Positions 1 to 52,331 of a stretch of 52,331 bases of DNA are shown piece after piece (the first letter of the stretch is position 1; every line of letters starts with the position of its first letter). The notes under the pieces were generated by a model. That model searched no databases. It was not told where the DNA came from and worked only from the letters and a program-made list of their open reading frames with translations. The DNA is from an uncultured Algibacter sp. (GTDB taxonomy: Bacteria; Bacteroidota; Bacteroidia; Flavobacteriales; Flavobacteriaceae): the NCBI GenBank assembly GCA_937958265.1, contig CALGNX010000022.1:1-52331 (forward strand). Direction: 5' to 3'. The position numbers were made by a program, and so were the translations under genes.

Positions 1-3000
1 TTACCGTTAATGTATCACTATCTGGATCTGTATCCAAACCATTACCATTATTGGTGTTTATAACATCTATTGTAACGGGTGCATCAACCACAGTACTTAC
101 CGTATCATCGGTTGCGATTGGTAATTCATTTACAGATAAAATAGCACAATTAACTTCGTTCGAACAAGCATTATCAATATGAGAAACCAATAAACAATAT
201 TGGGATGCATCTAACCCCGAGACTTCATTTATAGTAAGCATTTGGGTATCTTCCCCCGAGTAATTAGTATCGGAGGCTAAAATTTCTGTACCCCCCGAGT
301 TAGGGTCTCCGATATACCATTTAAAAATTAAGCCTGCTGATGCATCTGCTGGTGTGTTATAATCTGGAACACCCGCTGTGAACACATCTGTGCTTTCAGC
401 AGTTGCTGAAGTGATAGAAAAGGTTGCACTATTTCCTGCTATAACTGCCTTATTTAAAAGTGTTGCCGCATCCACCGTAACACGGGTTGCAACAAACTCA
501 CTACCTGCTAAACCATCGTAACCACCTGTAATATCACCACCGAATACTACCTGACCTCCATCATCTACTGCTAATCCTGGGCCATCTCCCAAAATGCCAT
601 CACCGTCAGCATCAGTTCCACCGGACTCTACAACATCGTTACACCCATCATTATCACTATCTAAATCTAAATAATCGGCAACCCCATCTAAATCGGCATC
701 TCTACAAATACCACCTCCAAAATAATTAGCAATAAGCATTTGTTGTCTTTGCGCAAGACCTTCACCCTGAATTCTTAAGGTTATACTATTTACATTATCG
801 AACTCGAAAAAAGTAACGGCAGTATTATTACCGTTATGCCAAACAACTGGAGGACCTGCAGAAACTATTGTACTACCCGTCCCAGGTGTTATTCGATTAT
901 ACGGTGTAATAAAAGTCACTTCTTCATTACGACCGTTATTACTGTCCAAGCCTAAACGAACATTTACTGTTTGAGAAAAAGAATAGGTTACCTCGGTATT
1001 ACCAGATAAAATATTGCCATCATCGTCTTCATAATCTATAATAAATTTAGTACCATCGGTTCTTAAATTAGGAATATCACCACTTATTGGCACAAAATTA
1101 AAATCAACAACCAAATTATTGATATCGCAATTATCAACTTCAAACAAGCGGCCTGATGCTGTACCAGAAGACACATTATTAATATCCAGATTAATCATGG
1201 CCTGTTGAAAGGTTGAAATAAGCTGAGAAGGCACATAGCCCTCTTCGCTGTTTAAAATTCCATCATTATCGGTATCTAAATCACAAAAGTCAGGTATATC
1301 ATCGTTATCAGTATCCATATTATCATCACCACCTGGACAAATATCAGCAGTATCTAATACACCATCACCATCGCTATCGATATCTTCTAATTCAAATAAA
1401 ATGGTTGCCTGTTCGCAAACATCATCAGAAGTATTAGCCGCAGGCATGTTATTGGCATCAAAAGTAGTATCATCATTAATATCATTACAAACTTGATATA
1501 CAATGGTAACCGTACCTACCACATCTCCTAAACCTGGCATGTAGATTGCTTCACCTGTATCTGGATTAAAAGTTACAGTACCAGAACCGTCATTACTTAC
1601 TACTGTTATAATTGTATTCCCTAAGTTATTAGAATCATTGTTAGATAAAAAATCGTCATTATCTAAAATATTAACAATTATCGGCATATTCAACGGTCCA
1701 TTACCCATATCATCTTGTGTGTTAGCTACAAGAGGATCGTATAGATTTATTGTTTCATTTGTATCTGGATTACCATCGTTATCATCATCGTCATCGCAGG
1801 CATTTGCTAAGGCATCTCCATCAGTATTTGGACCCACTGTAACTACAGCTGAAACCTGAGGGTTTTGATTTAATGAATACGCCGCTGCTATCACAGTACC
1901 ATTAGGATTGGTAGCTGCAGTCTGACCTGTACCAAATTGAAAACCATCACCTCCATCAGCATTTGAATCGTTATATGCCTCGTTGGCGTCGCTACAACCA
2001 TCGCCATCACTATCACCATTGAGAAAATCGAAACTCCCATCATTTAAAGTATCGATTGGTGTTATACCATTACCTGCACTACTTGGTATACCTGTTGCTG
2101 TATTTACCATACCCTCGGCAATACCATCGTTATTTGTATCCTGTCCCCCCGCTTCAACAACATCATAAATGCCATCGTTATCCGCATCTAAAGATCGGAA
2201 ATTAAATGAACCATCATTATCAAAATCGGGACATACCCCGCCTGAAACGTAATTAGATATCTCCATGATTTGTTCTTGTATCAAATCATCGCCCTGTATT
2301 CCCAAAGTAATAGAAGTTACATTATTGAACTCAAAGAAAGTTATTGCATTAGCCGATACTGCACCCCCAATAGCCGTCCTATTATTATTGTGCCAAACCG
2401 CTGGTTGATTTATAGCTTGATTAACCACAAAAGTACTCCCACCGCCCTCAACTACAGCATCATAAGGTGTATAAAAAGTAACAGATTCATCACCTCCGTT
2501 AGTACCACCAGGCCCATTATTACCAAACAAACCTAACCGTACATTTACACGTTCTGAGAATGTATAGGTAATTGCCGAATTACCTGCCAATCCACCATCA
2601 TAATCGATACTAAGTCTTGAAGTAAATCGAGGAGGCTGTGTTGTAGTTGGGCTACCAAAACCCGATCTTTTCACATTAGGAATATCTCCACCAAGGGAAA
2701 CAAAACTAAAATCTGCAGAAAACTCACGATCGCAGCCTGGCACTGTAAACAAGTTAGCAGTAATCGTGCCAGCACCCATACCATTAAGCGAGGTAGGAAA
2801 AATTATAGGTACAAAATTTGTTTCTTCCGTAGCAGGCTCAAAACCTTCAACTGTATCTAACAAACCATCATTATCATCATCTTGATCACAAAAATCTGCT
2901 AAACCGTCGTTGTCAAAATCTGGTAAACCAGACAGTACCGAATTACAACCATCTACTACTGTAAGAACAGCTTGACTTGATGCAGACGCGTTTGCATCAT

Positions 3001-3733
3001 CTAAATGCGTGATTTGTACTGAATACACATTGCCATCTAAGTTAGCAGGCGTATTAGAAATAGTTAAATGTTTAGTAAAATACTCTGAATATATGCCACC
3101 GCCAGTATTAGCGTTAATTGCTGTACCGTTTACAAACCAACGGTATAGTAGTCTAAAATTACCATTTCCCAGATCTCCATACACTGGATTTCCATTGTTA
3201 AAACTTGTGGGCTCGTCTGCCCTTACCTCTACTGTAATTTGAGTATCTATTCCTTCGAAACCTGTAGTATCTTGCGCAGGTTGTATTTCAATAATACGCA
3301 CAGGTGTTGCAAAATTAGCGTCTGCGCTAGATATTACACCATGATTATTTAGATCGCCATTTACTAATGCTACCGGATTTCCGGAACCAAATTGACCTGT
3401 AAAAGTATTTGCACTAGCAAACGCATCGTTTGCTAGTGAAGACACATCATTAGTACTATCCAATTCAATAAAATCCACTAAGCTGTAATTTATGAGATCA
3501 GACTCATTTGAGCGCCCTTTTTCATCTGTATTTAATAAAATATGGCTATCTCCATCCAATTCAGTATAATTTAACACCCCATCACAATTGCTAGCTAAGC
3601 TGACATATTGAGTATAACCAAATGTTACCATGAAGAGACTAAATATTATCGCCAAAGAAAAACGCTGATTAATAACATTAAAAGTGAACAATTTTTTAAA
3701 ACCGAGAGGAATAGTAATTTTTCCCATGTACAT
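1..3733 (-). CDS. Large secreted protein with TSP3-like calcium-binding repeats (C-terminus off the left edge)
   Basis: The frame is open from the ATG at 3733 (or the in-frame ATG at 3727) to the window edge, about 1244 codons with no stop. The N-terminus carries a basic stretch and then a hydrophobic segment (LAIIFSLFMVTFG) before TQ, like a Sec signal peptide. The rest is acidic and rich in Asp, Asn, Gly and Thr. Clusters such as DFDNDG, DQDDDNDG, DADNDG, DTDNDG, DLDSDNDG and DADGDG match thrombospondin type 3-like calcium-binding repeats. A ~260-residue module occurs twice (about 2951-2155 and 1345-565). Near 1700-1500 is an Ig/CshA-like stretch (VNILDND, TFNPDTGEAIY). The family usually comprises cell-surface or secreted adhesins exported by the type IX system in this phylum, but the sorting domain would lie beyond the edge. 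Ligand unknown. Confidence 0.85.
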   Translation of the reverse strand, partial: MYMGKITIPLGFKKLFTFNVINQRFSLAIIFSLFMVTFGYTQYVSLASNCDGVLNYTELDGDSHILLNTDEKGRSNESDLINYSLVDFIELDSTNDVSSLANDAFASANTFTGQFGSGNPVALVNGDLNNHGVISSADANFATPVRIIEIQPAQDTTGFEGIDTQITVEVRADEPTSFNNGNPVYGDLGNGNFRLLYRWFVNGTAINANTGGGIYSEYFTKHLTISNTPANLDGNVYSVQITHLDDANASASSQAVLTVVDGCNSVLSGLPDFDNDGLADFCDQDDDNDGLLDTVEGFEPATEETNFVPIIFPTSLNGMGAGTITANLFTVPGCDREFSADFSFVSLGGDIPNVKRSGFGSPTTTQPPRFTSRLSIDYDGGLAGNSAITYTFSERVNVRLGLFGNNGPGGTNGGDESVTFYTPYDAVVEGGGSTFVVNQAINQPAVWHNNNRTAIGGAVSANAITFFEFNNVTSITLGIQGDDLIQEQIMEISNYVSGGVCPDFDNDGSFNFRSLDADNDGIYDVVEAGGQDTNNDGIAEGMVNTATGIPSSAGNGITPIDTLNDGSFDFLNGDSDGDGCSDANEAYNDSNADGGDGFQFGTGQTAATNPNGTVIAAAYSLNQNPQVSAVVTVGPNTDGDALANACDDDDDNDGNPDTNETINLYDPLVANTQDDMGNGPLNMPIIVNILDNDDFLSNNDSNNLGNTIITVVSNDGSGTVTFNPDTGEAIYMPGLGDVVGTVTIVYQVCNDINDDTTFDANNMPAANTSDDVCEQATILFELEDIDSDGDGVLDTADICPGGDDNMDTDNDDIPDFCDLDTDNDGILNSEEGYVPSQLISTFQQAMINLDINNVSSGTASGRLFEVDNCDINNLVVDFNFVPISGDIPNLRTDGTKFIIDYEDDDGNILSGNTEVTYSFSQTVNVRLGLDSNNGRNEEVTFITPYNRITPGTGSTIVSAGPPVVWHNGNNTAVTFFEFDNVNSITLRIQGEGLAQRQQMLIANYFGGGICRDADLDGVADYLDLDSDNDGCNDVVESGGTDADGDGILGDGPGLAVDDGGQVVFGGDITGGYDGLAGSEFVATRVTVDAATLLNKAVIAGNSATFSITSATAESTDVFTAGVPDYNTPADASAGLIFKWYIGDPNSGGTEILASDTNYSGEDTQMLTINEVSGLDASQYCLLVSHIDNACSNEVNCAILSVNELPIATDDTVSTVVDAPVTIDVINTNNGNGLDTDPDSDTLTV

Positions 3734-3794
3734 ATTTATATTTAATTAGTAGCTTAAACTTTTAAAACAGTTTTAAACCTGTCAACTATACTTA

Positions 3795-3802
3795 CAAACA
3801 TA
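3795..3802 (-). promoter_or_regulatory. Candidate -7 element for the adhesin-like gene
   Basis: Read on the minus strand this is TATGTTTG, matching the Bacteroidota -7 consensus TAnnTTTG. It lies about 62 bases upstream of the ATG at 3733. No TTG element is seen at the expected spacing, so this rests on one box only. Confidence 0.35.
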
Positions 3803-4066
3803 AAATAATTTCCCGATTAAAAGACATAATAACCTACAAATTTACAAAACAACTATTCAATTTGTATTTCATCGAAAAAAAATATAAAACAAATTCACTC
3901 GTTTTTTTTAAATTGCCAAACAATTTTTGAGACTTACGTACACAAAAAAAGTATCTAAATTACATTTAAATGCTTTTTTTTTAATGCTGACTTTTACATT
4001 AACTACTATACCAAATTTGAAACGCCGACTAAAACAATATAGCTTTTTCACTTATAAAAGGTAAAT

Positions 4067-4074
4067 TATCTTTG
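4067..4074 (+). promoter_or_regulatory. Candidate -7 element for prfC
   Basis: TATCTTTG matches TAnnTTTG exactly and lies about 138 bases before the prfC ATG. A second, weaker site (TATCTTTA, 4184-4191) lies closer to the gene. Neither has a clear TTG box at the right spacing. Confidence 0.3.
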
Positions 4075-4212
4075 GCTTCCGTATTTCCGTTGGCACCTAA
4101 ATTAAATACTTTTACATTACTCTGTATCAATTTTTATAAATAAATAGCTTGCATCTAAAATCCCTAAAAACATATAATAAACTTATCTTTACAATTTATT
4201 TTTTATTATACT

Positions 4213-5799
4213 ATGAGCTTTTTAAAAGAAATTAACCGCAGACGAACATTTGGAATTATATCACATCCTGATGCAGGAAAAACAACCCTTACAGAAAAAC
4301 TATTACTCTTTGGCGGCGCTATACAAGAGGCCGGTGCAGTAAAGAGTAATAAAATTAAGAAAGGTGCTACCAGTGACTTTATGGAAATAGAGCGGCAACG
4401 TGGAATTTCGGTTGCGACATCCGTTTTAGCTTTTGAATACAATGGAATTAAGATTAACATACTAGATACCCCCGGACATAAGGACTTTGCAGAAGATACC
4501 TTTAGAACATTAACAGCAGTTGACAGCGTAATTGTGGTGATTGATGTAGCCAAAGGTGTGGAAGAACAAACTGAAAAACTAGTAGAAGTTTGTAGAATGC
4601 GAAATATTCCTATGATTGTTTTTATAAATAAAATGGATCGTGAAGGAAAAGATGCCTTTGATTTATTAGATGAAGTAGAACAAAAATTGGGTTTAAATGT
4701 AGTCCCATTAAGTTTTCCTATAGGAATGGGCTACGACTTCAAAGGTATTTATAATTTATGGGAGAAGAATGTTAATTTATTTAGTGGCGATAGCAGAAAA
4801 AATATAGAAGAAACTTTAGAAATATCTGATCTACAATCCGCTGAACTGAATACAATAATTGGACAAAAACCAGCTGAGACTTTAAGGGAAGAAATTGAGC
4901 TAGTGAACGGCATTTACCCTAGTTTTAATAAGGAAGAATACCTAGATGGTAAACAGCAACCGGTATTTTTTGGTTCTGCTTTAAATAATTTTGGTGTTCG
5001 CGAATTATTAGATTGCTTTGTGAATATCGCACCAAAACCAAGACCAAAAGAAAGTGAAGAACGCCTAGTTAATCCTAATGAACAAAAATTTAGTGGTTTT
5101 GTCTTCAAAATACACGCTAATATGGATCCCAACCATAGAAATCGTTTAGCATTTGTAAAAATTGTTTCAGGTGAATTTAAACGAAACGCACCTTATTTGC
5201 ACGTTAGAAATAATAAAAAGGTAAAATTTTCTAGCCCAAACGCATTCTTTGCAGAGAAGAAAGAAATTGTAGATATCTCATACCCTGGAGACATAGTGGG
5301 GCTTCAAGATACTGGAACTTTTAAAATTGGAGATACACTAACCGAGGGAGAAGTTTTAAATTATCGTGGTGTACCAAGCTTTTCACCTGAACATTTTAGA
5401 TACATTAACAATGCAGACCCATTAAAATCAAAACAATTAAATAAAGGTATTGATCAATTAATGGATGAAGGTGTTGCACAGTTATTTACATTAGAACTTA
5501 ATGGAAGGAAAGTTATAGGTACCGTGGGCGCACTTCAATATGAGGTTATACAATACAGGCTAGAACACGAATATGGCGCGAAATGCACCTACGAAAACCT
5601 AAATGTTTACAAAGCATGTTGGGTAGATCCTAAAAATAATAAAACAGAAGAATATAAAGAATTTGTAAGAGTGAAACAACGGTTTCTTGCAAAGGACAAA
5701 AGAGGACAATTGGTGTTTTTAGCAGATTCCTCATTCTCGTTACAAATGACCCAGCAAAAATACCCAAATGTAGAGCTTCATTTTACATCAGAACGATAA
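4213..5799 (+). CDS. prfC: Peptide chain release factor 3 (RF3)
   Basis: A translational GTPase that in known systems removes class I release factors (RF1/RF2) from the ribosome after termination. The 528 residues match the usual RF3 length. GTP-binding motifs are intact: SHPDAGKT at 17-24 (G1), RGISV at 63-67 (G2), DTPGH at 85-89 (G3) and NKMD at 139-142 (G4). The ATG at 4213 places G1 at the position normal for RF3. The [16 protein letters not shown] segment before G2 and the C-terminal half ending in a [14 protein letters not shown]-like stretch separate RF3 from EF-G. The gene stands alone, with an AT-rich gap and a hairpin downstream. EF-G or TypA are much less likely. Confidence 0.96.
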
Positions 5800-6568
5800 A
5801 AATCAATATAAGACATCTTAAAGAGATCCAATTAGACTATTAATACATTTTGTTTTAAAATTAATGAAACACTCTTAAAACAACATTAAAATAAGCAATA
5901 TTTAATCAGTTTTAACTATACTAATTCAAATTATAATAGATAAAGGTGATACCGTAATACTATTTCATAAAACTATAAAAATTTTAACATTACTAGATAA
6001 ATAATATAAAACCCAGTCTAAATTAATATCAAAATAATTTAGACTAGGTTTTAATAATAAATATACTTTACAAAATAAAACGAATCGAAATTTCCAAAAA
6101 TATAAATTAACCTTGGCTTACAATAAATTTAAAAGTATTTATATTTTAAAGCAAAATAATTAAATTTCGAAAACACTATCACTTTTCAATAAAAGGAAAA
6201 TAGTTCTCAAGTTAAAATTAAGAATTGACTAAAAAGAGTAGATTTACAATTTTAACAATGTACCAACCTAAATAATTTTATAGGAGACACATCGAAGCTT
6301 TCTCCATATTTAAAAAAAATTAAAGAAGAATTCAAACTACTATAATTGTATTACATAAACCACTTCTTTTTAATTCCTAAATACAATTGGATAAAGAATT
6401 TAACCTATTACTTTATAAATATTCAAAGCAATTTTAAATTCTTATGAATTGAAACAACAGGTGAATTAAATCACTTTAAATAAGAAAAATAACTTTGTGA
6501 AATATTACAAGAACTACTAAAAATATGTTATAGTTTGTGTTATAATGTATTCCTATTTGTTCAAAAAA
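5800..6568. other. Long AT-rich intergenic region between convergent genes
   Basis: This 769-bp stretch lies between the converging ends of prfC and the DUF3467 gene. Apart from the hairpin at 6008-6052 I see only very AT-rich sequence with frequent stops in all frames. No tRNA, repeat unit or coding remnant is recognisable. Confidence 0.6.
6008..6052. terminator. Inverted repeat, probable bidirectional terminator
   Basis: An 18-base left arm (6008-6025) pairs with 6035-6052 around a short AT loop, with one mismatch in the CC/GG part. A-rich and T-rich flanks on either side would give U-tracts for transcripts from both directions. It lies 209 bases after prfC, so it could end prfC readthrough and leftover transcription from the minus strand. 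Confidence 0.6.
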
Positions 6569-6886
6569 TTATGCTTGTCCTGTAGGTCCAAAATTTAAAG
6601 GCATGGGTGGTTGTTCATAATCCTTAATTTCACCATGAGCACTTTCAAATCTAGATATATTATCTCCTAAAGCTTTTAACAAGCGCTTAGCATGTTGCGG
6701 TGTTAATATAATTCTTGATTTCACCTTATTTTTTGGTATCCCAGGCATAATATTAACAAAATCTACCACGAATTCAGAAACTGAATGGTTAATAATAGCT
6801 AAGTTAGAATATGTTCCCTCTGCTATTTTTTCGTCTAGCTCAATATTAATTTGCCCTTTGTTTTGTTTATCTTTTCCTTCTGCCAT
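6569..6886 (-). CDS. DUF3467 family protein
   Basis: A 105-residue protein matching the DUF3467 family, small conserved bacterial proteins without an assigned function. The family core is visible: INIELDEKIAEGTYSNLAIINHS-type N-terminal strand region, a central F-V-D-F segment, then SRIILTPQHAKRLLKAL, and an acidic Pro-rich C-terminus. There is no signal peptide or membrane segment, so it is probably cytoplasmic. The gene lies downstream of rpoC on the same strand but behind a strong hairpin (6943-6973), so it is probably expressed separately or by readthrough. It commonly sits beside rpoC in Flavobacteriia, as here (recalled, not checked). Confidence 0.85.
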   Translation of the reverse strand: MAEGKDKQNKGQINIELDEKIAEGTYSNLAIINHSVSEFVVDFVNIMPGIPKNKVKSRIILTPQHAKRLLKALGDNISRFESAHGEIKDYEQPPMPLNFGPTGQA

Positions 6887-6942
6887 TATATTTTTTTTAA
6901 TCTACATAGGTAGATATTTGTTATTATACTATTATTAATAAA

Positions 6943-6973
6943 AAAAGTCCTGTTTATACTAAACAGGACTTTT
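6943..6973 (-). terminator. Terminator after rpoC
   Basis: A perfect 14-bp stem (6943-6956 with 6960-6973, including GTCCTG/CAGGAC) with a 3-base loop lies 80 bases after the rpoC stop. On the minus strand it is followed by a run of six T. It should end the rplK-rpoC transcript. Confidence 0.85.
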
Positions 6974-7053
6974 CTAAATTTCAATAAACCTGAGCGTAAA
7001 CCAATCTTAACCTTAACAATAAGCTAGATTAGTAAACCCTATATTGCCTGCAA

Positions 7054-10000
7054 TTAATTATAGTTCAATTCTTGCTTAACCTGCATCATTTCATCGAACT
7101 CTTCCTTTGATCCGACAATAATATCAGAATACTTTCTCATTCCTGTTCCAGCAGGGATTCTATGCCCAACTATTACATTTTCTTTCAAGCCTTCCAATGT
7201 ATCCACTTTACCAGCTACTGCTGCCTCGTTTAATACTTTAGTTGTCTCTTGGAAAGATGCCGCAGATATAAATGATTTAGTTTGAAGCGAAGCTCTTGTT
7301 ATACCTTGAAGTATAGGTGTAGCAGTAGCCGGCTTAGCATCTCTTGCTGTTACTAATTCTTTATCTTCTCTGCGCAAAATAGAATTCTCATCTCGTAATT
7401 CACGCGGAGAAACAATCTGTCCTGCCTTTAATTTTGCAGAATCTCCAGCATCTTCAATTACCTTCATTCCAAAAATATCATCATTTTCCTTGATAAAATC
7501 GGCTTTGTGGGCTAATTGATCTTCTAAGAAAATAGTATCCCCAGAATCAACAATTCTAACCTTACGCATCATTTGTCTTACAACAACCTCAAAATGCTTA
7601 TCATTAATTTTCACGCCTTGTAATCGATATACTTCTTGTACCTCATTCACTAAGTACTGCTGTACAGCTGAAGGTCCCTTTATGTTTAATATATCATTTG
7701 GAGTAATAGACCCATCAGATAAAGGCATACCAGCTTTTATGAAATCATTTTCCTGTACTAAGATCTGACTAGATAATTTAACTAAGTATTTTTTAATATC
7801 TCCAGTTTTAGACTCTACAATAATCTCACGATTACCTCTCTTAATTTTTCCGAAAGACACAACACCATCAATAGCACTAACAACAGCCGGGTTAGAAGGA
7901 TTACGCGCTTCAAATAATTCTGTTACACGTGGTAAACCACCTGTAATATCGCCTGTTTTAGATGACTTACGTGGAATCTTTACTAATATTTTACCAACGC
8001 CGATTTCTTCATCGTCATCAATCATTAAGTGGGCTCCAACAGGCAAGTTATAAGAACGCATAGTCTCACCCTTACCATCTACAATATGCAGTGTTGGAAT
8101 TAATTTTTTATTTCTAGATTCAGAAATAACTTTTTCTTGGAAACCTGTTTGTTCATCAATTTCCACCTGATAAGTAACGCCCTGCTCTACATTATCATAC
8201 TTTACTTTACCTGCAAACTCTGAAACAATTACACCGTTATAAGGATCCCAAGTACAAACTACATCACCCTTGGCTAGTTTATCTCCATTTTTAATTAAAA
8301 TAGTAGAGCCATAAGGAATATTATTAGTACTTAAAGTAATACCTGTTTTCTTATCTATCAATTTAAGCTCAGATGTTCTTGAAATAACAATATCAATATC
8401 ATTTCCTTCGTTATCCTTACCTTTAACAGTTTTTAAATCTTCAATTTCTGCAGTACCACTAAATTTAGCTGCTAAATTATTATCTTCAGAAATGTTACCA
8501 GCAATACCACCTACGTGGAAAGTACGAAGTGTTAACTGTGTTCCTGGCTCACCAATAGATTGAGCTGCAACAACTCCTACGGCTTCGCCACGCTGTACCA
8601 TTTTACCAGTGGCTAAGTTACGTCCATAACATTTAGCACAAATACCCTGTAATGCCTCACATGTTAATGCTGAACGTACTTCAATACTATCAATAGGAGA
8701 TGCTTCAATAGTTTGTGCAACATTATCGCTAATTAATTGACCAGCCGACACTAATAACTCCTCTGTTAAAGGGTTAATAACATCATTTAATGATACACGA
8801 CCAACAATACGCTCTTCTAAACGTTCAACAACTTCATCGTTCTTTTTAAGTGCCTCTACTTCTACTCCTCTTAGAGTACCACAGTCTTCTGTATTAATAA
8901 TAACATCCTGCGAAACATCTACCAAACGACGCGTTAAATAACCAGCATCGGCAGTTTTAAGTGCTGTATCGGCAAGTCCCTTACGCGCACCGTGTGTAGA
9001 AATAAAATACTCTAAAATTGATAATCCTTCTTTAAAGTTAGAAAGAATAGGGTTCTCAATAATAGACCCTCCACCAGCAGTAGATTTTTTAGGCTTAGCC
9101 ATTAAACCACGCATACCTGTTAACTGACGAATCTGTTCTTTTGAACCACGGGCCCCAGAATCAAGCATCATGAACACAGAGTTGAAACCCTGCTGATCTT
9201 CACGAATTCGCTTCATTGACAATTCTGTTAATTCGGCATTGGTAGACGTCCAAATATCAATAACTTGGTTGTAACGCTCATTATTTGTAATAAGCCCCAT
9301 GTTATAGTTTCCAGTAATACCATCAACCAAACTATTAGCCTTATCAATCATACCTTGTTTTTCAGGTGGTATAATAATATCACCTAAACTGAAAGATAAT
9401 CCACCTTGGAATGCAAATTTAAAACCTAAAGTTCTAATGGCATCAAGAAAATCTGCAGTTTCAGGAACCGATGTAGCTTTTAAAATATCACCAATAATGT
9501 CTCTAAGTGATTTTTTAGTTAATACTTCATTGATATAACCAGCAGCCTGAGGCACATGTTGATTAAATAATACACGACCAACGGTAGTCTCAACAATCAT
9601 TCTGTCTAGCTTACCATCTTCGTTTATATCAATAGTTCTTACTTTAATACCAGCATTCAAATCAACCTTTTTCTCATTAAAAGCAATTTCTACTTCCTCT
9701 GGTGAATAAAAAGTTAAGCCCTCTCCTAAAATAGGTACTTCTGGAGTAGATTTCCTAAGTTTGGTCATATAATACAAACCAAGAACCATATCCTGAGAAG
9801 GTACAGTAACCGGTGCTCCATTTGCCGGATTCAAAATATTATGAGATGCCAACATAAGAAGTTGACACTCCAAAATAGCTTCTGGTCCAAGAGGCAAGTG
9901 CACAGCCATTTGATCACCATCAAAATCGGCATTAAATGCCGCACAAGCTAACGGGTGTAATTGTATCGCTTTACCTTCAATCAATTTTGGTTGGAACGCT

Positions 10001-11355
10001 TGTATACCCAATCTGTGTAACGTAGGCGCACGGTTAAGTAATACAGGGTGTCCTTTAAGAACATTTTCCAATATATCCCAAACAACAGGTTCTCTCTTAT
10101 CTATAATCTTTTTTGCAGATTTTACTGTTTTTACAATACCTCGCTCTATTAGTTTTCTAATAACAAAAGGCTTATAAAGTTCTGCTGCCATATTCTTTGG
10201 AATACCGCATTCAAATAATCTTAATTCTGGTCCTACAACAATTACTGAACGTGCAGAGTAATCAACACGCTTACCTAGTAAGTTTTGACGGAAACGACCT
10301 TGTTTACCTTTAAGCGAATCTGATAATGATTTTAAAGGCCTATTGGAATCTGTTTTTACTGCTGAGGATTTACGCGTGTTATCTAGTAAAGAATCCACAG
10401 ATTCCTGTAACATACGTTTTTCATTACGTAAAATAACCTCAGGTGCTTTTATTTCAACCAATCGCTTAAGACGGTTGTTACGAATAATTACACGTCTATA
10501 TAAATCATTTAAATCTGATGTTGCAAAACGTCCACCATCTAAAGGTACTAAAGGTCTTAATTCTGGCGGGATAATTGGCACAACCTTTAAAATCATCCAT
10601 TCAGGTCGATTTTCTCTATTTAAGTTAGACTCCTTTAACGATTCTACAACTTGTAAACGTTTAAGCGCCTCTGTCTTCCTTTGTTTAGAAGTTTCTGTAT
10701 TTGCCTTGTGGCGTAATTCGTATGACAGAGATTCTAAATCAATTCTAGACAATAGCTCTATCAAACATTCAGCTCCCATTTTAGCTAAAAACTTGTTAGG
10801 GTCCGAATCATCTAAATACTGGTTCTCTTGAGGAAGTTGTTCTGCAATATTTAAATATTCCTCTTCAGTAAGAAAATCCATTTTTTGAATTGGCTCACCT
10901 TCTTCATTCTTAGCAATACCTGGTTGGATAACCACATAACGCTCATAATAAATTATCATGTCTAACTTCTTAGACGGTAAACCTAATAGATATCCAATCT
11001 TATTTGGTAACGATCGGAAATACCAAATGTGTGCTACCGGCACTACTAAATTGATATGGCCAACACGGTCTCGACGTACCTTTTTTTCTGTTACTTCTAC
11101 CCCACAACGATCGCAAACGATACCTTTGTAACGTATTCTTTTATATTTACCACAAGCACACTCATAATCCTTTACAGGACCAAAGATTCGCTCACAAAAT
11201 AAACCATCACGCTCAGGTTTATGTGTACGATAATTGATAGTCTCTGGCTTTAATACTTCACCTCTAGATTCTGCTAAAATAGACTCTGGTGATGCTAAAC
11301 CAATTGAGATTTTATTAAACCTCTTAACTGTATTTTTATCTTGTTTTCTTGCCAT
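7054..11355 (-). CDS. rpoC: RNA polymerase subunit beta'
   Basis: The largest core RNA polymerase subunit; it carries the catalytic magnesium site. The 1433 residues are typical for Bacteroidota. The N-terminal zinc site (C66, C68, C81, C84) is present, as are the invariant NADFDGDQ catalytic loop (N475-Q482, three Asp binding Mg2+), the trigger-loop/bridge-helix region ([20 protein letters not shown]) and the second zinc cluster (C...GICAKCYGR). The ATG at 11355 gives [13 protein letters not shown], the usual start in this group. It follows rpoB by 75 bases in the same transcript and is followed by a strong terminator. Confidence 0.99.
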
Positions 11356-11430
11356 GTTTTTTAGTCTTTAGCATTAGCTTTTTACGTTCCAATTAATAAA
11401 CCGTAAACAAAAAGCTAATACGGATTGCTT

Positions 11431-14400
11431 TTACTCCTCTAATCTGATGTCTAAGGCCAAACCTTTAAGTTCATGCATTAATACATTGAATGATTCAGGT
11501 AAACCTGGATCAGGCATTGGTTCTCCTTTAACAATAGCCTCATAAGTTTTGGCTCTACCAATAACATCATCAGATTTTACAGTTAAGATTTCACGTAAAG
11601 TACTTGATGCTCCATAAGCCTCTAATGCCCATACTTCCATTTCTCCAAAACGCTGACCACCAAATTGTGCTTTACCTCCTAATGGCTGCTGTGTTATTAA
11701 CGAATATGGCCCGATAGAACGTGCATGCATTTTATCATCAACCATATGCCCTAATTTAAGCATATAAATTACACCAACAGTTGCTGGCTGATCAAAACGC
11801 TGTCCTGTTCCACCATCATACAGATAAGTATGCCCATATCTTGGAATTCCAGCCTCGTCAGTAAATTCATTAATTTGATCAATAGTAGCTCCATCAAAAA
11901 TTGGAGTTGCATATGTTCTGTTCAGTTTTTGACCAGCCCAACCAAGAACTGTTTCATAAATCTGACCAATATTCATACGAGATGGTACACCAAGTGGATT
12001 TAATACGATATCTACAGGTGTTCCATCTGCTAAAAATGGCATATCTTCTTGGCGAACAATACGCGCAACAATACCTTTGTTACCATGGCGTCCTGCCATT
12101 TTATCACCAACCTTAAGCTTACGTTTTTTAGCAATATATACTTTCGCTAATTTAATAATACCTGCAGGTAACTCATCTCCAACTGAGATTGTGAACTTTT
12201 CACGACGTAAAGAACCCTGCAAATCATTTTCTTTAATCTTGTAGTTATGAACTAAATCTGCTACCAACTTATTGGTATGATCGTCCGTTGTCCATTTACC
12301 AGAAACTAAGTGCGCATAATCATCAACAGCATTTAACATCTTTAATGTAAACTTCTTACCTTTTGGTAGCACCTCTTCACCTAAATCGTTAAAAATACCT
12401 TGAGCAGTTTTTCCATTAACAATAGTAAAAAGTTTGTCGACTAAAATTTCCTGTAATTCATCAAATTTTCTGTCGTATTGCGCTTCTAAAGCTAAAATAT
12501 CATCTTTATCTTGTGCTCTTTTTCGCTTATCTTTTACAGCTCTAGCAAATAACTTCTTTTCAATAACAACCCCATGTAATGAAGGTGAAGCCTTTAAAGA
12601 TGCATCCTTAACATCACCAGCTTTGTCACCAAAGATAGCTCGTAATAATTTCTCTTCCGGAGTTGGATCCGACTCACCTTTAGGTGTAATTTTTCCAATT
12701 AATATATCACCAGGTTTCACTTCGGCCCCAATGCGTATCATTCCATACTCATCCAAGTCCTTGGTAGCCTCTTCCGATACGTTTGGAATGTCATTGGTTA
12801 ATTCCTCATTACCTAATTTAGTATCTCTAACATCCAATGAATACTCATCAATATGAATAGAAGTAAATATATCCTCTCGAACAACTTTTTCTGAAATTAC
12901 TATGGCATCCTCAAAGTTATAACCTTTCCATGGCATAAATGCCACTTTCATGTTTCTTCCAAGAGCTAACTCCCCTTTTTGGGTAGCGTAACCTTCACAT
13001 AAAACCTGCCCCTTAGAAACCACATCACCTTTAACCACTATAGGCTTAAGATTTATAGAGGTTCCTTGATTTGTCTTTCTAAACTTTACTAGTTTATATG
13101 TTTTTACATCAGAATCAAAACTAACTTTAGCCTCATCCTCCGTACGATCGTATCTAATTTTTATTTCATTAGCATCTACATACAAAACTTCACCTGTACC
13201 CTCAGCATTAATAAGTACTCTAGAATCTGAAGCAACTTGACGCTCTAAACCAGTTCCTACAATAGGCGCATCAACTCTTAACAATGGAACAGCCTGACGC
13301 ATCATGTTAGATCCCATTAAAGCCCTGTTGGCATCATCATGTTCTAAGAAAGGAATTAATGAAGCAGATATAGAAGATATTTGATTAGGTGCTACATCTG
13401 TATAGTGCAACTCGCCTGGATCGATAACTGGAAAGTCACCCTCCATCCTTGCGATTACTTTATCGTGAAGAATTTTACCATCATCATCAACATTAACCGT
13501 TGCCTGTGCTATTAACTTATCTTCCTCTTCTTCAGCACTTAAATAAATAGGTTTATTTTGAATATCAACTACTCCATCTGAAACCTTTCTGTAGGGTGTT
13601 TCAATGAATCCCATCGTATTAACCTTAGCGAAAACTGAAAGTGATGAAATTAAACCAATATTCGGTCCTTCTGGTGTTTCAATAGGGCACAAACGGCCGT
13701 AGTGTGTATAGTGAACATCACGTACCTCAAAACCAGCTCTTTCCCTAGATAAACCACCGGGTCCAAGAGCAGACAAACGACGCTTATGAGTTATTTCTGC
13801 TAATGGATTTGTTTGATCCATAAACTGCGATAACTGATTAGTACCAAAAAAAGAATTAATTACAGAAGATAAAGTCTTCGCGTTAATTAAATCAATAGGG
13901 GTAAAAACCTCGTTATCACGCACATTCATACGCTCACGAATAGTTCTAGCCATACGTGCCAATCCTACACCAAATTGTGATGACAATTGCTCACCTACTG
14001 TACGTACACGACGGTTAGATAAATGATCAATATCATCTATTTCAGCCTTAGAATTAATAAGCTCTATTAAATACTTAATAATTGTAATAATATCCTCTTT
14101 GGTAAGCACAAGCTTATCCATACCGATATTTAACTGCAATTTTTTATTCATCCTGTAACGGCCTACTTCACCAAGGGAGTAACGCTGATCAGAAAAGAAT
14201 AATTTATCGATAATACCACGAGCCGTTTCCTCATCTGGCGGCTCAGCATTACGTAACTGTCTGTATATATGCTCAACAGCCTCTTTTTCTGAGTTAGTTG
14301 GATCTTTTTGAAGCGTATTATGTATGATAGCATAATCACCCTGATCATTAGATTCCTTATGAAGAAGTATGGTCTTAACCTCCGCATCAAGAATTTCCTC

Positions 14401-15243
14401 TATATTATCCTTATCTAAAACAGTGTCACGGTCAAGAACGATCTCATTACGTTCGATAGAGACAACTTCTCCTGTATCTTCATCAACAAAATCCTCATGC
14501 CATGTATTAAGAACACGAGCCGCTAACTTCCTACCCAAATACTTCTTTAGACCAGATTTAGAAACTTTAGCTTCTTCGGCTAAATCAAAAATCTCTAGAA
14601 TATCCTTATCGCGCTCAAAACCAATAGCACGAAAAAGCGTTGTTACTGGTAATTTTTTCTTTCTATCAATATATGCATACATGACCTGGTTTATGTCTGT
14701 AGCAAATTCTATCCAAGATCCCTTAAAAGGTATAACTCTTGCTGAATACAACTTTGTACCGTTAGCATGAAAAGACTGTCCGAAAAACACACCTGGTGAT
14801 CGATGTAACTGCGAAACAACAACACGCTCAGCACCATTAATACAAAATGTACCAGAAGGTGTCATGTAAGGTATAGTACCTAAATAAACGTCTTGAACAA
14901 TAGTTTCAAAATCCTCATGTTCTGGATCTGTACAGTACAGCTTTAATCTTGCCTTTAAAGGCACGCTGTACGTTAATCCTCTTTCGATACACTCCTCAAT
15001 GGCATATCGTGGTGGATCGACGAAGTAATCTAAAAATTCTAATACAAATTGATTACGTGAATCTGTAATTGGAAAGTTTTCCATGAAGGTGTTGTAAAGA
15101 CCCTCATCACCTCTTTCTTCAGATTTTGTCTCTAATTGGAAAAAATCTTGAAAAGATTTAATCTGGATATCCAAGAAATCTGGATAATCTGTCTTATTTA
15201 TAATAGACGAGAAATTTAATCTTTCAGCTTGTGTTGATAACAT
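11431..15243 (-). CDS. rpoB: RNA polymerase subunit beta
   Basis: The second large core polymerase subunit, which with beta' forms the active centre. It is 1270 residues long from the ATG at 15243; a TTG codon sits directly upstream at 15246 but [11 protein letters not shown] is the normal start. The rifampicin-binding segment around residue 465-500 reads [19 protein letters not shown] and then LSALGPGGL, with the residues equivalent to E. coli Q513, D516, H526 and S531 all in their drug-sensitive state. The C-terminal [20 protein letters not shown] motif is intact. A 186-base gap containing a hairpin separates it from rplL. Confidence 0.99.
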
Positions 15244-15370
15244 CAATGGACGGAATTATGATTAAAAAATAGTTTTAGTGCAACTAAACACCAGTAATAA
15301 TGATAAAATTATAAATAAATATATTTATCAGTCTGCAATTTATTATGCTATATCATTATATACGCAAAAT

Positions 15371-15410
15371 GGTTTAGGTGATATTCCGTAAAACGGAACA
15401 CACCTAAACC
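15371..15410 (-). promoter_or_regulatory. Hairpin between rplL and rpoB, possible attenuator
   Basis: A nested stem-loop: outer arms GGTTTAGGTG (15371-15380) and CACCTAAACC (15401-15410), inner arms TTCCGT (15384-15389) and ACGGAA (15393-15398). On the minus strand it is followed only by a weak ATTTTG tract, so it looks like a partial terminator or processing site. In E. coli an attenuator and RNase III site in this same gap lower rpoBC expression relative to the ribosomal protein genes; a similar role here is inferred. Confidence 0.65.
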
Positions 15411-15432
15411 CTTAAACTGTAAAATGTAAAGC

Positions 15433-15804
15433 TTACTTAAGTTCTACCTCTGCTCCAGCATCTTCTAACTGTGCTTTTAAAGCCTCAGCTTCATCTTTAG
15501 AAACAGCCTCTTTGATAGCACTTGGTGCATCATCAACTAAACCTTTAGCTTCTTTTAAACCTAAACCAGTTAATTCCTTAACTAATTTTACAACAGCTAA
15601 CTTTGAAGAACCAGCTGCTTTTAAAATAACATCAAATTCAGTTTGAGCTTCCTCAGCTTCTCCAGCAGCAGGACCAGCAACAGCAACCGCAGCAGCAGCA
15701 GCAGGCTCGATACCATACTCGTCTTTTAATATTGTTGCTAATTCGTTTACCTCTTTTACAGTAAGGTTAACCAATTGTTCTGCGAAATCTTTTAAATCTG
15801 CCAT
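15433..15804 (-). CDS. rplL: 50S ribosomal protein L7/L12
   Basis: The multi-copy stalk protein of the large ribosomal subunit that recruits translational GTPases. The 123 residues are normal. Visible parts are the N-terminal dimerisation region ([20 protein letters not shown]), an Ala/Gly/Pro-rich hinge (about residues 36-55), and the C-terminal factor-binding domain with [16 protein letters not shown]. It follows rplJ by 65 bases, the conserved L10-L12 order, and precedes rpoB. Confidence 0.98.
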
Positions 15805-15869
15805 TTTTCTATCGTTTTAATAATTTTGTACTAATAATATATTTGTAATAAAGTGCGTACTTAATAATA

Positions 15870-16391
15870 CTATTCTGATTTCTCAGATAGCGTTTTAATG
15901 ATACCAGCTAATATTCCTCCACTTGATTTAAGTGCTGAAACAACGTTTTTAGCAGGCGATTGAAGTAATCCTACAATATCCCCTAATAACTCTTCTTTAG
16001 ATTTGATATCAACTAACATATCTAACTGCTCGTCGCCAATGTAAACAGCCTCCTCAATAAAAGCTCCCTTTAATAAAGGTTTTTCAGCTTTCTTACGAAA
16101 AGTCTTAATCAACTTAGCAGGTGCATTACCGGTTTCACTGTACAAAACAGAAGTATTCCCCTTAAGTACAGTTGCAAGATTTCCAAAATCTCTTTCAGAA
16201 GCCTCCATTGCCTTTTCCAATAGTGTATTCTTAACCACAGCCATTTGCACGTTTGCCTTAAAGGCAGCACGACGCAAGTTTGAAGTAGTTCCGGCATCTA
16301 GTCCTGAAATATCAGCTAAATAAATATTCGAATTACTAGCTAAATCGGCAGTTAAGTCCTTAATTACTTGTGATTTCTCTTCTCTAGTCAT
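15870..16391 (-). CDS. rplJ: 50S ribosomal protein L10
   Basis: The base of the ribosomal stalk, which binds 23S rRNA and anchors L7/L12 dimers. The 173 residues show the N-terminal RNA-binding domain (MTREEKSQVIKDL, then SGLDAGTTSNLRRAA, and VVKNTLLEKA) and a C-terminal helix for L12 binding. It is 20 bases after rplA. In enterobacteria the L10-L12 complex represses this operon's translation; no matching leader could be established here. Confidence 0.97.
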   Translation of the reverse strand: MTREEKSQVIKDLTADLASNSNIYLADISGLDAGTTSNLRRAAFKANVQMAVVKNTLLEKAMEASERDFGNLATVLKGNTSVLYSETGNAPAKLIKTFRKKAEKPLLKGAFIEEAVYIGDEQLDMLVDIKSKEELLGDIVGLLQSPAKNVVSALKSSGGILAGIIKTLSEKSE

Positions 16392-16411
16392 AATTTAAAG
16401 TTTTAACTTAA

Positions 16412-17101
16412 TTAACCAATTTTAGGATCAATAGCTAAACTAGGACTCATTGTAGAAGACATAAATATACTCTTCACATATACACCCTTAGCTGTTGTCG
16501 GCTTTAGTTTCATTAATGTTGTTAATAATTCATTTGCATTACCTGCAATTTTGTCTGCACTGAAAGATGCCTTCCCAATAGCCGCATGCACGATACCAGT
16601 TTTATCAACCTTAAAGTCGATTTTACCAGCCTTAACCTCGCTTACAGCCTTAGCCACATCCATAGTTACAGTTCCGGTTTTAGGATTAGGCATTAAACCA
16701 CGTGGACCTAATACACGACCCAAAGGTCCTAATTTACCCATAACGCTAGGCATTGTAACAATAACATCTACGTCTGTCCAACCACCTTTTATCTTATCCA
16801 AGTATTCATCCAAACCAACGTAATCCGCGCCAGCTTCTTTAGCCTCAGCTTCCTTATCTGGAGTAACTAATGCTAATACCTTCATATCCTTACCTGTACC
16901 ATGTGGTAAAGAAACAACCCCTCTAACCATCTGATTAGCCTTACGTGGGTCAACCCCAAGACGTACAGCCAAATCTACAGAGGCATCGAACTTAGTGTTC
17001 GTAATTTCCTTTATTAAAGCAGAAGCCTCATCAATCGAATAAACCTTACCCTTTTCAATTTTTGCTAAAGCCTCTTTTTGCTTTTTTGTTAATCTTGCCA
17101 T
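16412..17101 (-). CDS. rplA: 50S ribosomal protein L1
   Basis: Forms the mobile L1 stalk near the E site and binds 23S rRNA; in known systems it also represses its own operon. The 229 residues contain the family signature: [19 protein letters not shown], and the [15 protein letters not shown] loop. The start [12 protein letters not shown] is typical. It follows rplK by 20 bases, so the two are co-transcribed and probably translationally coupled. Confidence 0.98.
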
Positions 17102-17121
17102 TTTATAATGTCTTTAATAGA

Positions 17122-17559
17122 TTAATTAGGGAATTGCCCTGTTACAGTTATTCCCATTGATCTTGCTGTACCAGCAACCATTTTCATTGCAGAACCAATA
17201 GTAAATGCATTTAAATCTACCATTTTATCTTCTGCGATAGTCTTAATCTGATCCCAAGAAACTTTAGCTACTTTTTTTCGGTTTGGCTCTCCAGATCCTT
17301 TCTTCACCTTAGCAATTTCCATTAATTGTACTGCTGCTGGTGGAGTTTTAATTACAAAGTCAAAAGACTTGTCTTTGTAAACAGAAATAACAACAGGTAA
17401 TACTTTACCTGACTTATCCTGAGTTCTGGCATTGAATTGCTTACAGAACTCCATGATGTTAACACCAGCGGCTCCTAAAGCGGGTCCAACCGGTGGCGAC
17501 GGATTCGCTGCACCTCCCCGAACTTGTAACTTAACTACTTTACTTAATTCTTTTGCCAT
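17122..17559 (-). CDS. rplK: 50S ribosomal protein L11
   Basis: A 23S rRNA-binding protein of the GTPase-associated centre, where thiostrepton acts. The 145-residue protein has the N-terminal Gly/Pro-rich signature ([15 protein letters not shown]) followed by FCKQFNART, and the C-terminal RNA-binding domain ending in [10 protein letters not shown]. It lies 71 bases after nusG and heads the L11-L1-L10-L12 set. Confidence 0.98.
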
Positions 17560-17630
17560 TTTTAATAATTAATTTAATTTCGATAATAGCTTTCATTTTG
17601 GAAGCAAAAGCCTATCTATATTGTAACAAA

Positions 17631-18185
17631 TTAAACTTTTTCAACCTGCATATAACTCAATTCTAATGGTGTCTTTCTTCCAAATATCTTAACCATTACC
17701 TCAAGCTTACGCTTTTCCTCGTTAATATTTTCAACAGTACCATCAAAACCGTTAAAAGGACCATCTATCACTTTGACAGTTTCACCCTTAGTAAAAGGTA
17801 TAGCAACATGAGAAGTTTCTTCTACCGACAACTCATCTACCTTACCTAACATTCTGTTAACCTCACTAGGTCTTAAAGGAACAGGATCTCCTCCTTTAGT
17901 TTCACCCAAAAAGCCGATAACGTTGGTTACCGATCTGATGATATGTGGAACCTCACCTGTTAAATTAGCCTGTACCATAATATACCCAGGCATATGTACT
18001 TTCTCCTTCTGTATTTTTTTACCTTTACGAATTTGAATAACTTTTTCTGTAGGCACCAAAACCTGATCGACATAATCCTGCATACCGAGGCGTTCTATCT
18101 CTCTTTCTATATAGGCTTTTATCTTATTTTCTTGACCGCTTACAGCCCTTACAACATACCACTTCTTCTCACTAACCTCAGACAT
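17631..18185 (-). CDS. nusG: Transcription elongation/antitermination factor NusG
   Basis: Binds RNA polymerase and couples transcription to ribosomes or to Rho. The 184 residues contain the NGN domain (KWYVVRAVSGQE at the start, VPTEKV, MPGYIMVQ) and a C-terminal KOW motif (VKVIDGPFNGFDGTVE near 135-150). It follows secE by 11 bases, the standard secE-nusG-rplK order. Confidence 0.98.
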   Translation of the reverse strand: MSEVSEKKWYVVRAVSGQENKIKAYIEREIERLGMQDYVDQVLVPTEKVIQIRKGKKIQKEKVHMPGYIMVQANLTGEVPHIIRSVTNVIGFLGETKGGDPVPLRPSEVNRMLGKVDELSVEETSHVAIPFTKGETVKVIDGPFNGFDGTVENINEEKRKLEVMVKIFGRKTPLELSYMQVEKV

Positions 18186-18196
18186 AAAACTTTTTC

Positions 18197-18394
18197 TTAA
18201 CCATTAATCCATTGAAAGTAAGTCGCAATAACTTTACTAAAAACCGTGTCAATACCCCATATAGCCAAAGAAAATATTATAGAGAATACGGCAACCAAAA
18301 CTGTTAAACTTTGCGACTCTGCTCTAGTTGGCCAACTCACATTATTTTTTAATTCACCAAATGATTCTTTAATATAACTTGTAAATCCAGCCAT
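18197..18394 (-). CDS. secE: Preprotein translocase subunit SecE
   Basis: A small membrane subunit of the SecYEG export channel. The 65-residue protein has the short one-membrane-segment form found outside Proteobacteria: an amphipathic start (YIKESFGELKNNVSWPTRAE, the conserved SecE signature) and one transmembrane helix (about 29-52). It lies between tRNA-Trp and nusG, its conserved place in bacteria. Confidence 0.96.
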   Translation of the reverse strand: MAGFTSYIKESFGELKNNVSWPTRAESQSLTVLVAVFSIIFSLAIWGIDTVFSKVIATYFQWING

Positions 18395-18452
18395 GGCAAT
18401 GTTCTTTTGTTTTTCTTTAATACAAATTGGTAATCCACCAAATTTCTAATTG

Positions 18453-18525
18453 CACGGGCGGAGAGACTCGAACTCCCGACACCTGGTTTTGGAGACCAGT
18501 GCTCTACCAACTGAGCTACGCCCGT
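18453..18525 (-). tRNA. tRNA-Trp (CCA)
   Basis: A 73-nt cloverleaf: acceptor ACGGGCG/CGCCCGT with discriminator G, D-arm, anticodon stem CTGGT/ACCAG around CTCCAAA (anticodon CCA), and the TTCGAGT T-loop. The 3' CCA is not encoded (the genome continues CAA). It sits between tuf and secE. Confidence 0.97.
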
Positions 18526-18528
18526 AAA

Positions 18529-18573
18529 TATAAGGTAAGGTATTCCAAACATAAAGGAATACCCTAGCTTATA
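18529..18573 (-). other. Long imperfect hairpin between tuf and tRNA-Trp
   Basis: An inner stem GGTATTCC/GGAATACC (18539-18546 with 18556-18563) extends through two mismatches to an outer stem TATAAG/CTTATA (18529-18534 with 18568-18573). No T-run follows on the minus strand, so it looks more like an RNA processing site releasing tRNA-Trp from the tuf mRNA than a terminator. The role is inferred. Confidence 0.5.
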
Positions 18574-18596
18574 CAATATCTTTTGACCTAATAAAT

Positions 18597-19784
18597 TTAG
18601 TCTACTAATTCAGTTACCTGACCAGCTCCTACTGTTCTACCTCCTTCACGAATAGCAAAACGTAAACCAATACTCATTGCGATAGGCTGAATTAACTCAA
18701 CATGAATAGTTAAGTTATCACCAGGCATAACCATCTCAACACCTTCAGGAAGTGCAATATTTCCTGTAACATCAGTTGTACGTACGTAAAACTGTGGTCT
18801 GTAATTGTTATGGAATGGTGTGTGACGACCACCTTCTTCTTTCTTAAGGATATAAACCTCAGCTTTAAATTTAGCGTGAGGAGTTACAGAACCTGGCTTA
18901 CAGATTACCATACCTCTAGATATTTGACTTTTCTCAATACCTCTCAATAAAATACCTGCGTTATCTCCAGCTTCACCTCTATCTAATATCTGGCGAAACA
19001 TTTCAATACCTGTTACAGTAGATGTTAACTTCTCAGCTCCCATACCGATAATTTCAACAGGATCTCCAGTATTAGCAACACCAGTCTCTATACGACCAGT
19101 AGCAACCGTTCCACGACCAGTAATTGAAAATACATCCTCAATTGGCATTAAGAAATCTTTATCAACCTCTCTTAAAGGCTCATCAATCCATGAATCAACA
19201 GCTTCCATTAACTCTAAAACCGAATCAACCCATTTTTGCTCTCCATTAAGCGCACCTAAAGCAGAACCAGCAATTACAGGTCCATTATCTCCATCATACT
19301 CATAGAAAGATAACAAATCTCTAATTTCCATATCTACTAATTCAAGCAGCTCTTCATCATCAACCATATCCACTTTATTCATGAATACAACCATACGAGG
19401 GATACCAACCTGACGACCTAACAAGATGTGCTCTCTAGTTTGTGGCATAGGACCATCTGTAGCAGCAACCACTAAAATAGCACCATCCATCTGTGCAGCA
19501 CCAGTTACCATGTTCTTCACATAATCGGCGTGACCTGGACAATCAACATGAGCATAGTGACGTTTTGCAGTCTGATACTCTACGTGCGAAGTATTAATTG
19601 TTATACCTCTTTCTTTTTCTTCCGGAGCGTTATCAATTTGATCAAATGATCTTGCTTCTGAGAAACCTGCATCAGCTAATACTTTAGTAATAGCAGCAGT
19701 TAAAGTTGTTTTACCGTGATCTACGTGTCCAATTGTACCAATATTTAAATGTGGTTTTGAACGATCGAAAGTTGCCTTTGCCAT
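18597..19784 (-). CDS. tuf: Elongation factor Tu
   Basis: The GTPase that delivers aminoacyl-tRNA to the ribosome. The 395-residue protein is intact: GHVDHGKT at 19-26 (G1), DCPGH in the G3 position, NKVD (G4), and the standard C-terminal beta-barrels ending [11 protein letters not shown]. The start [14 protein letters not shown] is typical of Bacteroidota. It lies downstream of four tRNA genes and upstream of tRNA-Trp and secE, an arrangement also seen for E. coli tufB. Confidence 0.99.
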
Positions 19785-19855
19785 GTTTTTAAAAAATTTT
19801 ATTCTTAGTTATATAATAATACTTCTTGTATTCCTTATTTCGCATTACTCTTTTG

Positions 19856-19927
19856 AGCCAATGACGAGAATTGAACTCGTGACCTCTTCCTTACCAAGGA
19901 AACGCTCTACCCCTGAGCTACACCGGC
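19856..19927 (-). tRNA. tRNA-Thr (GGT)
   Basis: A 72-nt cloverleaf: acceptor GCCGGTG/CATTGGC with two G-U pairs and discriminator T, anticodon stem TTTCC/GGAAG-type around TTGGTAA (anticodon GGT), and the TTCAATT T-loop. It is the last tRNA before tuf; CCA is not encoded. Confidence 0.95.
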
Positions 19928-20011
19928 GTAAAGTTTTACACTCCAATCTATCAAGCAAAGCAATATACTAAACAAACGGAAAGGAGACCCCCTAATTCAC
20001 CAGGAAGTTAG

Positions 20012-20084
20012 AGCGAGAGACCAGGTTCGAACTGGCGACATTCAGCTTGGAAGGCTGACGCTCTACCAACTGAGCTACTCTCGC
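20012..20084 (-). tRNA. tRNA-Gly (TCC)
   Basis: A 73-nt cloverleaf: acceptor GCGAGAG/CTCTCGC, anticodon stem TCAGC/GCTGA around CTTCCAA (anticodon TCC), and the TTCGAAC T-loop. CCA is not encoded. Third in the four-tRNA cluster upstream of tuf. Confidence 0.97.
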
Positions 20085-20201
20085 ATTTAATTTAAAAACG
20101 CTAAAGTATTAAAATCAAACTCCTTAACCAGGAAATTTAACAAATAAAACATTAATATTTTTAAAAAGGTATTCCAAAATTTAACAAAACATAAAAAAAT
20201 G

Positions 20202-20283
<82 letters not shown>

Positions 20284-20373
20284 AATAATTTTTTTCTATT
20301 TTAAAGAACGTTATTAGAAAAGCGTTAAAAAAAAACATTTTTCTAATATTTCTGACTAATCAGAAATCAAATG

Positions 20374-20447
20374 AGCCGATGGAGGGACTCGAACCCACGA
20401 CCTGCTGATTACAAATCAGCTGCTCTAGCCAGCTGAGCTACATCGGC
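20374..20447 (-). tRNA. tRNA-Thr (TGT)
   Basis: A 74-nt cloverleaf: acceptor GCCGATG/CATCGGC, anticodon stem GCTGA/TCAGC around TTTGTAA (anticodon TGT), and the TTCGAGT T-loop. It is the first tRNA of the cluster. A small hairpin (20349-20366) follows it in the spacer towards tRNA-Tyr and may be a processing signal. Confidence 0.97.
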
Positions 20448-20471
20448 TTTTATGTTTTTACAAAAACACCT

Positions 20472-20499
20472 AAAAAAAAGCCCGCTATTTCTAACGGAC
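20472..20499 (-). terminator. Terminator after hpf
   Basis: On the minus strand an 8-bp stem (20499-20492 with 20487-20480, some G-U pairs) closes a GAAA tetraloop and is followed by eight T (20479-20472). It lies about 50 bases after the hpf stop. It overlaps the likely start point of the promoter at 20502-20530. Confidence 0.8.
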
Positions 20500-20501
20500 T
20501 G

Positions 20502-20530
20502 CAAATGTATATCTTTTTTACTTTATTCAA
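20502..20530 (-). promoter_or_regulatory. Probable promoter of the tRNA-tuf-rpl-rpo unit
   Basis: On the minus strand a TTG box (20530-20528, within TTTTG) is followed after 18 bases by TACATTTG (20509-20502), matching the Bacteroidota consensus TTG...TAnnTTTG. It lies about 55 bases upstream of the first tRNA. No other good candidate is seen before the tRNA cluster. Confidence 0.6.
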
Positions 20531-20551
20531 AACATTTTTTAATAAATTTTA

Positions 20552-20854
20552 TCAGAAATGTGCTCTTAATTTCTCTTTTTTCTTTTTTAACTGCCTTTCT
20601 AGCGATGCTACGGCAATATCCGTACCTTCCTCAAATGTCTTACATTGCTTTTTAACTATCAAACTATCCCCCGGAACACTCACTTTTGCCTCAAATATTT
20701 TATTTTCTTTACCGCTAGTATTATCTAATTTTAAAAAAACCTCTGTTTTTATAACCTTATCATAATACATATCTAATTTATCCATGCGCTGCTGAACAAA
20801 ATCTATTAACTTTTTATCTGCATTAAAATTTACTGACTGGGTGTTTACCTTCAT
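20552..20854 (-). CDS. hpf: Ribosome hibernation-promoting factor (HPF/RaiA family)
   Basis: A 100-residue protein of the sigma-54 modulation / S30AE family, which binds the 30S decoding region and inactivates ribosomes in starved or stationary cells. The beta-alpha-beta-beta-beta-alpha layout is visible: MKVNTQSVNFNADKKLIDFVQQRMDKL-type first strand and helix, then strands with FLKLDN and FEAKVSVPG, and a basic C-terminal helix (ASLERQLKKKKEKLR). It is the short form without the C-terminal dimerisation domain. It lies 37 bases after xerC and is probably co-transcribed with it. Confidence 0.92.
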   Translation of the reverse strand: MKVNTQSVNFNADKKLIDFVQQRMDKLDMYYDKVIKTEVFLKLDNTSGKENKIFEAKVSVPGDSLIVKKQCKTFEEGTDIAVASLERQLKKKKEKLRAHF

Positions 20855-20891
20855 AATAGTTTATTTAGTTTAGACAATTATTTTTAAAGCA

Positions 20892-21788
20892 CTACTTTTT
20901 ACTCCTTGGATGCGCTTTAATATGTACTTTTTTCAATTCGGCAATACTATTGTGCGTATAGACTTGTGTAGCTGCAAGACTAGAATGCCCTAAGAGTTCC
21001 TTAACAGCATTTAAATTGGCTCCTTGATTAAGTAAATGCGTTGCAAAGGAATGCCTTAATATATGCGGACTCTTCTTCACCTTAGATGACGCTTTTCCAA
21101 AGTAATCATTTATTATTCTATAAACAAGTGTTTCATAAATTCTAGCCCCTTTTTTCGTTAAAAAAAGCTGTTCATCCATCAAAATATTATCTAATTGGTC
21201 TCTCTTGGCTAAGTAAACATTTGCTGTTTTTACAACAGTTGTTAATAACGGAATTACGCGTTCCTTGTTTCGCTTACCCAAAACCTTTAAGGTTTTGGCA
21301 TGTAAATCTAGGCTTGATAATCTCAACTCTACCAATTCAATTCTTCTTATGCCTGTAGAATAAAATAACTCTATAATAAATTTATCACGTATGGTTTCAA
21401 AATCGTTTGTAATACTCAAATCATCTAAAACGGTGACAACCTCTTCCTCAGAGAATGGAACTTGAATTTTTTTATGCGTTTTTAATGCCCTGTGCTTAGA
21501 TAATGGGTTTAACTCAATATCGCCAACTTTTAGCAAAAATTTGTAGTATGTATTTAATGCTGAGACCTTTCTATTAATACTTCGGTTAGTTAATTTACTT
21601 TCAACAAGCGAAACAATCCAACTTCGTATCTGCCCATAATTAACTTGGTTTATAGAATTACTTTCATATTCATTTTCTACAAAACGTAAAAACGTATTCA
21701 AATCATTATAATAAGCTTTTACAGTTAATACAGAATAATTTTTCTCGAGCAATAAATAATCCGTAAATCTTTGAAAATTCATAGTCAT
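20892..21788 (-). CDS. xerC: Tyrosine recombinase XerC/XerD type
   Basis: A site-specific recombinase; housekeeping Xer enzymes resolve chromosome dimers at dif. The 298-residue protein has the N-terminal SAM-like DNA-binding domain (about 5-90) and the C-terminal catalytic domain. The catalytic set is complete: R148, K172, H242, R245, H268 and nucleophile Y277. An in-frame ATG six bases later (21782, MNFQRF) is an equally good start. Position beside hpf and tuf, length and lack of mobile-element neighbours argue for a housekeeping Xer rather than a phage integrase. XerC versus XerD cannot be settled from the window. Confidence 0.88.
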   Translation of the reverse strand: MTMNFQRFTDYLLLEKNYSVLTVKAYYNDLNTFLRFVENEYESNSINQVNYGQIRSWIVSLVESKLTNRSINRKVSALNTYYKFLLKVGDIELNPLSKHRALKTHKKIQVPFSEEEVVTVLDDLSITNDFETIRDKFIIELFYSTGIRRIELVELRLSSLDLHAKTLKVLGKRNKERVIPLLTTVVKTANVYLAKRDQLDNILMDEQLFLTKKGARIYETLVYRIINDYFGKASSKVKKSPHILRHSFATHLLNQGANLNAVKELLGHSSLAATQVYTHNSIAELKKVHIKAHPRSKK

Positions 21789-22185
21789 GATTTAAATTCT
21801 AATATACAATTTTTATTTTTTCAATTTTAATAGTATTCATTTCAAAATATTTTATTGCACGATTTTACCCATACTTACTTAGGCATACATATATTTTATT
21901 TTTTTGTTCTATTTTGGTTTATAATATTGGGTAATTGAAATAATGTGAAAAATTATATTACTAATATCATTTTTGCATAACATCCGTTAGTTTTGTTAGC
22001 GAAATTGTATTAAAATCAAGTTAGCGCAAAACAACTAAATATAGTTTAAGTGACATTTATCGGTAAGTTATCTTGTACAAAGTAATCAAACTAACTCAAA
22101 AATAAGATTAGCTTATAAAATATTTTATACAAACAAAAACCCTAAACAAGAGTTTAGGGTTTTCACAATTTAAGCGTAAGGCTTA
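21789..22185. other. Intergenic region between acyl-CoA dehydrogenase gene and xerC, no gene seen
   Basis: This 397-bp AT-rich gap contains the terminator at 22136-22163 and two direct GTTAGCG repeats (21995-22001 and 22020-22026). I looked for rpsU (ribosomal protein S21), which I recall near xerC in relatives, and found no such ORF. Confidence 0.6.
22136..22163 (-). terminator. Terminator after the acyl-CoA dehydrogenase gene
   Basis: A perfect 12-bp stem (22136-22147 with 22152-22163, AAAACCCTAAAC-type) with a 4-base loop, 23 bases after the stop. The A-rich left arm gives the T-run at the end of the minus-strand hairpin. Confidence 0.85.
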
Positions 22186-23352
22186 TTAAGTTGCAGGCTT
22201 ATATTCCTTTTTGTCGATTATCATTTTTGCTAAAATCTCTTTAAGAATTTCAGAAGTACCACCACCTATTGGTCCTAACCTACTATCTCGTAATAAGCGT
22301 GCCATTGGATACTCTTCCATATAACCGTATCCGCCTAAAAATTGAAGACATTGATAAATAACTTTATCGGCCATTTTTGTAGATTTCAATTTAGATATAG
22401 TTGCCTCTTTAACAACATATTCACCCTTGTCTAAACAATTTGCAACTGCATAATTAAAGGTTTTGCACAACTCCATATCGGAGTACAAATCGGCAATTTT
22501 ATGTCTTAAAACTTGAAACTTATCAATAGTTCTTCCGAATGCCTCGCGTTCGCTCATGTACTGTAAAGCATAATCCAAGGCAAATTCTGCACGGGCATGT
22601 GCGTTAATACCCATTATTAAACGCTCTGATGCAAAATGTTGCATAATATACGAAAACCCTTTATCTTCTTCACCCATAAGGTTTGCAACCGGGACCTTAA
22701 CGTTATCAAAAGCCAACTCGCCAGTATCGGAAGCGCGCCAGCCTAATTTATCTAATTTTGTTGCAGAAACCCCTTCCATACTTCTATCTAAAATAAAAAG
22801 ACTAATGCCTTTATTTCCTAAATCAGGCGTTGTTTTGGCAGACACTATTAAATAATCACTAAAAACACCATTAGTAATAAATGTTTTCGAACCATTAATA
22901 ATGTAGTGATCGCCATTCTTAACTGCTTTTGTTCGCATACCTGCGACATCGCTTCCACCAAAAGGTTCTGTTATACAAAGACATCCTATTTTTTCTCCGG
23001 CAATGCTAGGTACTAAATACTTTTGCTTTATAAACGCATTACCTTCTGCCTTCAAGTGCGTCATGGCTAAATATACGTGTGCCCAAATAGCAGCAGCGAA
23101 TCCGCCCGAATTTATTTTTTGAAGTTCCTCTAGTAAAATAACAGTATAGAATAAATCTAAATCCATACCTCCGTAAGCCTCTGGTTGATTAATACCTAAA
23201 AAACCCATCTCACCAAACTTCTTCCAAATAAATCTTTCGATTTTTCCTGTTTGCTCCCATTTTTCTATATGAGGTACCACTTCTTTTTGTAAAAATTCTT
23301 GAAGACTTTTTCTAAAGAGGTTATGCTCCTCTGTAAAGTAGATGCTATTCAT
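22186..23352 (-). CDS. Acyl-CoA dehydrogenase family protein
   Basis: An FAD-dependent enzyme of the family that makes the alpha-beta double bond in acyl-CoA thioesters, usually in fatty-acid or branched-chain amino-acid breakdown, passing electrons to ETF. The 388 residues show the family order: helical N-domain, CITEPFGGSDVAGMRT and NGSKTFITNG in the beta domain, SEREAFGRTIDKFQ, and the C-terminal FLGGYGYMEEYPMARLLRD. The Glu of the short/medium-chain YEGT motif is replaced here (GGGT at 363-366), as in long-chain and isovaleryl-type enzymes whose base lies elsewhere. Substrate not determinable. It starts one base after the ComEA-like stop, so the two are coupled. Confidence 0.93.
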   Translation of the reverse strand: MNSIYFTEEHNLFRKSLQEFLQKEVVPHIEKWEQTGKIERFIWKKFGEMGFLGINQPEAYGGMDLDLFYTVILLEELQKINSGGFAAAIWAHVYLAMTHLKAEGNAFIKQKYLVPSIAGEKIGCLCITEPFGGSDVAGMRTKAVKNGDHYIINGSKTFITNGVFSDYLIVSAKTTPDLGNKGISLFILDRSMEGVSATKLDKLGWRASDTGELAFDNVKVPVANLMGEEDKGFSYIMQHFASERLIMGINAHARAEFALDYALQYMSEREAFGRTIDKFQVLRHKIADLYSDMELCKTFNYAVANCLDKGEYVVKEATISKLKSTKMADKVIYQCLQFLGGYGYMEEYPMARLLRDSRLGPIGGGTSEILKEILAKMIIDKKEYKPAT

Positions 23353-24240
23353 TTATTTTTCTTTTTGGCTAAACAAATATAATTTAATTATCTCAATTTT
23401 ATTAACAGGAAAGTCCTTAACTTTTGTTAATTCATTTATAGTTTTAAACCCCTCTACGAGGTGGCGAAACTCTATAATATTATGCGCTAAATCGTAATCT
23501 ATATTTGGTATCGTAACCAAATCATCGATAGTTGCAGTATTTAAATTAATTTTATTTACAGTGCCGGGTGTTTTTACAGTAAACTGCTCTTTTATTTTAA
23601 GAATAGTCTCAGGGGATAAACCATAAACATCCAAAAGCTGAACATCTGCAATAAAACCACCTTTTAATTTATTTCTATATTTAATAATACGGTTTGAAAA
23701 CACCTTACCTACACCTTTTACTTTTTGCAGTTGTAATGCAGTTGCGCTATTTAAATCTTGTTTTTGAGCATAGGATAACAACCTATTAGTACCAGCATAC
23801 TTTGCATAGGTTTTAGGCTTATCGTAAATTATCCTTTTTGGGAATTTAAAAAATGGCGACATCACTGCTAGCAGCGAATCTGAAACTTTAGTGACCTCTT
23901 GAAATTGCCTAGAAGAGTTTACCCATTGGCCTTTATTTCTATACAACAGGAGCCTATCTATCTCTTTAGTAGTCATACCTAAAGTAGCCCCTTTATAGTC
24001 TGTTATAAAATTGGGGTTGAATGGATATCTTTTTGGTTTGCGAGCCTCTAACTCTAATAGCTTAAGCGAGTCTACTTTTTTTATGAATTTTGATATTTCT
24101 GGGTTATTTGTCGGAATATCTTCCGAAGTAAAATCTGTAAAAAAGTAAATACATTGAAAAACAATAATAAGTATTAACAATAAAAAAATCCCATTTCGCT
24201 GTTCTTTAAAAAACACGAAATGGGATTTTAATTTTAGCAT
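23353..24240 (-). CDS. ComEA-like helix-hairpin-helix protein
   Basis: A 295-residue membrane-anchored protein with a cytoplasmic basic start, one transmembrane segment (about 18-36, IFLLLILIIVFQCIYFF) and two or three helix-hairpin-helix units in the C-terminal half. Those read QDLNSATALQLQKVKGVGKV near 163-182 and KINLNTATIDDLVTIPNI near 230-247. Such HhH pairs bind DNA; ComEA proteins act as DNA receptors in transformation. The N-terminal 150 residues are unlike classical ComEA, so a role in DNA uptake is only a guess. It abuts the acyl-CoA dehydrogenase gene downstream and lies 7 bases after the symporter gene, suggesting one transcript. Confidence 0.85.
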   Translation of the reverse strand: MLKLKSHFVFFKEQRNGIFLLLILIIVFQCIYFFTDFTSEDIPTNNPEISKFIKKVDSLKLLELEARKPKRYPFNPNFITDYKGATLGMTTKEIDRLLLYRNKGQWVNSSRQFQEVTKVSDSLLAVMSPFFKFPKRIIYDKPKTYAKYAGTNRLLSYAQKQDLNSATALQLQKVKGVGKVFSNRIIKYRNKLKGGFIADVQLLDVYGLSPETILKIKEQFTVKTPGTVNKINLNTATIDDLVTIPNIDYDLAHNIIEFRHLVEGFKTINELTKVKDFPVNKIEIIKLYLFSQKEK

Positions 24241-24247
24241 ACTATTT

Positions 24248-25852
24248 TTATTTGCTTAATGTTTTTATTGCATCCATATATTTTACTAACTCTTCTTTCA
24301 CTTTAGGCGCAAGAATTACAAGGCCAACCATGTTTGGCACCATCATAGCAAAAACCATTGCATCGGCAAAATCAATAACAGCTCCTAAACTTGCTGCCGC
24401 ACCTACAATTACAAATAAACAAAATAATATTTTATAGATATATTCTGCTTTTTTAGTTCTTCCAAACAAATAAGACCACCCTTGAAAACCATAATAAGAC
24501 CAAGAAATCATAGAACTAAATGCAAACAAAACAACTGCAACCGTTAATACGTAAGGAAACCAAGAAATAACAGATTCAAAAGCGCCTGATGTTAACAATA
24601 TCGCTTGCGCATTATTTAAAGATGCGTTATCTCCGGTTACATTACCTGTAATAATTAACACTAATGCCGTCATGGTACAAACTACAACAGTATCAATAAA
24701 TGGTTCCAATAAGGCTACCATCCCTTCGCTTGCTGCATATTTTGTTTTTACTGCTGAGTGTGCAATAGAAGCTGAACCAATACCTGCCTCGTTTGAAAAT
24801 GCAGCACGCCTAAAACCTTGCACCAAGACGCCTACAAAACCTCCTGCGATACCCTCTGGACTAAAAGCACCATTAAATATTTGAGTAAATGCATCGCCAA
24901 TCATATTATAATTAGAAAAAATAACAAAAAGAGATGCTGCCACATAAATAGCCACCATAAAAGGCACTATTTTATCGGTTACTTTTGCTATTTTTTTAAT
25001 TCCACCTATAATAACAATACCTACTAATATAGCCATAACAACACCAAAAGCCCAACCATAACCATGCAGGAATGAATTCTCACCTCCCGTAATATTCTCA
25101 ACTAATTGAAAAGCTTGGTTTACTTGAAACATATTACCTCCACCAAAGGAGCCTCCAATAACAAAAATAGCAAATAATGCAGCTAAAAATTTGCCTAAAC
25201 CTCCAAGACCTTTTGATTTAAGCCCTTTGGTTAAGTAGTACATAGGGCCGCCATACACTGTACCGTCCTCCTCAATATCTCTATACTTTACACCTAAAGT
25301 ACACTCTACAAATTTAGAGGCCATACCTAAAAAACCGGCAATAATCATCCAGAAAGTAGAACCTGCTCCACCGATGGATACCGCTATTGCAACCCCAGCA
25401 ATATTACCTAAACCTACAGTTGCAGATAATGCTGCTGTTAGCGCTTGGAAGTGCGTAACTTCTCCTTCGTGGCCTTCAACCCTTATGGTGTCAGGATTAT
25501 CATCTTCATCCGTGAATTTAGATTTTGAAATTTCTACCTTATGGTTTTCGCGCTCTTCTAAACCATCGTACTTTCCTCTTACAATATTTATAGAGGTAAA
25601 AAAGCCACTGAAGTTAATAAAATTAAAATAAATTGTAAAGTAAAGTGCTCCAAAAATTAAAGGAAATAAAACCCAATAAATACTAATGCTATCTGTAAAA
25701 GGAATCTGATAAAAAATAGCATCGACAAACCAGCCCGTTGCGCTTCCAAACTTTTCATCAATAATTTGATCTATGCCTTTTTCTGTACTGTCTTGTGCAA
25801 AAGACAGGAATGGGATTGTTAATGTTAAAATAGAAAATAAATATTTCTTCAT
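24248..25852 (-). CDS. Sodium:alanine symporter family (AGCS) transporter
   Basis: An inner-membrane carrier that imports alanine or glycine with Na+. The family signatures are present: FQALTAALSATVGLGNIAGVA, GPMYYLTKG, and RRAAFSNEAGIGSASIAHS, with about ten hydrophobic helices. At 534 residues it is longer than the usual ~450-490. The extra part is an N-terminal segment that looks like a signal peptide (MKKYLFSILTLTIPFLSFAQ) and a ~40-residue charged insert after the first core helix (about 95-130). The ATG at 25852 is well placed. Confidence 0.93.
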   Translation of the reverse strand: MKKYLFSILTLTIPFLSFAQDSTEKGIDQIIDEKFGSATGWFVDAIFYQIPFTDSISIYWVLFPLIFGALYFTIYFNFINFSGFFTSINIVRGKYDGLEERENHKVEISKSKFTDEDDNPDTIRVEGHEGEVTHFQALTAALSATVGLGNIAGVAIAVSIGGAGSTFWMIIAGFLGMASKFVECTLGVKYRDIEEDGTVYGGPMYYLTKGLKSKGLGGLGKFLAALFAIFVIGGSFGGGNMFQVNQAFQLVENITGGENSFLHGYGWAFGVVMAILVGIVIIGGIKKIAKVTDKIVPFMVAIYVAASLFVIFSNYNMIGDAFTQIFNGAFSPEGIAGGFVGVLVQGFRRAAFSNEAGIGSASIAHSAVKTKYAASEGMVALLEPFIDTVVVCTMTALVLIITGNVTGDNASLNNAQAILLTSGAFESVISWFPYVLTVAVVLFAFSSMISWSYYGFQGWSYLFGRTKKAEYIYKILFCLFVIVGAAASLGAVIDFADAMVFAMMVPNMVGLVILAPKVKEELVKYMDAIKTLSK

Positions 25853-25895
25853 GAGGGTTATTTTAATTGTTTTATTTATTTAGTTTAAAATATTG

Positions 25896-25928
25896 ACTTT
25901 TTGTCGGGCTTATAAGGTGACAAAAAGT
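25896..25928. other. Inverted repeat between the symporter and channel genes
   Basis: Arms ACTTTTTGTC (25896-25905) and GACAAAAAGT (25919-25928) form a perfect 10-bp stem. It lies 11 bases after the channel stop and 43 bases before the symporter start. No separate T-run follows, so it could be a weak terminator for the channel gene or an operator for the symporter. Confidence 0.45.
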
Positions 25929-25938
25929 AGAAAATTAA

Positions 25939-26958
25939 TTAATCGATATTATATTCGGAATTTAGAGCCTTTATCTGTTCTGGTCTTCCTAAAACAATAA
26001 TTTTGGAATTACTTAGTAACTCTAAATCTGCTTCCGGATTAACTATATATTGTCCTTTCTGATCTTTATATCCTATTACAGAGCAGCCTGTTTTTCTCCT
26101 AAGGTCTAAATCCCTAATTGTTCTTGGGTTATTAGCGTTATAAAATTTCTCTACAGCAACTTCTTCTATATTAATATCAAACTTTCCAACTATTGATAAA
26201 TTATCAATAAACTCCATTAAACCAGGAACCACAACTAAAGAGGCCATATGATCGCCTCCTATTTTATCTGGCAATATAACATTATTAGCTCCTGCAAATT
26301 TTAATTTATCGTACGACGATTCATTTGATGCACGACTAATAATGTTTATATCCCTGTTTAATTGCCTTGTAGAAAGCACTACAAATAAATTATCGGCATC
26401 GCTAGGCAATGCTGCTATAAAACAAGATGCTTTATCTACGCCTGCCAACACTAATGTTTCATCTTCGTTTGCATTTCCTATAACATACGGCACACCATCT
26501 AACTGCATACGTTCTTCCAACTCCTTATCTTTTTCAATAACTACAAACTTTTTCTTGTAGGCCATTAACTTTATAGCGGCTTGCTTACCATTTCTTCCGT
26601 AACCGCAAATAACAACATGATTTTTAAAACTTTCAATTTTCTTCCGCATTCTTTTATGTTTCAATTCCTCAACGTTATTTTTACTCAAAATATATTCGGT
26701 AATTACAGACAATGCATAACCTACTATAACAATACTTGCTAAAATTAGGAATATGGTAAAGATTTTAGATTTACTATCCAAAGGGACGACCTCGCCAAAG
26801 CCAACAGTCGTCATTGTAATTACCGTCATGTACAATGCATCAATCCAACTATAACCGGCTATGGTTACATACCCCACAACACCGATACCCATAATAACAA
26901 CGAGTAAAAATATTGCTGTATAAATTTTAGTTCTAAAAAAATTTATAATTGGGTTCAT
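25939..26958 (-). CDS. Potassium channel with RCK/TrkA-N regulatory domain
   Basis: A 339-residue inner-membrane two-helix K+ channel. It has a first membrane helix (about 13-33), a pore loop with the selectivity filter TVGFG at 51-55 (the TVGYG variant with Phe), a second helix (about 67-89), then a cytoplasmic RCK domain with the Rossmann motif GYGRNG (119-124) and a C-terminal TrkA-C-like part. RCK domains gate such channels in response to Ca2+ or nucleotides in known relatives; the ligand here is unknown. The start codon overlaps the stop of the upstream PspC-like gene by four bases (ATGA), implying coupled translation. Confidence 0.94.
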   Translation of the reverse strand: MNPIINFFRTKIYTAIFLLVVIMGIGVVGYVTIAGYSWIDALYMTVITMTTVGFGEVVPLDSKSKIFTIFLILASIVIVGYALSVITEYILSKNNVEELKHKRMRKKIESFKNHVVICGYGRNGKQAAIKLMAYKKKFVVIEKDKELEERMQLDGVPYVIGNANEDETLVLAGVDKASCFIAALPSDADNLFVVLSTRQLNRDINIISRASNESSYDKLKFAGANNVILPDKIGGDHMASLVVVPGLMEFIDNLSIVGKFDINIEEVAVEKFYNANNPRTIRDLDLRRKTGCSVIGYKDQKGQYIVNPEADLELLSNSKIIVLGRPEQIKALNSEYNID

Positions 26959-27182
26959 AAATCAAAAACCGATGATCGCTTAGTATAGATTAAATCCTTA
27001 ATATGCATCCAAAATGCCAAGAACATATAAAGCGCAAACCCAAAACCGACGGTTACAAAGGTAACATACATAAAAGAAGTTCTCACTACTTTTGCTCTTA
27101 TACCAAATCGATCTGCAATACGCTGACAAACATAATAGCCATGCTTTTGGAAAAACAACAAGAGTTTGTAAATAATATTCAT
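26955..27182 (-). CDS. Small PspC-domain membrane protein
   Basis: A 75-residue protein from the ATG at 27182 (an in-frame ATG at 27197 would add five residues). The central part resembles the PspC domain: RIADRFGIRAKVVRTSFMYV followed by one strong hydrophobic segment (FVTVGFGFALYMFLAFWMH). PspC proteins are membrane sensors or anchors in envelope-stress responses, but many stand-alone short versions have no known role. It overlaps the channel gene by four bases, so the two products may work together. Confidence 0.75.
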   Translation of the reverse strand: MNIIYKLLLFFQKHGYYVCQRIADRFGIRAKVVRTSFMYVTFVTVGFGFALYMFLAFWMHIKDLIYTKRSSVFDL

Positions 27183-27280
27183 ACCGCAATTTAACACTTC
27201 CTTTTTGAGTTTAAAAGTTTTAAGCAGTATTTACAGTAATTAATATAATTATTGCCATAAAAAGCACTACAATTAAGTAT

Positions 27281-28552
27281 TTACTTATTAATAAGAGCAT
27301 TTCCAATGGCACATTGCAAACATTTATTTTTATCGCAATATTCGGTTTTAAGCTGAATTAATGCTTGCGATTGTAATGCAGATTTTGAAACCTTTTTTAA
27401 GCTATTGAATGTTTGAATAATACTGTTTTTTTCGGATACCAATGCATTCGCTATTTCGATTATTTCAGTATCAATATCTTCCCCTTTAAACTTAGAGTAA
27501 CTAAATTTTAACGGTAGAATAGTATTAATGAGTAATAAGTCTATAAATGATTTCGATAGTCTTTTAACAGACACCTTAGATTCCTTTTGAAAATTATAAT
27601 GGGTTTTCCAAAAACTAGAAGTTGTTACATCAAAATACTTATAAAATGCTTCTAAATTATTTAGTGCAATAACTTTTGAAAACAAATTTGTGTGTGCATT
27701 GTAAAGACTTGCAAGTTGCGAAAGGCGAATGGTTGGAAAATTAGGCGGTCTTAACCTAAAAAACTGAACAGGCAAAACATTAGTATGGTCTATTTTAAAT
27801 TTTTGCTTTAAAAACTTATACTCCTTAACCAAACCTAAATAATAAGCATCTTCAACATCTTGCTCGAGCAAACCTGCTTGCCCAAATAGTAAAGCTTCTA
27901 AAACCTGCTGGTTCGTTTGTGTTTTTCTTATAACAGAAAAATCTATGGATTGAGCTAAACTAAAAAAAGAATCGCCATTTACTTTTAATCCAAAATTTTT
28001 AGTAAGCATTTTAAACAAAACAGCTTCCCAATCGTTTTTTGATTGTGCTAAAAGCGTTTCTATACCCTTAGATTTTCGTTCCAAACGTTCAAAATACAAA
28101 CGCTCTAGCCAATTATCTCGTGTAAATTCGTTTATTGAGGCAAAATCTTTTTCGCAGTTAATCCATTTATTGTCCTTAGCCAAGAGCTCTTGGTAATTAC
28201 CCAGCAGTCTTATATCCACAATATTTTTTAATTCTAATGTTGGTATAGCTGTATTATCTTTTCTAAAAACATCGATATCATGCTCCCAAACCACATGTAA
28301 AATAACACTATCATAAGCCTTATCTTGTTCATGATTATGTAAAAACCAGTCTGATGATTTTATGTGAATTTCCACATTACCCGCCCATAGCTGATCTGCT
28401 ATTTGTAATTGCGCGTTAAAAAAATCTGGGCCAGAATTAAAATTATGTTGCCCTACAGATTTTACAACAATTACTTCTTCTGTTGTGGTTTGAAGGTTCC
28501 TAAAATTTATTTTTTTATGTTTCCAAATGTAGTGTAGGAAGTCTTCTTTCAT
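27281..28552 (-). CDS. DUF2851 family protein
   Basis: A 423-residue protein matching DUF2851, a family of unknown function typical of Bacteroidota. Characteristic parts are LHYIWKHKKIN at the start, NFNSGPDFFNAQLQI, WAGNVEIHIKSSDW, and HVVWEHD; the C-terminus carries a Cys cluster (CDKNKCLQCAIG) that could bind a metal. There is no signal peptide. The GPDF/H/D residues suggest a nuclease-like or metal-binding fold, but this is a guess. Transcribed divergently from the DUF2721-like gene. Confidence 0.85.
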   Translation of the reverse strand: MKEDFLHYIWKHKKINFRNLQTTTEEVIVVKSVGQHNFNSGPDFFNAQLQIADQLWAGNVEIHIKSSDWFLHNHEQDKAYDSVILHVVWEHDIDVFRKDNTAIPTLELKNIVDIRLLGNYQELLAKDNKWINCEKDFASINEFTRDNWLERLYFERLERKSKGIETLLAQSKNDWEAVLFKMLTKNFGLKVNGDSFFSLAQSIDFSVIRKTQTNQQVLEALLFGQAGLLEQDVEDAYYLGLVKEYKFLKQKFKIDHTNVLPVQFFRLRPPNFPTIRLSQLASLYNAHTNLFSKVIALNNLEAFYKYFDVTTSSFWKTHYNFQKESKVSVKRLSKSFIDLLLINTILPLKFSYSKFKGEDIDTEIIEIANALVSEKNSIIQTFNSLKKVSKSALQSQALIQLKTEYCDKNKCLQCAIGNALINK

Positions 28553-28633
28553 TCTGAAAGATAAAATTACAAATTAAAACTACCAAATTCAAAATCGAAA
28601 TTTATAATTTAGCAATCTAATTTATACAGCACA

Positions 28634-29029
28634 ATGGAGGAACTAACTTTAAATACACCTGCACTTTTGTTTTCTGCAATTTCCTTAATTATGTTAGCCT
28701 ATACCAATAGATTTATAGCCTACACAACTGCAATTAGGGATTTGTATGATAAGTACCAAAAAAATAATGATGAGCGTTTTTTTAAACAAATTAAAAACAT
28801 TAAACACCGCTTGTACTTAACCAGATATATGCAAATTTTAGGCATAACAAGTTTGCTTTTATGTGTACTAACTATGCTTTTAATTTATGTAGAACAAAAT
28901 ACGGTTGCTGTTTGGATTTTTGGAATTGCCTTAATATTACTAATAGCATCCTTGTCCTTACTTATAGTGGAAATACAAATATCTGCACGGGCATGGGAAG
29001 AACATATTAGCGACATGAAAAAGCCATAG
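28634..29029 (+). CDS. DUF2721-like small membrane protein
   Basis: A 131-residue protein with three hydrophobic segments (about 8-27, 68-87 and 92-113). A charged loop between the first two contains NRFIAYTTAIRDLYDKY and FFKQIKNIKHRLYLTRYMQ. This layout and the NR...IR...L motif match the DUF2721 family of uncharacterised inner-membrane proteins. It is divergent from the DUF2851 gene and has no obvious operon partner. Confidence 0.75.
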   Translation: MEELTLNTPALLFSAISLIMLAYTNRFIAYTTAIRDLYDKYQKNNDERFFKQIKNIKHRLYLTRYMQILGITSLLLCVLTMLLIYVEQNTVAVWIFGIALILLIASLSLLIVEIQISARAWEEHISDMKKP

Positions 29030-29168
29030 TTTTCTAAACGGTTTATTCACTAAAAGTTATACCACACAACCTTAAAGAAATGCTGTTTTAAACTAATAAG
29101 CACACCTCTTATTAATTACTTTCAACAAACAATCCTGCCTTTTTAAGGCTGAGTTTATAAAATAAAAA

Positions 29169-29663
29169 TTAAACCTTTACCTGTTGTTTCATAGCTTCTA
29201 CAATATTAAATGCAGCTGGACAAATTGCTACATTTTTTAAAGTTAGATTAGAGATTTGCTGAAACTTTTTCCTATCGGTATGTGGAAATTCTCTACAAGC
29301 CTTTGGCCTTACCTCATAAATTGAACAATAATTATCGGCACCTAGAAAAGTACAGGGTACGCTCTTTAAAACGTAATCATCATCTTCATCTACACGTAAA
29401 TATTGGTTAATAAAGTGTTGGGTTTTCATTCTAAAATGCTTTGCAATCCTATCAACATCTTTATCCGTAAATAATGGACCTGTAGTTTTACAGCAATTAG
29501 CACATTCCAAACAATCGGTACGTTTAAATTCTTCGGTATGCAAATCTTGCATTATATAGTCTAAATTTTTTGGCGCTTTCTTTTTTAGCTTTGTGAAGAA
29601 TTTTTTGTTCTCATTATGCTTATCTTTGGCGTGCTTTTGAAGGTTATTTATTATGTCCTGCAT
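29169..29663 (-). CDS. YkgJ-type cysteine-cluster protein
   Basis: A 164-residue cytoplasmic protein of the YkgJ / Fe-S oxidoreductase-like zinc or iron-binding family. The defining cluster is complete: C51, C54, C57 and C58 (CLECANCC), then C104, C113 and C123 (CTFLG...CSIYEVRPKACREFP). The N-terminal 40 residues are basic and helical. Function in the family is unproven; an Fe-S or zinc site is likely from the Cys spacing. It is transcribed alone. Confidence 0.87.
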   Translation of the reverse strand: MQDIINNLQKHAKDKHNENKKFFTKLKKKAPKNLDYIMQDLHTEEFKRTDCLECANCCKTTGPLFTDKDVDRIAKHFRMKTQHFINQYLRVDEDDDYVLKSVPCTFLGADNYCSIYEVRPKACREFPHTDRKKFQQISNLTLKNVAICPAAFNIVEAMKQQVKV

Positions 29664-30012
29664 GGTGTAAAAATAATATATTTTAGCAGGTAAACAAATA
29701 GCAATTTCTATTGACGCATTTAATACGATTTACCAATACATATCGCGGCTACCTTTTGTTTATTATTCTACTAGTTATTTCATTACAATATTTTTCGAAG
29801 TATTTAGAGATAAGTACTAATAATTTATTTGAATTTCGGTTATATTCCAAAATAAAATAACAACAAATTATATGCTCGAATATTATTTGTTTACGCCTTT
29901 GAGTTAAAACAGAAAAAGCTATTAGTCTTAATATTTTAAGACTAACAAAAAAATAAGCGCAGTAAATTGTAAAACTGAATTATTAAACTATCCAATTTAA
30001 ATAAATTTAAAA
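29664..30012. other. Divergent intergenic region
   Basis: This 349-bp AT-rich gap separates two divergent genes. The only structure I see is a 10-bp inverted repeat TTAGTCTTAA/TTAAGACTAA (29922-29931 with 29936-29945), 68 bases before the methyltransferase ATG. It could be an operator; no T-run follows on the plus strand. Confidence 0.5.
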
Positions 30013-30714
30013 ATGAAAGACCTGTTTGGAAACGCTTTACTAGATTATCAAAACGGAAACTATTCGGAAGACATTATAACTTCTACGAACATTTCAGATG
30101 AAGATACTTTACCACTCGCCTATTTATTTCGTAAATTTAAAGAGATGCCTTTATTAGAGCAAAAAGCTTTAAGCCTTTGCAAAGGCACTATTTTGGATGT
30201 AGGATGTGGTGCTGGAAGTCACAGCTTGTACTTACAAGAACAAGGTTTTGAAGTGAAGGCTATTGATGTTTCCTTGGGTGCTATTACGGTTGTTAAAAAA
30301 CGAGGTCTTAATAATGCAGCAGTGCTTTCACTTTTACATGAAACCTCAACTTTTGACACTATTATATTGTTAATGAATGGCTCTGGTATTTTTCAAGAAT
30401 TAACGCAACTTTCAAAATACTTAAAGCATTTAAAAGGTTTATTAAAACCGGAAGGGCAAATTTTAATGGATTCATCTGACATTAAATATATGTATGAAGA
30501 TGACGATGGCGGTTATTGGATGGATATGAATGCGGGATACTACGGTGAACTTGATTATTTTTTAACCTATAAAAATGAAAAAGAAGCACCTATGAAATGG
30601 TTATATTTAGATTTTGAAACCCTGAAATTGGCTTGCGAAACCATTGGACTTAAATGCCATTTAATTTTAGAAGGTGAACATTTTGATTATTTAGCCAGAA
30701 TAACTAAACAGTAA
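30013..30714 (+). CDS. Class I SAM-dependent methyltransferase
   Basis: A 233-residue protein with the Rossmann-type SAM-binding fold. Motif I is DVGCGAG at 62-68, followed by the acidic ribose-binding position at the end of strand 2 (KAIDVS, about 82-87), and motif IV/post-I hydrophobic strands (TIILLMNGSGIFQEL). The substrate cannot be inferred: there is no fused domain and the neighbours are unrelated. No signal peptide. Confidence 0.88.
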   Translation: MKDLFGNALLDYQNGNYSEDIITSTNISDEDTLPLAYLFRKFKEMPLLEQKALSLCKGTILDVGCGAGSHSLYLQEQGFEVKAIDVSLGAITVVKKRGLNNAAVLSLLHETSTFDTIILLMNGSGIFQELTQLSKYLKHLKGLLKPEGQILMDSSDIKYMYEDDDGGYWMDMNAGYYGELDYFLTYKNEKEAPMKWLYLDFETLKLACETIGLKCHLILEGEHFDYLARITKQ

Positions 30715-30798
30715 TTGATAGCGCATTTGCTAGAATAAAATATTTTAGAATTATAAATTAACTTTACAAGTTTACAGTCGGTAAAATTATTTAACTAC

Positions 30799-31209
30799 TT
30801 AACGGGTATCTTTTACGAAAACTTGTTCTTGCTGACCTTTTCCGTAAATAAATGTCGTGTCATTTAATAGATAAATTTGTTTAGTAATGCTACCAAAATC
30901 ATAAACTATTTCAAGAAAAAAATGATCTCCATCTTTTTTAATATTTGCTATTTTTTTTAAATTATACACTACCGTACCAAGATTAGTATGTTGTGCTTTT
31001 GGTGGTAAATTTAATTCTGGAAGCACTTCTACAAAACCTTTTTTATTACTAAAAGAAAACTTATAACTTATTGTTTTAATATTGCCTTGTAACTTCCATT
31101 CGCCCGTTAGTGCCTTTTCAACATCTACAACAGTTTTACCACATGATAAATTTTGTGAAAATACATGTAACGAAACCAATGTTATTAAAATAGCTAACCT
31201 TTTCTTCAT
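30799..31209 (-). CDS. Secreted hypothetical protein, lipocalin-like
   Basis: A 136-residue protein with a signal peptide (MKKRLAILITLVSLHVFSQ, cleavage probably before or after NLSC). The mature part has alternating beta-strand-like segments and a GEWKLQG motif near residue 36-42, as in Bacteroidota lipocalin-like proteins that begin with a G-x-W strand. It is convergent with the methyltransferase gene and has a dispersed repeat remnant and an IS upstream. Function unknown; the fold assignment is tentative. Confidence 0.65.
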   Translation of the reverse strand: MKKRLAILITLVSLHVFSQNLSCGKTVVDVEKALTGEWKLQGNIKTISYKFSFSNKKGFVEVLPELNLPPKAQHTNLGTVVYNLKKIANIKKDGDHFFLEIVYDFGSITKQIYLLNDTTFIYGKGQQEQVFVKDTR

Positions 31210-31253
31210 AATTAGGATGCTTTAGGTGTTATACAACATGCCTTAGGATATTT

Positions 31254-31335
31254 TTGCGTTAAGGATTGTAGTGGATAGCCCACAGCCCGACTTTAGGAGG
31301 TGCGAGGACTTGTAACGAAAAGCCTGACCCTTTTG
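31254..31335 (-). repeat. Dispersed repeat, copy A (5' end missing at the IS boundary)
   Basis: Read on the minus strand it starts AAAAGGGTCAGGCTTTTCG, continues through an AAGTCCTCGC block shared with copy E, and ends GGGCTATCCACT...AATCCTTAACGCA. The expected start GGGCGTTACCAC is absent: the left end of the IS982 element abuts at 31336. It lies just upstream of the secreted hypothetical gene. Confidence 0.8.
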
Positions 31336-32344
31336 ACCTGAGTTCGATTAATACAAAGTAAGTTGGTTTTTATTAACGGTTCGATATTTTATAGATGGTT
31401 TTTTAGGCAAAAAGCTATAAGCAATAAGACCTGCCACGATATTTGATAAGAAGTTAGTAAAGCTTCTATGTCTAGAATGCTCAATGTGACAAATATTCTT
31501 AAGTTCATCGTTTACAGTTTCAATAATTGAGCGTTTTCTAAGCAAAATTTTATCACTCAAAGACATTAAAGAATTTTTCATATTGTTTTTAATATGTGTG
31601 ATTAAATGCAGTCCATCAGCAAAAAGAAGTTGCATTAAATCTTTACCGATGTAACCTTTATCTGCATATAATTTTCCATAGATTTTATCTAAAAAACTTT
31701 TCTTCTTCAAAGGGCTTCTATCATCAACATTTGCTTGTGTGATAGTAAAATTTAGTATTTCACCTTTATCGTTTATAACGATATGGAGTTTAAATCCATG
31801 AAACCAGCCCATAGTAGATTTACCAGTAGTGGCAATACCTTTGAACACTTTGTTTGAATTAATTCGTTTGGGTTTACACACTCTAATTGGTGTAGAATCC
31901 ACAAAAGAAATACCTGTACACTCACCTAAACAACAAGTCTTTAAAAACAAGCTCATGGCCATTAGATTTTGCCCAACAAGCTCGGTAAATCTATTGTAGG
32001 AAACTGTGTTTGGAAATTCATCTTTCATATGCTTCTGGAGGTAAAAAATATAAAAATGTTTGAAGGTTCTAAATCCACTTAATTGAAATAGAATTGATAT
32101 GGTTATCACCTCACTTTTAGACATAATTGATGGTCGTTTTGCTGGGGTGCCCAAAAGGGCTTTATTGACTATTTGGTCATATTCTTTACAAAACTCATCA
32201 ACAATACAAAATATTTCAGTAATTTTAGAGTAGATTAACATAGATAGATTTTTAGATTAATAAATTGAAATTCAGCACTTTAATTTACTGAAAATCTATC
32301 TTTTTTACTAATATAATCTACTCAAATATTAATCGAACTCAGGT
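31336..32344 (-). mobile_element. IS982-family insertion sequence, apparently complete
   Basis: A 1009-bp element bounded by perfect 18-bp inverted repeats (31336-31353 and 32327-32344; outer end ACCTGAGTTCGATTAATA) and containing one intact transposase gene. No target-site duplication is visible: the flanks are ...CCCTTTTG on the left and TTAAAGAAA on the right. The left side abuts a truncated dispersed repeat and the right side abuts the stop codon of the thioredoxin-like gene. Confidence 0.9.
31348..32241 (-). CDS. IS982-family transposase
   Basis: A 297-residue DDE transposase, full length for IS982 and without frameshifts. The catalytic triad is visible: D115 (FVDSTPIRVCK), D194 (LYADKGYIGK) and E241 (RSIIETVNDELK). 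The N-terminal part (PSIMSKSEVITISILFQL) is the usual IS982 helical domain. The stop codon lies just inside the left inverted repeat. The element looks able to transpose. Confidence 0.93.
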   Translation of the reverse strand: MLIYSKITEIFCIVDEFCKEYDQIVNKALLGTPAKRPSIMSKSEVITISILFQLSGFRTFKHFYIFYLQKHMKDEFPNTVSYNRFTELVGQNLMAMSLFLKTCCLGECTGISFVDSTPIRVCKPKRINSNKVFKGIATTGKSTMGWFHGFKLHIVINDKGEILNFTITQANVDDRSPLKKKSFLDKIYGKLYADKGYIGKDLMQLLFADGLHLITHIKNNMKNSLMSLSDKILLRKRSIIETVNDELKNICHIEHSRHRSFTNFLSNIVAGLIAYSFLPKKPSIKYRTVNKNQLTLY

Positions 32345-32875
32345 TTAAAGAAATGGCGTTAGCGTTTTTTCTAGCTCTTCATAACTAAAAGACCTTTCGT
32401 AAAACTGTTTTTTCTCATTCTTATATATAATGGTTGCCGGTATAGAGCCAGACCAACCTGCATCAACCTTTGGTATCCAAGTATTCATATCCACATCATT
32501 CAAAACAATTATTTTAGAGTCTAAATTATGCTTTGCAATAAAGGGCTTTAATTTCTTCTCATATAAATGCGGAAAATCTAAGCTTACTAAAATTACCTCA
32601 ACACCTTCATTTTTGTAGGCCTTATTTAGCATTTCGAAATAAGGTAATTCCTTTACGCATGGCGCGCACCAGGTAGCCCAAAAATTAATAACATAAACAG
32701 TATCATCTTTTTTATTCAAAAATTTCTCAAAACCAGAAAAATCATAAATTTCAAGATTAGTAACACTGCGGGGTATTTCCTTTATATTTGTAGTATTTGC
32801 AACATTAATAACATTATTTGCTTTTTTACAGCTTGTTATTAAAGACAAAACAAAAATTAAAATAATCGATTTCAT
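32345..32875 (-). CDS. Thioredoxin-like (TlpA family) lipoprotein
   Basis: A thiol:disulfide protein of the TlpA/ResA type. From the ATG at 32875 it is 176 residues, with a lipoprotein signal (MKSIILIFVLSLITSC, lipid Cys16) that places it on the periplasmic side of a membrane. The active site WCAPC has C70 and C73, followed by the cis-Pro region (GSIPATIIY). An in-frame ATG at 32971 would add 32 residues, but it runs into the trp promoter and hides the signal peptide, so I prefer the inner start. The stop codon TAA touches the right end of the IS, so the gene escaped disruption by one base. Confidence 0.87.
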   Translation of the reverse strand: MKSIILIFVLSLITSCKKANNVINVANTTNIKEIPRSVTNLEIYDFSGFEKFLNKKDDTVYVINFWATWCAPCVKELPYFEMLNKAYKNEGVEVILVSLDFPHLYEKKLKPFIAKHNLDSKIIVLNDVDMNTWIPKVDAGWSGSIPATIIYKNEKKQFYERSFSYEELEKTLTPFL

Positions 32876-32950
32876 AAAATTAAAATTAATTAAAGCAAAA
32901 TTGTTTATTTGGTAATTTAACAAAATTTTAAACAAAAATGTTTCAAAGTT

Positions 32951-32982
32951 TTTGGGTGCTATTATTTTCATCTTTATATTTG
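32951..32982 (+). promoter_or_regulatory. Probable trp operon promoter
   Basis: TTTG (32951-32954), then 20 bases, then TATATTTG (32975-32982): a full match to the Bacteroidota TTTG...TAnnTTTG promoter. Transcription would start near 32988, about 13 bases before the leader peptide ATG. Confidence 0.7.
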
Positions 32983-33000
32983 AAAAAAGAATTTTCTAAA

Positions 33001-33048
33001 ATGAATAGATTTTTAAATAATACATGGTGGTGGTGCTTTCGAAATTAA
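33001..33048 (+). CDS. trpL: trp operon leader peptide with three tandem Trp codons
   Basis: A 15-codon ORF encoding MNRFLNNTWWWCFRN, with three consecutive TGG codons at 33025-33033. It lies between the probable promoter and a strong terminator hairpin upstream of trpE, so it is almost certainly a regulatory leader peptide. When charged tRNA-Trp is scarce, a ribosome stalled here would cover the segment just after the Trp codons and change the downstream RNA fold. Confidence 0.88.
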   Translation: MNRFLNNTWWWCFRN

Positions 33049-33125
33049 TAATCGTGAAGTAAAACCTAGTATATTTAAAATTAAAAATATCCAAAAGGCT
33101 TGTCATTCACGACAAGCCTTTTTTT
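33036..33125 (+). promoter_or_regulatory. Tryptophan attenuator (alternative RNA structures)
   Basis: Three competing pairings can be read. Segment 33036-33042 (CTTTCGA) can pair with 33052-33059 (TCGTGAAG) with one bulge and one G-U. Segment 33052-33058 (TCGTGAA) can instead pair perfectly with 33106-33112 (TTCACGA), which takes in the loop and the first bases of the right arm of the terminator. The terminator itself is 33093-33104 with 33111-33122. Stalling at the Trp codons would free 33052-33058 and favour antitermination. The pairings are seen; the mechanism is inferred from known trp attenuators. Confidence 0.8.
33093..33125 (+). terminator. Attenuator terminator hairpin of the trp operon
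   Basis: A 12-bp stem AAAAGGCTTGTC/GACAAGCCTTTT with a 6-base loop, running into a tract of seven or more T. It sits 35 bases upstream of trpE and is a strong intrinsic terminator. Confidence 0.92.
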
Positions 33126-33159
33126 ATTTCCATAAAATTGGAAACCAAAAAGTAAATTT

Positions 33160-34566
33160 ATGAAAAAATTTAGTCTATACACCCATCATAAACGCATCCT
33201 AACAGACACAATTACGCCTGTTACCGTGTATTATAAAATTCGCGATAAATACCCAAATAGCATTTTACTAGAAAGTGGCGATTATCACAGAAGCCATAAA
33301 AACTTCTCATACATTTGTTTTAACCCAATTGCAACTATTAAAGTTGAAAACGAAGTAATTACCGAGACATTTCCAGATGGCAGCACAACCACATTAAACA
33401 TCACTAAAGATGTAAATGTTGCGAACGAAATTCATAAATTCACAAAGCGATTCGACTCCAATTGCGAAGAAAATTTCAAATTTATTAATAACGGTATTTT
33501 TGGCTATACCGCCTACGATGCTGTTAAATATTTTGAAGATGTGCAAATTAGCAAGAAAGACGATTCTGTTATAATTCCAGATATCTACTATGCCGTTTAC
33601 CAAAATATAATAGCCATTAATCACTTTAAAAACGAAGCTTATATTTTTGCACACTGTTATAAGGACACACCAAATAATATCGATGCGATCGATAAGCTTA
33701 TAAACGTGCAAAAATTTGCATCCTATAACTTTAGTACAAAAGGTGAAATAACATCCAATTTAACAGACGATGAATTTAGAGCAAACGTAGAGGTGGCAAG
33801 AAAACACTGCCAACGTGGCGATGTATTTCAACTCGTATTATCGCGCCGTTTTTCGCAAAAATTCGCAGGAGACGATTTTAATATATACCGCGCCCTAAGA
33901 AGTATAAACCCATCGCCTTACCTATTTTATTTTGATTACGGCGATTTTAAAATATTTGGAAGCTCGCCCGAAGCACAACTTATTGTGGACGATGGCCTGG
34001 CAGAAATACACCCCATAGCTGGCACATTTAAACGCACCGGAGACGAGCATAAGGACGAAATTCTGGCAGAACAACTTAAAAACGACGACAAAGAAAATGC
34101 CGAGCACGTTATGCTTGTCGATTTAGCACGAAACGATTTAAGCCGCCACGGTAGCCAAGTAAAAGTAGTTACCTACCGCGAAGTTCAGTTTTTCTCCCAC
34201 GTTATCCATTTGGTAAGTAAAGTAACAGGCCAAAAACATGAAAAAACAGCTACCATGCAAGTGGTTGCAGACACCTTTCCTGCCGGCACATTAAGCGGCG
34301 CACCAAAGCACAGAGCCATGCAACTTATAGAAGATTACGAAAAAACAAGCCGCGGTTACTATGGTGGCGCCATAGGCTTTATGGATTTTAATGGTAATTT
34401 TAACCACGCCATCATGATACGCACATTTTTAAGTAAAGATTACAAACTAAACTGGCAAGCCGGCGCAGGCTTAGTATCAAAATCCAATACCGAAAACGAA
34501 CTACAAGAAGTCTATCATAAACTAGGCGCCTTAACCAAAGCCATAAAACTAGCCGAAGATATTTAG
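33160..34566 (+). CDS. trpE: Anthranilate synthase component I
   Basis: Makes anthranilate from chorismate, the first committed step of tryptophan synthesis, using ammonia from TrpG. The 468-residue protein has the N-terminal regulatory motif LLES (36-39), which binds tryptophan for feedback inhibition in known enzymes. The C-terminal chorismate-binding domain is intact (FQLVLSRRF, NPSPYLFYF, GSSPE, PIAGTFKRTGDE, FPAGTLSGAPKHRAMQ). It is the first structural gene after the attenuator. A dispersed repeat and a short tandem repeat lie in the 271-base gap to trpG. Confidence 0.97.
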   Translation: MKKFSLYTHHKRILTDTITPVTVYYKIRDKYPNSILLESGDYHRSHKNFSYICFNPIATIKVENEVITETFPDGSTTTLNITKDVNVANEIHKFTKRFDSNCEENFKFINNGIFGYTAYDAVKYFEDVQISKKDDSVIIPDIYYAVYQNIIAINHFKNEAYIFAHCYKDTPNNIDAIDKLINVQKFASYNFSTKGEITSNLTDDEFRANVEVARKHCQRGDVFQLVLSRRFSQKFAGDDFNIYRALRSINPSPYLFYFDYGDFKIFGSSPEAQLIVDDGLAEIHPIAGTFKRTGDEHKDEILAEQLKNDDKENAEHVMLVDLARNDLSRHGSQVKVVTYREVQFFSHVIHLVSKVTGQKHEKTATMQVVADTFPAGTLSGAPKHRAMQLIEDYEKTSRGYYGGAIGFMDFNGNFNHAIMIRTFLSKDYKLNWQAGAGLVSKSNTENELQEVYHKLGALTKAIKLAEDI

Positions 34567-34571
34567 CATTT

Positions 34572-34659
34572 GGGCGTTACCACAAGGGTCGGGCTTTCAC
34601 TACGCGCTCCCTCCAAAAAAGTCGGGGAGCTTAAACAAACCGTTCAATCCCTAACGCAA
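34572..34659 (+). repeat. Dispersed repeat, copy B (in the trpE-trpG gap)
   Basis: An 88-bp copy, identical to copy C (39315-39402). It begins GGGCGTTACCACAAGGGTCG and ends AATCCCTAACGCAA. The ends pair (GCGTTA with TAACGC), AGGG can pair with CCCT just inside, and GCTCCC/GGGGAGC forms an inner stem. It lies five bases after the trpE stop. Confidence 0.92.
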
Positions 34660-34707
34660 GCAAACCTAAAAAGGCACTAGTTAGCACAATCTTTATTGTG
34701 TACTTGC

Positions 34708-34740
34708 AGAAGTTAGAAGTTAGAAGTTAGAAGTTAGAAA
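34708..34740 (+). repeat. Short tandem repeat, four units of AGAAGTT
   Basis: Four perfect 7-bp units (34708-34735) followed by a partial unit, in the trpE-trpG gap. The copy number may vary between strains. A small hairpin CACAAT/ATTGTG (34685-34700) lies just before it. Confidence 0.85.
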
Positions 34741-34837
34741 AAATTAAAAAATAAGGTTTAGAAAACGTAGATTTCTTAACCACAATTATTAACAAAAATA
34801 AGGTTTCACCTTAAGAAACCAAAAGGGGCTTATTATT

Positions 34838-35404
34838 ATGAAAAAAGTATTAGTCATAGATAATTACGACAGTTTTACATACAATCTAGTACACTACCTA
34901 GAAGATTTAAATTGCGACGTAACCGTAGTAAGAAACGATAAGTTAACACTAGAAGACGTACAACCGTTCGATAAAATAGTATTATCTCCAGGCCCAGGCA
35001 TACCTGATGAAGCAGGATTATTAAAAGCCATAATACAAAAATACGCACCCACAAAAAGTATTTTAGGTGTTTGCTTAGGGCAACAAGCTATAAGTGAAGT
35101 TTTTGGAGGCTCATTAATTAATCTAGAAGATGTTTACCACGGTGTAGCAACACAGGTTACCATTTGTGTGGACGACGAGTATATATTTAAAGGTTTAAAC
35201 AAAAACATAGAAGTTGGTAGGTACCACTCATGGGTTGTAAACCCAGAACTACCAGACAGCCTAGAAGCCACATCTTTTGATGCTAACGGACAAATCATGT
35301 CCTTAAGGCATAAAACTTACGATGTACGCGGTGTACAATACCACCCAGAATCTGTATTAACACCAAACGGAAAAAAAATATTGGAGAATTGGGTAAATAA
35401 TTAG
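34838..35404 (+). CDS. trpG: Anthranilate synthase component II (glutamine amidotransferase)
   Basis: Supplies ammonia from glutamine to TrpE. The 188-residue class I amidotransferase has the catalytic triad: nucleophile C79 (GVCLGQQ), H169 and E171 (VQYHPES), with the oxyanion motif SPGPGIP near 50-56. It is a stand-alone protein, not fused to TrpD. It is separated from trpE by repeats and from trpD by 115 bases. Confidence 0.95.
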   Translation: MKKVLVIDNYDSFTYNLVHYLEDLNCDVTVVRNDKLTLEDVQPFDKIVLSPGPGIPDEAGLLKAIIQKYAPTKSILGVCLGQQAISEVFGGSLINLEDVYHGVATQVTICVDDEYIFKGLNKNIEVGRYHSWVVNPELPDSLEATSFDANGQIMSLRHKTYDVRGVQYHPESVLTPNGKKILENWVNN

Positions 35405-35484
35405 TGCCGCAACCTCAAAGTGGCGTTTTTAAATCTAGACTCAAAAAAACGAGAATCAAAAAATAAAACAACTAATTAAATTCC

Positions 35485-35497
35485 CTCTCCTTAGGAG
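35485..35497 (+). repeat. Small palindromic element in the trpG-trpD gap
   Basis: TCTCC (35485-35489) and GGAGA (35493-35497) form a hairpin within a CCCTCTCC...GGAGAAGG segment just before trpD. I recall similar sequences as common intergenic repeats in Flavobacteriia. The purine-rich stretch that follows (AGAGAGAGAAAGAG) precedes the trpD ATG. Confidence 0.45.
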
Positions 35498-35519
35498 AAG
35501 GCCAGAGAGAGAAAGAGTA

Positions 35520-36512
35520 ATGAAAGATATACTAAACAGATTAATAAATCACGAAACCATAAGCACAGAAGAGGCAAAACAAGTTATTATTAACATATCC
35601 AACAATATGTATAACCCAAGCCAAATAACATGTTTCTTATCCGTTTTTATGATGCGCAGTATAACAATAGAAGAACTAAAAGGTTTTAGAGACGCCTTAC
35701 TAGAACTTTGCCTTTCTGTAAACCTAAACGACTTTAATACTGTAGACATCGTGGGTACAGGTGGCGATGGTAAAAATACATTTAACATCTCCACACTCTC
35801 CGCCTTTATAACGGCTGGCGCAGGCGTTCACGTTTCCAAACATGGCAACTACGGTGTATCCTCAACTTCGGGTTCATCAAACGTTATGGAACATTTAGGT
35901 GTAAAATTCTCTAATAACGAAAGTTTTTTAAACCGCTGTTTGGACCAAGCAGGCATCTGCATCCTACACGCACCATTATTTCATCCTGCTATGAAAAACG
36001 TAGCACCTATCCGAAAAGCATTGGGCGTTAAAACCTTTTTTAATATGTTAGGCCCTTTAGTTAACCCATCCTTTCCAAAAAACCACGTACATGGGGTATT
36101 TAGTTTGGAAGTTTTGCGCCTGTACAGTTTTTTACATCAAAACACAGAAAATAATTACAATATTGTTTATGCTTTGGATGGTTACGATGAAATTTCCTTA
36201 ACCGGTAAAGCAAAAATAATTTCCAACCATACCGAAAAGCTATTTTCCCCACAAAATTTAGGTCTTAACACCATTACACAAGCTTCTATATTTGGCGGAA
36301 ACACCATTACAGACGCCGCAAAAATATTTATAGATATAGTAAATGGAAAAGGCACAGAAGCCCAAAACAATGTCGTTTGCGCTAATGCAGGATTAGCAAT
36401 AGCAACAACAAAACAAATTTCGCACCAACAAGGTTTTGAGTTAGCTAAGGAATCATTATTTTCTGGGAAAGCAAAAATGAGTTTAGAAAAACTAATTGCT
36501 TTAAGTAACTAA
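35520..36512 (+). CDS. trpD: Anthranilate phosphoribosyltransferase
   Basis: Joins anthranilate to PRPP, giving phosphoribosylanthranilate. The 330-residue protein shows the PRPP-binding loop GTGGDGKNTFN from 79, the KHGNYGVSSTSGSSN segment (normally KHGNRSVSS), and FHPAMKNVAPIRKALGVKTFFN for anthranilate binding. The R of the usual GNR motif is replaced by Tyr here. Stand-alone form; 48 bases before trpC. Confidence 0.95.
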   Translation: MKDILNRLINHETISTEEAKQVIINISNNMYNPSQITCFLSVFMMRSITIEELKGFRDALLELCLSVNLNDFNTVDIVGTGGDGKNTFNISTLSAFITAGAGVHVSKHGNYGVSSTSGSSNVMEHLGVKFSNNESFLNRCLDQAGICILHAPLFHPAMKNVAPIRKALGVKTFFNMLGPLVNPSFPKNHVHGVFSLEVLRLYSFLHQNTENNYNIVYALDGYDEISLTGKAKIISNHTEKLFSPQNLGLNTITQASIFGGNTITDAAKIFIDIVNGKGTEAQNNVVCANAGLAIATTKQISHQQGFELAKESLFSGKAKMSLEKLIALSN

Positions 36513-36560
36513 AATTGAACGTATTTAATAAGCACTTATTAAATTTATTAATACTAAAAC

Positions 36561-37346
36561 ATGAATATACTAGACAAAATAACGTTAGATAAACGCAAAG
36601 AAGTTGAACTTAAAAAAAGTTTAATTCCCGTTTCTCAACTAGAGCAATCTGTTTTATTTGAGAAGCAAACTATTTCCCTTGCTAACAAATTACGCCATAG
36701 TAATTCTGGTATTATTGCAGAGCATAAAAGACGTTCGCCCTCCAAATCTGTAATTAATAATAGTTTAAACGTACAAGATGTAGCCAAAGGTTACGAAAGT
36801 GCAGGCGTTTGTGGGATGTCCGTTTTAACAGATGGCAAATACTTTGGTGGCTCACTAGACGATTTACTTACAGCTAGAGCAAGTTGTAATATGCCATTAT
36901 TAAGAAAAGAATTTATAATTGACGAATATCAAATGTTAGAAGCCAAAGCTTATGGCGCAGATGTTATTTTATTAATAGCCGCTATACTAACAAGAGACGA
37001 GATTAAGCAATTTTCAACTTTTGCTAAAAGCCTAAATTTGGATGTACTTTTGGAAGTCCATAACGAAGCAGAATTACAAAAATCTATAATGCCAAGTTTG
37101 GATATGTTAGGGGTAAACAACAGAGATTTAAAAACCTTTGAGGTAAGCCTAGAAACCAGCAAAACGTTAAGCCAGTTAATCCCTAATGATTTTGTAAAAG
37201 TATCGGAAAGTGGCATTAGTAATACCAACGCCATTAAAACATTAAAACCCTATGGCTACCAAGGCTTTTTAATTGGTGAAAACTTTATGAAAACCGATAA
37301 CCCTGGCGTAAGTGCAAGCACATTTATTAAAACCTTAGAAGCATGA
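36561..37346 (+). CDS. trpC: Indole-3-glycerol phosphate synthase
   Basis: Closes the indole ring from the carboxyphenylamino-deoxyribulose phosphate intermediate. The 261-residue TIM barrel has the conserved IIAEHKRRSPSKS motif (about 50-62), LLRKEFIIDEYQ (about 114-125), LEVHNEAEL, GVNNRDLKTF and SESGI. It is separate from trpF, and its stop overlaps the trpF start by four bases (ATGA), indicating coupled translation. Confidence 0.96.
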   Translation: MNILDKITLDKRKEVELKKSLIPVSQLEQSVLFEKQTISLANKLRHSNSGIIAEHKRRSPSKSVINNSLNVQDVAKGYESAGVCGMSVLTDGKYFGGSLDDLLTARASCNMPLLRKEFIIDEYQMLEAKAYGADVILLIAAILTRDEIKQFSTFAKSLNLDVLLEVHNEAELQKSIMPSLDMLGVNNRDLKTFEVSLETSKTLSQLIPNDFVKVSESGISNTNAIKTLKPYGYQGFLIGENFMKTDNPGVSASTFIKTLEA

Positions 37347-38047
37347 AATTAAAAGTATGCGGCATGAAATACCAAGATAACATTGAGCATGTTGCGGCAT
37401 TGCAGCCAGACTATCTAGGTTTTATATTTTACGAAAAATCTGAACGGAATTTTGATGCAGATAACATTCCAAAACTTTCTACTTCCATAAAAAAAACAGG
37501 TGTGTTTGTAAATGCTGAAATAGAATTTGTTCTAGAAAAAATAAGTAAATATAATTTACAAGCAGTACAATTACATGGTAAAGAATCTCCTGAATATTGC
37601 GTAAATTTACAATACGCTTTTAAAGAAGCCACGGCAAAAAAAAAGAATTTATTACCAGGTAATAACGCAGACTTAAAAACACCTACAAATGTCGAAAAAT
37701 TAGAAATATTTAAAGTCTTTTCTATAAAAGACACATTCGATTTTAGTGTTTTAAAGCCCTATGAAAATACTTGCGATTTCTTTTTATTCGATACCAAAGG
37801 AAAATTACATGGTGGTAATGGATACACCTTTAATTGGAGTGTATTAAATAATTACCCATCAACAAAACCCTACTTTTTAAGTGGTGGCTTAGGGTTAGCA
37901 GAAGTTGAGGCTATCAAGGCATTTACAAATAGTAAGGCCTCCAAATATTGTTATGCCTTGGATGTAAATAGTAAATTTGAAATTAAACCAGGTTTAAAAG
38001 ATATTTCAGTTTTAAAAACATTTATAAACAAGGTTTTTACTAATTAA
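37343..38047 (+). CDS. trpF: Phosphoribosylanthranilate isomerase
   Basis: Catalyses the Amadori rearrangement before the TrpC step. The 234-residue TIM barrel starts KVCGMKYQDNI (catalytic Cys6) and has VQLHG, FLFDTKGKLHGGNG (catalytic Asp) and FLSGGLGL. A run of Lys (KKKN) near residue 94-97 lies in a loop. Coupled to trpC by a four-base overlap. Confidence 0.95.
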   Translation: MKLKVCGMKYQDNIEHVAALQPDYLGFIFYEKSERNFDADNIPKLSTSIKKTGVFVNAEIEFVLEKISKYNLQAVQLHGKESPEYCVNLQYAFKEATAKKKNLLPGNNADLKTPTNVEKLEIFKVFSIKDTFDFSVLKPYENTCDFFLFDTKGKLHGGNGYTFNWSVLNNYPSTKPYFLSGGLGLAEVEAIKAFTNSKASKYCYALDVNSKFEIKPGLKDISVLKTFINKVFTN

Positions 38048-38127
38048 AACTAGTAGCAAAATACTGTAAATAAAAAATTGCAAGGCCTCGCAAGAGTCCA
38101 AACCTAAAAAACAAAAAAGAAAAAGCT

Positions 38128-39309
38128 ATGAATTACAATGTAGACGAAAAAGGTTACTACGGTGAATTTGGAGGTGCCTATATACCAGAAATGCTTTATC
38201 CAAACGTAGAAGAATTACGCGAAAATTATTTAAAAGTAATAGCAGAACCCGATTTTCAAAAAGAATTTAACCAACTCCTTAAAGATTATGTTGGCCGCCC
38301 TTCTCCGCTTTATTTTGCAAAGCGACTTTCGGAAAAATACAATACAAAAATATACTTAAAACGCGAAGATTTAAACCATACAGGTGCGCACAAAATAAAC
38401 AATACTATAGGCCAAATTTTAATGGCACAGCGTTTAGGTAAAACTAGAATTATTGCAGAAACTGGCGCAGGCCAACATGGTGTTGCAACCGCCACCGTTT
38501 GTGCTTTAATGGGACTAGAGTGCATCGTGTACATGGGCGAAATTGATATTGCACGACAAGCGCCAAACGTAGCTAGAATGAAAATGCTAGGCGCAAAAGT
38601 AGTCGCAGCACTATCTGGAAGCCGCACCCTAAAAGACGCCACAAACGAGGCCATTCGCGATTGGATAAATAACCCTGTAGATACGCATTATATTATAGGA
38701 TCTGCCATTGGCCCACACCCCTATCCAGATATGGTAACGCGGTTTCAAGCTATTGTTTCCGAAGAAATTAAATGGCAATTAAAAGAGCAAATAGGTAGAG
38801 AAAATCCAGATTACGTAGTAGCCTGTATTGGCGGTGGTAGTAATGCCGCTGGCACATACTACCATTATTTACATGAGCCAGATGTTGGTATTATTGCTGT
38901 GGAAGCTGCAGGTTTAGGCATCGATTCTGGCGAAAGTGCAGCCACATCCGTATTAGGTAAAGAAGGTATTATCCATGGCTGTAAAACCCTTTTAATGCAA
39001 ACTAAAGATGGGCAGATAACAGAGCCTTATTCAATTTCGGCAGGTTTGGATTATCCTGGTGTTGGCCCCATGCATGCTCATTTAGCAAAAACAGGACGCG
39101 CAGAATTCGTCTCCATTACAGATGATGATGCTATGAATGCTGGTTTAGAGCTTTCAAAATTAGAAGGTATTATCCCAGCCATAGAAACCTCGCACGCCTT
39201 AGCCATGTTTAAGTATAAAACCTTTAAACCAGACGATGTGGTGGTAGTAAATTTATCTGGTCGTGGCGATAAAGATTTGCAAAATTATATAGATTATTTT
39301 AAAATTTAA
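38128..39309 (+). CDS. trpB: Tryptophan synthase beta chain
   Basis: Condenses indole with serine to give tryptophan. The 393-residue PLP enzyme starts with [12 protein letters not shown], carries the PLP lysine K89 (HTGAHKINN), [11 protein letters not shown], and the phosphate cup CIGGGSNA. It matches TrpB1, the form that pairs with TrpA. The 80-base gap from trpF holds no clear terminator. Copy C of the dispersed repeat starts six bases after the stop. Confidence 0.98.
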
Positions 39310-39314
39310 AACTA

Positions 39315-39402
39315 GGGCGTTACCACAAGGGTCGGGCTTTCACTACGCGCTCCCTCCAAAAAAGTCGGGGAGCTTAAACAAACCGTTCAATCCCTAACGC
39401 AA
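39315..39402 (+). repeat. Dispersed repeat, copy C (in the trpB-trpA gap)
   Basis: Identical over all 88 bp to copy B and in the same orientation, 4743 bp away. It would be transcribed as part of the trp mRNA. Confidence 0.92.
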
Positions 39403-39450
39403 ACAGACCTCACAAGCATTAAAAACTAGTAAGGTCTTAAACAAAATACG

Positions 39451-40215
39451 ATGAACAGAATAAACAAGAAATTACAAGAAAACAAAAAATTACTATCCAT
39501 ATATTTTACTGCGGGTTACCCAAATATAAATGATACCGTTACAACCATTCAAAATTTAGAAAAAAACGGTGTAGACATGATTGAAATTGGCCTACCGTTT
39601 AGCGACCCCTTAGCCGATGGACCTACCATACAAGATAGCTCCACAAAAGCTATTAAAAACGGCATGACATCAGAAGTGCTTTTTAACCAACTAAAAGATA
39701 TCCGGAAAACCGTAAACATTCCTCTAATTATTATGGGCTACTTTAACCCTATGTTTCAATACGGTATGGAAGCGTTCTGTAAAAAATGCCAAGATATTGG
39801 TGTGGATGGCTTAATAATCCCAGATCTTCCAGTAGATATTTATAACGCTGAATACAAAAGTATTTTTGAAAAATACGGGCTTATAAACGTGTTTTTAATT
39901 ACGCCGCAAACTAGCGAGAAACGTATTCGATTTATCGATTCCATTTCAAACGGATTTATATATATGGTAAGTAGCGCAAGTACCACCGGAACACAGTCTG
40001 GTTTTGGAGACCAACAAACCGCTTATTTTAAACGTATTGCAAACATGAACTTAAAAAACCCGCAAATTATTGGTTTTGGTATTAGTAATCATGAAACATT
40101 TACCCAAGCAACGCAATATGCCAAAGGCGCAATTATTGGTAGTGCTTTTGTTAAACACGTTACTAAACATGGCGTAGATACCATTAATACATTTACAAAT
40201 ACGATTTTAAATTAA
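39451..40215 (+). CDS. trpA: Tryptophan synthase alpha chain
   Basis: Cleaves indole-3-glycerol phosphate to indole, which is channelled to TrpB. The 254-residue TIM barrel has the catalytic Glu45 and Asp56 in EIGLPFSDPLADGPTIQ. It also has the MGYFNP motif, the DGLIIPDLP segment and the GFGISNHE phosphate site. It is the last gene of the operon. Confidence 0.97.
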   Translation: MNRINKKLQENKKLLSIYFTAGYPNINDTVTTIQNLEKNGVDMIEIGLPFSDPLADGPTIQDSSTKAIKNGMTSEVLFNQLKDIRKTVNIPLIIMGYFNPMFQYGMEAFCKKCQDIGVDGLIIPDLPVDIYNAEYKSIFEKYGLINVFLITPQTSEKRIRFIDSISNGFIYMVSSASTTGTQSGFGDQQTAYFKRIANMNLKNPQIIGFGISNHETFTQATQYAKGAIIGSAFVKHVTKHGVDTINTFTNTILN

Positions 40216-40241
40216 ATCCATTTTCATTTATTTAAATACAT

Positions 40242-40307
40242 AAACGTTGCTGCGTTACACTAGGTTTAGTTTATTTTATCTTCAACCAACGTTTGGGGTA
40301 AAATAAA
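40242..40307 (+). other. Inverted repeats downstream of trpA
   Basis: Two pairs overlap: AAACGTTG/CAACGTTT (40242-40249 with 40287-40294) and TTTATTTTA/TAAAATAAA (40270-40278 with 40299-40307). Only one pair could form at a time. There is no T-run, so a terminator role for the trp operon is uncertain. Confidence 0.35.
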
Positions 40308-40414
40308 ATGAGTTTTAGGTGGCGCAAATGGTAAACATTGGCTTAACTTACTTATACATGGTTTCCCCTTTGAATTGTTTAGTTATTTAATTAGAATAAA
40401 ATTATTAACAAATT

Positions 40415-40864
40415 ATGGCCTTAAACATTGTTTTAATAGAACCTGAAATACCAAATAACACCGGTAATATAGGCCGGTTAGCCCTAGCAACGGGTTCCCA
40501 TTTACACCTGGTTAAACCTTTAGGTTTCGAAATTACCGATGCCCGTTTAAAACGTGCAGGACTAGATTATTGGAAACATTTATCCGTAACCTATTACGAT
40601 AGTATTAATCATTTTTTCGAAGTAAATAAAAACAAAAACATGGCTTTCCTTTCCAGCCATGGTACAAAAAACCATTGGAACATACCGTTTGCAGATGATA
40701 TGTTTTTAATTTTTGGAAAAGAGTCTGTAGGGTTACCTAAGCCCCTAATTGAATTACATAAAAATCAACTTTTCAAAATACCGCTATACAGCGAACACGT
40801 TAGAAGCTTAAATCTTGCAAACGCCGTAAGCGTTGTTATATATGAGGGTTTAAAACATATTTAA
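40415..40864 (+). CDS. trmL: tRNA (cytidine/uridine 34-2'-O)-methyltransferase TrmL
   Basis: Methylates the ribose of the wobble base in tRNA-Leu isoacceptors. The 149-residue SPOUT protein starts with LNIVLIEPEIPNNTGNIGRL, the family signature. It carries motif 2 FGKESVGLPK (SAM knot) and motif 3 IPLYSEHVRSLNLANAVSVV. It lacks the extra N-terminal domain of other SpoU enzymes, which fits TrmL. Stand-alone gene 199 bases after trpA. Confidence 0.92.
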   Translation: MALNIVLIEPEIPNNTGNIGRLALATGSHLHLVKPLGFEITDARLKRAGLDYWKHLSVTYYDSINHFFEVNKNKNMAFLSSHGTKNHWNIPFADDMFLIFGKESVGLPKPLIELHKNQLFKIPLYSEHVRSLNLANAVSVVIYEGLKHI

Positions 40865-41432
40865 TATTCTAATGGTGTAACAATAAACAAAATACACACG
40901 TACTATGTACTCATAAACCAAATTACAACTTATTAACTTAGAAGCGTCTTAAATTACATTAGCCTATAGCACCAATTATCACTTAAAATAAGCCATAAAT
41001 TAGTTTCTATTGCGTCCATATTTCAATATGAAATAAAACCGTAACGAAGGCTATGCTTTGATTTTCTGTTTCATCTAAACACAATATAATTCAAATTGTT
41101 TATAGTACATTTTAAATAATGATTGGTTTAATTATATTCAAAACTGAAAAAAGAGCATTATTAGCACTGGTTTTATTCCGTTTTTCATTGTTCGTAAACT
41201 CATAAAAAATAAAAACATCCAATTTAAAAAAATGATTAAACGCTCTAATACTAATAAGAATGAAACTATGCATCTAAAGAATTTACTTTTACCACAAGAA
41301 AAAATCAAATTCTTTAAAAAACTAGAAAAAAAATAGTTAGAAACAAATACCAAGCTAAATAGGCAGGTTACTCTAAAATATTTAAAAACTAACTTTTCAA
41401 AGATAAAGATGCTTTAAAAATGCTAATTGATA
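40865..41432. other. AT-rich intergenic region, no clear gene
   Basis: This 568-bp region has only short ORFs. A 34-codon plus-strand ORF at 41232-41336 (Lys/Asn-rich) and a 71-codon minus-strand ORF over it are not convincing. It may hold decayed coding sequence. Confidence 0.5.
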
Positions 41433-41657
41433 TTATCGTTTATTCTTTAGCATATTAAGATACATTTTCTCCACCTTTGTTCTGGCCCATGGCATTCTTC
41501 GCAAGAACTTCAAACTAGATTTTATTGTTGGGTTGTCTGTAAAGCATTTGATTTTTACAATAGTCCCCATGTATTCCCAACCATAATGCGCTTCCAAATC
41601 GATTATAATTTGTTCTAACTTTATACCATGAAGTGGGTTATTTGGTTGCGATTCCAT
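41433..41657 (-). CDS. VF530 (DUF2132) family DNA-binding protein
   Basis: A 74-residue protein with the whole VF530 signature: NPLHGIKLEQIIIDLEAHYGW, then IVKIKCFTDNPTIKSSLKFLRRMPWARTKVEKMY. The V. fischeri member's structure suggested DNA binding, but the family has no proven role. Single gene; not linked to its neighbours. Confidence 0.93.
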   Translation of the reverse strand: MESQPNNPLHGIKLEQIIIDLEAHYGWEYMGTIVKIKCFTDNPTIKSSLKFLRRMPWARTKVEKMYLNMLKNKR

Positions 41658-41954
41658 AGCGCTTTTAATTGTTATAAGTTTTTAACTATTTTTTTAATTT
41701 TAACTGCTTTTTCAAAACAATTTAGGTTGTTGATTTTAACCCATCAAGAGGCAACCTTCAAAAGAAGATCTGAATTATCATTTTTATTTAAAAAAAAAAC
41801 ATAAAATGACACGCCAACACCTTCGCCTTTTGCTAGTATTTTTTATTACAAACAGCTATAATAGTCGCCTTTAAATGTTTTGTATTTTATGTAACAAGCC
41901 ATACAGATTACCTGCAAATATTTCGTAAAAAATTTACAGGCAAATCGTATGTTA

Positions 41955-43247
41955 TTAATTACGCCTATCGCTATTACGGCTTGGACGTGTTGAGCTACTA
42001 TTTTTATTCGTATTTGAACTTCGGTTAGAACGCCCTGAAGACTTCGAATTTGAATTACGCGAATTACGGTTTTGTCGCCCCTGCCCCTGCTTTATTGGCG
42101 CCGTAGATGCATTTGGATCTGGCTCGAAACCTTCCATAACTTGTACGGGTAATTTCATATCAATTAGCTTTTCAATACCTCTTAAAAAACTAGTTTCGTC
42201 TGCACTTACTAAAGATAAAGCTTCGCCTTTGGCGCCTGCTCGACCTGTTCTTCCAATTCTATGTACATAATCTTCAGAAATATTAGGCAATTCAAAATTA
42301 ACAACGTGTGGCAATAACGGAATATCTAATCCACGAGCGGCAATATCTGTAGCCACTAAAACACGTACCTTACCGCTTTTAAAACCAGCTAATGCTTTGG
42401 TTCTAGCACCTTGGCTTTTATTACCGTGTATAGCTGCTGCCGTTATTCCAGATTTACCCATTTTTTCGCAAAGCTTATTGGCGCCATGTTTGGTTCTTGT
42501 AAACACTAAAACTTGTTTCCAATTACCATCAGAAATCAGCTTTATAATTAATCCGGTTTTTAAACCTTTAGCTACACGATATACTTTTTGGGTAATAGCC
42601 TCTACCGTAGTATTTTCAGGAGTTGCCTCAACTTGCACAGGGTTGTTTAAAATTCCTGTCGCTAACTTTTTTATTTCTTTTGAGAATGTTGCGGAAAACA
42701 TTAAATTTTGCCTTTTAGCAGGCATGGAATTAATAACTTTTTGAATATCGCGCAAAAATCCCATATCCAACATACGATCGGCCTCGTCTAACACAAAAAT
42801 CTCGATACGTTTAAGCGATAATAAACCTTGGTTTTGTAAATCTAGTAAACGACCTGGCGTAGCTACTAACACATCTACACCTCGCTTAATTGTTGTAACT
42901 TGTGGTTTTTGATTTACACCTCCAAAGATTACAGCACTTTTTAAATTTAAAAACTCACTATACTCCCTAACATTAGCATAAACCTGCGCAGCTAATTCGC
43001 GCGTTGGTGTTAAAATTAAAGCACGTATAGGTTTAAATTTTTCTTTCGGGTTTTCAGACAAGATATGCAATAATGGCAATGTAAAACCTGCTGTTTTTCC
43101 TGTTCCTGTTTGCGCAGATGCTAACACATCTTTACCCTCTAACACAGGAGGAATTGCTTTTTGTTGAATTGGACTTGGCGTAGTATACCCTTTTTTACTA
43201 ATTGCTTTTAGTAAGGCTTCAGATAAGCCTAAAGATTGAAATGACAT
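41955..43247 (-). CDS. DEAD-box RNA helicase (RhlE-like)
   Basis: An ATP-dependent RNA helicase of the RhlE type, which acts in ribosome assembly and cold adaptation in known bacteria. All core motifs are intact: Q motif ([10 protein letters not shown] near 24-33), AQTGTGKT (45-52), [12 protein letters not shown] (154-157), SAT (185-187), TDIAARGLD and HRIGRTGR. The core is followed by a ~50-residue tail rich in Asn, Ser and Arg (about 380-430) likely to bind RNA non-specifically. The 430-residue length fits RhlE. A good -7 box lies 85 bases upstream. Confidence 0.95.
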
Positions 43248-43564
43248 ATATTATATTTTTTGAAGTCCCATTACAGGTATTTGAGATAACAAAACATAAT
43301 GCATTCTATCCCCTTCTTATTATTACGTTTGCAAAGGTACACCTTATATTTTTGGTTTGGTGTTTGTCGGTTTCTCTTTGTAAAAAAATAGTAAAGTTTA
43401 TTAAAAAAAAGTGGGCTGCACAAATATATTGTAACATAAACAATTAAATAAAAATTTAAAACCCTAACAGCAAATTTGTAAAAATTAAAATTTAATGTTT
43501 TAATACACTTTTTTAAGTAAATCCAAGTTAATTTAATAGTATTGTAAACTCAATAAAAAAGACT
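43248..43564. other. Divergent intergenic region
   Basis: A 317-bp AT-rich gap between the helicase and the nucleoid-protein gene. It contains the helicase promoter candidate. An 81-codon ORF reading rightward over it has an unlikely composition and overlaps the helicase start. Confidence 0.6.
43332..43339 (-). promoter_or_regulatory. Candidate -7 element for the DEAD-box helicase gene
   Basis: On the minus strand this reads TACCTTTG, an exact match to TAnnTTTG, 85 bases upstream of the ATG. The -33 TTG is not clear. The long 5' leader would fit the leader-based cold regulation known for some helicase genes, but that is inference. Confidence 0.5.
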
Positions 43565-44614
43565 ATGATTTCAAGAAAAAATGCAGCCATTTCAAAATTT
43601 ATTATTCATAAAGTTGGAAACAAGTTTAACGATACTAAAAATGCTTTTTCAGATAAAATTGTCGATTTTGATGAGGCTAGTTACGATTTAATGCTTCCCT
43701 TTTTACTAAGGCCATTTGGTAGTGTTGTACAAAGTTATCGCTTTAACCACCACGCTAATATAGCCTTAAACGAAATTAATAGCTATTGCACACAAATATT
43801 TAACGATGAAGAAGCCTTTGTAGAAGTTTCAAAACATATTGTAACCCACTTGTTTGAGCAATCGAGTTCTGCACAAATTAAAACAGGCGATGTATTGGTG
43901 GTTATGTTTGATGGTATTGAGTTTAAAGATATGACAACCAACGCTATTGGAATTTTTAAGATTGAAAGCAAAGTGAACTTTTTCCAAACCTATTTGGAAG
44001 ATAATAATTATGATGTATTGGTACAAAAAGGCATAAACTCTAAAAAGGTAGACAAAGGTTGTTTAATTTTAAACCAAAGTGATACAGAGGGCAACATAAT
44101 TTTAAGTGTGGATAATAATAGTTACGATACACAATACTGGATAAATCATTTTTTAAATATTAAATATGCCGATGATGCAAATAACCACACCAAACAGTAT
44201 ATAGAACTATGCAAGGAGTTTTCAACTGAAATTTTAAAACCAAATTATGGCGCTAAAGAACACAATACTTTTTTAGCAGAGACCATTGATTTTTTTAAGG
44301 AAAATGAAGTCGTTAATGTGGAACGTTTTAAAGAAGAAATTTTTGAAGATGAAAAACACATAAGAGAATTTGAAAATTATAAAAAAGAGTACGAAGGTGC
44401 CAAAAGCCTAGTATTAAGAAATCAGTTTGATGTTGCCGAAGCTGTAGTTACTAAAGAAAAACGTAAAATTAAAACAGACATTAAGTTGGATACTAATATC
44501 CATATAAAACTAGATATTGATGCGCCTGATGCTTCATCAGAATATTTAGAACGTGGCTATGATGATGAAAAAAAAATGCATTTTTACAAAGTATATTTTA
44601 ACGAAGAAAATTAA
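43565..44614 (+). CDS. Nucleoid-associated protein (NdpA/YejK family)
   Basis: A 349-residue cytoplasmic protein similar to the 37-kDa nucleoid-associated protein family (NdpA/YejK). Members are found in the spermidine nucleoid fraction; their role is unclear. Matching parts are the start (AAISKFIIHKVGN), FLLRPFGSVVQSYRF, and the acidic middle. The C-terminus is charged and Lys/Asp-rich. A hairpin terminator lies 71 bases after the stop. Stand-alone gene. Confidence 0.85.
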   Translation: MISRKNAAISKFIIHKVGNKFNDTKNAFSDKIVDFDEASYDLMLPFLLRPFGSVVQSYRFNHHANIALNEINSYCTQIFNDEEAFVEVSKHIVTHLFEQSSSAQIKTGDVLVVMFDGIEFKDMTTNAIGIFKIESKVNFFQTYLEDNNYDVLVQKGINSKKVDKGCLILNQSDTEGNIILSVDNNSYDTQYWINHFLNIKYADDANNHTKQYIELCKEFSTEILKPNYGAKEHNTFLAETIDFFKENEVVNVERFKEEIFEDEKHIREFENYKKEYEGAKSLVLRNQFDVAEAVVTKEKRKIKTDIKLDTNIHIKLDIDAPDASSEYLERGYDDEKKMHFYKVYFNEEN

Positions 44615-44685
44615 AAAACGTTAAAGTAGGTTTGGAGATTTTATAACATCAAAATACTAATTATTAAACCTATTTGGGCGGGCTT

Positions 44686-44729
44686 AAAAACAAATTAGGA
44701 ATGCTTAATAACATGCCTAATTTGTTTTT
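44686..44729 (+). terminator. Terminator after the nucleoid-protein gene
   Basis: Arms AAAAACAAATTAGG (44686-44699) and CCTAATTTGTTTTT (44716-44729) form a perfect 14-bp stem with a 16-base loop, ending in T. Because the left arm is A-rich it could also act on minus-strand transcripts from lipB. Confidence 0.75.
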
Positions 44730-44903
44730 ATTTATGTTAATTATTAAAGTTAGTAACAAATGTATTTATAAAGCTAAAGTGTTTTAACCTGAAAATATTT
44801 TGCCGTACAATTGCAATAAAACACAGCTTTTTCAAACTAAAAAAGCACTTCCAAAATAGCTGAAATAAATTTTAAAATATGCGTTTACTTTTAGTAAAAG
44901 CAA

Positions 44904-45608
44904 CTAAGGCGTTATAAATTCAGCTTCAAAGAGATTACTAAAATGTTTAAGTAACTTCTTTTTAACATCGGCCTCATCAATTTCTTGTTTTCCTAGCTCT
45001 ATATTTAAAGAGGTTACGGCTTTACCTCGTATACCACAGGGAATCATTAAATCGAAATATCCCAAATCTGCATTTACATTTAAGGCAAAACCATGCATGG
45101 TTACCCAACGACTAGCACGTACTCCCATAGCACAAATTTTTCTTGCAAATGGTGTACCTACATCTAGCCAGACACCGGTTTCGCCTGGACTACGTTCAGA
45201 CTTTATACCATACTCGGCAAGCGTTAAAATAATCATTTCCTCAAGAAAACGAAGGTATTTATGAATATCGGTAAAGAAATTATCTAAATCCAAAATAGGA
45301 TAACCCACTATTTGACCTGGGCCGTGGTAGGTAATATCACCACCACGATTTACTTTATAAAAAGTGGCATTTTTAGCTTTTAATTGGGCTTCGTTTACCA
45401 ACAAATTAGCCATATCGCCACTTTTACCTAAAGTATAAACATGTGGGTGCTCTACAAATAGAAAATGGTTTTGGGTTTTTAAACCCGCATTTGCTCTTCT
45501 GTTTTTTATTTTAGTATCTACAACTCCCTTAAATAATTGCTCTTGGTAATCCCAGGTGTCCTGGTAATCCTTTTGGCCTAAATCTTGTAGTTTTATTTGC
45601 TTGTTCAT
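44904..45608 (-). CDS. lipB: Octanoyl-(acyl-carrier-protein) protein N-octanoyltransferase
   Basis: Transfers octanoate from ACP to lipoyl domains, the first step of lipoate synthesis. The 234-residue protein has RGGDITYHGPGQIVGYP (from 88), catalytic Lys157 in RKICAMGVR and the acyl-binding Cys191 in IPCGI. Usual length for LipB. lipA is not in the window. Its stop converges on the nucleoid-protein gene and its start is divergent from lysS. Confidence 0.96.
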   Translation of the reverse strand: MNKQIKLQDLGQKDYQDTWDYQEQLFKGVVDTKIKNRRANAGLKTQNHFLFVEHPHVYTLGKSGDMANLLVNEAQLKAKNATFYKVNRGGDITYHGPGQIVGYPILDLDNFFTDIHKYLRFLEEMIILTLAEYGIKSERSPGETGVWLDVGTPFARKICAMGVRASRWVTMHGFALNVNADLGYFDLMIPCGIRGKAVTSLNIELGKQEIDEADVKKKLLKHFSNLFEAEFITP

Positions 45609-45952
45609 AAGGCTATAAAATTACGACTTATTCCCGGGCTAAGCCAAAATGCCTATAATAAAAATGTGTGTTTTTAAAAATTATGTAAATTACTAAACAA
45701 AGCGAGCTATAAAACAATTAGCTTTTAAGTACTAGTATTAAAACTACTTTTAAACGTTTAAGTTAGCATATAGCACATATTATTTTATAGGTTGTAGTAA
45801 ATAATTAACGCTACTAAAAATGGGAGAAAAACAATTATAATTGGTCAATAAAAATTTTTAAAATAATTAAAGGTTTACAAACAAAAACTAGTAACACCCA
45901 ATTAACTTTAAATTCCTTTAGTTGTTTTAAGGCTAAATTAATTACTGTGGTT

Positions 45953-46100
45953 AGCGTAAGGGATAGAAACGGTATCCTTTTTTAATTTAAAAACACCCCT
46001 AATATTTGTTCTATTAGTTAGTTAATTTATAAACTTTCTTAGGCTTGCAATACCTTTTAAAAAAGATTTAGTGGATAGCCCGACCCTTGTGGTTACGCCC
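45953..46100 (-). repeat. Dispersed repeat, copy D (longer, divergent middle)
   Basis: On the minus strand it starts GGGCGTAACCACAAGGGTCG and ends ACCGTTTCTATCCCTTACGC, matching the ends of copies B and C. The middle ~95 bases are different and AT-rich. Its ends pair as GCGTAA with TTACGC, while copies B, C and E pair as GCGTTA with TAACGC, a compensatory change. Confidence 0.75.
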
Positions 46101-46144
46101 AAAAAAATGGTAAATCAATACCTGCAAATGGAAAATCAAATGTT

Positions 46145-46152
46145 TATCTTTG
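46145..46152 (+). promoter_or_regulatory. Candidate -7 element for lysS
   Basis: TATCTTTG matches TAnnTTTG and lies 29 bases before the ATG, so the 5' leader would be about 20-25 bases. No clear TTG box is present at the usual spacing. Confidence 0.55.
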
Positions 46153-46181
46153 CGACTTAATTTTTTACACAAAAATGTATT

Positions 46182-47873
46182 ATGTCACAATTATCTGAGC
46201 AAGAGCTTGTACGAAGAGAAAAGCTTACTAAATTACGTGCGTTAGGAATTAATCCTTATCCGGCAGATTTATTTCCTGTTAGTGAAACCTCCAAACAAAT
46301 TAAAAATAATTTTGAAGCGGATAAACAGGTCGTTGTTGCAGGGCGTTTAATGGCTATTAACATACAAGGAAAGGCGTCTTTTGCGCAATTGCAAGATGCT
46401 GAGGGGCGCATTCAGTTATATTTTAACCGCGATGAAATTTGTACTGGCGAGGATAAGGAATTGTATAATACAGTTTTTAAAAAATTATTAGATTTAGGTG
46501 ATTTTGTTGGTATTGAAGGGACTTTGTTTACTACGCAAGTGGGCGAAAAAACCATTATGGTTAAAAACTTTAGTTTATTAAGTAAGTCGTTAAAACCATT
46601 ACCCATACCGAAACAAAAAGACGGTAAAACTTACGATGCTTTTACAGATCCTGAAATGCGCTACAGACAGCGTTATGCCGATTTAGTGGTTAACCCAAAG
46701 GTTAAAGATGTGTTTGTTAAACGTACTAAATTGTTTAATGCTATGCGTGAGTTTTTTAACAACTCCGGCTATTTTGAGGTAGAAACCCCTGTTTTACAAC
46801 CTATACCAGGTGGTGCCGCAGCTCGTCCATTTGCAACACACCACAATGCTTTAGATGTGCCTTTGTATATGCGAATTGCTAACGAATTGTATTTAAAACG
46901 CTTAATTGTTGGTGGTTTTGATGGGGTTTATGAGTTTTCTAAAAACTTTAGAAACGAGGGTATGGACAGAACGCATAATCCTGAGTTTACAGCTATGGAA
47001 ATTTATGTGGCTTATAAAGATTATAATTGGATGATGGATTTCTGCGAGCGCCTTTTAGAGCATTGTGCTATAGCAGTAAATGGCACTACAAAAGCTACAT
47101 TTGGAACTCACGAAATTGATTTTAAAGCACCTTATGCTAGAGTAACCATGGCAGATTCTATTAAACATTTTACAGGGTTTGATATTACCGGTAAAACTGA
47201 ATCTGAGATTAGAGAAGCCGCGAAAGCTATGGGCGTTGAAGTGGATGCTACTATGGGTAAAGGCAAGTTAATTGATGAGATTTTTGGCGAAAAATGTGAA
47301 GGTAACTACATACAACCTACTTACATTACAGATTACCCAAAAGAAATGAGCCCATTGTGTAAAGAGCACCGCGATAACCCTGAATTAACAGAGCGTTTTG
47401 AGCTTATGGTTTGTGGCAAGGAAATAGCTAACGCATATTCTGAGCTTAACGACCCGATAGACCAACGTGAACGTTTTGAACACCAATTAAAATTAGCTGC
47501 AAAAGGCGATGATGAGGCTACCGAGTTTATTGATGAAGATTTTTTACGCGCCTTGGAATACGGCATGCCTCCAACATCGGGTATGGGAATTGGTATGGAT
47601 CGCTTAATTATGTTTTTAACCAATAACCAATCCATACAAGAAGTTTTATTCTTCCCCCAAATGCGCCCAGAAAAAAAGGCAATGCCAATTAGTGATGAGG
47701 CTAAGGCTGTTTTTGAAATTTTAAAAAAGGCAGAAAAATTAGAACTTACAGACCTAAAAATAAAGTCTGGTTTGTCCAATAAAAAATGGGATAAAACCAT
47801 TAAAGAATTAACAAAAAATAACCTTGTTAAAGTAATAAAAACAGAGGAAGGTTTATTTGTAAATATCTTATAA
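46182..47873 (+). CDS. lysS: Lysyl-tRNA synthetase (class II)
   Basis: Charges tRNA-Lys. The 563-residue protein has the N-terminal OB-fold anticodon-binding domain (about 50-150), class II motif 2 ([15 protein letters not shown] from 256, with R257) and motif 3 (GMGIGMDRL, 467-475, R474). At 563 residues it is about 60 longer than E. coli LysS. The extra C-terminal segment (about 505-563) looks like a small winged-helix-type domain and is, as I recall, common in Bacteroidota. A strong terminator follows. Confidence 0.98.
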
Positions 47874-47883
47874 TTTAATAAAT

Positions 47884-47922
47884 AAAAACAGCCGATAATT
47901 ATAAAATTACCGGCTGTTTTTC
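47884..47922 (+). terminator. Terminator after lysS
   Basis: AAAAACAGCCG (47884-47894) pairs with CGGCTGTTTTT (47911-47921). The stem extends inward with ATAATT/AATTA after one mismatch, and ends in T. It lies 11 bases after the stop. Confidence 0.9.
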
Positions 47923-48275
47923 TACTAATCAAATTAACTAACCTCCACACAAAGATAGGGTAACAACAATTGCTGTAAATGCATTTTTGGTTATATTTAA
48001 CAATACTTAATAGCTTTTTAATTTTCATTTAAGAGATTATATAACAGTTTGTTAATTTTTTTAAGAAAAAGTGTATTTACTTCGTTACAAAACATAAAAA
48101 TAAAGTACCAATACCTTTTGTATTTAACTTTACTTAATAGTTAATACAAAATAAAATTTTTGCGTTTAGTATTACAAAAACATTACACAATAAAACCATA
48201 TAAAGTAATGCAAAAGCATAGTAATAAAAGAACAAAACTTAAATAGCCTGAAACATACATTACTTTACTAAATAA
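47923..48275. other. AT-rich intergenic region between convergent genes
   Basis: After the lysS terminator, 353 bases of AT-rich sequence reach the end of the small membrane-protein gene. I see no gene, RNA or repeat. Confidence 0.6.
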
Positions 48276-48464
48276 TTATTTTACATTAATTACTAAAAGT
48301 ACAAGTTGTGCTATAAAAAAAGGAATGGTAAATAACTCTACAATACCCCACAAAATAACGGTTTGCAATTTATAAATGTATACCACATAAAGCATTAAAA
48401 AATATAAAACAACAGCAAAATTAAGTAACGTTAACCTATGTGTTTTAAAAAAAATATTACTCAT
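48276..48464 (-). CDS. Small two-helix membrane protein
   Basis: A 62-residue protein from the ATG at 48464 (MSNIFFKTHRLTLLNF). It is mostly two hydrophobic segments (about 13-31 and 37-60) and is not recognised. The start overlaps the stop of the upstream yiaA-like gene by eight bases, so it is probably translated from the same mRNA. A longer frame from 48527 exists but lies inside the yiaA-like gene. Confidence 0.6.
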   Translation of the reverse strand: MSNIFFKTHRLTLLNFAVVLYFLMLYVVYIYKLQTVILWGIVELFTIPFFIAQLVLLVINVK

Positions 48465-48936
48465 CCTCTTCAGGCCTATTAAAATATTGTACGTCTCTAG
48501 TATTTTTCTGTACAGCAATAGCAGCAAATAAACTTAATATAAATGCCATAGCGTAAAAACCTTTTTCGCTTAATAGTAAATCGGCGTTCCAAAGTCCGAT
48601 TATTAATAACACAATGGAAACTATGGTTGTAAACCAGCTAATTCCGTAATACATATCGGTTACAGGAATATCCTCCATTCTATCCCGTACAGCTTTTTGT
48701 ACCGATATTACCGAAAACAAACCAAAAAGTAAAACTGTAAAATAGTAGCCCTTCTCATTAAGTAACATATCGGCATTCCATAAACCTATACAAAAAGAAG
48801 TAATACCCACCAGTAAAACAGACCAAGATGCACCTATAAAAGCAGGCGTTGGCTTTTGGTTGTAACCCTTACGCTTTTTAGTTACGTTTATTTCTTTTTT
48901 GTTTTCGTTTTCAGGTAATGTTGATTGATAATTCAT
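48457..48936 (-). CDS. yiaA: YiaA-type inner membrane protein (two YiaA/B domains)
   Basis: A 159-residue protein with four predicted membrane helices arranged as two copies of the YiaA/B two-helix domain. The internal repeat is clear: SFCIGLWNADMLLNEKGYYF and LLIIGLWNADLLLSEKGFYA. A charged N-terminus (about 1-28) precedes it. Function unknown in the family. It overlaps the small membrane-protein gene downstream. Confidence 0.88.
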   Translation of the reverse strand: MNYQSTLPENENKKEINVTKKRKGYNQKPTPAFIGASWSVLLVGITSFCIGLWNADMLLNEKGYYFTVLLFGLFSVISVQKAVRDRMEDIPVTDMYYGISWFTTIVSIVLLIIGLWNADLLLSEKGFYAMAFILSLFAAIAVQKNTRDVQYFNRPEEDE

Positions 48937-49087
48937 AATATTCTATTTTATTAATTACAGGACAAAACTGCAAAACTTATAGGATAAAAAAAACACAAAA
49001 TTTATACAAACCTGACGATATAAAAGCATACTTATTAACATAACACCTATATTGTAGAACTTATATAATTATTTAATGACGATTTAA

Positions 49088-50611
49088 ATGACAGATTTAA
49101 ACAACATAATTTCAACATTTACTAAGGAAGAGCAACAAAAATTTATAAATTATCTACAAAAAAAGAATAAACGCACCGATACAAAAAACATAGACCTATT
49201 TCATTATTTGCTAGATAATACTTTAAACTCTAAAGCCATTTGTATAAAACTCTACGGTACACAAAAGCAAGCGGCCTATCATGCCTTAAGAAAACGTTTG
49301 TACCAATCTGTAATACGTTTTACGGCAAAGCAAAGATTACAAGACGAAGGCTCTATAAATATGCAAATTATAGAATACATTTTAGCTGCAAAATCATTTT
49401 TACAGCAAAAACAAGTTAAAGTTGCTTGTAACCTATTACAAAAAGCCGAAATATTAGCCAATAAGCATGCTTTATTCGCGCTACTAAACGAAATATACCA
49501 TACTCAAATTCAATATGCGCACACAAATCCCGATTTGGTACTAGAAAACCTACTATTAAAATTTAAAAACAACCAATTAAAACTCCAACAAGAAGATGCC
49601 CTTAATATAATTTATGCTAAAGTAAGAGCGGCCATAAACAGCGCAACATACAAAGGCGAAGTAACCGATTTTGAAACCATTATAAAAACTATTTTTAAAG
49701 AACAACGCATTACTGTACACCATACATTATCCTTCAAATCACTATACCAAATAGTTAAATTAGCTAGTGATTCTGTTTTTGTTACAAAAAATTATTTAAA
49801 AATTGAACCCTTTCTAATAACAACTTACAAAACAATTTTAAATCATAACAATCAAGAAAAACAAATATTTTACCACATCCAAATACTTTATACGATATCT
49901 GATACCCTTTTCCGAAACAAAAAATTTAACGAATCGCTTTCCTATTTAAAAACTATGCATTCGTACATGCGGCTTCAACAAAATAAACATTACCCTACTT
50001 TTACTTTAAAATACCATTTACTACTAGCCTTAAACCTCAATTATAACAATAAACCACTAGAAGCTATACAAACTTTAAAACCTACAGTAACTAAAAAATA
50101 TAGAGATACAGAAACCTGGCACGATATACAACTAAGCCTAATAGTATTTTATTTCCAGCAAAACATGTTTAAAAAGGCTAATAACATATTAAGCTCATTA
50201 TTTCATACAGATAGTTGGTACACCGAAAAAGTTGGCAAAGAATGGGTTATAAAAAAAAACTTAATCGAAATTTTATTACATATAGAGTTAAAAAACACAA
50301 ACCTTGTAGAATCCAGGCTAATAAGCTTTAAACGAAGTTACCAAGCCTACTTGAAAAATATAAACCAAACACGCGTTATTACCTACTTAAACTTTGTAAG
50401 CATCTATTATAAACACCCTGAAAGCGTAACATCTGCCTCATATAAAAATAAAGTAGAGCAAGCATTTAACTGGACAGAAAATTACAACGACGATATTTTT
50501 GTTATAAGTTTTTACAGTTGGCTAAAAGGTAAAATGACTAACACAAATGTATTTACAGTAACCTTAAATCTTATAAAGCAAGCACAACAGAAGTTATCGC
50601 TAAACCAATAA
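49088..50611 (+). CDS. 507-residue protein of unknown function, helical-repeat-like
   Basis: Not recognised by name. The protein has no signal peptide or membrane segment. It is rich in Leu, Lys, Asn and Gln and appears almost fully helical, with regularly spaced Leu/Ala/Tyr helices such as VACNLLQKAEILANKHALFALLNEIY and FNESLSYLKTMHSYM, each reminiscent of TPR-like or ARM-like helical pairs. The N-terminal region (FTKEEQQKFINYLQKKNKR, then FHYLLDNTLNSKAICIKLYG) resembles the start of a family of Bacteroidota hypothetical proteins I have seen. The codon use agrees with its neighbours. It may be a scaffold; no function is claimed. Confidence 0.8.
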   Translation: MTDLNNIISTFTKEEQQKFINYLQKKNKRTDTKNIDLFHYLLDNTLNSKAICIKLYGTQKQAAYHALRKRLYQSVIRFTAKQRLQDEGSINMQIIEYILAAKSFLQQKQVKVACNLLQKAEILANKHALFALLNEIYHTQIQYAHTNPDLVLENLLLKFKNNQLKLQQEDALNIIYAKVRAAINSATYKGEVTDFETIIKTIFKEQRITVHHTLSFKSLYQIVKLASDSVFVTKNYLKIEPFLITTYKTILNHNNQEKQIFYHIQILYTISDTLFRNKKFNESLSYLKTMHSYMRLQQNKHYPTFTLKYHLLLALNLNYNNKPLEAIQTLKPTVTKKYRDTETWHDIQLSLIVFYFQQNMFKKANNILSSLFHTDSWYTEKVGKEWVIKKNLIEILLHIELKNTNLVESRLISFKRSYQAYLKNINQTRVITYLNFVSIYYKHPESVTSASYKNKVEQAFNWTENYNDDIFVISFYSWLKGKMTNTNVFTVTLNLIKQAQQKLSLNQ

Positions 50612-50971
50612 AACAATTCATTAAATTCCAAATAACCAACAAACTAACCCAAAGTCACTATTAATAAACCCTTAAACATCCATCAATAATAACTCTAGTA
50701 ACAATAAACGCCCATTAAGTTTTTATAAATATATGGGCGTTACCACAAGGGTCGCGCTTTCCGTTTCAAGTCCTCGCTTCTCCGCTCGCGCTACAAAACT
50801 GTGGGCTTTCCACTGCAATCCCTAACGCAAAACCTACAGAACTCGAAAAAAATTATAACAATATTCAGAAAAATGAAAAGAGTATTAAACCTTTTTTCAA
50901 TTACAAAGTCAAAATAACAAATACATGTATAAACCAAATTTCGCACTTGCGGAATACTAAAACAAAATATT
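50612..50971. other. Intergenic region with repeat copy E
   Basis: A 360-bp gap. Besides copy E it has an inverted repeat AACGCCCAT/ATGGGCGTT (50707-50715 with 50733-50741) whose right arm is the start of copy E. Confidence 0.6.
50735..50830 (+). repeat. Dispersed repeat, copy E
   Basis: A 96-bp copy that begins GGGCGTTACCACAAGGGTCG, as in copies B and C, but has the middle of copy A (AAGTCCTCGC, then GTGGGCTTTCCACT) and ends GCAATCCCTAACGCAA. It combines the 5' end of one subtype with the middle of another. Confidence 0.88.
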
Positions 50972-51418
50972 ATGAAAAACGTTATTATGATTGCTCTAGC
51001 ACTATTTACATTACAATTAAGCGCGCAAAAAAAAGAGCACAAACACAACCATGCCACACAACACAATAAGAGAAATATATCTCCAGAGGATATGGCTACC
51101 CTTCAAACAAAAAAAATGACCCTAGCACTAGATCTAACTACTGGACAGCAAACAAAAGTTAAAGCTCTAATGCTAGAAAATGCAAAAAAAAGAAAAGACA
51201 TGATGGTAGCTCGAAAATCAAACAAGGAGAATAATGAAAACAAAAAATTAACACAAAAGCAACGTTTACAAATAGCTAATACACGATTAGACAATAAAAT
51301 TGCTACAAAAGCTAAAATGAAAGCTATATTAGATAAAGACCAGTATTCGAAATATGAAAAACTTCAACAACGTATGGCTATGAAACATAAAAAAAGAGGA
51401 AGAAAAAAAAGCAAGTAG
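50972..51418 (+). CDS. Small secreted basic protein, CpxP/LTXXQ-like
   Basis: A 148-residue protein with a signal peptide (MKNVIMIALALFTLQLSAQ). The mature part is very basic and helical, with a His-rich start (KKEHKHNHATQHN) and the pattern LDLTTGQQTKVKALM, similar to LTxxQ-type periplasmic proteins such as CpxP. It ends in a Lys/Arg-rich tail (MKHKKRGRKKSK). The His run could bind metal. Homologues in Bacteroidota are often listed as hypothetical or DUF4890-like. A terminator follows. Confidence 0.75.
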   Translation: MKNVIMIALALFTLQLSAQKKEHKHNHATQHNKRNISPEDMATLQTKKMTLALDLTTGQQTKVKALMLENAKKRKDMMVARKSNKENNENKKLTQKQRLQIANTRLDNKIATKAKMKAILDKDQYSKYEKLQQRMAMKHKKRGRKKSK

Positions 51419-52229
51419 GAATAAAATAATAATTTAGTTTAATATCATCTGCTATATAAAAGCGCATCGCAAAACTTTGAGATGCGTTTTTTCTTTTTAA
51501 CTATTTAATAAAAGAACCTCTATAAAACATGAACAGCATAATGCCACTAATAGCTTAAAATTAATACAACAAAACCGCATTAGTTACTTGTCATTAATTT
51601 AATAATTTCACCGTAACTCTACAGCTAATAAATGTTACCCGAAAAAGAGAACAAATCAATTTAATTGTTAGCGTTCGTTAAAATGCCACAAATTAATATT
51701 TTCCCAATAGACACATTAATTTACAGGGAATATTTGAAACCGTATTAAATTATATTCTCTAGTAGCATTATACCTATCCTTAATTACCGCACACGAACCG
51801 AAAACACTACAATTAAGATTTTATTCAAATTTGGATGCAACAACAGTCCCAAATAACAAGTATATTAAAAAAATGTACTATACGAATCCTTTTTCTAAAA
51901 GATAGTAACCAGTAAAGAAGAATTTTATCAACAAGGCCATTTACACCAAAATTATACGACTTTTCGAACTTTACAAGGCGTTTCGATTTAACACATATTA
52001 AAATGAATGACCATAAACAGGAGGAATCTTATTAACTTTCGCTTCTGTAGATGTTTCTAAGACTAAAATAAAAGCGTTTAGAGCGCCATTTATCTGTCTA
52101 ATAAATATTTATTTTTTCCTTTTTAGACTAACCACTATTTATGCATAGCTTCTAATACCCACAATTTTTGGTCTCGATCACTAAATCACCTGTATTCACC
52201 TGGAGTTATTTAAGATTAGAGCAAAAAAA
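51419..52229. other. AT-rich intergenic region before the rRNA operon end
   Basis: About 810 bases with one terminator near the left end. Fragments such as 51930-52010 read as short open stretches but are broken by stops; I could not match them to a family. It may contain decayed coding sequence. Confidence 0.55.
51458..51492 (+). terminator. Terminator after the small secreted protein
   Basis: CGCATC (51463-51468) pairs with GATGCG (51481-51486), with an inner CAAA/TTTG pairing, followed by six T. It lies 40 bases after the stop. Confidence 0.85.
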
Positions 52230-52257
52230 AATCCTCAACAGATATCTGTTGAGGATT
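52230..52257 (-). terminator. rRNA operon terminator
   Basis: A perfect palindrome of 14-base arms (52230-52243 and 52244-52257, core CCTCAACAGAT/ATCTGTTGAGG). On the minus strand it is followed by a run of eight or nine T. It directly follows the 5S rRNA gene. Confidence 0.92.
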
Positions 52258-52263
52258 AAAAAA

Positions 52264-52331
52264 GGCGGCGTCCTACTCTCCCACTAACGTAGTACCATCG
52301 GCGCAAATGGGCTTAACTGCTCTGTTCGGAA
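52264..52331 (-). rRNA. rrf: 5S rRNA, 3' part (cut by window edge)
   Basis: On the minus strand it reads GAACAGAGCAGTTAAGCCC, then GCGCCGATGGTACT and GTGGGAGAGTAGG with CGCCGCC at the 3' end, the conserved second half of 5S rRNA. The first ~45 bases are outside the window; the 3' end is approximate. The 23S and 16S genes should lie further to the right. Confidence 0.95.

What the first reader, a model, noticed from the sequence alone, without database searches (positions are those of the whole stretch)
31254..50830. Family of five dispersed intergenic repeats with conserved paired ends and swapped middles
Copies at 31254-31335 (-), 34572-34659 (+), 39315-39402 (+), 45953-46100 (-) and 50735-50830 (+) share a 5' end GGGCGTtACCACAAGGGTCG and a 3' end aATCCCTAACGC. 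The termini are complementary (GCGTTA/TAACGC), and in copy D both sides changed together (GCGTAA/TTACGC), which points to selection for a stem. Middles fall into at least three types, with copy E joining the B/C-type start to the A-type middle. All are intergenic; none encodes protein. This could be a REP- or MITE-like element moved in trans, or a structured RNA carried in mRNA tails.
Basis: partly seen in the sequence, partly recalled or inferred. Interest (0 to 1): 0.7.

Follow-up and report, generated by a model that had tools for sequence, protein, structure and literature searches.

The report
Swappable-arm hairpin repeats of Bacteroidia
The five repeats are real and belong to a very widespread family of short folded repeats (known to databases only in part, as 'Flavo-1') that sit mostly behind genes, keep their fold by paired mutations and seem able to have their middle arm replaced in place; what moves them is unknown.

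Summary
Observation largely confirmed. Copies B-E are intact. Copy A lacks the GGGCGTTACC end because an IS abuts it; E is an ordinary member of A's type, not a join of two types. Copy D passes the Rfam cut-off for Flavo-1 (RF01705), an orphan sRNA candidate, so the family is known in part.

Added here: (1) the element is a three-way-junction fold, P1 GCGTTA/TAACGC, mini-hairpin P2, arm P3, with strong covariation (paired cells and covariation score not reached in 500 shuffles); (2) my model finds it in 190 of 249 Flavobacteriaceae and 104 of 247 Bacteroidia genomes, 141 matches in one genome, and on Bacteroidales plasmids; (3) between two Algibacter species 22 of 30 mapped sites keep the type, 2 changed arm type but share the same non-consensus P1 ends; (4) elements differ by 3.3%, non-coding flanks by 8.2%; (5) no statistical link to RAYT-type transposases, no autonomous version in 1.15 Mb, no clean empty site at 4 sites examined.

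Most likely a REP/BIME-like structural repeat kept for its fold, mostly behind genes and also inside the trp operon. The mRNA-end role is inferred and the mover unknown. New variant of a known kind.

The parts
31256..31335 (-). Copy A, type A arm, left-truncated (P1 5' strand and start of P2 missing, IS abuts at 31337)
   Evidence: model match 31262-31338
34572..34657 (+). Copy B, type B arm, 5 nt behind the stop of trpE, in the trpE-trpG spacer
39315..39400 (+). Copy C, type B arm, 5 nt behind the stop of trpB, in the trpB-trpA spacer; identical to B over 86 bp
45953..46100 (-). Copy D, type III arm; Rfam Flavo-1 on the + strand (45949-46089, 46.3 bits, cut-off 42); compensated P1 GCGTAA/TTACGC; lies in a divergent spacer
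50735..50828 (+). Copy E, complete type A
31337..32343 (-). IS with DDE_Tnp_1_3 transposase (ORF 31348-32241), ends CCTGAGTTCGATTAAT; borders the truncated copy A
33160..40215 (+). trp operon that holds copies B and C (trpE 33160-34566, trpG-type amidotransferase 34838-35404, trpB-type PALP enzyme 38128-39309, trpA 39451-40215)
   Evidence: Bacteroid-trp leader 32981-33104

Best explanation
A REP/BIME-like, non-coding, dispersed structural repeat of the class Bacteroidia, of which Rfam Flavo-1 is one arm type. One strand folds into a three-way junction: P1 (GCGTTA/TAACGC) closes it, P2 (CC...GG mini-hairpin) and P3 (GGG/CCC, conserved mismatches, then an exchangeable arm of type A, B, C or III) branch from it. 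Copies arise by copying into spacers, mostly behind stop codons (shown by identical copies and by sites occupied in some species and absent in others; the enzyme is unknown). Afterwards the fold is kept where it stands by selection (supported by compensated ends and by slower change than the flanks), and the arm can be exchanged in place, probably by recombination with another copy through the short conserved blocks on either side (exchange well supported at one site and suggested at a second; the route is inferred). The selected benefit is probably an mRNA end structure: behind a stop codon the transcript folds in either orientation and slows 3' decay or uncouples cistrons, as I recall REPs doing in operons (inferred, perhaps 35% likely by itself).
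For: Covariation: 43 copies, 98.0% of cells paired against 91.4% shuffled and 40 double-change cells against 9.9, neither reached in 500 shuffles; slid controls 26-49%. RNAalifold, given no structure, proposes 5 of the 6 P1 pairs, outer P3, and P2 in a register shifted by one column. Class-wide set of 34 copies: 94.9% against 85.8% (alignment fitted to the model). P3 position 5 is T-A 140, A-T 40, G-C 3, other 5 of 188. P1 in 48 copies found without demanding pairing: 14 double-compensated cells (5 variants at 7 sites, orthologues counted in both species); of 11 unpaired cells 6 are at the last pair, 4 in two copies with a palindrome inserted in P1, 1 elsewhere. P2 arms of 4 bp or more in 25 of 61 copies (ACC/GGT itself is part of the search patterns). 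Arm exchange: G004C4:165755 and G002C16:136929 map by their flanks and share the first 25 nt, with GCATTC/TAATGC ends and P2 CCCAAGGG, but carry arms III and C; site D shares GCGCTA/TAGCGC with arms A and III. Three of these four arms have a 0.92-0.94 similar copy elsewhere in the fetched part of the same genome. Divergence in 22 orthologous pairs: element 72 of 2205 (3.3%), non-coding flank 233 of 2841 (8.2%), nearby coding 197 of 3640 (5.4%). Divergent spacers hold 4 of 56 copies but are 96 of 387 background spacers of 100 bp or more. The trpB-trpA spacer is occupied in 10 of 10 Algibacter-group genomes, with several arm types and 4 flipped, and in 4 of 28 genomes of other genera.
Against: No clear orientation preference relative to genes (upstream gene in sense 81 of 144; tandem spacers 23 sense, 21 antisense), which a strand-specific mRNA element should show. 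In F. psychrophilum Flavo-1 hits lay indifferently in sense or antisense of transcripts and many outside them (PMC9723704, passages). Low divergence could partly reflect conversion between copies, or detection favouring conserved copies, and replaced spacers inflate the flank value. The P1 ends used as markers are not unique: GCGCTA is carried by at least 9 copies of G002 (capped list) and GCATT[A/C] by 3 sites in the fetched part of G004, and at site D P2 differs, so replacement by another copy of the same subgroup is not excluded there. The sixth P1 pair is lost in 23 of 33 class-wide copies. In 12 of 28 other genera trpB and trpA lie 17 nt or less apart, so no element is needed there.
Confidence: 0.55

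Rival explanations
1. A purely selfish non-autonomous mobile hairpin (single-stranded DNA element), moved in trans by an enzyme not yet recognised and without use to the host.
For: Identical dispersed copies, 141 matches in one genome, presence on Bacteroidales plasmids, left flank nearly always T-T-[T/A] (87, 88 and 99% of 156), no clear orientation bias relative to genes. CGTC-type REPs are a precedent for palindromic repeats without a dedicated transposase (PMC3733652, passages).
Against: Elements change more slowly than their flanks; D's compensated P1 is the only one of its kind among the 46 listed places of the genome, which suggests change in place; no clean empty site or duplication at 4 examined absent sites; no version with left and right end further apart than 149 bp in 1.15 Mb.
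Confidence: 0.27
2. REP element mobilised by a RAYT (Y1 HUH transposase).
For: Extragenic folded repeats of high copy number; RAYT subclass 2.6 of Bacteroidetes is flanked by 'atypical secondary structures' (PMC6006769, passages).
Against: No link of copy number with Y1_Tnp in 249 genomes (p=0.84). In the 10 Algibacter-group genomes no Y1_Tnp match is better than 1.3e-11: the best are partial or lie in long fused frames, G001, G002, G008 and G009 have weak near-full-length ones (2.6e-7 to 6.1e-5, frames of 194-542 aa), and G005 and G007 have none at E 0.001 although G007 has 141 element matches. The element is absent from 29 Y1_Tnp loci of relatives, and no Flavo-1 hit at E 10 or better lies in the 20 of them given to Rfam.
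Confidence: 0.05
3. Flavo-1 is a trans-acting small RNA gene with its own promoter.
For: Rfam types it 'Gene; sRNA'.
Against: Dozens to more than a hundred copies per genome in high-copy genomes; the flanks show only a T-rich left edge; transcription inconsistent in F. psychrophilum.
Confidence: 0.05
4. Intrinsic transcription terminators.
For: Hairpins right behind stop codons.
Against: None of the 13 terminator-like sites listed for 31100-51000 coincides with any of the five copies (12.6 expected by chance); B and C lie between genes of the trp operon.
Confidence: 0.05

Closest known systems
Rfam RF01705 Flavo-1
   Same: Copy D over the cut-off; same P3 core and mismatches; of 29 class-wide loci fetched with my model, 20 were given to Rfam and 14 of these reach its cut-off.
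   Different: The Rfam model pairs only the P3 part; P1 and P2 lie outside its pairing (alignments). Copies A and E (type A) stay below the cut-off (28.9 and 29.1 bits) and B and C (type B) are not listed at E 1. Rfam calls it an sRNA; the data here look like a dispersed repeat.
REP / BIME / REPIN elements with RAYT
   Same: Extragenic, high-copy, folded, mosaic, placed behind genes and inside operons.
   Different: Mostly about 76-156 bp with a three-way junction instead of a 20-40 bp GTAG-tagged hairpin (PMC3733652, passages); no RAYT link; arms exchanged.
CGTC-tagged palindromic repeats (PMC3733652, passages)
   Same: Palindromic repeats that lack a dedicated transposase.
   Different: Longer, other ends, other fold; no sequence comparison with the CGTC families was made here.
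MITEs
   Same: Short, non-coding, dispersed, complementary ends.
   Different: Ends pair over 6 bp only, no target duplication seen, no autonomous parent found.

Membership tests
Rfam Flavo-1 (RF01705) | Score at or above the gathering score 42 | tested here: met
   Copy D 46.3 bits; 9 of 85 listed hits in the genome. Not met by copies A and E (28.9 and 29.1); B and C no hit at E 1.
Rfam Flavo-1 (RF01705) | Shared P3 core with conserved mismatches | tested here: met
REP/RAYT system | RAYT gene in the genome or flanked by the repeat | tested here: not met
   weak Y1_Tnp matches exist in some genus-mates
REP/RAYT system | Short hairpin tagged with GTAG (or CGTC) | tested here: not met
   Ends are GGGCGTTA and TAACGC, or D's paired variant, in the intact copies read; the tag definition is from PMC3733652, passages
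REP/BIME (descriptive) | High-copy, extragenic, behind genes | tested here: met
   4 of 56 copies lie in divergent spacers, as does copy D
MITE | Target-site duplication at clean empty sites | tested here: inconclusive
   4 sites absent in the partner, spacer also replaced, no duplication visible
MITE | Autonomous element with the same ends | tested here: not met
mRNA-end stabilising element | Measured effect on 3' decay | not testable with these tools
   no transcript data available

The most novel reading that the evidence does not exclude
A hairpin 'socket and cassette' system: the element's P1/P2 base stays fixed at a chromosomal site for long times while a dedicated single-strand recombination activity, unrelated to RAYTs, inserts and exchanges folded arm cassettes and other palindromic repeats in its loops, throughout the Bacteroidia.
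Probability: 0.1. Interest if true: 0.8.

Novelty: new variant of a known kind. Interest (0 to 1): 0.5.

Why it matters
It turns an orphan Rfam 'sRNA' into a class-wide structural repeat with a better defined fold, gives evidence that arms are swapped at fixed sites, and argues against the obvious mover. It makes two old questions testable: what copies palindromic repeats that have no RAYT, and whether such repeats act in mRNA or in single-stranded DNA.

Tried and rejected
RAYT hypothesis: rejected for canonical RAYTs. Autonomous parent: none in 1.15 Mb. Phage carriers: copy E has no match in the phage collection; the 28 viral contigs with the 15-mer gave nothing better than E 0.058 with the model. 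Strand asymmetry of wobble pairs: at first it seemed to single out the Flavo-1 strand (33 against 9 in 204 sequences, 22 against 7 in 136), but after removing more of the similar sequences it vanished (9 against 7 in 85), so I do not claim which strand folds. Replication-strand bias: 50 copies in 20 stretches of G007 contig C1 do not follow GC skew (27 against 23). Two-hairpin reading of type A: covariation favours pairing of the outer blocks across the element. Integron attC: looked at for its folded ends; I recall that the order of the end boxes is the other way round; not tested. Right-flank motif TCYGY in 25 of 207 copies, against 2 in control stretches and 9 in left flanks: a minority feature, left aside. 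Loci were selected by their left end, so P1 and P2 statistics from them are biased; P1 was therefore recounted on contigs of G002 and G004 without demanding pairing. Dropped before counts: 16 of 160 copies at locus edges; 5 of 61 elements (4 inside ORFs, 1 without neighbours); 5 of 35 unmapped; one weak hit outside the spacer (17.8 bits). Print: the listings showed no paper that I recognised as describing these repeats as dispersed elements; Flavo-1 itself was seen in PMC2864571 (table row) and PMC9723704 (passages).
Full report
What is in the sequence. All five copies can be read at the given places. A covariance model, R1, built from 43 copies of many species (copy E is the only window copy among them) finds these five and no others in the window. 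Copy A is truncated: an IS whose ends read CCTGAGTTCGATTAAT lies at 31337-32343 and the repeat begins abruptly at its edge; the transposase is of the DDE_Tnp_1_3 kind and matches to the IS lie at several contig ends of this genome. Copies B and C are identical over 86 bp and have a type B arm; A and E have a type A arm; D has the long type III arm. B lies between trpE and a trpG-type gene, C between trpB and trpA.

Known family. Copy D is Flavo-1 (RF01705) by Rfam's own threshold; A and E are below it and B and C do not appear. In the whole genome 85 Flavo-1 matches are listed at E 10 or better, 9 of them above the cut-off and 74 with E below 0.01 (10 of 14 control genomes also give something at E 10, none above the cut-off). 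Flavo-1 was predicted by comparative genomics in 2010 (PMC2864571, table row seen in passages), and a transcriptome study of Flavobacterium psychrophilum found its hits indifferently in sense or antisense of transcripts (PMC9723704, passages). The listings of my paper searches showed none that I recognised as treating it as a dispersed repeat.

Fold. On the Flavo-1 strand the element reads GCGTTA GGGATTG...GGAAAGCCC GACC NNNN GGTAACGC. P1, P2 and P3 form a three-way junction. In the 43-sequence alignment 98.0% of cells pair against 91.4% in shuffles, with 40 double changes against 9.9, neither reached in 500 shuffles (two weaker measures were reached by 1 and 20), and sliding the partner by 1-3 columns drops pairing to 26-49%. 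RNAalifold, given no structure, proposes 5 of 6 P1 pairs, outer P3, and P2 shifted by one column. In 188 copies the fifth position of P3 is T-A 140 times, A-T 40, G-C 3 and unpaired 5 times. The neighbouring mismatches C.T, T.C and C.T (A.G, G.A and A.G on the other strand) are conserved in most copies. In 34 copies from 33 loci of the wider class P1 and P3 vary further with compensation, though the sixth P1 pair is lost in 23 of 33 (this alignment was fitted to the model). P2 has arms of 4 bp or more in 25 of 61 copies of two species, with sequences as different as ACCC/GGGT, ACCGC/GCGGT and ACTTTTT/AAAAAGT; the basic ACC/GGT is part of the search patterns and proves nothing. I could not decide which strand folds: an apparent wobble asymmetry disappeared when similar sequences were removed.

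Distribution. R1 matches 190 of 249 Flavobacteriaceae genomes, 158 of 202 genera, at E 0.01 (at most 17 candidates scored per genome), and 104 of 247 genomes of the class, 62 of 142 genera, at E 0.001. Algibacter marinivivus (G007) alone gives 141 matches at E 0.01 (150 candidates scored). 63 plasmid records, all of Bacteroides, Parabacteroides or Phocaeicola, match copy E by blastn; the five fetched from them score 51-68 bits with R1. Copy E has no match among phage records.

Sites. At orthologous sites of ten genomes: the trpB-trpA site (C) is occupied in 10 of 10, with several arm types and reversed orientation in 4; site D in 9 of 10, type III or type A (one much altered); site B in 4 of 10, while in 5 the genes lie 1-3 nt apart and in 1 a spacer has no element; site E in 6 of the 7 other genomes with both flanks found. 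Thirty trpA loci of the family (the 30 best of 58 genomes with a match; two of the Algibacter group, 28 others) gave 6 strong hits, all in the trpB-trpA spacer: two Algibacter and 4 of 28 others; one further weak hit (17.8 bits) lies elsewhere; in 12 of 28 the two genes lie 17 nt or less apart.

Arms change in place. In 1.15 Mb from two species that are about 92% identical I found 61 elements. Of 35 in G004, 5 could not be mapped; of 30 mapped, 22 have the same type at the same place, 2 have another arm, and 6 were scored as absent. Of these 6, two (items 50 and 60) in fact carry an element changed by inserts, and one site holds an unrelated palindromic repeat (item 45). In both arm changes the non-consensus P1 ends are shared by the two species: GCATTC/TAATGC at G004C4:165755, GCGCTA/TAGCGC at site D. 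At 165755 P2 is shared too, so that the first 25 nt are identical while the arm differs; I saw this combination of P1 and P2 at no other site in the outputs. At site D P2 differs, and GCGCTA ends are common in G002 (at least 9 listed copies), so there a replacement by another copy of that subgroup is also possible. Similar arms (0.92-0.94) exist elsewhere in the fetched part of the same genome for 3 of the 4. Other palindromic repeats also sit inside the element at a few recurrent points, in P1 between GCG and TTA, in P2 and in P3.

Selection. In 22 orthologous pairs of the same type the element differs at 72 of 2205 positions, its non-coding flanks (within 150 bp) at 233 of 2841, and nearby coding bases at 197 of 3640. 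Spacer replacement may inflate the flank value and detection may favour conserved elements. P1 in 48 copies of the two species has 14 double-compensated cells (5 variants at 7 sites) and hardly a single mismatch outside the last pair and two copies with inserts. Copies avoid divergent spacers (4 of 56 against 96 of 387 background spacers), so nearly all lie behind at least one gene; copy D is an exception. They show no clear orientation preference (81 of 144; 23 against 21 in tandem spacers, orthologues counted twice).

What moves it. Not a canonical RAYT, as far as these data go: the genome's only Y1_Tnp match at E 0.001 is inside an Eco57I-type protein; Y1_Tnp at E 1e-10 is as common in high-copy genomes (11 of 47, including the window's own fused domain) as in the others (43 of 202); 29 Y1_Tnp loci of relatives do not carry the element. 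Some genus-mates have weak Y1-like matches in proteins of about 190-540 aa, which I did not follow up. No longer version with paired ends exists in 1.15 Mb. At four sites where the partner lacks the element, the neighbouring spacer is different too, so there is no clean empty site or target duplication.

Conclusion. The element is a Flavo-1-clan, REP/BIME-like structural repeat. That it protects or separates mRNAs behind stop codons is my preferred reading, from position, operon location and slow change, but it is inferred; a selfish hairpin with an unknown mover is the main rival.

Noticed in passing
L009 (window's own genome, contig C27, about 52090-55389): A Y1_Tnp (IS200-type HUH) domain lies inside a type IIG Eco57I-like restriction-modification protein, residues 456-555 of a frame of 1055 aa that runs off the locus, with an HVH motif. 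Y1 matches in frames of 1144-1302 aa also occur in genus-mates G001-G004; their fusion partner was not checked.
   Followed up: partly
window 40951-41132: Another dispersed repeat of about 160-180 bp, 87-90% identical to four other places of the same genome and 83% to one in G005.
   Followed up: no
L244 and L246 around 2361-3030: On two related Bacteroidales plasmids the element starts right at the end of a 'recombinase family protein' gene.
   Followed up: no
G004C4:176930 against G002C16 near 129604: An unrelated palindromic repeat with CCTCCCC/GGGGAGG-like arms stands in one species where the other has the element; other short palindromes (CCCGATAGCTATCGGG, CCTGCCGGCAGG, ACCTACAAGGTT..AACCTTGCAGG) nest inside elements.
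   Followed up: partly
right flanks of copies: 25 of 207 right flanks carry TCYGY within 20 nt, against 2 of 207 control stretches and 9 of 207 left flanks: perhaps a tail module of a subset.
   Followed up: partly
G007 contig C1: Copies with the exact left end run on the minus strand in 8 of 9 cases up to 400 kb and on the plus strand in 13 of 13 beyond. Seen after the fact; copies of this contig do not follow GC skew.
   Followed up: partly
window 32981-33104: Bacteroid-trp leader (RF01692) upstream of trpE, 51.3 bits.
   Followed up: no
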